IMG/VR virus record: IMGVR_UViG_3300009620_000021
Coordinates: 1-34,650 of that record
DNA from: a virus
Strand: one strand, 5' to 3'
DNA: 34,650 nt
Shown here: positions 1 through 34,650 of the stretch, piece by piece
How the letters are laid out: each line of letters begins with the position of its first letter
Numbering within the stretch: the stretch's first letter is position 1
The notes under the pieces: model-generated
Told to the model about the DNA's origin: nothing
Databases searched by the model: none
Seen by the model: the letters and a program-made list of their open reading frames with translations, nothing else
Position numbers and translations under genes: made by a program

Positions 1-636
1 TATGGGCCCGCCACTGCCCTCAGGGCCTTGTTCAAGCGGGCCGGTAAGTCCTTCCCCCGTTTCGCGGCTCGGCGCAGGATGCCCTTGCAGGCTTTCTCGG
101 ATAGAAAGTATTTCTGCGGCAGCGGCCCAGTTGTTTCCAAGGCTTCCGACAACGAACACGCGGCGCCGCCTTTGGGCCACTCCGAAGTACTGAGCGTCCA
201 AGACTCTATAGGCCCACCCATACCCGCATTCGACCAAACTCCCGAGTATGGAACCAAAGTCCCTTCCGTCGTTGCTTGACAGTACTCCGGGGACGTTTTC
301 CCAGACGACGAAGGTTGGACAAAGTTCATCCACCAGTTGCATAAACCGGAGCGCCAAGTTGCCGCGGACATCGCCAAGGCCGCCTCGGAGTCCGGCGATT
401 GAGAAGCTCTGGCAGGGGGTGCCTCCAATAAGGACGTCAATAGGTCCAGCTGCTCGGGCGCGTTCAATAAAACTCTCCTCTGTGATGTCCCCAAGGTTGG
501 GGACGGTTGGATAATGCTGGGCCAGCAAGGAACACGGAAAGGGTTCAATTTCAGCGAACCACGACCCTTCCCAGCCCAAGGGCTTCCATGCAGCCGAGGC
601 GGCTTCAATGCCTGAACACACAGATCCAAATTTCAT
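1..636 (-). CDS. DNA cytosine-C5 methyltransferase (Dcm family), 3' end cut by window edge
   Basis: The first 212 residues read without a stop from an ATG at 636 to the window edge. Family motifs appear in order: motif I as GSVCSGIEAA (residues 4-13), the catalytic GGTPCQSFS of motif IV (Cys near residue 75), WENVPG of motif VI (112-117) and QRRRRVFVVG of motif VIII (155-164). The enzyme class transfers a methyl group from S-adenosylmethionine to C5 of cytosine in DNA. The target-recognition region and motifs IX-X lie beyond the edge, so specificity cannot be read. A strong GAGGAGG ribosome site precedes the ATG, which lies 2 nt after the stop of the DUF5675 gene, so it is the last visible gene of the leftward operon. 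No restriction endonuclease is visible, so I infer an orphan phage methyltransferase that protects or marks phage DNA. Confidence 0.93.
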   Translation of the reverse strand, partial: MKFGSVCSGIEAASAAWKPLGWEGSWFAEIEPFPCSLLAQHYPTVPNLGDITEESFIERARAAGPIDVLIGGTPCQSFSIAGLRGGLGDVRGNLALRFMQLVDELCPTFVVWENVPGVLSSNDGRDFGSILGSLVECGYGWAYRVLDAQYFGVAQRRRRVFVVGSLGNNWAAAAEILSIRESLQGHPAPSRETGEGLTGPLEQGPEGSGGPI

Positions 637-638
637 CT

Positions 639-1094
639 TCAATCCTCCTCGCTGACCCCCAGGGCGCGGCGAACGTAGGCAATATGGGGCGCTGGCCCGA
701 GGGCCTCCTGTAGCACTTTAAGAGCGTCTCGGGAGGACCAGACACATAGCTCCCCGTCTTTGAGCCCGCGGCGCATACCAGGGGCAAGGCACCCTTCGAT
801 CTGGTGGAAGTAGTTTGCCGGGTGTATTAAGCAGCCCCATCTGGCCCCCAGCTTGGGAACATCCCCACGAATGGGGCTAACTGTCCCGCCAACGAAGGCC
901 CAGACGGTGCCCCAGTTGGGGGATTCCCACTCAACGAGCGTATAAATCCCCTCGGGGAAACAGCTGCTGTTTGCCTTGTTTAAACGCCACGCCCGCTCAA
1001 GCCCAAACAGTTTAAAATCGGCATCCGGTGACCAGAGTTTTGAGATAGTCGCCGAGGCGCTCTCGTCGATGCGATCAATATAAAGCCGCTTCAT
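639..1094 (-). CDS. DUF5675-family protein
   Basis: 151 residues. The central pattern LERAWRLNKANSSCFPEGIY (residues about 32-51), followed by W-x-S-P, then CLIHPANYFHQIEGCLAPG, matches my knowledge of the DUF5675 family, whose members have an E-R-x-W..N...S.IP.G.Y core and an IHxGN...xGCxxpG motif. The conserved His and Cys pair suggests an enzymatic fold, but the family has no established function that I know of. The start ATG overlaps the SET gene stop (ATGA at 1091-1094), so translation is probably coupled. It sits between a SET-domain gene and a DNA methyltransferase gene in one leftward operon. Family assignment is by recalled pattern, not by search. Confidence 0.75.
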   Translation of the reverse strand: MKRLYIDRIDESASATISKLWSPDADFKLFGLERAWRLNKANSSCFPEGIYTLVEWESPNWGTVWAFVGGTVSPIRGDVPKLGARWGCLIHPANYFHQIEGCLAPGMRRGLKDGELCVWSSRDALKVLQEALGPAPHIAYVRRALGVSEED

Positions 1095-1465
1095 TCGTCG
1101 TCCTCCAGTCTGTAAATCGTATACGTGACCGTAAGCTCTTCCCCTGCCAGAATCTGGCGGGTGGTTTCAATCGCCATCGTGTCAGATATGGCGCCTTCAG
1201 GGAGCGTTCCGAATATCTCCTGGGTCCAAGTTGCCCCCGGCTGAACGGAGATTTTGCGGCAGTTAGGCGCGTCTGAGTGGTTAATCATGCCCCCGATAGG
1301 GGTTCTGATATAGTCCTGGTGATACCGTCCGTTTGTTCGGTCGCAGACGTGGCTAATACCTAAAATCTCCGCGGCAGGAAGGTCGACAAGGGTGAAGACC
1401 CCCAGGCCATGAATGGAGGACTCGCGAATCGTCAACCCTGCATGAAGTGGAGCATAAGTGGTCAT
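1091..1465 (-). CDS. SET-domain protein (putative lysine methyltransferase)
   Basis: 124 residues with the signature order of a minimal SET domain: GLTIRESSIHGLGVFT at residues 10-25 (SAM-binding N-SET strand), the pseudoknot INHSDAPNC near residues 61-69, and AGEELTVTY near residues 109-117 (the GEELTxDY catalytic strand). There is no pre-SET zinc cluster and no post-SET Cys motif, so it is a stripped-down, bacterial or viral type SET protein. The class methylates protein lysine side chains using S-adenosylmethionine. The substrate here is unknown; host nucleoid or translation proteins, or phage proteins, are possible. It overlaps both neighbours by 4 nt (ATGA), so it is a member of the same early operon. 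Some SET-like proteins are inactive; the Asn-His and Tyr motif residues seen here argue for activity. Confidence 0.85.
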   Translation of the reverse strand: MTTYAPLHAGLTIRESSIHGLGVFTLVDLPAAEILGISHVCDRTNGRYHQDYIRTPIGGMINHSDAPNCRKISVQPGATWTQEIFGTLPEGAISDTMAIETTRQILAGEELTVTYTIYRLEDDE

Positions 1466-1653
1466 TTTGCAGGGTCCTCACCTGCGGCATAGGCTGTTTC
1501 GACCTGGTATTTGGCGCGGGCTTCTGCTTCGCCGCGATCATATCCACCGTCAAACTCTAAAATTGCCGCCCGCTCTTCATATCGTTCGCGCCATACAGCC
1601 GGCCAGCTGGTGATGTTTGGTGATAACCGATGTGACTTCATTGAAATCTTCAT
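1462..1653 (-). CDS. small conserved phage protein with charged ERAAILEFDGG motif
   Basis: 63 residues if started at the ATG at 1653. I chose that start because it overlaps the upstream stop as ATGA, as at several other junctions in this operon; a start at 1674 would add 7 residues and overlap further. The segment WPAVWRERYEERAAILEFDG followed by acidic and basic residues resembles a short C-terminal tail I associate with phage replication/primase-region proteins, in which an ERAAIxEFD core precedes an RxEAE helix. No enzymatic motif is visible. The function is unknown. It lies between a PAPS-reductase-family gene and the SET gene, overlapping both by 4 nt. Confidence 0.7.
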   Translation of the reverse strand: MKISMKSHRLSPNITSWPAVWRERYEERAAILEFDGGYDRGEAEARAKYQVETAYAAGEDPAK

Positions 1654-2495
1654 ACCCCGCACATTCCTTCGCATTCCTGCCCGAAATCCATTTCAATCTG
1701 GTCTGGGTCGTGGGTGTTATCAACTGCTTCAGCTAATGGAACAATGCTTCTGTGTAAATAGGCATCCCCAGCAACGCCGGGGATTTTACCCCCCGCTCGG
1801 AGCTGGGTGTCGAATGCGACGGCTTCCTCAAATTCATCAGGATAATCCCGCCGCATTTTTGCCCACGTTCCATTGCTGTGATAGGGGCATCCAATGCAGG
1901 CAGACTTCCGTGGTTCTGGATACCCCTTCTTTTTCATCCAACTGAGGCAGTCAGCACGGCGCATTTCAAGGTCAATCAATGGATAATAGTTGTCGATCCA
2001 GTGGACGCGTGAATCACGCATGCGGTGGGCTTCATCAATGGAAATCCCAAACCATTCCTGCACTCTTTTTTTGACACGCATTCGCGGCTTATATCCAAGC
2101 AATAGCCGAATCTTTTTTGTGATGGGTTCGATTTTGTATTCTTTGGTGCATTGCCGCCACAGCATTCCCCCAAGGTCGGTTTCATCCCCGTTGCTGTTCT
2201 TTACATAAAAAGGGGGCTGTGCAAACTTGCCCTCGGGTTTGTGACCAGGCGGGCCCAAGGCGTTTAAAATATCGGTTTTAATATTTCCTGCTGTTACGAT
2301 ATGGATAGGAATAGCCGTTTCATCTTTCAGCCATGCCAGCTGGTCATAAACAGCCTGGGGTTCCCATCCGGTGTCCGCAAAAATAGCACAGTCAGGGCGG
2401 GGTTTGATTTCCCCCGCTTCAGCTAATAGGAGCACGGCCATGGATTGCACCCCAGCACCTAAGCTGACGACATTAAGGTCATATTTCGTCGTCAT
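1650..2495 (-). CDS. PAPS-reductase / adenine nucleotide alpha-hydrolase family protein
   Basis: 281 residues. An N-terminal PP-loop reads VVSLGAGVQSMAVLLLAE (about residues 9-26), the ATP-pyrophosphatase signature. It is followed by ADTGWEP near residues 40-46, QCTKEYKIEP near 114-123, a YPLIDLEMRRADCLSWMKKK segment near 171-190, and a CIGCPYHS motif near 200-207 that could bind metal or an Fe-S cluster. The fold activates substrates through AMP or PAPS chemistry and includes sulfate-assimilation reductases and DNA-phosphorothioation enzymes of the DndC type. Phages often carry a stand-alone member of unknown role. Here it sits in an operon with DNA-modification and replication genes, so nucleic-acid modification or sulfur metabolism are both open. 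ATGA overlaps link it to both neighbours. Confidence 0.88.
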   Translation of the reverse strand: MTTKYDLNVVSLGAGVQSMAVLLLAEAGEIKPRPDCAIFADTGWEPQAVYDQLAWLKDETAIPIHIVTAGNIKTDILNALGPPGHKPEGKFAQPPFYVKNSNGDETDLGGMLWRQCTKEYKIEPITKKIRLLLGYKPRMRVKKRVQEWFGISIDEAHRMRDSRVHWIDNYYPLIDLEMRRADCLSWMKKKGYPEPRKSACIGCPYHSNGTWAKMRRDYPDEFEEAVAFDTQLRAGGKIPGVAGDAYLHRSIVPLAEAVDNTHDPDQIEMDFGQECEGMCGV

Positions 2496-2674
2496 AGAAA
2501 GCTCCCTTTCCGTCTGAATTTCAGCCCATACCGCGCCGCGGCTTTTTCAACGGTGGATGTAGTGGACCCGATAGCCTCGGCGGCATATTTGGCTGAGTGA
2601 TAAACCCTTGTTAGCAGCACGAGGCGTTCGCGAGTTAACCGCTTTTCGTGGATGTGTTTCGCTTTAAAGCTCAT
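2492..2674 (-). CDS. small helix-turn-helix protein
   Basis: 60 residues from the ATG at 2674. This start has an AGAGG ribosome site and an 11-nt overlap with the gene upstream; the open frame extends further 5' but that part is antisense-like low-complexity sequence inside the upstream gene. The protein is strongly basic. Residues about 28-55 (SAKYAAEAIGSTTSTVEKAA and on) read as a helix-turn-helix in which an Ala-rich first helix, a short turn and a Ser/Thr-rich recognition helix can be seen, close to the AAEALGxSxSTV pattern of phage resolvase/sigma-like HTH modules. It probably binds DNA. It lies in the replication operon, overlapping the PAPS-family gene by 4 nt. Confidence 0.72.
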   Translation of the reverse strand: MSFKAKHIHEKRLTRERLVLLTRVYHSAKYAAEAIGSTTSTVEKAAARYGLKFRRKGSFL

Positions 2675-3374
2675 TTTGAGCCTCTTCTTTTTCTTTTCGC
2701 CTTGCCGCGAAACGGCGGGCTTCTTCGATGGCGATCCACATTCGACGGTTGCCCCCAGCTGATTTAATGGTTCGGGTATGCCCCTCAGGGCGCTGTTCTC
2801 GTTTAAGTTGCCCTGCGGCGCAATCACAGACAGCCGAGAATCTCACTAACCCCGTCTGCATGTCGTCAGGCAAGGCCAAGTAGTCTTTTTCCAGATACAG
2901 GCGATATTTCGCAGCTGGGTGAGAGCGATCAGCAGGGATGTAATAATTCGCCAGACCTGAATCACGGCAGCTGCCACAGCTGGACGGGGACAGGTGCAAG
3001 TGCTTAACGCCCTTTTCGGCCTTGCCGAGGACTTCCTCTGGAAAATCGACGGTCTTTGTTGGCGTGGATTCAAAAGTGGCCTTAAGATCGGCGGCTTTGG
3101 TTGCGAGCTCCTGCTTGTGAATCAGCAGCTGTTCAGCTGAGTATTTGTTGGCATGTACCCGAAGCTGTGCGGGCTTGGGGAACCAAGCCCCCGCGACTGT
3201 AGTGCCCTCAACGGTCGTGTCGTTGATGTGGCGGCCAATGGCCCCACTCAGCACCTCATCGGGCAGGTCGTCCAGCTGGTGGTAGAGAGCGGCCAAGGCG
3301 TCTTTACTGGCCAGCCGCTGATAGGTTTCCCGCAGCAGGCTGGCAGCTTCAGCCCATGTTTTCCGTGAAGCCAA
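2664..3374 (-). CDS. putative replication protein, helicase-loader (G39P)-like N-terminus with Cys cluster
   Basis: 236 residues from a TTG at 3374, chosen because a strong AGGAGGAGG lies 9 nt upstream; the frame is open to a GTG at 3416, but then the Shine-Dalgarno would be inside the gene. The N-terminal helical part (WAEAASLLRETYQRLA, then DLPDEVLSGAIGRHI and AWFPKPAQLR) resembles the layout of phage helicase loader/inhibitor proteins of the G39P type: a short helical bundle ending in a proline-rich x-P-x-x-A-x-L-R segment. Further on are CGSCRDSG and CDCAAG, a C-x2-C...C-x-C arrangement that could bind zinc. The last 40 residues are basic. Role in replication initiation is inferred from this pattern and from neighbours. 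Confidence 0.55.
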   Translation of the reverse strand: MASRKTWAEAASLLRETYQRLASKDALAALYHQLDDLPDEVLSGAIGRHINDTTVEGTTVAGAWFPKPAQLRVHANKYSAEQLLIHKQELATKAADLKATFESTPTKTVDFPEEVLGKAEKGVKHLHLSPSSCGSCRDSGLANYYIPADRSHPAAKYRLYLEKDYLALPDDMQTGLVRFSAVCDCAAGQLKREQRPEGHTRTIKSAGGNRRMWIAIEEARRFAARRKEKEEAQNEL

Positions 3375-3416
3375 TTTGCCCTTCCTCCTCCTTTTGAATT
3401 TAAAAAGACCCCCCAC

Positions 3417-3491
3417 TTAGGGCCCGAGGTAGCCTCCCCTCCTTCGTGAAAGAGGCTCGACCCCAAGCGGGGGTTAAAACTAAAATATAAC
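3417..3491 (-). other. short intergenic gap in the leftward operon with small inverted repeats
   Basis: 75 nt between two genes of the leftward operon (about 117 nt to the preferred TTG start). Read on the minus strand it contains two small hairpin candidates, CCCC-GCTT-GGGG and AGCCTC...GAGGCT, followed by a G-rich stretch and a T5 run. A weak attenuator or terminator is possible, but the stems are short and I see no promoter here. Confidence 0.3.
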
Positions 3492-3773
3492 TCACTTTTC
3501 CTTAAGAAGGGCTTTCCCACCAGAAGAATCTTGATCACCCTCGTAAGATTGAACCAGTTCACGGGCTTCCTTATTGGATGGCATAAACCATTCTTCTACC
3601 TCATGGGCCTTTAACAGCCCCCACTCGTGTCGGTTCCACAGAATCCATACCCCAGGGCTCTTTTTAAATCGGGCGGCGAAAAAATACTCCAGGGAATCAG
3701 AATCCCGCCGGCGAAACCGTGGCATTGCAGTCCAGCTTTTGGACCCTGGAAGGAACATCTTTCGTTCAGCCAT
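3492..3773 (-). CDS. hypothetical phage protein, 93 aa
   Basis: 93 residues from the ATG at 3773, preceded by AGGAGAAG and overlapping the upstream gene by 8 nt. The frame is open further upstream, but that part is antisense to the zinc-ribbon tail of the preceding gene. The sequence is rich in aromatic and charged residues (SLEYFFAARFKKSPGVWILW, then HEWGLL and VEEWFM), which suggests a small compact alpha/beta fold. There are no cysteine pairs, membrane segment or signal peptide. I do not recognise the family. Its place between two replication-arm genes is the only hint of role. Confidence 0.65.
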   Translation of the reverse strand: MAERKMFLPGSKSWTAMPRFRRRDSDSLEYFFAARFKKSPGVWILWNRHEWGLLKAHEVEEWFMPSNKEARELVQSYEGDQDSSGGKALLKEK

Positions 3774-4434
3774 TTTCTTTATCTTCTCCTTTTTTGGGAG
3801 GGCTGGACCAATCAAGGTGGGGCAGGCATTCGGGACAGCCGCTGTCGTCAAATTCAGGGTCGTCCCCACCGCAATACGGGCATTCTTCTTCTTCATAGGA
3901 GGCTTCTAAAGGTTTTGTAGGTTTTGCAGGGTCGTCCCCTGTGAACTCTGGTTCGTTCTTGAATAATTCCATTAGTGCCCTGTGGGCCCCCACCGGGGGA
4001 GTCAAGGCAGGCCGCGGCTGTAGCCGTTGCATCACCCCCCACACCGAAGAGTAGGCAGCATGATGGTCGTCCAGCCCATTTTGATGAACTGAATCTTTGA
4101 AATTGGAGTAATCTATATCAGCAACAAGCTGATCGATGGCAGCAGTGACCCATTCACGATTAGCACGAAGCCGCCACGCATAGTCAGCATTGAGGTCATG
4201 CTCAATAAATTCTGAATCAGCTGCGGCGAATTCCTCCCTGGCCTGCTTTACGCCCTTGTAAATGCTGTCCTGGATTGAATAGCCGTGATCCCCTGCACCA
4301 AGCAGGTCACCCATAACGTACAGAAACTCCTCAATATCATACCGGCGGCGGGCCCTGACGGTCAGAGTCCCATCTTCAGCATCCCACTTCTTTTCAACGA
4401 TCGAATAGAAACCCCTGTTGGTCATTATCCACAT
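3766..4434 (-). CDS. conserved phage/actinobacterial-type protein of unknown function with C-terminal zinc ribbon
   Basis: 222 residues. The first half has the hallmarks of a widespread uncharacterised family of about 100-150 residues: MWIMTNRGFYSIVEK at the start, a VRARxRxDIE segment, then ADYAWRLRANREWV, IDYSNFKDSV and a final AYSSVWGVMQRLQ (about residues 127-139). The second half (from about 140) is a proline-rich linker, then CPYCGGDD followed 10 residues later by CPEC: a classic zinc ribbon not present in the short family members I recall. AGGAGG lies 8 nt before the ATG. It is the first gene after promoter A. The zinc ribbon suggests nucleic-acid or protein binding. Confidence 0.8.
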   Translation of the reverse strand: MWIMTNRGFYSIVEKKWDAEDGTLTVRARRRYDIEEFLYVMGDLLGAGDHGYSIQDSIYKGVKQAREEFAAADSEFIEHDLNADYAWRLRANREWVTAAIDQLVADIDYSNFKDSVHQNGLDDHHAAYSSVWGVMQRLQPRPALTPPVGAHRALMELFKNEPEFTGDDPAKPTKPLEASYEEEECPYCGGDDPEFDDSGCPECLPHLDWSSPPKKGEDKENG

Positions 4435-4459
4435 GTCGTCCCTCCTTCTTCAGAATGCT

Positions 4460-4478
4460 GGGGGCTTTATTGCCCTCT
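4460..4478 (-). promoter_or_regulatory. leader hairpin of promoter A transcript
   Basis: On the minus strand this reads as a GGGC stem arm, an AATAAA loop and a GCCC arm, about 15 nt downstream of the -10 of promoter A. It therefore forms near the 5' end of the mRNA. The same block, with 21 identical nt, recurs after promoter C, and a diverged version whose stem is kept recurs after promoter D. Confidence 0.6.
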
Positions 4479-4490
4479 CAGCTGCCCTGC

Positions 4491-4518
4491 AATATAGGCA
4501 ATGCCCCACATTAGTCAA
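4491..4518 (-). promoter_or_regulatory. promoter A with operator palindrome (leftward replication arm)
   Basis: Minus-strand -35 TTGACT (4518-4513), 16-nt spacer, -10 TATATT (4496-4491): a near-consensus sigma-70 promoter reading toward the 4434-to-1 operon. The spacer and -10 form an imperfect palindrome of the type AATATrGGyrATyrCCyATATT, shared with four other sites in the window. An operator in this position would let a bound repressor block polymerase. Confidence 0.8.
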
Positions 4519-4554
4519 GATATTTGTGAAGGGGGCCCTTAAAAAAACCTCCCC

Positions 4555-4578
4555 TGCGCACGCGCGCGCACGCGCGTA
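4555..4578. repeat. 24-nt alternating purine-pyrimidine (CG-rich) tract
   Basis: Every base from 4555 to 4578 alternates pyrimidine and purine, mostly CG and CA steps, the sequence class able to adopt left-handed Z-DNA. It directly abuts an AT-rich palindrome (4577-4612) in the gap between the RecT-like gene and promoter A. Confidence 0.75.
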
Positions 4579-4612
4579 ATAGGTATATAAATAAATATAT
4601 TTATACCTATTA
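4577..4612. repeat. AT-rich 11-bp inverted repeat after the RecT-like gene
   Basis: Arms TAATAGGTATA (4577-4587) and TATACCTATTA (4602-4612) are perfectly complementary around a 14-nt all-AT centre. It begins 5 nt past the RecT-like stop codon. On the minus strand the hairpin is followed by GC sequence rather than a T run, so it is not a textbook intrinsic terminator. It may instead be a cruciform, a transcript-end hairpin or part of a replication origin. Confidence 0.75.
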
Positions 4613-4616
4613 ATTT

Positions 4617-5561
4617 TTAACTTTGAGAAAGAGAGAGGGGACCAAATGCCTCAGCCTGCTTTAGTGCCAGCTGTAACCCTTGCACAATCTCACGCTGGAG
4701 TATGGTCGCGCCCTTTGGAACATCAGCACGTCCTTTGCGGCCGTTTTCTTGGAAGACCTTCCGGTAAGCCGCCTCGCCGTCAGCATGGGCGATCAGTTTT
4801 TCCTTAAGCTCGCCTGCCTCCCGGCAAAATTGCCCATAGGGATGCTCCTGGGTCGGGCTTGTTACGGCCGGTTCTTCACCCGCCGGTGGGCTTTCGGCCA
4901 TAACACGGTCAATCATGGCCGCAGGGCTGTCCTCAGGGCTGTCCTCTGGGATTGCCTTGGGTGCTATAGGTGCCGGTTCATGCTTTCCACCTCGTGGCCC
5001 CCCATTTTGGGGTGGGCCGTCTGCCGGGTCGCTGATTTCTCCGTCCCCGTAGACCGCACCCCCTGCCAGGTGTGGGCAGTAGCGGCGGAAAAATCGGGAC
5101 ATGCAACGACTGAATGTCATATCGTCGAAGTATTGCGACCAGACCGGCTTTTTAAGCAACCCGGCCTTTTCGGCTTCGACCCTGGTGAATGAGATATTTG
5201 GCCGTTGCTGCCATTCGTCGGTGCGTAGGTTCATTTCCCAACACTCGATGACGCAGCCGTCCTTGTCGTGCTGGACGATGTCGTAATCGTAGCGGCCGCT
5301 GCCCTTGATTTTGGAAGACATTACCCCTGACCCCAGCTCAATCTTGCCGTCAAACAGGTGCAAGCCTCTCATGGCCTCGACAGGACCGAGACCGAGGTCA
5401 CGACCGGCGAGAATCTTAACGGCCGCGATGTTGGGGTTGGTTTTTCCGAAACAACCAGACGCGCTTATTACGCGGGCCAATGCCCCCAGGCTCATCCCGG
5501 CATGGAAATCTCCAGCCCCAGCAGAATCAAGGGCTGCGGTGGTAGGGTCGGTTTTTGTCAT
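4617..5561 (-). CDS. RecT-like single-strand annealing protein
   Basis: 314 residues from the ATG at 5561, which has a strong GGAGGAGG site and overlaps the upstream stop as ATGA. Residues about 20-180 follow the RecT-family layout: a region in which NPNIAAVKILAGRDLGL precedes a substrate strand LFDGKIELGSGVM, a KIKGSGRYDYDI segment, an ISFTRVEAEKAGLLKKP helix and DDMTFSRCMSRFFRRYCPHL near the end of the core. The rest (about 185-314) is a proline/glycine-rich linker and a charged helical tail. RecT proteins pair complementary single strands during phage recombination and replication. No exonuclease or SSB partner is visible in the window. It is the main gene driven by promoter B. Family level is fairly secure; the exact subfamily is not. 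Confidence 0.75.
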   Translation of the reverse strand: MTKTDPTTAALDSAGAGDFHAGMSLGALARVISASGCFGKTNPNIAAVKILAGRDLGLGPVEAMRGLHLFDGKIELGSGVMSSKIKGSGRYDYDIVQHDKDGCVIECWEMNLRTDEWQQRPNISFTRVEAEKAGLLKKPVWSQYFDDMTFSRCMSRFFRRYCPHLAGGAVYGDGEISDPADGPPQNGGPRGGKHEPAPIAPKAIPEDSPEDSPAAMIDRVMAESPPAGEEPAVTSPTQEHPYGQFCREAGELKEKLIAHADGEAAYRKVFQENGRKGRADVPKGATILQREIVQGLQLALKQAEAFGPLSLSQS

Positions 5562-5677
5562 GGCGTTCCTCCTCCTGAAATGAGCGCCGGCAGAATCCGC
5601 ACCAGTAGGTAAGCGGTGCCGACGATAGTGAGCCACCACGCGATGCGGTGGCCTCCAGTGTGCCTGGGTGAAGTCAT
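5558..5677 (-). CDS. small single-pass membrane protein
   Basis: 39 residues from the ATG at 5677, preceded by GGAGGGG. Residues about 14-34 (IAWWLTIVGTAYLLVRILPA) form one hydrophobic helix with a short basic N-terminus (RHTGGHR), giving a likely N-in topology. Its stop overlaps the RecT-like start (ATGA), so the two are translated together. An in-frame GTG at 5740 would extend it by 21 residues but lacks a well-placed ribosome site. It is the first gene after promoter B. The family is not recognised; a role in host-membrane modification or exclusion is only a guess. Confidence 0.6.
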   Translation of the reverse strand: MTSPRHTGGHRIAWWLTIVGTAYLLVRILPALISGGGTP

Positions 5678-5690
5678 GTGAGCCCCTCCG

Positions 5691-5719
5691 TTGCTAAAAT
5701 ATGGCTGATTGACTATATT
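5691..5719 (+). promoter_or_regulatory. promoter E with operator palindrome, rightward toward the XRE gene
   Basis: Plus-strand -35 TTGCTA (5691-5696), 17-nt spacer, -10 TATATT (5714-5719). The stretch AATATGGCTGATTGACTATA plus TT (5698-5719) differs at only two of 22 positions from the operator of promoters C and D read on the other strand. It faces promoter B, about 100 bp away. Confidence 0.7.
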
Positions 5720-5732
5720 CTGAAGAAGGAAG

Positions 5733-5760
5733 AGGGGCACCCTATACCCCTTTTTCTCTT
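5733..5760 (+). terminator. leader hairpin plus T-run, possible attenuator before the XRE gene
   Basis: AGGGG (5733-5737) pairs with CCCCT (5747-5751), followed by TTTTTCTCTT. This is a short intrinsic-terminator-like shape between promoter E and the XRE gene. The hairpin starts 13 nt after the -10, matching the leader hairpins of the other four promoters. Confidence 0.45.
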
Positions 5761-5774
5761 TTCCCTCCTCCTTG

Positions 5775-5805
5775 GGGGGCTCGGACCTCGCAGCCCCGGG
5801 CCCCC
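5775..5805 (-). promoter_or_regulatory. leader hairpin of promoter B transcript
   Basis: GGGGGC (5775-5780) and GCCCCC (5800-5805) form a six-pair stem, with an inner CGG/CCG extension after one mismatch. In the leftward transcript it starts about 12 nt after the -10 of promoter B, the same place as the hairpins after promoters A, C and D, although its sequence is different. Confidence 0.5.
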
Positions 5806-5817
5806 TAAGTGTTCTTT

Positions 5818-5846
5818 AATATAGGCAATGACCCATACAAAAGCAA
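5818..5846 (-). promoter_or_regulatory. promoter B with operator palindrome, leftward to the RecT-like operon
   Basis: Minus-strand -35 TTGCTT (5846-5841), 17-nt spacer, -10 TATATT (5823-5818), with the shared operator AATATAGGCAATGACCCATA at 5818-5837. The operator overlaps the 5' edge of the first possible ATG of the XRE gene (5828), so repressor binding here could also affect that gene. Confidence 0.75.
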
Positions 5847-5863
5847 GGAAAAGGTTGACTGCT

Positions 5864-6109
5864 ATGAATCAAGAAACACCAATAAAGCTCAATATTCACC
5901 AGCTTTTAAAGAGGGAGGGTGATGTGTTGGGCCATCGGTTTACGCTCCAGCACCTATCAGCAAAAACGGGCATCGATTACGCCAGCCTCATTGATCATGC
6001 CCACGGCCGAACTAAACGGGTGGATTACACGACTCTGTCACGGCTCAAGCATGCCTTCGGCTGTTCTTGGGATGAGCTGATTGGGCTCCGAGACTCGGAG
6101 CCCGTGTAG
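5864..6109 (+). CDS. XRE/Cro-C1-type helix-turn-helix regulator
   Basis: 81 residues from the ATG at 5864. An upstream in-frame ATG at 5828 lies inside the operator of promoter B, so I prefer 5864, which has AAGG about 9 nt upstream. The HTH core spans about residues 8-74: KLNIHQLLKREG, then FTLQHLSAKTGIDYASLIDH (helix 2, turn, recognition helix), then TTLSRLKHAFGCSWDELI. That last segment is the typical end of this small Cro-like family, in which a single HTH domain is the whole protein. It dimerises on DNA as a repressor in characterised relatives. Its position beside two facing operator-bearing promoters makes it the best candidate for the protein that reads the five shared palindromes. 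Confidence 0.85.
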   Translation: MNQETPIKLNIHQLLKREGDVLGHRFTLQHLSAKTGIDYASLIDHAHGRTKRVDYTTLSRLKHAFGCSWDELIGLRDSEPV

Positions 6110-6210
6110 CAGCCCCCTTTTTTGGCGGGCTTCATCTTAAATGCTTATATTGATTTTATAACCGCACCGCCTGCCGGGGGCAGGTTGATGAATGCCGGGG
6201 GTATTCAAAA
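6110..6210. other. intergenic region before the terminase genes
   Basis: 101 nt. It holds an AT-rich patch (6136-6162) that might contain a weak rightward promoter, but I cannot match a convincing -35 to a -10. A weak AGCCCG/CGGGCT inverted repeat starts inside the end of the XRE gene. The shared operator palindrome is absent, so late transcription probably uses different control. Confidence 0.3.
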
Positions 6211-6738
6211 GTGCCGAAGATCGCAGGGTTAAGCGCCAAACAAAAGCTCTTTGTTGAGGAGTATCTGATCGACCTTAATGCCACAGAAGCGGCGTTAAGG
6301 GCTGGTTACTCTGAAAAATCAGCAGGAGCTATAGGGGCCGAAAACCTTAAAAAACCTCTAATAGCTGCGGCGATAGATGAGGCAATAGCGCGACGCGTCG
6401 AGCAGGTGGAGATTACGCAAGACGCTGTGGTTCAGGAGCTTGCGCTTATTGCCTTCAGTAATGTCTCCAACATCGCCAGCTGGGGCCCCAAGGGCGTCGT
6501 TGTTCGTGAGAGCGAAAACCTCGCGCCATCGGTTTTGTCAGCCGTGGCCCAGCTCTCTGAAACGTCAACCGGCGTCACCCTGCGTATGCACGACAAGCTG
6601 GCCGCGCTCACGAGTCTGGGCCGCCACCTCGGCATGTTCCGCGAGAAGGTGGACCTCGAAATTCGTGACGGGGCTGAGATTGTGAATCGGCTTTTTGCTC
6701 GCCTCGACGACTACGCCGGCCGAATCGAGAGCGGTTAG
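6211..6738 (+). CDS. terS: terminase small subunit
   Basis: 175 residues from a GTG with GGGGG about 9 nt upstream. The start LSAKQKLFVEEYLIDLNATE, then AALRAGYSEKSAGAIGAENL and a KKPLIAAAIDEAI segment is the recurrent N-terminal HTH signature of the Terminase_2 small-subunit family. Then follow a helical oligomerisation region and the C-terminal MHDKLAALTSLGRHLGMF, also typical of this family. The small subunit recognises phage DNA and regulates the large subunit's cutting and ATPase during packaging. Its 3' end overlaps the start of the large subunit gene, as in many phages. It is the first gene of the rightward late region. Confidence 0.92.
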   Translation: MPKIAGLSAKQKLFVEEYLIDLNATEAALRAGYSEKSAGAIGAENLKKPLIAAAIDEAIARRVEQVEITQDAVVQELALIAFSNVSNIASWGPKGVVVRESENLAPSVLSAVAQLSETSTGVTLRMHDKLAALTSLGRHLGMFREKVDLEIRDGAEIVNRLFARLDDYAGRIESG

Positions 6739-8083
6739 TCCCGCCCTGTTGCTGGCGGGATTGCCAGCAGACGAGCGACAAGCCCTGCTTGCGGAGCTGT
6801 CACAGGGTGACCTGGAAACGCTCGCCTACGAATGGGCATTCTGGGCCCGCCCCGAACAGCTGCCGCCCCCGGGGGACTCGTGGGACTTCTGGCTAATAAA
6901 AACGGGGCGCGGGTGGGGCAAGACGCGCACCGGCTCACAGCAAGTGATCGCGTGGGCAAAACAGCACCCGCTGCTGTCGATAGTCGGCGAAACCGCCGCC
7001 GATGTCCGCGATGTGATGGTCAAGGGCGAATCGGGCATTCTCGCCTGTTCCCCGCCCTGGTTTCAGCCGATATACTACCCCTCCAAAACTCAGCTTGTCT
7101 GGCCGAACGGGAGCTGCGCGAATCTGTTCTCTGGCGACGAGCCCGACCAGTTGCGAGGCCCCCAGAGCTGTGCGGCATGGGTCGACGAACTCGCGAAGAT
7201 GCGCTACCACGAGGAAATGTGGGCCAACTTGCTCGCAGGGAATCGCCTCGGCCAACATCCCCAAGTTCTGCTGACAACGACCCCGCGGCCCTTAAAGCTG
7301 CTTCGGGCCCTGGTCCAAGACCCCGCGACTCACGTCACCTCGGGGTCGAGCTATGAAAACCTCAACAACCTCTCCCCGACGTGGCGTCGCACGTTTCTGG
7401 CGCGGTTTGAAGGCACGCGGCTCGGCCGGCAGGAAATCGAGGGGGATATACTCGACGATGTTACAGGGGCGCTGTGGACTGGCACCCAGCTGGAAACGCT
7501 CAGGATACAACTGGAGGCAGGTGAATCCACGGCCGACGTTGTTAAGCGGCTGGGGCTCACCAGAATCGTCGTTGGGGTCGACCCCCAGGCCACCAAAGCG
7601 GCCGACGATGACGAGGGGCACGAAACCGGCATTGTCGTGGCCGGCATCGACAACAACGACAAGTCCGCAGCCCATTTTTTTGTGCTGGAGGACGTCACAG
7701 GAAATTACTCGCCGGCAGAGTGGGGGGCTCAAGCCTGCTCGGCCTTTCATAAATGGCGGGCTGATCGCATCATCGGAGAAGCCAACCAGGGCGGTGATAT
7801 GGTCGAGCACGTCGTCCGTAGCGTCGACGCCAACGTCAGTTTTCGCTCAGTCCATGCGTCCAAGGGTAAAATCACCCGGGCTGAACCCATCGCTGCCATT
7901 TACGAACAGGGCCGGGCGCACCATGTTGGGCAGTTCCCCCGGCTGGAGGATGAAATGACGACATACACCGGGCTCCTCCCCGGTGAAGACTCACCGAACC
8001 GCATGGATGCCGCTGTGTGGGCCGGCACTGAGCTAATGATTGAGGGCGGCACCATCAAGGAACAAAAAATCACAGGAGTTTAA
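6695..8083 (+). CDS. terL: terminase large subunit (packaging ATPase/nuclease)
   Basis: 462 residues at the longest. Walker A reads KTGRGWGKTRTG (about residues 68-79), Walker B SCAAWVDELAKM near 157-168, and a coupling motif LLTTTPRPLK near 190-199. The C-terminal RNase-H-like nuclease has acidic positions in VVGVDPQ (about 291-297) and GEANQGGDMVEHVV (about 361-374). The enzyme pumps DNA into the prohead and cuts the concatemer. The start is uncertain: TTG at 6695 gives a 44-nt overlap with terS, but TTG codons at 6749 or 6764 are also possible, and none has a clear ribosome site. It ends 1 nt before the portal gene. Confidence 0.95.
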   Translation: MLASTTTPAESRAVSPALLLAGLPADERQALLAELSQGDLETLAYEWAFWARPEQLPPPGDSWDFWLIKTGRGWGKTRTGSQQVIAWAKQHPLLSIVGETAADVRDVMVKGESGILACSPPWFQPIYYPSKTQLVWPNGSCANLFSGDEPDQLRGPQSCAAWVDELAKMRYHEEMWANLLAGNRLGQHPQVLLTTTPRPLKLLRALVQDPATHVTSGSSYENLNNLSPTWRRTFLARFEGTRLGRQEIEGDILDDVTGALWTGTQLETLRIQLEAGESTADVVKRLGLTRIVVGVDPQATKAADDDEGHETGIVVAGIDNNDKSAAHFFVLEDVTGNYSPAEWGAQACSAFHKWRADRIIGEANQGGDMVEHVVRSVDANVSFRSVHASKGKITRAEPIAAIYEQGRAHHVGQFPRLEDEMTTYTGLLPGEDSPNRMDAAVWAGTELMIEGGTIKEQKITGV

Positions 8084-8084
8084 G

Positions 8085-9536
8085 ATGCCGAAGGTAGACA
8101 CACCGCATAGTCAACACGCCGCGATGGCCGAACGCTGGCAACGCTGCCGCGATGCAGCAATCGGCCTCGATGCTGTGCGAGAGCAGAAAGGGACATACCT
8201 GCCGATGTTGAGCGGGCAGGATGACACTGAATACAAAGCCTATCTCAAGCGGGCGGACTTTTACGGCGCCCTGCCTCGGTCCATACAGGGCCACCGGGGG
8301 TCTGTCTTCAGAAAGCCGCCCAAGATCGAGGTTCCCGCCGCTATTGAAGATTGGCTTGAAGATGTGACGCTGACCGGCATCGGGCTTGAGGGCCTCCTTG
8401 CTGACGCCTTTGACGAACTGCTGGAGGTGGGCCGTTATGGGCTGTTCGTCGACATGGGCGTAAAGAAAGACGGGCAGGAGCAGCGGCCCTACCTCGTGCT
8501 TACGGCCGCGGAAAATGTGGTTTCGTGGCGCACCACTTCACAGGGTGGGGCCCAGGTTCTCGACCGCGTCGTTCTGCGCGAAGTGGTCGAAGAGGATGAC
8601 CTAGAGGACGAATTCATTCTGAACGAGGTTGAGCAATACCGCGTTCTTGCGATTGCCGAAGGCGTCTTTACCCATACCCTGTATCGGCGGGCCGCTGATG
8701 ACAAGGACGGAGATTGGGAAATCCATGACGTGATCACGCCCGATACTCGGGGCAAGCCGTTCGACTCAATCCCGTTCTGGTTTGGAAACAGCGGGGATAT
8801 GACTCCTGATGTCGACAAGCCGCCGCTCATGGAGGTGGCCGACTTATGCCTCTCGATGTGGCGCAATAGCGCCGACCTTGAAAACGGCTTTCACTATGTC
8901 GGCATCCCGACCCCGTGGGTGGCTGGGTTCCCTGTCGGGACGAGCCTGCGCATTGGCTCTAACACGGCCTGGGTGAGCGATAAGACCGACGCGAAGGCTG
9001 ATATGCTCGAATTCTCTGGGCAGGGCCTCAAGGGGCTCTCAGAGCACATAGACGGCAAAAAAAGCGACTGTGCGGTGTTCGGCTCCCGCCTCCTTGAGGA
9101 GCAGAAAAAGACCGCCGAAACCGCCGAGACTGTGCGCCTTCGCCATGCGGGTGAGACCGCTTCCCTCATGTCGATGGCCGCAGTGGTGGACGCTACATTC
9201 ACCGCGGCCCTTGAATTCGCGACAATGTGGGCCGGTCAGTCGGGGGATGTCTTGGTTGAGCTCAACCGCGACCTTCTGGCCGTCAAGGCAACGCCGCAAG
9301 AGCTACAGGCCCTCACAGCTGCCGTCCAGGCTGGTTTAATGAGTTTCGAGACCTACTATTACAACCTGGAACAGCTTGAACTCACGCGGCCTGCCGTGGA
9401 CGCTGAGGAGGAAAGCGGCGAGATAGACAACGACGGCAACAAGGCCGTCGTTAACCATTTCGCTCAGGGTCGCCCTGCGGACGAAGCGGAGGAACAGAAG
9501 GCCGAGGGGCTGGCCGAACAGGTGGTAGCTGCGTAA
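8085..9536 (+). CDS. portal protein (DUF4055 type)
   Basis: 483 residues from the ATG at 8085 with AGGAG upstream. KAYLKRADFYGALPRSIQGH, then GSVFRKPP near the N-terminus, followed by EVGRYGLFVDM, IPFWFGN and PLMEVADLCLSMWRNSADLE, match the DUF4055 portal-like family. In this family an N-terminal membrane-free wing precedes a helical stem rich in QKKTAETAETVRLRHAGE. The portal forms the dodecameric ring through which DNA is packaged and to which the tail connects. Its placement directly after terL supports this. The tail end is acidic and glutamine-rich (AEEQKAEGLAEQ), which is common for the portal barrel end. Confidence 0.85.
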   Translation: MPKVDTPHSQHAAMAERWQRCRDAAIGLDAVREQKGTYLPMLSGQDDTEYKAYLKRADFYGALPRSIQGHRGSVFRKPPKIEVPAAIEDWLEDVTLTGIGLEGLLADAFDELLEVGRYGLFVDMGVKKDGQEQRPYLVLTAAENVVSWRTTSQGGAQVLDRVVLREVVEEDDLEDEFILNEVEQYRVLAIAEGVFTHTLYRRAADDKDGDWEIHDVITPDTRGKPFDSIPFWFGNSGDMTPDVDKPPLMEVADLCLSMWRNSADLENGFHYVGIPTPWVAGFPVGTSLRIGSNTAWVSDKTDAKADMLEFSGQGLKGLSEHIDGKKSDCAVFGSRLLEEQKKTAETAETVRLRHAGETASLMSMAAVVDATFTAALEFATMWAGQSGDVLVELNRDLLAVKATPQELQALTAAVQAGLMSFETYYYNLEQLELTRPAVDAEEESGEIDNDGNKAVVNHFAQGRPADEAEEQKAEGLAEQVVAA

Positions 9537-9570
9537 ATCCAGCCGGCCCCCCTTAAAAGAGTCTCAAAAT

Positions 9571-9687
9571 ATGCCGATCCCTTCTGACCATGTTCAAAAT
9601 ACGACGCTGCTGGCTCATGGGGAGGCACTGGCAGAGCTAAAGGGCAGGTTGCAGATTTTGGAAGCCCGACTGTGGAAGAGCAAATAG
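9571..9687 (+). CDS. very small protein, 38 aa
   Basis: 38 residues (ATG at 9571, TAG at 9685-9687). The second half, HGEALAELKGRLQILEARLW, can form an amphipathic coiled-coil helix. The ribosome site is weak (AAAAGAG, 10 nt upstream). It overlaps the next gene's GTG by 16 nt, the typical arrangement of real coupled genes. The function is unknown; a small helical adapter or assembly factor is possible. Confidence 0.5.
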   Translation: MPIPSDHVQNTTLLAHGEALAELKGRLQILEARLWKSK

Positions 9688-10073
9688 CTGATAAAATCAC
9701 CTCCCCGCTGGCCGAGGAGGTGATGGTGATTCTCGGCGAATTTTGGTGGCTGGTCTGCCTTTTTGTCGGGATAATCGTTTTTAAGGAGACGATCAAGTCG
9801 TTCGTCACCTCGATTATGGTACTGCGCAGCGGCACCTACGTCGTCGATGAAATTGTAATATTAGAGGGCAGCCCCGCAAGGATTGTCAGAATCGGCGTCT
9901 GGAAAACGACCTTCTACGTCTACCGCCGCCTTAACGGGGGGCGGCTGTTTCATTCGACCCGCGATGTGATGAACGAAGCACTGCCTTCGCTGCACATAGA
10001 AATCCCACAACAGAGGATGGATCAACTCATTCCCGATGAATTACTGGTCCCAAGGGACCCGTCAGAGAATTAA
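9672..10073 (+). CDS. small membrane protein with MscS-like beta domain
   Basis: 133 residues from a GTG. One strongly hydrophobic helix (about residues 22-46, VILGEFWWLVCLFVGIIVFK and on) is followed by a short compact domain: VVDEIVILEGSPARIVRIGV, TTFYVYRRLNGGR and DVMNEAL. That pattern resembles the beta domain of MscS mechanosensitive channels, where GDxVxIxGxxGxVxxIxxxxT is followed by a loop ending in an IPN-x-x-L strand. Here GD is replaced by VD and IPN by TRD. A full MscS has three membrane helices; only one is seen here, so it may be a channel-like scaffold or regulator rather than a working channel. It sits in the head module between the portal and the MuF gene. Family call is by pattern only. 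Confidence 0.5.
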   Translation: MEEQIADKITSPLAEEVMVILGEFWWLVCLFVGIIVFKETIKSFVTSIMVLRSGTYVVDEIVILEGSPARIVRIGVWKTTFYVYRRLNGGRLFHSTRDVMNEALPSLHIEIPQQRMDQLIPDELLVPRDPSEN

Positions 10074-10076
10074 TAA

Positions 10077-13000
10077 ATGCCGCTCACTATACCCACAATG
10101 ATCGCGGAAATGCACCAGCTTCGAGACACCCTCGAAAAGGAGGTCGTGGGGGCTGCTGCCGTGGAGCTACAGGGCATTTTCGGCGCTGCAGAGGTCGAGC
10201 TGGCGAAGCAGGAGAAGCTGTTTCAGGCGCTGCTCACTGATGCTGATGGGAAGATACAAAACATCCCCGCGAACCTTGAAGCCGCGGGGGCTTATTACCG
10301 TGACACTGTAAAGCCCCAGATCGACAGCGTGCTCGTGGGCCCGGGCAAGGCGTGGTCGGAAAAGACTGTCCCGCTGATGCACAAAGCCGGGCGCCGCTTG
10401 GCCTCAGTGAACCTCGACGTCGGCGATCTGTCGCCCGAGCTGGTTAAAAGCGCCTTCGATAACATCTCCATCGCCGAAAAGGGCGTTCTAACCGTCGGGT
10501 TCAAGCAGGGTTATCAGGTGATGAACACGGTGGGCGATGACGTCGGGACGTGGTTTCGGCAGACCATGCTCGACTCGGTCGTTGAAGGAATTCCCGTGGA
10601 TCACTACGACCCGAACGTCGATAGCCTGAAGTCGAGGCTAATCCAAGGGGGCCGCATAAAGCCGCTTACCATTAAGTCGATGAGCGGGAAGACCATTCAC
10701 CGCTCGATCCGACAGCGGGCCCAGGCCATTGCCCGCATCGAGTCGACCCGCATAATCAACCGCACCCATGAGGCCCTGGCCGAGGAAACCCTTGGCGATG
10801 AGGCCGTTTTTAGGAACAGCAACCCCCAGGATTCCCGCTCGACAAGGATCTGTGAATCGGCCTCCACCCAGAAAGCGATGTCCCTGGAGCAGTGGGACAA
10901 TTCCAAATATGGCCGCCCGCCGCGGCTCAGTCCGTTCCATCTCTGTCGCAGCGTCTTAATAGCCGGGCGCCCCGAGTGGTTCGACGATGTCCCCGAGGCC
11001 CAGCTGCAAGGGGCCGGGCTGGCAAAGACCACTCTTACAGGGGTTCCCCTTAAACCCTCTAAGGCCGCCGTTAGCCGGGCAACCACTAAGGCCGCACAGG
11101 AAGCCCTGCAACAGGCGGCAATCGCTGCTGCGAAGGATCTGGCCGCTGATACGGCCGCCAAGGCCGCCCTTGAGGCGCTGAGAAAGAAGCTCAAGCTCGG
11201 GCAGAAGATCGACAGCACTCTCAGCATGGTGTCGGAGATTGACCCCCTTAAGTTTCACAAAGCCTCAGACTTGAAGCTCCCAGGGGGTGAAAAGGCAAGC
11301 CTTGCGCCGGCGATCTGGGAAGCGAAGCAGGCGCTGAAACCCCTTGAAAAGCTGCTTGATGAAGACCTTTTACTGTATAAGGCAGTGGCAGCAGCTGATG
11401 AGTTTGGTGTCAAGGAAAAGCTGGTTACCGATGGAATCAACGGTGCAAAGTTCAAGATTGTCAGCCAAGACATTGAGCTTAAGATACCAGCAGCGGCAAA
11501 AAAGCAGGTGGAGGAATGGGGGCAAGGGGTCCATGCAGAGATAGAATTTGATCCGAAGCTGAAGCCCCTTCTTGATGAAGCTCAAGCCCTGTCCCCCGAC
11601 CTAAATATAAAGGCAACCTGGGGGCAGCAATATGAGCAGAGGATTTCAGCAGCCATTGGAGAAAAGCAGACCCCCCTAATTCTCAAGTTCCAGGAAGCCG
11701 CAGATTACACCAAGGTTCAAGATGGCATTAAGTCATTGGAGGACGTGCACTCTGAAGCAAAGGCGGCTTGGAGTGAAATGCTTCACTCAAATCTCTTTAA
11801 TGACCTACAGATGAAGCCTTATGAGGATCAAGTCCTTGGCTACTCCTGGCAGATCCAAGCAATCGGCAAAAAAACCGACTTTGACGCGCTCATCTTAAAA
11901 ATTGAGGGTTCTGACCCTAATAATCCTGATGTTCAGGGCTTTATTAGAAAAGCCGTTAAGGCGGGGGACGAAGGCGTTCACCTTGATTCAATGGCCTTCG
12001 GATTAGACAAGGTGGGGGTCTCCGAGGCAGTTAAAGATGCGATTGATGTGGGCAAGGCAAGCTCCAATGTTGGAAAGATTGAGGAATATACCGCCCTTCT
12101 TAATTCGATCAGCGAGGGAAAGCTGACCGCGGCCGCATTGAAGAAGACGAAGAAGAAAGCCAAAGACCTCGCCCTGGGCCCAGGGGGCATACACGAAACG
12201 GTCTTTGACAAGGCTTCCTGGGGGCCGTCTGATGTTGCGAAAGCGATTAAGGCCGCCGAGGATGAGGCCGCCGCCCTGGTTTCACCCGAGGCGATGGCGT
12301 TCCACCTCGAATATGAGAAGCTGGTCACCTCGAAGAAGATCACCCCTGTTGATTCCGCCGAAATCCTTCAGAAATACAAAGACGGCAAGCTCGTCGGGAA
12401 GGCGAGCGCCAAGGCTAAACAAGCCTCAGAAACCGTCAAGGACCAGCTGGGGCCGCCCTCCCCGGCTATAGTCCAGGCACCCGCTCCGCCGCCCTCACCA
12501 ACGGCTCACTTGGACGAATGGAAAAAGGTGGACCAGGCATGGGAGGGCATAGATCCAGCCGACCACTTCACCTTCAAAGAAGTTGCCAATATCGGGGGGG
12601 CCCATTCTAAGGAATTCTGGCTTGACCCAAGCGGTGACAAATGGATGTTTAAGCCGTTTCCCCACGCAACGAAAAAGGAAGCGACTTATAGGGGGATGGT
12701 GGACGAGTTTGCCTATAAGCTGCAACGACTCGTGGACCCCGTTGCAGCTGAGGCTCGCTTTGTGGAGCTGTCCGATGGCCGCCGGGGCAGCATTCAGCGG
12801 TGGATTGAGGGGTCTGATGGTAACCTGAGAAATAAGCCGATCACTGGGCTAACCCCATCCCAGCTGGAGACCATTCAGAAAGAGCATGTTCTGGATTGGC
12901 TAATCAGCAACCATGACGGGCACCCCGGTCAGCTGATCACTTTCCCAGATGGCCGCATTGTCGGCATTGACAAGGGGCAGGCATTCAAGTTCCTGGGTGA

Positions 13001-15179
13001 CGATAAACTCGATTTTGATTATCACCCGAATAGTGCATTCGGTGAATCTGAGCCGATTTACAATACGGCCATGAAGGCGCTTCGGGATGGGGATATAGAG
13101 CTTGATTTTTATGACCCGGTGGTCACCTTAAAGGCAATCGAGCAATTCGAGGCGATCCCTGAAACTAAGTACCGGGACATGCTCGAAGGATATGCTCAAA
13201 ACCGCTTTCGCACCAGGGCCCAGCGGGTGGAATTCATTGATCTGGCCGTGGCGCGGAAAAATGCGCTGCGGGCCGACTTTGAGGGGTATTACCGGCGGGC
13301 CCTGAAGGATGAGACTTTTACGTTTGGGCAGAAAGCAGCACCGGCGGTGGACGTTGAAGGGGTTCTCCCGCAAGCCTTTCGCGAAGTAGCCGAAGAAGCT
13401 GAGGAGCATGGGTGGCAGGGGAAGGCCATAGACCTTGATGGGGAAGACATTGAAGACCTCCGGGCAGTTTATTACGCCGACCATATGACTGACAGCGCCG
13501 GCGTAGGACATGACCGGGCCAACCTCGACCTTAAGGTCAGGCATTCCGGGGGTGAGAAGGTCATGGAATGGATTAACAAGCAAAACATCGAAGGGGGTCT
13601 GCCAACCCCAGTGGGGGGTGAGAGGGTGGGGACACCAATGGCCCAAGATACGTTTTTTCCGAAAATTGAGGCCGCAGTTAAAACCCTTAATATGCACGTC
13701 AAGTCGGGTGATTTTGACTTTAATGAGTCAACGCTTAATGCCATGAATGTTGAAAGGCCGAGCTTAAACCTTCTGGCAACCCATGCTGACCCCGAAGTGG
13801 CTAAAATGGCAAAGGCTTATATGAAGGTGATGGATGACGTGAATGAAGGGGTGTTGTCCAAAACAGCCCTTAAAACCTTCCCCGAGGGGGTCACGGACCC
13901 AGCACCGCATCTTTCTGGGAAGATGTATGGGCCTTATCTACGCCAGAACCCCCCACCGGGAAGCGTGCCCGCAGCAGCAGCCCCCTCGCCGACGGCTGGC
14001 TTTACCGTCCGCCGTGAGACAATCCATTTTACGGAAAGGACGCCGGGGGGCGATGGAGGCCTCACCGTTAATAACGACCGCGCTCGTGGGAGTTCCATGC
14101 ACAATAACTTTTACGATACTGATACCGTCCAATATGAAATAACATTTGACGATGGGACGCGCATCAGATATAGGCCGTATGACGGAAATAACGACGGATG
14201 GAGGGCACAGCAGGGAATCATTGAGGGGACAGTCAATGGTGACATGGGGGCCGGCACAATGGATCAAATACTTGAGAAAATCAAAATAATGGGCCTGGAC
14301 ACGAAGGTTGCCACCCCGGATGACTTTGAGCTCATGTATTTAAAAAAGCAGGCATACTGCACCAAGGAACACATTACGCCGTCATATATTTCTATGATTG
14401 AAGACCTGAACACAAGGGGGGCAAGCCAGAGCGAGCGCATTGCTGCAATGCGTAAGCACTGGTCAAAGAAAAAGAAGATCAAGGACAAAATGAAGGCGGC
14501 AGGGGTCACTGAATTGCAAGATTTACCAGACTACAACCCCACTGGTGAATTTCAATCGTCTTTCTTTGGAAAGAGGTCCACCCCGGGCCCTGACTACACC
14601 AAAAGCGCAGGCTACAGGTCCTTTTATCGATTCGACCTTGACGATGCTGACACTGACCGATTTACCTTGCAGCATAGCTTATATACTGGTGGTGACATGG
14701 CGGCATCCATCAGTAAGTATTTACAGAACAACGGTGTCATGGCCTCGACGAATGAAAAAATGAGGATCGGCATTCCAGTTAGTGGAATGTCTCCTGGGGG
14801 TGATATGCAAAAAGGAGGTGCTGTTTACTTTTATACCCGCCTGCGGCATAAGACTGGGATGCGAAAGGGGCAGCTCTACTTTAAGGGCAAAAACCTTCGG
14901 CGAATGGATGCTGCCATTTATAAAGGCGACGCTTGGGGTGATACACGGAATGATTTTCAGACTAAAAACCGTAAGCCAACTCCGAGTAATTGGGACACTA
15001 TTGCCAGAAAAAGAGACGATGACGAAACTGATTTTAAGACGTCGATGTCCCTTATTGATGACATTGACGTAATTTTAACGAAGACAAGCACAGAGCGCCG
15101 AGAGGTGATAAAAGCATATAAAGACGCTGGGTGGGATGTTTTGCCAGATGGTCGTGCAATCGAGGAGGTCGTTAAGTGA
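10077..15179 (+). CDS. MuF-type head morphogenesis protein fused to a PI3/4- or HipA-like kinase domain and further C-terminal domains (polyvalent protein)
   Basis: 1,700 residues, about four times a usual MuF protein. Residues about 130-300 form a MuF/SPP1 gp7-type domain (RAQAIARIESTRIINRTHEA and LSPFHLCRSVL). Residues 300-800 are Ala/Lys-rich helices with a proline linker (PAPPPSPT). Residues about 813-1045 look like a HipA or phosphoinositide-kinase-type catalytic domain: WMFKPF with Lys859, DWLISNHDGHPGQ with Asp947, and VGIDKGQAF with Asp965 as the metal-binding Asp. Later regions include an IPVSGMSP...GGAVYFYTRL block and a C-terminal SLIDDIDVI...DGRAIEEVV block, which I recall from other very large phage proteins without known function. 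MuF proteins are packaged in proheads, so a DNA-injected effector is plausible. Only the kinase motifs support enzymatic activity. Confidence 0.8.
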   Translation: MPLTIPTMIAEMHQLRDTLEKEVVGAAAVELQGIFGAAEVELAKQEKLFQALLTDADGKIQNIPANLEAAGAYYRDTVKPQIDSVLVGPGKAWSEKTVPLMHKAGRRLASVNLDVGDLSPELVKSAFDNISIAEKGVLTVGFKQGYQVMNTVGDDVGTWFRQTMLDSVVEGIPVDHYDPNVDSLKSRLIQGGRIKPLTIKSMSGKTIHRSIRQRAQAIARIESTRIINRTHEALAEETLGDEAVFRNSNPQDSRSTRICESASTQKAMSLEQWDNSKYGRPPRLSPFHLCRSVLIAGRPEWFDDVPEAQLQGAGLAKTTLTGVPLKPSKAAVSRATTKAAQEALQQAAIAAAKDLAADTAAKAALEALRKKLKLGQKIDSTLSMVSEIDPLKFHKASDLKLPGGEKASLAPAIWEAKQALKPLEKLLDEDLLLYKAVAAADEFGVKEKLVTDGINGAKFKIVSQDIELKIPAAAKKQVEEWGQGVHAEIEFDPKLKPLLDEAQALSPDLNIKATWGQQYEQRISAAIGEKQTPLILKFQEAADYTKVQDGIKSLEDVHSEAKAAWSEMLHSNLFNDLQMKPYEDQVLGYSWQIQAIGKKTDFDALILKIEGSDPNNPDVQGFIRKAVKAGDEGVHLDSMAFGLDKVGVSEAVKDAIDVGKASSNVGKIEEYTALLNSISEGKLTAAALKKTKKKAKDLALGPGGIHETVFDKASWGPSDVAKAIKAAEDEAAALVSPEAMAFHLEYEKLVTSKKITPVDSAEILQKYKDGKLVGKASAKAKQASETVKDQLGPPSPAIVQAPAPPPSPTAHLDEWKKVDQAWEGIDPADHFTFKEVANIGGAHSKEFWLDPSGDKWMFKPFPHATKKEATYRGMVDEFAYKLQRLVDPVAAEARFVELSDGRRGSIQRWIEGSDGNLRNKPITGLTPSQLETIQKEHVLDWLISNHDGHPGQLITFPDGRIVGIDKGQAFKFLGDDKLDFDYHPNSAFGESEPIYNTAMKALRDGDIELDFYDPVVTLKAIEQFEAIPETKYRDMLEGYAQNRFRTRAQRVEFIDLAVARKNALRADFEGYYRRALKDETFTFGQKAAPAVDVEGVLPQAFREVAEEAEEHGWQGKAIDLDGEDIEDLRAVYYADHMTDSAGVGHDRANLDLKVRHSGGEKVMEWINKQNIEGGLPTPVGGERVGTPMAQDTFFPKIEAAVKTLNMHVKSGDFDFNESTLNAMNVERPSLNLLATHADPEVAKMAKAYMKVMDDVNEGVLSKTALKTFPEGVTDPAPHLSGKMYGPYLRQNPPPGSVPAAAAPSPTAGFTVRRETIHFTERTPGGDGGLTVNNDRARGSSMHNNFYDTDTVQYEITFDDGTRIRYRPYDGNNDGWRAQQGIIEGTVNGDMGAGTMDQILEKIKIMGLDTKVATPDDFELMYLKKQAYCTKEHITPSYISMIEDLNTRGASQSERIAAMRKHWSKKKKIKDKMKAAGVTELQDLPDYNPTGEFQSSFFGKRSTPGPDYTKSAGYRSFYRFDLDDADTDRFTLQHSLYTGGDMAASISKYLQNNGVMASTNEKMRIGIPVSGMSPGGDMQKGGAVYFYTRLRHKTGMRKGQLYFKGKNLRRMDAAIYKGDAWGDTRNDFQTKNRKPTPSNWDTIARKRDDDETDFKTSMSLIDDIDVILTKTSTERREVIKAYKDAGWDVLPDGRAIEEVVK

Positions 15180-15661
15180 CGGACGTGGAGAAGCTGACCC
15201 GGGATGTGATTCTGCCCCTTCTTAAGCCGTTTAAGCAGGGGGTATTCCTTGACTTGGATGGCGAGCCGTATGCGCTATTGGTTGAGGTGGTGGTCGTGAG
15301 GGTCCAACCGCTGTATGACCATGATGGGAAAATCACCGGCGTCGTGCCTTATCTGCTGTGCAAGCACCTGGGATATGAGGAGGATGAGGCTTCAGTTAAA
15401 ATGATTCATGGGGCTGAATGGTCAACAGATGGGGATATTCTGACAATGACCAGTTACAACGACGTTCACCAGTGGCGCCTCACCCCAGCCACTGAGAGGG
15501 AGCAGGCCAGAATCAAAGCATGGCGTAGGAAGGCAGGAGACACGTCAGGAGTGGATGCTTACCTGCTGGAAGAGTGGAAATTTATGGCCACCGGGTGGAC
15601 TCCACCGGAGATGAACGAGGAAGAAGAAGAAGACGAATTGCCTGAAACGGTGGACCCATGA
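15176..15661 (+). CDS. hypothetical protein with acidic C-terminus, 161 aa
   Basis: 161 residues from a GTG overlapping the MuF gene stop (GTGA at 15176-15179). The N-terminal part alternates hydrophobic and polar residues (KQGVFLDLDGEPYALLVEVV) as in beta sheet; the end is strongly acidic (NEEEEEDELPE). No cysteine cluster, membrane segment or known catalytic motif is visible. Its overlap with the giant MuF gene and with the following gene indicates a translationally coupled set. It may be an immunity or chaperone-like partner of the C-terminal domains of the MuF protein; that is only a positional guess. Confidence 0.7.
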   Translation: MTDVEKLTRDVILPLLKPFKQGVFLDLDGEPYALLVEVVVVRVQPLYDHDGKITGVVPYLLCKHLGYEEDEASVKMIHGAEWSTDGDILTMTSYNDVHQWRLTPATEREQARIKAWRRKAGDTSGVDAYLLEEWKFMATGWTPPEMNEEEEEDELPETVDP

Positions 15662-16011
15662 GGTTTATGATTGAATGGACGTATGGGCCGCAGGAGCATT
15701 ATAGGCCGGTGGGGGTGTGGGTGGATGATGGGGCAAACATGACCGTTGCATTCACTTCCCCGGTTGCAAGTGGGGGCCATGCACGGGATGTTATGGCACG
15801 GATGCAGGGTGAAGCAGTGATCCCCCGTGACTTCCTGGAGTTTCACGTCACAGACACCCTCCCCCCACAGATGGGGGACCGCGGCCCCATCTATGACACT
15901 GACAGGTATAAGACCGTGGCCCAGTGTGCCGATGCCGTGGTGCGTCATATACGGGAAAGCTGGGACAACGATGCTCGGCGATGGACGAAGGATTTGGCCG
16001 TTCTGACCTGA
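15658..16011 (+). CDS. hypothetical protein, 117 aa
   Basis: 117 residues; the start overlaps the upstream stop as ATGA (15658-15661). It begins with an alternating aromatic/hydrophobic strand (MRFMIEWTYGPQEHYRP) and ends in a basic helix (RHIRESWDNDARRWTKD). I do not recognise the family. It is the last rightward gene before the convergent minus-strand island; the two stops are separated by only 1 nt, with no room for a separate terminator. Confidence 0.7.
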   Translation: MRFMIEWTYGPQEHYRPVGVWVDDGANMTVAFTSPVASGGHARDVMARMQGEAVIPRDFLEFHVTDTLPPQMGDRGPIYDTDRYKTVAQCADAVVRHIRESWDNDARRWTKDLAVLT

Positions 16012-16012
16012 C

Positions 16013-16519
16013 CTACCACTCCCCAGCCATTAGCCTCTGATAATGAAAGCCGTCACCGCCGAGGGCTTCAATGATATTAATAGGTTCCCCGGCGAATCCG
16101 CGCAGCTCGTTATTGTAAATCAAAACGTGGGACTGAATGCGACGCCACGTATGGAAGCAAAACTCCAGCCCAAGCTCTGACGGTATCCACAGGCCCGAAT
16201 CTTTGCGAGCCGGGTCATTGTCGTGGACCTTGTGCTTAATAAGGCCCCACCATTCCAACTTGGCGTAATCACCGCCCCTGACCATGCCTGGCGGGGCTTG
16301 CCGAGGGACATCTATCCACCCCGTCTCCGGTGAGTAGGTGCGACACATCCACACAAGCATCTCGGCAAGCCCTTTATACAGCCGCCTTCTGTACTGCTGG
16401 ACGTGCTGGTCACAACACGGGCAATGCACCGCACTCTTACTCACGCCCAGACCTGAGAAGAGTGCGGTGCGGGCCTCCATAAGGGACGGGCCAAATAGGT
16501 CGCCCTTAGAAGATAGCAA
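16013..16519 (-). CDS. conserved phage zinc-finger protein, possible winged-helix DNA binder
   Basis: 168 residues from a TTG at 16519 (an internal ATG at 16480 would remove 13 residues; neither has a strong ribosome site). A CPCC motif (residues about 34-37) is followed by HVQQYRRRLYKGLAEMLVWM, then GGDYAKLEWWGLIKHKVHD, GLWIPSELGLEFCFH and LIYNNELRGFAGEPINI. This order (zinc knuckle, helix, DYAKLxxWGLI turn, G-x-W-x-P-T-x-x-G wing, IYNxx) is one I know from uncharacterised proteins of many phages and looks like a winged-helix fold. It is the last gene of the leftward island transcript. DNA binding is inferred. Confidence 0.75.
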   Translation of the reverse strand: MLSSKGDLFGPSLMEARTALFSGLGVSKSAVHCPCCDQHVQQYRRRLYKGLAEMLVWMCRTYSPETGWIDVPRQAPPGMVRGGDYAKLEWWGLIKHKVHDNDPARKDSGLWIPSELGLEFCFHTWRRIQSHVLIYNNELRGFAGEPINIIEALGGDGFHYQRLMAGEW

Positions 16520-17063
16520 GGAAGAGACTCAGGACTCCAAAAAGAATCCCGCCACCGATTGCCATTCCAATGCCGAACTCTCTGGCAGCAAAACCAGGCT
16601 CCTTTAATGCGTCTTTCACTGAAACGGTTCGGCGCCTCTTACGACCACCCACCGGCTCACCACCCCCTGAAAACTTCCGGGGCGGTTCTTTGATCTGTGG
16701 AACAGTTCCATCAATGGCGAACTTTTCGCCGATTTTGCAGCACTCCAAAGCAGGCCGGGGGTCAAGGATATACTGACCTCGTTCGACCCGGGCCAGAATG
16801 TCAGGGCTGATCTTTAGAAGCCAAGCCATCTTTTTCTTCGTGATACCGAGACAGCAGCGCAGTTCACGAATATAATCTCCGGTGATACCTTCAGGAGAAA
16901 TGCCTGCCGTGAAGGGCAGCGGTTCGAGGTCCATTTTAAAGGCCCTTGTCCCAATACGTTTTTCAAGTTCATTGGCTACAAATTCAAGGTTCTCGTCTTT
17001 TCGCAGGGCATCATTGACGGTATCTGTGAAAAACCTCTTAATCCTATTCCGCGGTGCATGCAT
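16506..17063 (-). CDS. HTH protein with C-terminal membrane anchor
   Basis: 185 residues from ATG at 17063. Residues about 63-114 form a Cro/C1-type helix-turn-helix (DYIRELRCCLGITKKKMAWL and on, then ISPDILARVERGQYILDP), the regulator-like half. A basic, glycine-rich linker with GGRKRRRTVS precedes a single hydrophobic C-terminal helix of about 23 residues (FGIGMAIGGGILFGVLSLFL at its core), so the protein is probably tail-anchored with its DNA-binding part in the cytoplasm. Membrane-tethered HTH proteins are unusual in phages. It lies in the minus-strand island downstream of promoter C. It could be the second candidate reader of the shared operator, or a sensor. Confidence 0.78.
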   Translation of the reverse strand: MHAPRNRIKRFFTDTVNDALRKDENLEFVANELEKRIGTRAFKMDLEPLPFTAGISPEGITGDYIRELRCCLGITKKKMAWLLKISPDILARVERGQYILDPRPALECCKIGEKFAIDGTVPQIKEPPRKFSGGGEPVGGRKRRRTVSVKDALKEPGFAAREFGIGMAIGGGILFGVLSLFLAIF

Positions 17064-17077
17064 TTCCCGTCTCCTTT

Positions 17078-17356
17078 TTAACTGGGGTCAAAATAAGAGG
17101 CGCCAGTCCCACAGCGGCACATTCCACCACTGCCTGGTCGCCATTCGTGAATAAACCCAGTGCCATCGCAGAGGTGGCACTGGGTTTCCATCTTTTCCAT
17201 CTTTTCCCTTGCTACATCAAGGGCAGCTTGAGCGGCGGCAAGTGCTTCCGCCGATACACCTTCAAGGGCTTCAGACGCGGCGTCTAAGCGTAGCTGCGCC
17301 ACCCTGAAGCCCTCAGCGGGGGTTAACCCCATCAAACTACTTATCACCCCCTTCAT
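17078..17356 (-). CDS. small protein with DnaJ-type zinc knuckle
   Basis: 92 residues from the ATG at 17356, which overlaps the upstream gene; GTG at 17347 or ATG at 17332 are alternative starts. The first half is an Ala-rich helix (ASEALEGVSAEALAAAQAAL), the second half holds CHLCDGTGFI and, 14 residues later, CRCGTG. This is the CxxCxGTG type of zinc knuckle found in DnaJ and phage zinc-finger proteins. It may bind protein or nucleic acid. It belongs to the leftward island operon. Confidence 0.65.
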   Translation of the reverse strand: MKGVISSLMGLTPAEGFRVAQLRLDAASEALEGVSAEALAAAQAALDVAREKMEKMETQCHLCDGTGFIHEWRPGSGGMCRCGTGASYFDPS

Positions 17357-17588
17357 CCAAGCCGTTCAGCACATCTTCAATGCTGTTGCCCTCTTCATCC
17401 TTGGGGGGAATTGCTTCATCGCCCAGACCCAGGGCATTCCGCTCCCTCTTCTCTTTGTATACGGCGTCAATAATGTCCGCCGCTCGCTTCGCAATCTGTT
17501 CTGCCTTCAGTATGGCACCAACCTCGGTTCCGGCGATATTGGCCGCTACGATGTTCGTGCTCATGTGCCATCCGCGTCCTCGTGGCAT
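17337..17588 (-). CDS. hypothetical protein, 83 aa (TEVGAIL motif)
   Basis: 83 residues from an ATG preceded by AGAGGAG. It is the first gene after promoter C. Residues about 21-30 (TEVGAILKAE) closely match TEVGAILETA in the gene at 17728-18018, and the DNA there is also nearly identical over about 22 nt. The C-terminal half is charged and acidic (PPKDEEGNSIEDVLNGLDEG). I do not recognise the family; the shared motif points to a common partner. Confidence 0.65.
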   Translation of the reverse strand: MPRGRGWHMSTNIVAANIAGTEVGAILKAEQIAKRAADIIDAVYKEKRERNALGLGDEAIPPKDEEGNSIEDVLNGLDEGGDK

Positions 17589-17609
17589 GTTGCTGCTCCT
17601 CTTTTTAGT

Positions 17610-17628
17610 GGGGGCTTTATTGCCCTCT
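17610..17628 (-). promoter_or_regulatory. leader hairpin of promoter C transcript
   Basis: Identical to the promoter A leader block: GGGC, AATAAA loop, GCCC on the minus strand, starting about 15 nt after the -10. The intervening bases differ, so this block is conserved independently of the flanks. Confidence 0.6.
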
Positions 17629-17639
17629 CACTGAAACTC

Positions 17640-17668
17640 AATATAGGCAATCACCCATATTAAGTCAA
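17640..17668 (-). promoter_or_regulatory. promoter C with operator palindrome (island, leftward)
   Basis: Minus-strand -35 TTGACT (17668-17663), ideal 17-nt spacer, -10 TATATT (17645-17640). The operator AATATAGGCAATCACCCATA plus TT (17640-17661) is identical to that of promoter D. It drives the four genes from 17588 to 16013. Confidence 0.8.
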
Positions 17669-17669
17669 G

Positions 17670-17706
17670 CCTGACACCAACTTTCTAAAAAAAAACTGGT
17701 GTCAGG
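17670..17706. repeat. 10-bp perfect inverted repeat with A9/T9 in the loop
   Basis: CCTGACACCA (17670-17679) and TGGTGTCAGG (17697-17706) are perfectly complementary with a 17-nt loop containing nine consecutive A. It sits between the stop of the gene at 17728-18018 and the -35 of promoter C. Since the T run (minus strand) is inside the loop rather than after the stem, it is not a textbook terminator, but it may still end the promoter D transcript or act as an upstream element for promoter C. Confidence 0.7.
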
Positions 17707-17727
17707 GTGTGGCTCCCTTTCATTATA

Positions 17728-18018
17728 TTATAGGCTCCCCTGGCGCATGTGCTCGTCTTCGATGGTCTGATCCTTGTCAACATCACAGAAAGGAACGTAA
17801 AGCGTGACATCTTCAGTTGCGATCCGTGCTGTCTCCAGTATGGCACCGACCTCGGTTGTGCTGGTGACGAAGCGTACAAGTAACTCACCACCGTAGACGC
17901 AGAAGGAACCCTTGAACACAGGCTGATCTATGCCAACGACAATTGCCTTGGATTTGTCGCCTGTCCAAGGATTGGTGACGATGACCCTGTCACCCTCTGT
18001 GAAGGTTTTCTTTGCCAT
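17728..18018 (-). CDS. hypothetical protein, 96 aa, beta-rich (SH3-like?)
   Basis: 96 residues, ATG preceded by AAAGGAG. The N-terminal FTEGDRVIVTNPWTGDKSKA, then YGGELLVRFV, suggests a small beta barrel of SH3/KOW type. Residues 54-70 (TTEVGAILETARIATED) repeat a motif of the neighbouring 83-residue protein. The gene is the only one on the promoter D transcript before the inverted repeat at 17670-17706. The function is unknown. Confidence 0.65.
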   Translation of the reverse strand: MAKKTFTEGDRVIVTNPWTGDKSKAIVVGIDQPVFKGSFCVYGGELLVRFVTSTTEVGAILETARIATEDVTLYVPFCDVDKDQTIEDEHMRQGSL

Positions 18019-18041
18019 TTTGTTTCCGTCTCCTTTTTGCC

Positions 18042-18060
18042 GGGAGCCTTATTGCCCCTC
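18042..18060 (-). promoter_or_regulatory. leader hairpin of promoter D transcript
   Basis: On the minus strand GGGGC, AATAAG, GCTCC, starting about 13 nt after the -10. Compared with the A and C blocks the stem bases differ, yet pairing is kept with one G-U pair. Confidence 0.55.
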
Positions 18061-18071
18061 GACTACTCAAT

Positions 18072-18099
18072 AATATAGGCAATCACCCATATTAGTCAA
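18072..18099 (-). promoter_or_regulatory. promoter D with operator palindrome (island, leftward)
   Basis: Minus-strand -35 TTGACT (18099-18094), 16-nt spacer, -10 TATATT (18077-18072). The operator (18072-18093) has half-sites AATATrGG and CCyATATT around a central AT. It drives the 96-residue gene. Confidence 0.8.
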
Positions 18100-18243
18100 G
18101 GAAAATCGACACTTATTTACCCCTTATTGGGTGGCCGAGATAAAAAAGAGTCAGTATATTAGAAGGTGGGTCAGTTTTTTTGACGCTTTCTTTATCCACT
18201 TATGTCCACGCCGGGGGCGGGGACAATCTGCCGGGGGCAGAAA
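18100..18243. other. intergenic gap before the scaffold gene
   Basis: 144 nt between the leftward promoter D and the rightward scaffold gene. Late rightward genes must restart here if the island is antisense to them, but I see no convincing promoter: TTGACG near 18179 has no well-spaced -10. A T7 run and a GGGGGC-rich segment are present. Confidence 0.3.
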
Positions 18244-18984
18244 ATGGCCGAAAGTGACGTCGATATTGAGCAGTTGCAGGCAGAGCTGGCCGCTGAAAAG
18301 GCGAAGGTTGCTGAGTTTCGCGGCAACAATTCGTCCTTAAGTGCCGAGCTGGAGCGGTTCGGTGGTGTCACGCCCGAGGACGCCGCGGAAGCGGCAGAGC
18401 TTAAGCGGCAGCGTGACCGCAAGGAGCTGGTAGATTCAAAGGACATTGATTCGGCGCTGGACGTGCAAGAGAAAAAGCTGGTTGAGGATTTCGAGAGGCG
18501 CTATACGGCGCTTCAAGAGGCCCACGATGAGCTGGCGGCCAGTCTGCGGCAGGTGTCTGTTACCAGCGTTCTCAAATCCGCCGGTATAGAGGCGGGGCTG
18601 AGAGCCGAAGCCGTTGATGACGTTGTGAGGACCTACGAAGGGCAGTTTGTCGCCGAAGGCGGGGCGCTCACCCGCATGGAAGATGGACAGCCCGTTCTCT
18701 CATCGAAAAACGCAGGGCAGAACGAGAGCCCTGCGGAGTTCTTCGAGGCCCTGGCGGCTTTAAAGCCGTTTTACTTCGCCCCGAGCGGGGGCGGAGGAGG
18801 AGAAAGCGGCAGCGACACCACGAAAACGGGCCCCGGGGGGGTTCGGGTGATCAGCCGGGAGCAGTTTCGTTCAGGGAAATTTTCGCAGCAGATTACTGAT
18901 GGCACGGCCCGGGTCGACGGATACACCGACGATGTGGTTTCGTCGCCAGAAGGAGACCACGGTAGGGCCGGCAGTGCCGGTTGA
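18244..18984 (+). CDS. head scaffold protein
   Basis: 246 residues from the ATG at 18244, which has GGGGGCAG upstream; an in-frame ATG at 18202 lacks a ribosome site. The protein is acidic and helical: IEQLQAELAAEKAKVAEFRG and a SLSAELERFGG start, then a long coiled coil to about residue 105, and a Gly-rich low-complexity segment (SGGGGGESGSD) before a short C-terminal part. This composition, with the position immediately upstream of the coat gene, fits a scaffold that templates prohead assembly and is then released. No protease is visible in the window. Confidence 0.75.
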   Translation: MAESDVDIEQLQAELAAEKAKVAEFRGNNSSLSAELERFGGVTPEDAAEAAELKRQRDRKELVDSKDIDSALDVQEKKLVEDFERRYTALQEAHDELAASLRQVSVTSVLKSAGIEAGLRAEAVDDVVRTYEGQFVAEGGALTRMEDGQPVLSSKNAGQNESPAEFFEALAALKPFYFAPSGGGGGESGSDTTKTGPGGVRVISREQFRSGKFSQQITDGTARVDGYTDDVVSSPEGDHGRAGSAG

Positions 18985-19106
18985 ATAAACAGATGTAATC
19001 CCACCGCGACTGGCCCGGGGGGTCAGTCAAGGGCCCGGGGGGCTCTCAGGAGGGGCGTTTGTTGCATTTCCAACAGTTAACGCCAACCTTTTAAGGAGAG
19101 TTCCCT
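18985..19106. other. scaffold-coat intergenic leader with direct repeat
   Basis: 122 nt. GGCCCGGGGGG occurs twice, at 19012-19022 and 19032-19042. A weak TGTTG/CAACA hairpin is near 19060-19075, and AAGGAG lies about 9 nt before the coat TTG. It is probably a translation-control leader for the most abundant protein. I see no clear promoter. Confidence 0.4.
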
Positions 19107-20297
19107 TTGGCTAATACATACACAGCCCTCATTCCCAAAATTCTCACTGAGGCACTTGAGGTGCTTCGTGAGACCGCCGCGACGATCACCTCTGTAAACC
19201 AGGGGTACACGTCCGCGGCCAGCCGTCCTGGTGACACGGTGACGATCCCCGTTCCTGTTGCACAGACGGCCGCGGCAGTTACGCCCGCCATTACGCCGCC
19301 CGCCAACACCGATCAGACGCCGACGTCGGTGGTGATCAAATTGGACCATTGGAAAAAGACCGATTTCCATATGAGCGACAAAGACGCTCATGAGATTGAA
19401 AACGGCCGCTATCGCAACACCCAGTCCGCTGAGGCCGTCCGCGCCCTGGCGAATCAGATCGACGCCGACTTGTTTGCATCCGCATACGATGCAGTCGACA
19501 ACACCAACGGCGTCGCCCAGCACGTCGGCACGGCCGGCACCACGCCGTTCGCCACTGCTGCGCTGCTCAATTCCACATGGCAGGGTGGGGCAAATAAACT
19601 CCTGAACACCGCCCTTGCCCCCAAGGCTGACCGCTTCGTGGTCATGGATGAGAGTGCCGAGGGGAATGCGATGTCTCTCTCACTGTTCACTCAGGCCGAT
19701 CAGCGCGGCGACCAGGGTGGGGTGATTGAGGGCGAAATCGGCCGCAAGCTGGGCGCCCGGTGGTTGATGAATCAGAATGTGCCGACGTTCACCGGCGGGA
19801 CACTGACGGATGGGTCCAATAAGGCCGCCTTGATTAACTCGGCCGTATCCGCTGGCGCGACCACGATGGCGATTGATGAGTCCTCTCTGTCGGGAACGCT
19901 GGTGACTGGTGATGTCTTTACCGTCGCAAATGTCACTGGTTATTTCATGGTCACCAACGGGACCCTCACAGCGGGCTCCAATGCTCTGACCGGCATCAAT
20001 TTTTACCCGGCAGCTCCAACAGGCGGCTTTGCTGACAACGCCGCGGTGACCTTCGCCGGCGATCATGTGATCAATCTGGGCTTCCACCGGAATGCTTTCG
20101 CTCTGGCGTTTGCGCCGGCTGCACCGCCTGACAGTTTCGGCGGTGGGAACATTATTGAGTCGGTCACTGACGCGCAGACCGGCGTCTCGTTACAGCTCGA
20201 AGTGAGCCGGGAGTATTTCCAGACGACATGGCGTTTCAGCGTGTTGTATGGTGTTTCATGCCCGCGCCCTGAGCTGGCCTGCCGCATTATGGGGTAA
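19107..20297 (+). CDS. major capsid (coat) protein, P22 gp5-like
   Basis: 396 residues from a TTG with a good AAGGAG site. ANTYTALIPKILTEALEVLR at the start, with PGDTVTIPVPVA soon after, is the start of P22-type coat proteins, which have the HK97 fold. Residues about 230-320 (ATTMAIDESSLSGTLVTGDV and on, ending in AAVTFAGDH) look like an inserted beta domain of the kind that decorates such coats. The C-terminal end has an EYFQTTWRFSVLYGV segment, typical of the last fold strands. It forms the icosahedral shell. It is preceded by the scaffold gene. The TTG start is unusual for a highly expressed gene, but the ribosome site is strong. Confidence 0.88.
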   Translation: MANTYTALIPKILTEALEVLRETAATITSVNQGYTSAASRPGDTVTIPVPVAQTAAAVTPAITPPANTDQTPTSVVIKLDHWKKTDFHMSDKDAHEIENGRYRNTQSAEAVRALANQIDADLFASAYDAVDNTNGVAQHVGTAGTTPFATAALLNSTWQGGANKLLNTALAPKADRFVVMDESAEGNAMSLSLFTQADQRGDQGGVIEGEIGRKLGARWLMNQNVPTFTGGTLTDGSNKAALINSAVSAGATTMAIDESSLSGTLVTGDVFTVANVTGYFMVTNGTLTAGSNALTGINFYPAAPTGGFADNAAVTFAGDHVINLGFHRNAFALAFAPAAPPDSFGGGNIIESVTDAQTGVSLQLEVSREYFQTTWRFSVLYGVSCPRPELACRIMG

Positions 20298-20407
20298 GCT
20301 GTTTTCTCCTCGCGTGAAAGCGGGGGGTTCCGCCGGCGGGGGTGGATTGGTCACGGCCGGCTCAAAAAGCCCTCGCCGGTCTAACCGGCTTAATGGAAGG
20401 ACGCTCA

Positions 20408-20710
20408 ATGGCATGGCATGGCACGAAATTCGGAGTTCCGGTTCTTGCAGTGCTCCGCAAAAAAGACGGAAATAAGCTAACAATCGCCGCCGCTGACTTT
20501 GACGATGCAGTGCATGAGGTGGATGGTGACGGCACGGTCCCCGGCTATGACCCGACCGAAACAGCTGAGGATGTTGTGAACAAGCAGGCCGAGGAGGCCG
20601 TTAAGGCCCTCCACAAGGCCGCAGCTGATCAAGCGGTAGCTGATGCGGCCAAGGCGGCAAAGGCGGCCCCTGCACCGAAGCGGGGACGCCCTCGGTCGAA
20701 AAAGGAATAA
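20408..20710 (+). CDS. small protein with AT-hook-like C-terminus
   Basis: 100 residues from the ATG at 20408, preceded by GGAAGGA; the frame is open upstream but lacks a ribosome site. After a short beta-like N-terminus (MAWHGTKFGVPVLAVLRKKD) comes an Ala/Lys-rich helix and a final PAPKRGRPRSKKE. KRGRPR is an AT-hook core that fits into the DNA minor groove. It lies between coat and connector genes, where head-decoration or fibre-support proteins are often found. The family is not recognised; DNA binding inside the capsid is one possibility. Confidence 0.6.
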   Translation: MAWHGTKFGVPVLAVLRKKDGNKLTIAAADFDDAVHEVDGDGTVPGYDPTETAEDVVNKQAEEAVKALHKAAADQAVADAAKAAKAAPAPKRGRPRSKKE

Positions 20711-20713
20711 CCC

Positions 20714-21361
20714 ATGCCGGCGCGGTATTATTGCAGCGATGGTGACCTCACCGATCAGCTGCCTGACTCTCTGACCGGGAGCCCAATCGACACGGCCGCA
20801 AAGCGGGACATTAAGCTCAGGACCGCGGCCCGGGCATGGGTGGACTCAGTTTACCCAGGGGTGGCGCCGTTTGCGAACATTGCAGCACAGACCGTTGACT
20901 GGCTCGTTAACCAGAGCGACCACGCCGCCGGTGACACGACCGTAACCATTGACGGCGGCACCGGAAACCCAGCCGTTGACGATTTGTTCAGGGTCGAGAA
21001 TCAAAACACCTGGTATTCGGTCACCGCCTACAGTTCAAACGTGATAACCTACGCCAGCGGCCCGCCCGATTGGGTAGGCTCGGGGTATGCGATTTTCCCT
21101 GACAACGCCCAAATTTACCTTGGAACGCCGCTCCTCATACGCACTGCTGCCACACACTGGGCGTGCGGCTTGGGGATTTTGCTTCTCAGGCGGAACCCAG
21201 AGGACAAAGCCGCCTTGGCCGCCTTTGATATGGCCCGGGACACCCTCGGGGTCACTGGGGGGGTCGCCACGCGAGCCCCCTGGCCATACACCGATATAGC
21301 CGACGATGCTAAACAGAGCCCGCCGGTGATGCGCTCAGGCATGGCAACGCTGGAAAGATAG
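20714..21361 (+). CDS. head-tail connector-type protein with inserted beta domain
   Basis: 215 residues. The ends look like a small helical adaptor: YYCSDGDLTDQLPDSL at the start and, near the end, a helix in LRRNPEDKAALAAFDMARDT. Between them, about residues 73-135, is a beta-rich region (AGDTTVTIDG...FRVENQ...YSVTAYSS) resembling the inserted domain in the coat protein. Adaptor position after the coat gene supports a head-completion role, with the protein joining the portal ring to the tail. I infer this from order; the exact family is not certain. Confidence 0.6.
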   Translation: MPARYYCSDGDLTDQLPDSLTGSPIDTAAKRDIKLRTAARAWVDSVYPGVAPFANIAAQTVDWLVNQSDHAAGDTTVTIDGGTGNPAVDDLFRVENQNTWYSVTAYSSNVITYASGPPDWVGSGYAIFPDNAQIYLGTPLLIRTAATHWACGLGILLLRRNPEDKAALAAFDMARDTLGVTGGVATRAPWPYTDIADDAKQSPPVMRSGMATLER

Positions 21362-21367
21362 CCGCCC

Positions 21368-21898
21368 GTGGTCGCTAAACTCAGGATCGATACCAAAGAG
21401 CTACAGGATGTTCTCGATAAGGTCGAGGAAAGCCTGGGGGGCGACGTTAAGCCGGTCTGGCGCGAATTCGCGCAGTATATGAGGACCGTCACCGACAAAA
21501 CATTCCGAGCTCTACGGCACGGGGGCACATACCGGGGGGTGACGTGGAAATACTTCGCCCCACAATATCGCCGCAAAACAGACGGGGTTCTCGTGCCGGC
21601 AGCTGGTGGGGTGCCGAAGATTCACGGCAAGGGGCAGGTTAAAGGCCGTAAGCGGCCCTCTGGGAAGCGGGTTAAGCCGGGTGACTCTGTAATGCAGGAT
21701 AACAATGTTCTGCGCCCACGGGCGGCCCTGGTCGTTCGGATGAGCCCCAAAAAGCTCACCCTGGGCCCACAGGGCGTTTTGTATGCGGGCTTTCAGCATC
21801 GCCTGCGCCCCTTCCTCTTTTTCACGCCGAAGGACGCCCAGGAAGCGGTTAAGATCGCCGTTCGGCGACTTCACAAAACAGCGGTTAATCCCCTGTGA
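21368..21898 (+). CDS. head-tail joining / virion morphogenesis protein (HK97 gp10 or Mu gpG type)
   Basis: 176 residues from a GTG. The N-terminus KLRIDTKELQDVLDKVEE is a helix found in many minor tail or neck proteins. Then follow a basic core (KYFAPQYRRKTDG, KGQVKGRKRPSGKRV) and an end in which HRLRPFLFFTPKDAQEAVKI matches the R-x-F-x-x-x-x-x-x-x-A pattern of phage virion morphogenesis proteins. It probably acts at the neck between head and tail. It overlaps the next gene (GTGA). Confidence 0.65.
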   Translation: MVAKLRIDTKELQDVLDKVEESLGGDVKPVWREFAQYMRTVTDKTFRALRHGGTYRGVTWKYFAPQYRRKTDGVLVPAAGGVPKIHGKGQVKGRKRPSGKRVKPGDSVMQDNNVLRPRAALVVRMSPKKLTLGPQGVLYAGFQHRLRPFLFFTPKDAQEAVKIAVRRLHKTAVNPL

Positions 21899-22410
21899 CT
21901 GCATTCTCGACTGACGACTATTATAACGTGCTCGCGGAGCATGTTATCGAGGCCCTCCAAGCCGATACAAAGCTGGACGACGCCGGCGCCCTGGACGTTG
22001 CTTTATGGGAGCTGGAATTCCGTGAGCATGCGGGGCTATATAACGCCAATGAGCTGCCCGTTGTCGCTGTCACAGTGGATGGTGCAGGTGAAAGCACCGA
22101 GCAGATTGGCTCAATTCGACGTTCGTATGAAGTGAGTATATGGGTGGTAACCGATGGCGGCAGAAAGGACGAAACAGAAAAGACCGTCAAGGCGTTCGCG
22201 GCTCGAATTGAGCGCGTGATGGGGCAGCAAGGCGATCCAACGAAGCAGCTCGCCGACGTACCCACCGACCTCCTTGAAGCACAGGCAGGGTCGGTGATTG
22301 TTACACATACCAGCACCGAAATCGGTGGTGGTGCCGTCGAAGGAAACCTCCGAGGCGCGGCCGTGCTTGGTTTCGGGGTAACCGTTGACTTCACTTTAGT
22401 TTTCGATTGA
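21895..22410 (+). CDS. tail terminator-like protein
   Basis: 171 residues from a GTG overlapping the preceding stop by 4 nt. The layout is that of small tail-terminator proteins: an N-terminal helix (YYNVLAEHVIEALQADTKL), a strand LPVVAVTVDG, then RRSYEVSIWVVTDG and a C-terminal strand pair GAAVLGFGVTVDFTLVF. These proteins cap the tail tube and join it to the head. Gene order (neck, this gene, tail tube) agrees. I cannot distinguish subfamilies. Confidence 0.65.
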   Translation: MTAFSTDDYYNVLAEHVIEALQADTKLDDAGALDVALWELEFREHAGLYNANELPVVAVTVDGAGESTEQIGSIRRSYEVSIWVVTDGGRKDETEKTVKAFAARIERVMGQQGDPTKQLADVPTDLLEAQAGSVIVTHTSTEIGGGAVEGNLRGAAVLGFGVTVDFTLVFD

Positions 22411-22434
22411 CCTTTTTGAAAGGGAATAGACAGG

Positions 22435-23538
22435 ATGGCACTCTCTCGTAACTACGTGATTCAGGTCGCGTCGGCTGCCAAGGAAACTGCATACGACACG
22501 GCCGCGACAATCGACAACCGCATAAACGTCAACATCGGGGGGATACCTCGTGAGGTTTCCCAGGTGGTGTCCGATGACGACAAGGTCGGCGGCTTTGAGG
22601 AAGCCACGGACGCCGTTGTGTTTGCCCGGCATGTGACGTATGACCTCGGCATTAATCGGGTTAAGCCATTCGCGCTCGGGCATTTTGGTGCTTTCGGCCT
22701 GGGGGCCGTTGCCTCAGCGGTGGCCGACACGGGTACACCGGCCATCACGGTCAAGCAGCACGCATGTACGCCGGTGGCTAATGACGGAGCACTAAATTCC
22801 TTCACTTTCGAGGAATTCAAAACAAGTGAGGTCAAAAACAAGTTTAGCGGCGGATTGGTGAACACCCTCAATCTGAGCGTGACTCGGGGCGCGAATCGTA
22901 TGGTCAACATGACCGCCGGTATTATTGCCTCGGGGACTGTTGCTACAGGGGGCGCTGCTGTGACGGAACCAGCTGAAACGCAGCTAAACGCCTCGACGGC
23001 TGGGGTTTGGCTTGTTCCCGATGCCCTTAATGTCGATTATGCGACGGCAGCAAACCGAACACAGAACCTTGATACCACCGTCTACAACCTTTCGGGGGCC
23101 GTGGTGGACTTAAAAGACCTCCTTCGGTCGGTAACGTGGGATTTCTCCAACAATATCAGTCCCGACGACCTGTATCGAGTCGGCGGCGGGCTGTTCCTGG
23201 CAGTGGGGCAACGCAGCGGCCGAACGCAGACGTTGCAGCTGGACTTCGATTACGAGGGCGGCAGTGGAGAGAAGCAGGACGCATATGTCGACGCCCTGCA
23301 ATCTCAGACTGAGTATTCGTTCCAAATGATTGTGCGAGGAGCAGAAGGTTCAGACGAAAATTATTATCACGGGTTTAGCTTGATTTTTCCGGTCATGCAG
23401 CTGATCGATGTTGAAATTGCCGATGATGGTGGGACCCTTGTCAATCGGACTAACTGGCAGATTATGGACGACGACTCCAGTGTTCACAAATCGGTATATC
23501 TCGACGTGTTCAACGAAGAAGCCGCATACATGGCGTAG
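22435..23538 (+). CDS. major tail (tube) protein
   Basis: 367 residues with an AAAGGGA site. The start MALSRNYVIQVASAAKETAY, the central FKTSEVKNKFSGGLVNTLNL segment, and the C-terminal beta-rich stretch (AEGSDENYYHGFSLIFPVMQ, then NWQIMDDDSS) fit a tube protein of the siphovirus type; the length exceeds lambda gpV, in keeping with an added domain in residues about 150-210. It polymerises into the hollow tail around the tape measure. Position before the chaperone pair and tape measure is typical. Confidence 0.8.
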   Translation: MALSRNYVIQVASAAKETAYDTAATIDNRINVNIGGIPREVSQVVSDDDKVGGFEEATDAVVFARHVTYDLGINRVKPFALGHFGAFGLGAVASAVADTGTPAITVKQHACTPVANDGALNSFTFEEFKTSEVKNKFSGGLVNTLNLSVTRGANRMVNMTAGIIASGTVATGGAAVTEPAETQLNASTAGVWLVPDALNVDYATAANRTQNLDTTVYNLSGAVVDLKDLLRSVTWDFSNNISPDDLYRVGGGLFLAVGQRSGRTQTLQLDFDYEGGSGEKQDAYVDALQSQTEYSFQMIVRGAEGSDENYYHGFSLIFPVMQLIDVEIADDGGTLVNRTNWQIMDDDSSVHKSVYLDVFNEEAAYMA

Positions 23539-23549
23539 AGGAGGCAGCT

Positions 23550-23792
23550 ATGGCAAAGGCCAGGAGTAAGAAGGAGAAGGAGCCGCATCTTACGTGGACG
23601 GCGGAGCATCGCTATGGTGATGTTTATAAATGTAGCAGCGGTGACCGTAGCCTCAGCCATTCGGTGAGAGGGCTGACCGCGGCCCGCGAGAATTTGGCGG
23701 ACAAGGATACGTCGTTCGCGCAAAACCAGCTCGCAATAGTTGAGGCAAAGCTGGAAGCAATCAATAAGCTGGAATCAAAAGGAGCCCCCTAA
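23550..23792 (+). CDS. hypothetical protein between tail tube and chaperone genes, 80 aa
   Basis: 80 residues with GAGGAGG-type site before ATG at 23550. A very basic N-terminus (KARSKKEKEPH) is followed by short strands and an amphipathic helix (AIVEAKLEAINKLESK). I do not recognise the family. Its place before the tail chaperones suggests a tail role. Confidence 0.6.
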   Translation: MAKARSKKEKEPHLTWTAEHRYGDVYKCSSGDRSLSHSVRGLTAARENLADKDTSFAQNQLAIVEAKLEAINKLESKGAP

Positions 23793-23816
23793 AACTTCAC
23801 AGCGAGGAGACTTAAA

Positions 23817-24170
23817 ATGGCAGTCAGACTGGGAGAGGAAATAGAGGTTAACATTCTCATCGGTGACGAGGAAGTGCGAGCGATTTTTCCCGGCTACACC
23901 GATGAGGGTATGGCCGAGGCGATTAAAAAGCTCAGTTCAGGCCGCTCGGTCGTTGTGCGGGGGCAGGCGAAGGACCGCACCCATGAAGCCCGGGTTAAGT
24001 TCTTCAACGCTACCTGCCTGCGCGTGGAGAACGTAGAGGCAACGGACGGCACGCCGCTGACACCAGATATACAGGGATGGCGCTCGCAGATCCCCCCGAA
24101 CTGGAAAGCCTCCTTTGCTATCTATTTCGAGGAGCGGGCGACCCTGAGCGAGGACGAAGTGGGAAACTAA
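23817..24170 (+). CDS. tail assembly chaperone, short form (gpG-like)
   Basis: 117 residues with GAGGAG before the ATG. Position between tail tube and tape measure, and a start resembling a small alpha/beta chaperone, fit lambda gpG analogues, which coat the tape measure during assembly. Its last sense codons GTG GGA AAC then TAA form the in-frame slippery heptamer G-GGA-AAC (24161-24167), giving a longer frameshift product. The identity is deduced mainly from position and the slip site. Confidence 0.78.
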   Translation: MAVRLGEEIEVNILIGDEEVRAIFPGYTDEGMAEAIKKLSSGRSVVVRGQAKDRTHEARVKFFNATCLRVENVEATDGTPLTPDIQGWRSQIPPNWKASFAIYFEERATLSEDEVGN

Positions 24171-24493
24171 AGCGGGCCGTCCGCGCTCACCGGGAGCGGA
24201 CACAGGGTGACTGGCCCGACTGTTTTGGTGATGAATGCGGGCATGACCCGGAGCGGGGTTCAGCGTGTGACGAATGCCCCCTGCAAACCCAGGAATATCT
24301 CGACCTCCAGGCAGAGACCTCGCCGCTCTTTGAGATGGCCCTGGACTGGCTGGTTGAGCATGAACTGGGGCTCACTGGTGCTCCTGGCCGGCTCAGTTTC
24401 AAGGAGCGGCAAGCCGTTAAATTCGTCAGTGGTTACACTCGGATATATGACGATCAGTGTCGTGAGGAAATACGAAAGCTGACCTCTAAGTGA
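23817..24493 (+). CDS. tail assembly chaperone, -1 frameshift product (gpGT-like)
   Basis: Joined reading: 23817-24167, then -1 slip at GGGAAAC, then 24167-24493. After the slip the reading continues LKRAVRAHRERT and on into a separate 138-residue frame. Its own ATG at 24077 lies within the first gene and lacks a good ribosome site. The T extension has a Cys cluster (CFGDECGHD...CDEC) that may bind zinc, followed by a helical region (FEMALDWLVEHEL and SFKERQAVKFVSGYTRIYDD). In lambda the gpGT form recruits tail tube subunits to the tape measure. The total is about 226 residues. Confidence 0.8.
24161..24201 (+). promoter_or_regulatory. programmed -1 frameshift signal (GGGAAAC plus hairpin)
   Basis: Slippery GGGAAAC at 24161-24167 is in the right phase (G GGA AAC) and is followed immediately by the TAA of the zero frame. 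Eleven nt downstream, GTCCGC (24179-24184) and GCGGAC (24196-24201) can form a six-pair stem, a usual stimulatory element. Confidence 0.85.
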
Positions 24494-24497
24494 TATT

Positions 24498-27400
24498 ATG
24501 GTAGCCACAACCGCCAACGTCCGCGTCGTTGCCACATGGGACGGCAAAGACGTTCAAAGGGGCACAAAACAGCTCGATAACGACCTCAATCGCACCAATT
24601 CCACGCTTAAACGCATGGCCCCCCTTCTTCGCGCCGTCGGTGCTGCGTTCTCAGCGGCGGCCGGGGCAGCGATGGCGATGCAGGTGGTCAAGATCGCAGA
24701 CGCCTGGAAGGGCTACGAAAACCGCATAAAGCTATTCACCTCCTCGGCACGAGAGACCGCGGCGGTCAGTAAAATGCTGTTCGACATATCGCAGCGCACC
24801 CGCGTCTCGATGGAGTCGACGACGGCACTATATCAAAAGTTCTCTATCGCCAACAAAAGCCTCAAGCTCTCACAGCAGGAGCTGGCGGGCGTTATTGAAA
24901 CCGTTAACCAAGCCCTCATAATCTCAGGCGGCAGCAGCGACTCGGCTAACGCCGCCGTCGTTCAGCTGGGGCAGGGGCTCGCCTCGGGCGTGCTGCGCGG
25001 TGAGGAGCTGAACAGCGTCCTTGAACAGGCCCCCCGGCTTGCCATGGCGATAGCGAACGGTATGGGCGTGGCAATCGGCGCCCTTCGAGAGTTGGGCGCT
25101 GAGGGGAAGATTACGGCCGTTCAAGTTATCGATGCGTTGCAATCTCAAGCTGGGGTGGTTGCGAGCGAATATGGGCAAATAGAGGCCACCGTTGAATCGG
25201 CGTGGAAGGTGATGACGGACGCCATCGGGCTCTATATCACTGAGTTTGACAAGGCTATTGGCATGACCGAAAAACTCGCCGCGGCTATGCTCTTAATCGC
25301 TAAAGGGCTGCATGCCCCTCCCGAGGAAATAGTCCCTGGATCACAGCTGCTGGTGAACCCGCAGGACCAGGGGGCGGTTGACTGGATGGCGGGTCAGGGG
25401 TTTGCCTGGGATTCGGGACCGAAAGGTGGAGGCAGGCGTTACGGGGGGCAGTCGGGGTTCGCGCGATTTGGCCAAGCTCTTGAGATAGGCTCAAAGGAGG
25501 AAGGGTGGGCCGCTGGGTTCAAAGACTGGGAAGACAAAAGGATGGGAAGAGGGGCCCAGGGCGTGGGGCCCGACCAGTTCTCAGGGGCGCCCATGTGGGC
25601 GGACACTGAAAAGGGAAACGTTCAAATAATAAGGGAGGCGCTTGAATTGCAGGCGGCTAAAGGAGAGTCGGCCTCGCTCGACGCATTGCGGGCCGCTTTC
25701 CTTGCAAGTTATGACGCTGTCGAGGAAGCGAAAGTAGCCAAAGAAAAACAGAGGTTAGCCGACCTTGATGCCGCAAATTTAGCAGCGGCCACAAAGGCAT
25801 GGGACGATTTTATTAAGGAGGCCCGGGGTATGGGCCCCATGCCGGCAAGGGAAGAAACGTTTGAACAGAGAGCGGCCCGCGGCCTTACCATTGGCGGCGG
25901 GTTAAGCGGGTCTGGAATCACCGTGAAAGGTTTTGGCCCCGAAGGCATCCAGGGAGCAAGGTTCGGCGCCGAACGCCCAGAGGCTGGGTTTGTGTTACCC
26001 AGGGGCAGGGAGGGCGGCTTCATGGGCGGCTTCCAGGGTGCACCTCAGCAGCGCGGCATCGACTGGGCTAAAGGCACAGCAATAGACCAACCCCAAGCCC
26101 CCTTTATACCCACTGAAGGGATAACTACAAAGCTCTCTGAGCTTAGGGGCTCCACGGGGGAGTTGACCGAGCAGCTTGCCCTATTGGAACGGCAGGAAAT
26201 GGCGTCTACAAAGACGACTCGCGAGGGGATAGTTGTTGCACAGAAATTTGAAGTTAAGCGGGCGCTGGTGAACGATACGGGAACAACCGCCCTGGCGATA
26301 ATGGAAGATACTCACGTCGCCGAGCTTAAAAAGTTTGACATTGACTTACGAATCAAGGCCGCCCTTAAACGAGAAACCGTTTCGGCCCGCGCGGCGGAAA
26401 AAGACCGCACAAAAGCAATAGCAGAGCAAAGAGAAGAGCTGGCCGACCAAAAAAGGCTTTACTCCGCATTAAGCGGGGTAATCGGACAATTTAATAGCCA
26501 GCTGGGGGCGATGGCTTCGGCTGTGGGTAATTTTGCAACAGGTGGCACCAAGGCTCAATTAGCCACGGATTTATTGTCAGTTGCTGTTAATCATTTTGCA
26601 GCGGGAGCACAAAAGGCAGCGGATTCTCTTCAAAGGACAATCAACACCGTCGCGCAGGCCGAGGCGGCAGCTCGCCCGATAGGCGAAGCCTTAACCAAAC
26701 AATTAGATCCAGAGGCTCATAAGGCCTCCCTTGAGAGGGTGACAGAAGGAATTCAAGAATGGTTTGATCAAAAGACAATCATTCCACAGAAAGACGATCG
26801 ACAGGGCCCCCCCCAAAGGCACGACATAGCTAAATCAGTGGCGGAAATGATGAGGTTCGCCGGTCTGGTGGAAATGAACTGGGGGGCTGACCCTGCAGAG
26901 TGGGGCAGTGATGTTGCGCCTGCGCTAGATCAAATGGGAACAAACGCCCAACAACTTCAAACAGACCTCCTCAATCTCGGCATGACGTGGCAGGAGGCGA
27001 TTGTTAGCGTGCTTAGTGTCGAGGATGCTTTTTCTTCTATGAACAACGCGGCCCGTGATCTGGCGAATACGATGGATCGGTCCGTGGCAATAACCTATGA
27101 TGCCCGAGAAATGGCGCTCAGGCGGGACGCACAGAGGGCTTTTGCACAGACCGGGGCTGACCCCATCGAGCAGGCCAAGGTAATCGCTGCACTGGGGAAA
27201 CAAATAAAGGCCCTGGCCAGTGAGGAGGCCGCTGCCCTGCGGGCCCTACGGGCCGCTCCCCCTACCGGGGCTCCTGCTGATGGGACCGCTGCCCCTGCCC
27301 CTCCCCCGGGTTCTGGGGGAGCCCCCGCTGTTACCTTGCCGGCGGTCGAAATCCCGGCCGTAGATGTTCCAGCATCCGACATTATCAATATCGTTCCCTC

Positions 27401-28583
27401 GTCATGGGGCCAGTTTGGGGTGGGAGAATGGGGTGATCTTATCGAGCAAGGGGAGGGCTTAACCAAGCTCCCGATGAAGAAGTGGCACTGGGCCATCGAG
27501 TTTGAGGCTTCTACGTGGGGCCAATTCAGAGTGGGAGGCTGGACGGATATTATCGAGCAGGGTGAGGGTCTGGATAAGCTCCCGACTAAGCAGTGGGCCT
27601 GGGCCATTAACTTCGATGCTTCCCCTTGGAGTGAGTTTGGGGTGGGGGGATGGACTAACATTATCGAGCAGGGTGAGGATCTGGATAAGCTCCCGGCCAA
27701 GTCGTGGAATTGGGCCATTGAGTTCAAAAAGGCTGGATGGAGCAAATTTGGGGTCAATGGGTATGGGGACATCATTGACGCTGGCGACGTTGGATATACA
27801 GGGCTGGCGAAGTTGCCATCCACATCCTGGAGCGATGTTTTTAAGTTCACGCCAATCACATTGGCTGGCTGGTCTAAGGTAATCAACACCGAGAATCTTG
27901 GACCGGGTAACCGTATCGTTCGCGATTGGTGGCAAGCTGTCCATCTAAGGCACAAGTACGGCATGGGTGGTGAAGGTGAGGGCGCGCGGTCGTTCGTAGG
28001 GTGGAAAGATGTAATTGCTGTCGAAAAGCTGGCGCCGGGGAACAGAATCGTGCGCGATTGGTGGGAAGCCGTTCACCTCGATAATAAGTATGGGATGGGC
28101 GGCGACGTCGAAGGCGCGCGGTCGTTCACAGGCTGGCACGATGTAATCGCTGTGGAAAAGCTGGAGAGCAAAATCAACAGATCATGGAGCGATGTTTTTA
28201 AGTTCAACGACCCCGCTTCAATCGCACAGTTTGGAGTCACTCACTGGAATCAACTCGTTACACTCGGCGGGACAAGCAGTCAGGACCGAGCCCGAGGTTA
28301 CGGCCCGCAACAAATTCCTGTGTTTGCTTCACAGGTCATTCGCTTGCAGGCCAGTCGCGTGCATTCCTGGGCTAGTGTGGTCGATGTGACCTCAGCGACC
28401 CGCGTGGACGTGCCTCTGTCAGATGTAATCCGCTTTACCGGCAAACTTTCCCTGGGCGATATTCTCGACCTGGGCGAAATCGAGGACCTCGTCGAGGTGG
28501 CGCTGTCACGCATAACCCGCAACCGGCGTGAAGGTGACTCGCCCGTCACGAGCCCAGCAAGAGAGCGGGGAGGGGCGTTTTAA
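24498..28583 (+). CDS. tape measure protein with tryptophan-repeat C-terminus
   Basis: 1,361 residues. The N-terminus has a tape-measure start: KQLDNDLNRTNSTLKRMAPL, then a hydrophobic segment (GAAFSAAAGAAMAMQVV), then the characteristic QRTRVSMESTTALYQKFS and GVLRGEELNSVLEQAPRLAM of the TMP N-terminal domain (about 80-210). Residues about 320-900 are helical, Gln/Ala/Glu-rich. A Pro/Ala/Gly linker (about 920-965) leads to an unusual C-terminal region: four 37-residue repeats (969-1116) and about two and a half 44-residue repeats (1117-1230), each with fixed Trp positions, then weaker echoes. The tape measure sets tail length and is ejected with DNA; the repeat domain would sit at one end of the tail. 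It begins 4 nt after the frameshift ORF stop. Confidence 0.88.
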   Translation: MVATTANVRVVATWDGKDVQRGTKQLDNDLNRTNSTLKRMAPLLRAVGAAFSAAAGAAMAMQVVKIADAWKGYENRIKLFTSSARETAAVSKMLFDISQRTRVSMESTTALYQKFSIANKSLKLSQQELAGVIETVNQALIISGGSSDSANAAVVQLGQGLASGVLRGEELNSVLEQAPRLAMAIANGMGVAIGALRELGAEGKITAVQVIDALQSQAGVVASEYGQIEATVESAWKVMTDAIGLYITEFDKAIGMTEKLAAAMLLIAKGLHAPPEEIVPGSQLLVNPQDQGAVDWMAGQGFAWDSGPKGGGRRYGGQSGFARFGQALEIGSKEEGWAAGFKDWEDKRMGRGAQGVGPDQFSGAPMWADTEKGNVQIIREALELQAAKGESASLDALRAAFLASYDAVEEAKVAKEKQRLADLDAANLAAATKAWDDFIKEARGMGPMPAREETFEQRAARGLTIGGGLSGSGITVKGFGPEGIQGARFGAERPEAGFVLPRGREGGFMGGFQGAPQQRGIDWAKGTAIDQPQAPFIPTEGITTKLSELRGSTGELTEQLALLERQEMASTKTTREGIVVAQKFEVKRALVNDTGTTALAIMEDTHVAELKKFDIDLRIKAALKRETVSARAAEKDRTKAIAEQREELADQKRLYSALSGVIGQFNSQLGAMASAVGNFATGGTKAQLATDLLSVAVNHFAAGAQKAADSLQRTINTVAQAEAAARPIGEALTKQLDPEAHKASLERVTEGIQEWFDQKTIIPQKDDRQGPPQRHDIAKSVAEMMRFAGLVEMNWGADPAEWGSDVAPALDQMGTNAQQLQTDLLNLGMTWQEAIVSVLSVEDAFSSMNNAARDLANTMDRSVAITYDAREMALRRDAQRAFAQTGADPIEQAKVIAALGKQIKALASEEAAALRALRAAPPTGAPADGTAAPAPPPGSGGAPAVTLPAVEIPAVDVPASDIINIVPSSWGQFGVGEWGDLIEQGEGLTKLPMKKWHWAIEFEASTWGQFRVGGWTDIIEQGEGLDKLPTKQWAWAINFDASPWSEFGVGGWTNIIEQGEDLDKLPAKSWNWAIEFKKAGWSKFGVNGYGDIIDAGDVGYTGLAKLPSTSWSDVFKFTPITLAGWSKVINTENLGPGNRIVRDWWQAVHLRHKYGMGGEGEGARSFVGWKDVIAVEKLAPGNRIVRDWWEAVHLDNKYGMGGDVEGARSFTGWHDVIAVEKLESKINRSWSDVFKFNDPASIAQFGVTHWNQLVTLGGTSSQDRARGYGPQQIPVFASQVIRLQASRVHSWASVVDVTSATRVDVPLSDVIRFTGKLSLGDILDLGEIEDLVEVALSRITRNRREGDSPVTSPARERGGAF
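27402..27845 (+). repeat. four tandem 37-codon (111-nt) coding repeats
   Basis: The invariant first Trp codons lie at 27405, 27516, 27627 and 27738, exactly 111 nt apart. Each unit follows W-(S/G)-x-F-x-V-x-(G/E)-(W/Y)-x-(D/N)-(L/I)-I-E-Q-G-E and ends K-L-P-x-K-x-W-x-W-A-I-x-F, the fourth unit being more diverged. Confidence 0.9.
27846..28185 (+). repeat. 44-codon (132-nt) coding repeats, about 2.5 units
   Basis: Trp codons at 27870, 28002 and 28134 are exactly 132 nt apart. The unit reads GW-x-(D/K)-V-I-x-V/T-E-(K/N)-L, then PGNRIVRDWW-x-AVHL, then KYGMGG, then GARSF. The third unit is cut short and merges into a SWSDVFKF segment. Confidence 0.88.
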
Positions 28584-28585
28584 AA

Positions 28586-28969
28586 ATGCCGACAAACATA
28601 TTTAACCCAGTGGGAGCAGGCGCCACAGTCACCATTGCAAGTGCTCTATATCCCGAGGACCCGGGGGAAACTTACCCAATGCTCGTGGGGCGGACGATGG
28701 GTGGAGCGGTGAAGACGGCCGACCTGGGGGACGGCTCGACCGATCATATCGATAAGACCTTGCAATACCGCCTTTCAAATACCGATTATGAGGCTTTACG
28801 CGACTTTATTCAGGACACGGTGAGCTGGTCGTCTGGCTCTTTTACATTTACAGACGGGAACGGGACCGCCTTCACCAACATGCACTATATAAGCGGCCTG
28901 CCCGACTTTCGTCGTCGTAAAAATCTCTGGTTCGGGCGGCTACGCCTCGCCAAGGACATGAGCGCATGA
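28586..28969 (+). CDS. distal tail protein (lambda gpM-position)
   Basis: 127 residues, starting 2 nt after the tape measure stop. It is beta-rich (TVTIASALYPEDPGETYPML, RLSNTDYEALRDFIQDTVSW, SGSFTFTDGNGTAFTNMHYI). Layout with a helix in the middle and an aromatic end is like small minor tail proteins lying between tape measure and hub. The position and length fit gpM/distal tail-like proteins; sequence-family membership is not proven. Its stop overlaps the next start (ATGA). Confidence 0.6.
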   Translation: MPTNIFNPVGAGATVTIASALYPEDPGETYPMLVGRTMGGAVKTADLGDGSTDHIDKTLQYRLSNTDYEALRDFIQDTVSWSSGSFTFTDGNGTAFTNMHYISGLPDFRRRKNLWFGRLRLAKDMSA

Positions 28970-31626
28970 AAACCCTTTCGGCCAAAGCTCTGGCTGAAAA
29001 AGTCAAGGATGCGGTTCAAATCGTCTGGCTCCTTGAAGTGGACGCCGATTCACCGAATGCGGCGGCTACGCTGTATTTTGGCTCTCGCAAATACACGCTG
29101 TCAACGAAGGTCTACACCGACAGCTTCGTCCCAGATGGTTTAAGGGTCTCATGGAACCGCATAAAGATGGGCGGGGGTCTTGCTTCGGTGGCAACGCTAC
29201 AGGCCGCCATCCGAAATGAGGGCGTCGAGAGCAACACCGGCGACACTTACTTTCTGGAAAATGACGAGGTGCGGCTGTATGTCTCGTTCGTTAACGCCGA
29301 TGGCGATGAAGAGAAGTCGGACGCTGTGCAGATTGCACGGTCAGTTATTGAAGACACTCCCTTTGATATACGAAACTGGGTCCTCGACTGCATCGACGGC
29401 AGCGATAAGGACTTTCAGGCTTTCCCGAGAGACTTAATCACCCTTATCGAGTATCCCGATGCGCCTTTTGATGCCCTTGGCTTACCCCTCCCCTGGGCGG
29501 TCGGGGCCCTTAACGTCGGGCCGCATGACGACGCCGGTGCTTTTGCCTTTCTCGCACCCTGTAGAACGACCAATGGATTCCTTCGAGAATACACTGCCGG
29601 CAAGCGATGTGACGCTTATGGGGTGGCGTTTCAGTATTACGACCACGCTCGCCGATACGCTGAAATCGTCAATTCGACGCAAAGCGACGAAACCCTGACC
29701 GTCACCGACGGCCGGCGAGAAATGAGGCTGTATCCCGTTCTACCGTCTGGGACGAACGACGTGGCACTTTATCCACGGGTAATGGATGGAGATAACAGCA
29801 CGTCGGTCTCAGTTGTCGGCGACGACAACCTTGACGTTAAGATCGGGGGTGTGCCGAAGCTGGGGACGGTGATTTCTGGGCTGATACAGATCAATGCGGC
29901 CGGCACATTTGGTTACGCTATTCTGTATAAAACAGTTAGTATTTTTTCGGCTGGGTCGGTCACTGGCAACCAGACCATTACCTTAAGCAATTTCGCGACG
30001 GACCACGCCGACGATTGGGATTTCGAGCTGTATGAGGTGCAGATTGCCGGGTCTGCTTCTGCTGCTATCAAGCAGATTTACCTTGAGGTGACCTTTGACG
30101 ACCAGCTGACCACTGACCGGCAGGAACTGTCGATCCATCAAAAAGTGACCGGGTGGGAAGACCTCACAACGAATTATGCCGACGGCTTGGTCCTTTCCAG
30201 CTCTGGGGCCGCTCTGGACAACCCGGCTCACGTTCTCGGGGCGGCCCTACGCGGTAAGGCACTTCTGGAGCTGCCAACCGCTAACGTGGATGCAGCCGCC
30301 GTGGCGACGGCCGCCACGGCTCGCACCGGCTGGTCGTTCAGGTTCAGCGAAGACGATACCATCGATCAGATAAAATGGTTAAACAATTTCGGGTTCACCG
30401 CCGGGATGCACATTTTCATGTCCTTCGAGGGCAAGTGGAAAATGGTGGCGATGGAGAAAGACCGGACGCCTGACCACGCCTTTCTCGGTACGGAACACAT
30501 TGCGGTCGCTAACCCCGAAGAACCCCAGCACCTCTGGGAGCCCGATATAGCGTTCGGCAAGACCCCCACCCGTGACATAATCAATGACGTGGTATTGAAG
30601 CATCGCAAGGATCGCGGCACAGGTGAGTACACCGCCCTTGAAACTGCCACGGGCCGGCACAGGGTTACAGGCACCTGTTCCGTCGTCGGCAGTACAGGCG
30701 TGCTCACAGACGCCTCTGCGGAATTCGTCACTGATGGCGTTGGTGTTGGCGAGACTGCTTACGTCGTCGGGGATAAAGATTACACGGTTTCAGCTGTCAC
30801 CTCGGAAACACAGCTGACGCTGACGCACGCGCTCGGGGTCAATGACGCTAACGCCGGGACGACCTACTATGCAGGGCCGAATCTCACCGGCGCTATGAAG
30901 AGGTCGCAGCTGAGATATAAGACGACGAACCCGCTGGGGGAAGAAACCCGCGGTTTTCGCGCCATCGGCGGCTTTTCTTCTGATTTGATTGGCGATTCAA
31001 CCACGGCTGGGCATTTCTTAACTCACCTTGAAGAGTGGCGGTCTGAACGGCGCTATGTGATCGAATTCGCTACCTTTATGAATGCGATTAACGTTGAGCT
31101 CGGGGATGTGGCTTGGTTTGATCACCCCTGGCTGCCGTCGTCCAAGCGGCCGATTCAGCTTGGAACGTTGACAAATGCTGAGACTGATGCCTCTACGGTG
31201 TTCGAGTGTTCTTCGGGGCTTTGTTTTCGGGAAGATGACTATCTCCTCGTAAGTGACAAGGAGGTCGTCAAGGTCACTGCCGTAGCGACAAACGGCAATT
31301 TAACGGTGGTCAGAGCACAGGCGCAGACGGTCGCCATTGCTCACAGTGCTGCCGCCGGCCTTAAGCGGCTTAACTTCGTTCGCTGGGAAGTGACCGGGCT
31401 TAAGGTCGATGTTGAGAAGGCGCAAGTCCGTATTGAAATGCAGGAGATGCCGATTTCTTACAAGCCGGTGGGGCGCTGTTGTCCTGATGACCACCCGGCC
31501 TATGACGCCGCGACTGCCGTTGAAAGAGCACAGAGCGGCTGGTGCTGCTTATATTCAGGCCGAGTGGAGGAGAATGACATTTATTCGGCCATATCTCACT
31601 GTGGGCCCGATATGGGGGTTTACTGA
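28966..31626 (+). CDS. tail hub / tip protein
   Basis: 886 residues. The N-terminal third has VWLLEVDADSP, LRVSWNRIKMGGGLA and a WVLDCIDGSDKDFQAFPRDL segment, consistent with a beta hub. Central and late segments such as TGWSFRFSEDDTIDQIKWLN and EEWRSERRYVIEFATFMNAI resemble hub/tip proteins that cap the tail in many siphoviruses. Residues about 568-640 and 732-800 look like inserted beta modules (VVGSTGVLTDASAEFVTDG..., CSSGLCFREDDYLLVSD...). The C-terminus has a Cys-rich end (GRCCPDD, GWCCLYSG). It overlaps the previous gene by 4 nt and the next by 1 nt. Confidence 0.72.
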   Translation: MKTLSAKALAEKVKDAVQIVWLLEVDADSPNAAATLYFGSRKYTLSTKVYTDSFVPDGLRVSWNRIKMGGGLASVATLQAAIRNEGVESNTGDTYFLENDEVRLYVSFVNADGDEEKSDAVQIARSVIEDTPFDIRNWVLDCIDGSDKDFQAFPRDLITLIEYPDAPFDALGLPLPWAVGALNVGPHDDAGAFAFLAPCRTTNGFLREYTAGKRCDAYGVAFQYYDHARRYAEIVNSTQSDETLTVTDGRREMRLYPVLPSGTNDVALYPRVMDGDNSTSVSVVGDDNLDVKIGGVPKLGTVISGLIQINAAGTFGYAILYKTVSIFSAGSVTGNQTITLSNFATDHADDWDFELYEVQIAGSASAAIKQIYLEVTFDDQLTTDRQELSIHQKVTGWEDLTTNYADGLVLSSSGAALDNPAHVLGAALRGKALLELPTANVDAAAVATAATARTGWSFRFSEDDTIDQIKWLNNFGFTAGMHIFMSFEGKWKMVAMEKDRTPDHAFLGTEHIAVANPEEPQHLWEPDIAFGKTPTRDIINDVVLKHRKDRGTGEYTALETATGRHRVTGTCSVVGSTGVLTDASAEFVTDGVGVGETAYVVGDKDYTVSAVTSETQLTLTHALGVNDANAGTTYYAGPNLTGAMKRSQLRYKTTNPLGEETRGFRAIGGFSSDLIGDSTTAGHFLTHLEEWRSERRYVIEFATFMNAINVELGDVAWFDHPWLPSSKRPIQLGTLTNAETDASTVFECSSGLCFREDDYLLVSDKEVVKVTAVATNGNLTVVRAQAQTVAIAHSAAAGLKRLNFVRWEVTGLKVDVEKAQVRIEMQEMPISYKPVGRCCPDDHPAYDAATAVERAQSGWCCLYSGRVEENDIYSAISHCGPDMGVY

Positions 31627-31952
31627 TGACGCAGTTTGAGGAATTGGATCGTCACCTGCGGCTGGTGGTGCCCCCAGAGGTAGAAAAAAGGGCCCTGCTT
31701 CCTTCAAAGAAGGTGGATTTTCCCCCGGGGGGGAGTACGGTGGATCTGGCAGGTGATACCGTCGCCGCGGTGCGAGTGACCGCCTTAAACAGCTTGGACC
31801 CCCCCACTTCTCGGGTTGAGTGGGGTCCTGCCATATCGTCCACCAACAACAGGCGGGTAATATACCGCCATCGGTGGGAAGGGAACGCCGAGGTCCTCGA
31901 TTTCCTTCCCCCTGGTCCGCACCGTGAGTTCTTAACGGAGGCTCTTGAGTAA
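31626..31952 (+). CDS. hypothetical tail-module protein, 108 aa
   Basis: 108 residues, start overlapping the hub stop by 1 nt (TGATG). It reads as a small beta domain (VDLAGDTVAAVRVTALNSLD, then RRVIYRHRWEGNAEVLDFLP). Position between hub and fibre suggests a fibre-attachment or tip subunit; there is no recognisable family signature. Its stop overlaps the next ATG by 1 nt. Confidence 0.65.
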   Translation: MTQFEELDRHLRLVVPPEVEKRALLPSKKVDFPPGGSTVDLAGDTVAAVRVTALNSLDPPTSRVEWGPAISSTNNRRVIYRHRWEGNAEVLDFLPPGPHREFLTEALE

Positions 31953-34650
31953 TGGCATCCAATCCATATAGCTATGTGACCCTCGGCACTCGCTGGTCCG
32001 AAGAGGACCCGACCTCTGAGGATGCCCTTAACGTCTCGCGAATAAACGCAGACGCCAATCGCTGGACCCTGTCGCAGCTGCTGAGTAATCCAGACTCAAC
32101 GCCATTTACCTTAAACGCCTCGGTAATCGTCACCGAGATAGTCCACGGCTCCCTGGAGGTGACTGGGGCGTCCACCTTCGCCGGCACTCTTACCGTAGGA
32201 GTCAACGGCACCGGGCATGACGTGAAGTTCTGGGGGGACACCGCCGATGCGTATATGCTCTGGGACGAGAGTGCCGACGACTTGAAGCTGGTAGGTGCCG
32301 CAGGTCTTACGGTGGCGGGGACTTCGGCCCTGGCGGTCACTACAGCATCCTCTATTACGGTTTCAGGGTTAATTACAGGAAATGCTTTAACTCTTGGTAG
32401 TGCGGTTATTGCCGAGGCTGAGCTAGAGGCTATCGATGATATTACGGCCGGCACAGTCATTGCCAATAAGGCTCTAATCGTAGATGGCAATAAGGATATT
32501 TCCACCTTGAGAAACATCACCCTAACAGGAGAGCTAGATGCGGGATCTCTCGATGTGAGTGGAGATGCAGACATTGATGGCACCGCCAACTTAGACATCG
32601 TTGACATTGACGGTGCGGTGCATATGGCTAGCACTCTAAATGTAGCCACGGCCACTAACTTCCAGCTTGGCGGAGTCGCCTTCACCGGGACGATGGCTTT
32701 GCTGAACACCGTTACGGCTACCCTCACCGACAACTCGATGGCTGATACTCTACATCGACACAGCGAGTTGAGCGCGAGCGACGGGACGCCTGACAAGGTC
32801 GTGTCGGTGGATGCTGTAGGGGAACTCACTGTGGGTGGCGCTATTGTTTCATCTGACAACAACCTTGTAAATGAAGCTAACGTCACAAAGCTGTCTTTTG
32901 AGGGTTCTAATATCAGCCAACTCGCTGCGTATGGGACTGACGCCAGCACCGCAGGAATCCTTAAAATTGCGACTAAATCGTCGGATGCGTCTATCAATAA
33001 CGCCAATGCTCTTGTTATCATCGGTAACGGCAACGTCGGTATCGGCACAGCGAGCCCGGGGGCTCCCCTGCACGTGCAAGGCGCAGGGGGGGGAGCCGAT
33101 CACATCAATATTGGACTCGATGCCAACTTCATTCACTCTGTATCCGCGACTTACTCAGGGACAGCCGCAAGCAACAATCTCACGTTTGATATTTCAAGCG
33201 GTTCAGGCACTCAGGTGAACGATGTGCTGGTCCTTCGGGGCGACGGCAACGTCGGCATCGGCACGTCGAGTCCGTCGAAGTTGCTCGACCTGAAGATGAC
33301 CACAAACAATGGCTTCGCAATCTCATTCTCGGGAGTGGCTCACGGAATCACTAACGAGCTGCCAACAGATGCGCTATTCTACGTGCGCGACGCAAACGCC
33401 GCTGATGGCGGGGGCTTGATCTACGGCGCGTCAGACGCGGCTGGAATTTCTGGTATGACTCTGGTTGGGTTAATTGGTGTCACCGATCCAACCGACACTG
33501 TTCCTGCAATCCTTCTCAGGGGAGGGAAGTCGAACGGGAGCACGGGGGTCGCGATGCTGGCAGATGCCGAGACGGTATTGCAGGTCAACAATTTAAGTAC
33601 GAATCTTATCACTGTTCTCGGTTCCGGCAACGTAGGCATCGGCACGTCGAGTCCCTACGCCTTGCTCCACCTTTCCAAGTCAGGCGAGGCTAATACGCTT
33701 CGCCTTGGTCCTAACGACCCTTATGATGCTGCTATTCACTTTAATACAAACGCGGACTGGTTTGTTGGCGTTGATTACAGCCTGAGCAATGCGTTTGTAT
33801 TTTCTCCGACGAGCAGCTTTGCTTCGCCGAAAATGGTCATAGAAACCGGTGGCAACGTAGGCATCGGCACGGGGGCCCCTATTTCACCGGGAATTACGAT
33901 ACGAACAGATGACGTAGATGCCACGGACAGTGCAACGGCTAATCAGTATTCGCTGTTGCTTCATGGTAATGGAGTGTCTGATGGGGAGGAAATAGGTTTA
34001 GGATTTAGTGCTTGGTCTACAGGTGGAGATTTGGATAATTCCTATACGCCGGGTGCTGCGATTACGCATGAAAGAACGGGGAGCAATAGTCAAGGAAAGC
34101 TTCACTTTAAAACTAAAGGCGCAACATCAGCAGCAAGTCCAGCAGTAACCAGAATGACCATCGATGAAAGCGGCAACGTCGGCATCGGGGTGAGCCCCGC
34201 AGAGCTATTCGAGGTTTCTCGCGAGGGCACTGCCAACAACGCGGTCGTCCAGATCACAGGCGGCGAGGCCAAGGGCGCATACCTCAAGCTCTTCGCCGAC
34301 GAGGGCGACGACAACGCGGACAAGTGGCAGGTCGTCGCGGACGAAAACAACGACTTCTCCATCCAGAATCTTTCGACCGGGGCGTGGGTTCAGAATGTCA
34401 TCGTCAACGCCAGCGGCCACGTAGGCATCGGGATATCGCCGATTAGTAGTATCCTGCACACGTCTGGCAATACGTCAGTACAGCACACTCATGTATCGAC
34501 TGCGACGAATACGGTTCTCAACGCATTGACCATTGGAAAGCAAACGTCTGGCACGGCAGCTAATGGGCTCGGTGTTGGTTTGGCTTTCAACATTGAGGAT
34601 ACAGGAGGCGCGGACCGTGCCGCTGCCAGTATCGACGCCGTGTGGACTAA
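31952..34650 (+). CDS. tail fibre / receptor-binding protein, 3' end cut by window edge
   Basis: 899 codons visible, open to the end of the window. The start is an adsorption-type N-terminus (MASNPYSYVTLGTRWSEEDP). Then come Gly/Ala/Thr-rich beta stretches (GTLTVGVNGTGHDVKFWGD, ADIDGTANLDIVDIDG), as in trimeric fibre shafts. From residue about 360 the motif G-N-V-G-I-G-T-x-S-P recurs at six positions; each is followed by a variable block. This motif family is common in phage fibres and structural repeats of marine phages, and ends usually in an intramolecular chaperone (not seen here). The start ATG overlaps the previous stop by one base. Confidence 0.8.
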   Translation, partial: MASNPYSYVTLGTRWSEEDPTSEDALNVSRINADANRWTLSQLLSNPDSTPFTLNASVIVTEIVHGSLEVTGASTFAGTLTVGVNGTGHDVKFWGDTADAYMLWDESADDLKLVGAAGLTVAGTSALAVTTASSITVSGLITGNALTLGSAVIAEAELEAIDDITAGTVIANKALIVDGNKDISTLRNITLTGELDAGSLDVSGDADIDGTANLDIVDIDGAVHMASTLNVATATNFQLGGVAFTGTMALLNTVTATLTDNSMADTLHRHSELSASDGTPDKVVSVDAVGELTVGGAIVSSDNNLVNEANVTKLSFEGSNISQLAAYGTDASTAGILKIATKSSDASINNANALVIIGNGNVGIGTASPGAPLHVQGAGGGADHINIGLDANFIHSVSATYSGTAASNNLTFDISSGSGTQVNDVLVLRGDGNVGIGTSSPSKLLDLKMTTNNGFAISFSGVAHGITNELPTDALFYVRDANAADGGGLIYGASDAAGISGMTLVGLIGVTDPTDTVPAILLRGGKSNGSTGVAMLADAETVLQVNNLSTNLITVLGSGNVGIGTSSPYALLHLSKSGEANTLRLGPNDPYDAAIHFNTNADWFVGVDYSLSNAFVFSPTSSFASPKMVIETGGNVGIGTGAPISPGITIRTDDVDATDSATANQYSLLLHGNGVSDGEEIGLGFSAWSTGGDLDNSYTPGAAITHERTGSNSQGKLHFKTKGATSAASPAVTRMTIDESGNVGIGVSPAELFEVSREGTANNAVVQITGGEAKGAYLKLFADEGDDNADKWQVVADENNDFSIQNLSTGAWVQNVIVNASGHVGIGISPISSILHTSGNTSVQHTHVSTATNTVLNALTIGKQTSGTAANGLGVGLAFNIEDTGGADRAAASIDAVWT
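33023..34440 (+). repeat. six dispersed copies of the GNVGIG fibre motif
   Basis: Copies of the nucleotide pattern GGCAACGTmGGyATCGGsAC or close variants begin near 33028, 33244, 33628, 33853, 34171 and 34418 (the last two more diverged: GIGVSP and HVGIGISP). Spacing is irregular (about 220-390 nt), so these are module boundaries within a fibre and not a CRISPR or tandem array. Confidence 0.8.

Follow-up and report, generated by a model that had tools for sequence, protein, structure and literature searches.

Five sigma-70-type promoters of this phage carry the same operator, and the transcript predicted from each of them starts in a stem-loop. With confidence somewhat better than even, we read the five as a regulon in which one operator serves a Cro/C1-type repressor and the 5'-terminal stem-loops slow mRNA decay. 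The sequence analyzed, referred to here as the window, is the 34,650-nucleotide stretch that spans positions 1–34,650 of the IMG/VR record IMGVR_UViG_3300009620_000021. At all five promoters the operator is a 22-bp imperfect palindrome (6–8 of its 11 position pairs match) that occupies most of the −35/−10 spacer and includes the −10 box. Promoters A (4491–4518; TTGACT-16-TATATT; operator 4491–4512), B (5818–5846; TTGCTT-17-TATATT, with a weak −35; operator 5818–5839), C (17640–17668; TTGACT-17-TATATT; operator 17640–17661) and D (18072–18099; TTGACT-16-TATATT; operator 18072–18093) read leftward (− strand), and promoter E (5691–5719; TTGCTA-17-TATATT; operator 5698–5719) reads rightward (+ strand).

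The operators stand far above background and are placed identically on their promoters. All five 22-mers of a preliminary description of this DNA were recovered at their positions, and the concern that such palindromes arise by chance was answered by a shuffle comparison: with as many as three mismatches to the operator consensus permitted, the window contains five matches and 100 dinucleotide shuffles contain none. When each operator is omitted in turn from the PWM, the omitted site scores 26.7 (A), 26.8 (B), 33.3 (C), 33.3 (D) and 27.9 (E) bits and ranks 5, 5, 1, 1 and 5, respectively, among all window positions on both strands; the operators of C and D have the same sequence. The full scan gives the best non-operator position 12.0 bits, the listed leave-one-out scans give no more than 13.3 bits, and the reverse readings of the five operators score up to 16.1 bits. 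The ranks are unchanged when the PWM is restricted to the 16-nt spacer part, that is, without the −10 box. The description of all five promoters as near-consensus holds for A, C and D (10 of 12 consensus bases) and for E (9 of 12), but not for B, which is absent from the promoter scan and whose −35 box matches the consensus at three of six bases (hand count).

The preliminary description had also proposed a common repressor. There is good support for a common DNA-binding regulator, because the conserved spacer bases are ones that a sigma-70 promoter itself does not need; that it represses is what we infer. Since the spacers are 16–17 bp long, a protein bound there should block RNA polymerase. 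In MerR-type activation the operator lies within an overlong spacer of 19–20 bp; the spacers in this phage are of standard length, so activation of this type was rejected.

The best candidate for the regulator is an 81-aa protein encoded immediately downstream of E (5864–6109, + strand). It matches the Pfam HTH_26 Cro/C1-type domain (26.9 bits vs a cut-off of 22) and PHROG 2967 ‘transcriptional regulator’ (E 0.00042), E reads toward its gene, which has B and E immediately upstream; these matches and this location single it out, although the protein is tied to the operator by position alone. Its structural model (medium confidence; pLDDT 68.4, pTM 0.51) resembles SinR, P22 c2 and 434 Cro in Foldseek, every match having an E-value above 0.001; NCBIfam gives weak sigma-factor matches only, far under their cut-offs. 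The window thus holds both elements of a Cro/C1-type regulon, a Cro/C1-type HTH protein and a palindromic operator that overlaps promoters, including the candidate regulator's own (E). The operator could instead be bound by a regulator of the host or by a different phage protein, which we regard as unlikely. Two other leftward proteins are weaker candidates: that encoded at 16506–17063 sits in the C operon and resembles HTH_31, but at 20.1 bits against a Pfam cut-off of 27 and with an uninformative model (pLDDT 44.2), and that encoded at 2492–2827 has no family match in the profile scans. A search of genome contigs for the exact operator pattern found nothing, mild evidence against a host site.

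The leftward promoters precede genes of several kinds. The first gene after A (3766–4434, −; 222 aa) encodes a protein that is in parts 28–38% identical to hypothetical proteins from seven phages. Downstream of B is the gene for a 314-aa RecT-like single-strand annealing protein (4617–5561, −), which matches PHROG 561 (E 2e-6) and, by tblastn, three annotated annealing proteins; it has no Pfam match. Promoter C precedes four close-set or overlapping ORFs (17337–17588, 17078–17356, 16506–17063 and 16013–16519, all −) that probably form an operon (16013–17588), and D precedes a 96-aa ORF (17728–18018, −) that has a 39-nt repeat in common with the first ORF after C. The C and D genes form a small leftward island amid rightward structural genes. 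The promoter scan returned 16 promoter-like matches vs 10 expected by chance; among the 16 is a putative late promoter (6122–6151) that lies before the small terminase gene and carries no operator.

Promoters B and E face each other beside the HTH gene, and from their predicted starts the two transcripts overlap by 84 nt (5727–5810, both directions). A strong inverted repeat (6083–6103, from folding) forms the end of the HTH reading frame, so E may be monocistronic. Such an arrangement recalls the switch of phage 186, in which facing lytic and lysogenic promoters interfere, as described in excerpts of PMC7708051; by analogy with pL and pR of phage 186, the HTH protein could be a lysogeny repressor expressed from E, with B as the facing lytic promoter. 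The facing promoters, the transcript overlap and the possibly monocistronic E would all suit a temperate immunity switch, but none of the scanned proteins was named as an integrase, recombinase or partition protein, nor was any in the scanned part of the missing 3.6 kb (a C-5 methylase and one 132-aa ORF), and neither the operator nor the HTH protein turned up in genome contigs as part of a prophage. We therefore consider an immunity switch improbable, to about the same degree as a different regulator from the host or the phage.

We return to the reading of a regulon whose transcripts start in stem-loops. The predicted +1 is the eighth base after the −10 box and is A at all five sites (4483 for A, 5810 for B, 17632 for C, 18064 for D and 5727 for E); this start is a prediction from sequence, and its offset was picked after offsets 1–16 had been inspected. 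Folded from this base, the RNA has zero or one unpaired 5' nucleotide at all five sites, with MFE values from −11.7 to −24.5: hairpins A (4457–4482, −), B (5771–5809, −) and D (18039–18063, −) start at nucleotide 2 of the predicted RNA, and hairpins C (17607–17632, −) and E (5727–5757, +) at nucleotide 1. A hairpin 12–15 nt past the −10 box had been described previously; this is the inner GC stem, and the full stem starts 8–9 nt past the −10 box. A first pair by nucleotide 2 and an MFE of −10 or lower are found in 1137 of 6000 random 45-mers (163 of 6000 if the sequence must also begin with A) and at 2 of 11 other promoter-like sites. When each 60-nt leader is compared with 2000 shuffles of itself, the fraction that is at least as good (first pair at nucleotide 1–2, MFE no higher than observed) is 0.009 for A, 0.0015 for B, 0.004 for C, 0.0015 for D and 0.23 for E; the folding z-scores of longer leaders are −1.68, −0.76, −3.02, −2.59 and −0.91, respectively. 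Hairpin E is, then, not above chance by the shuffle measure.

The A, C and D leaders are related. Their hairpin blocks contain 22 nt that are exactly alike in A and C (MAFFT alignment), but the identity reported previously does not extend to the outer stems, which differ and are each self-paired. As also reported, the D stem is altered yet paired: both of its parts differ from those of A and C and still pair. Because MAFFT aligned D out of structural register with the other two hairpins, the arms were compared directly; 12 of 12 pairs form between a hairpin's own arms and 16 of 24 between swapped arms, although the combination of the A 5' arm with the D 3' arm also forms four of four, via wobble. 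In A, C and D a free Shine-Dalgarno sequence follows the hairpin. Stem-loops that stabilize mRNA from its 5' terminus start within about 2 nt of it. The predicted 5'-terminal location and, for A, C and D, the pairing of each stem within its own arms fit a possible role of the hairpin as an mRNA stabilizer, with the reservation that hairpin E does not stand out from its shuffles.

The loop GGGCAAUAARGC is common to the A, C and D leaders and, with the inner stem, is better conserved than the flanks, more than a plain stem would need. This could mean that the hairpin is a recognition site: an RNA-binding protein might read its loop, or it might act in antitermination in the manner of lambda nut (boxA/boxB) or HK022 put elements, which bring about read-through of terminators. 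However, the hairpins of B and E at the same place are unrelated, so a common sequence is not required; the common loop is equally explained by common ancestry; no Rfam family matched the window; and no protein was named as an antiterminator, most small ORFs having no match. On this evidence recognition is a doubtful explanation, less so only than the proposal that the hairpin DNA is an extra half-operator in which leader GGCAAT holds a second dimer or closes a loop; although the operator half-sites of A–D contain GGCAAT and the A, C and D leaders repeat it at near-constant distance, it is missing from the B and E leaders, six bases in one leader lineage are easily chance, and RNA pairing from the first nucleotides would go unexplained, so we consider this very improbable. 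N4-type DNA-hairpin promoters were set aside because canonical −35/−10 boxes precede the hairpin. A tRNA search of the window found nothing.

The number of sites exceeds the number of independent cases. C and D, together with the first gene of each, have additional direct repeats in common (39 nt, 85%; 25 nt, 80%; 23 nt, 100%) and are probably a diverged tandem duplication, so these two sites are not independent evidence; with the A, C and D leaders of common ancestry, the five amount to no more than about three independent cases. The ‘five copies’ of the preliminary description therefore overstate independence.

In the regulon that we favor, a dimeric Cro/C1-type protein, most likely the 5864–6109 product, would bind the palindrome between −35 and −10 and exclude RNA polymerase. 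It would limit its own synthesis through E and silence the leftward genes, that is, the RecT-like protein (B), the left-hand operon (A) and the island (C and D), and the putative late promoter, lacking an operator, would remain active. Every transcript would start with a stem-loop and zero or one unpaired 5' nucleotide; a review (PMC3997798) states that RppH of B. subtilis needs at least two. With its 5' end paired, a transcript would be expected to withstand RppH as well as 5'-end-dependent RNase E, and early mRNAs could thus be long-lived until their promoters are shut off. More tentatively, the regulon may spread by copying of a compact operator-promoter-hairpin cassette that would give each new early gene both shut-off and a decay-resistant 5' end, with compensating changes keeping the outer stem paired; the facing B and E leaders, complementary over their overlap, might also allow antisense control.

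The operator was found in five near-identical IMG/VR contigs only. No close sequenced kin turned up, so the operators could not be aligned across related phages: a megablast of window positions 1–25000 against phage genomes gave no match. The HTH protein has four loci in viral contigs (three from the same phage, one at 47% over 41 residues), two weak Streptococcus phage matches in phage genomes and no match in genome contigs. The portal has six loci (three from the same phage, three at 31–32%) and matches in 1306 phage genome records, all below 60%; the RecT-like protein has three loci, all from the same phage. The hairpin core GGGCAATAARGCYCCC matches 90 stretches in viral contigs, eight of them from the same phage. 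By eye, the other 82 have no operator-like promoter upstream, none has the exact operator pattern, and a rough estimate gives about 80 matches by chance; a widespread RNA motif was rejected since the matches outside the phage lack the operator and their number is near chance.

The circuits of lambda, P22, 434 and N15-like phages also have a small HTH protein beside its own promoter and palindromic operators that overlap sigma-70 promoters, from which negative autoregulation may be expected; unlike in these circuits, single operators occur at five dispersed promoters, two of them within the structural region, and no second repressor was named among the scanned proteins. Mycobacteriophage repressor sites likewise repeat across a genome. 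Stoperators are repressor sites of asymmetric sequence that lie inside transcription units and all point the same way with respect to transcription; in contrast, the sites in this phage are roughly symmetric and all five are in promoters, with no operator above 12 bits inside transcription units in the window scan. Phage 186 and P2, in excerpts of PMC7708051, share the facing promoters, the short overlap and the adjoining small HTH gene, but here both facing promoters have the same operator and lysogeny is not supported. The ompA-type and T4 gene 32 leaders, as described in parts of PMC3997798 and PMC8948821, place a hairpin at the RNA 5' end or close beside it; unlike in those stabilizers, the predicted hairpin appears coupled to the same operator-promoter at five sites. 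No equivalent published operator-hairpin early module was recognized in the excerpts that our literature search covered.

The phage is small and without close sequenced kin, and its switch looks like a tidy variation on the usual control of phage genes; the repressor regulon taken alone is ordinary. If the 5' ends are as predicted, however, a phage of the 38-kb class would combine transcription control and RNA protection in one module that has been copied at least twice. Such a module would offer a clear test case for early mRNA survival in phages without RNA-decay proteins of their own, and a usable design for a portable expression cassette.

The preliminary description had proposed that five promoters share a 22-bp imperfect palindrome, and this observation is largely right: five 22-mers match its consensus with at most three mismatches, and 100 shuffled sequences yielded none, so the operators are statistically firm. 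They cover most of the −35/−10 spacer and the −10 element of sigma-70-type promoters and are located at 4491–4512 (A), 5818–5839 (B), 17640–17661 (C) and 18072–18093 (D), directed leftward, and at 5698–5719 (E), directed rightward; the spacers (A–E) are 16, 17, 17, 16 and 17 bp. When position weight matrices (PWMs) were built with one operator left out, every omitted operator was located within the top five positions; in the full PWM scan, the best non-operator position scored 12.0 bits. The ranks are unchanged when the −10 is removed from the matrix, so more than the promoter is conserved. Read from the far end, the −10 half of the operator (AATATAGGCAA) has the same bases in A–D and one changed base in E; the opposite half is more variable. 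Contig L007, from the same phage, contains sites A, B and E and no additional operator at three mismatches; all of the promoter blocks found in other contigs are identical to those in the window, so the strain comparison is uninformative about conservation.

A hairpin had also been described after each promoter. In all five promoters, the eighth base after the −10 (the predicted start) is A; this choice agrees with the usual distance from −10 to +1 and with the tendency of transcripts to start with a purine; offsets of 1–16 were all inspected before this base was emphasized. RNAs folded from the eighth base have 1 (A), 1 (B), 0 (C), 1 (D) and 0 (E) unpaired 5′ nucleotides, with minimum free energies (MFEs) of −15.2, −24.5, −11.7, −13.7 and −14.0 kcal/mol, respectively; 1–2 nucleotides are unpaired with a start at the seventh base and none with a start at the ninth. 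As controls, a first pair by nucleotide 2 with an MFE ≤ −10 was found in 1137 of 6000 random 45-mers from the window (163 of 6000 if the 45-mer also starts with A) and in 2 of 11 other promoter-like sites. The fractions of own-leader shuffles that reach the observed value are 0.009 (A), 0.0015 (B), 0.004 (C), 0.0015 (D) and 0.23 (E); with a less strict cut-off of −10 applied to all five, they are 0.11, 0.38, 0.016, 0.030 and 0.37. The case for the hairpin is therefore firm for C and D. It is fair for A and B, which stand out only when their full stability is considered, and weak for E, which is not distinct from its shuffles.

The outer four pairs of the stems are GCUG-CAGC in A, AGUG-CACU in C and GUCG-CGGC in D; pairing is 12/12 within own arms and 16/24 when arms are exchanged between sites (one exchange, A with D, is fully paired via a wobble). 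The inner stem is identical in A and C; in D it differs, with pairing kept. The stretch between the −10 and the hairpin and the stretch ahead of the start codon have diverged; this mosaic of paired stems amid diverged flanks suggests, in a small sample of three related sequences, that the RNA fold is under selection. Repeats common to the C and D regions span 23 nt of the operator (100% identity), 25 nt of the hairpin block (80%) and 39 nt of the first genes (85%). The 39-nt direct repeat (17491–17529 and 17819–17857) is located in two adjacent small genes with a common TEVGAIL protein motif, and the alignment of their proteins spans 21 residues, 10 of which are identical. Both the repeat and the motif are a sign of a probable tandem duplication of promoter plus gene; the repeat spacings differ (432 vs 328), so indels came afterwards. 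C and D should be counted as a single event.

The window (34,650 bases; G+C 55.7%) is a linear virus record from IMG/VR. L007 joins its end to its start through ∼3.6 kb, so the genome size is probably near 38 kb; this gap (L007 541–4137, between window positions 34650 and 1) completes a tail-fibre-like ORF and also contains small ORFs and the beginning of the region for a leftward C-5 cytosine methylase. By eye, a GNVGIGT-like motif (ggcaacgtcggcatcggcac) is repeated many times in the tail-fibre-like ORF (32980–34450 and L007). The rightward genes are structural: small and large terminases, portal, scaffold and major head protein (PHROGs), and tape measure (Pfam). Just 3′ of the portal gene (9554–9672), ∼119 window bases are missing or exchanged for 15 in three other contigs (L006, L007 and L090); the 1700-aa protein encoded at 10077–15179 matches nothing but an unknown PHROG and, weakly, head morphogenesis. 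Leftward genes on the left side encode a RecT-like protein (4617–5561; PHROG 561), a PAPS-reductase-like protein (PHROG 424; under the Pfam cut-off) and, in an operon, a SET-domain protein (1091–1465; Pfam E 1.2e−8). None of the scanned proteins, a set that does not include every ORF (e.g., the 882-aa ORF of L007), was named as an integrase.

Promoters B and E face each other, and their predicted transcripts share an 84-nt overlap; the B leader carries the complement of the E hairpin, and vice versa. Downstream of B are a 39-aa ORF (5558–5677, by eye) and the RecT-like gene; just past the latter (4555–4613), an alternating GC run (gcgcacgcgcgcgcacgcgcg) lies beside an AT-rich imperfect palindrome (by eye), possibly the terminator of that gene. 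Downstream of E is the gene (5864–6109, plus strand) for an 81-aa helix-turn-helix protein of the Cro/C1 type, the candidate regulator. Its reading frame ends with a 10-bp inverted repeat (6083–6103), with CCCCCTTTTTT some bases further on. A promoter-like site without an operator (6122–6151) precedes the small terminase gene; its predicted RNA from the eighth base has 3 unpaired nucleotides and an MFE of −14.6.

The solved structures nearest to a single-sequence model of the 81-aa protein (pLDDT 68.4, pTM 0.51) are SinR (E 0.032), a Rhodococcus XRE protein, SaPI Stl, DdrO, P22 c2 and 434 Cro, with no E-value under 0.001; a sequence search for a solved relative yielded none (one chance-level match). 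A protein that occupies a normal-length spacer together with the −10 should act as a repressor, as established for lambda-type repressors; the candidate regulator may bind the operators and repress these promoters.

A review (PMC3997798), which also cites 5′ stem-loop papers on ompA and papA, describes Bacillus subtilis RppH as requiring at least two unpaired 5′ nucleotides; the enzymes of this phage's host may differ. PMC8948821 describes the T4 gene 32 mRNA as stabilized by a 5′ hairpin. We infer that the leader hairpins may protect the phage mRNAs and that repression at the operators may set the early/late timing of transcription.
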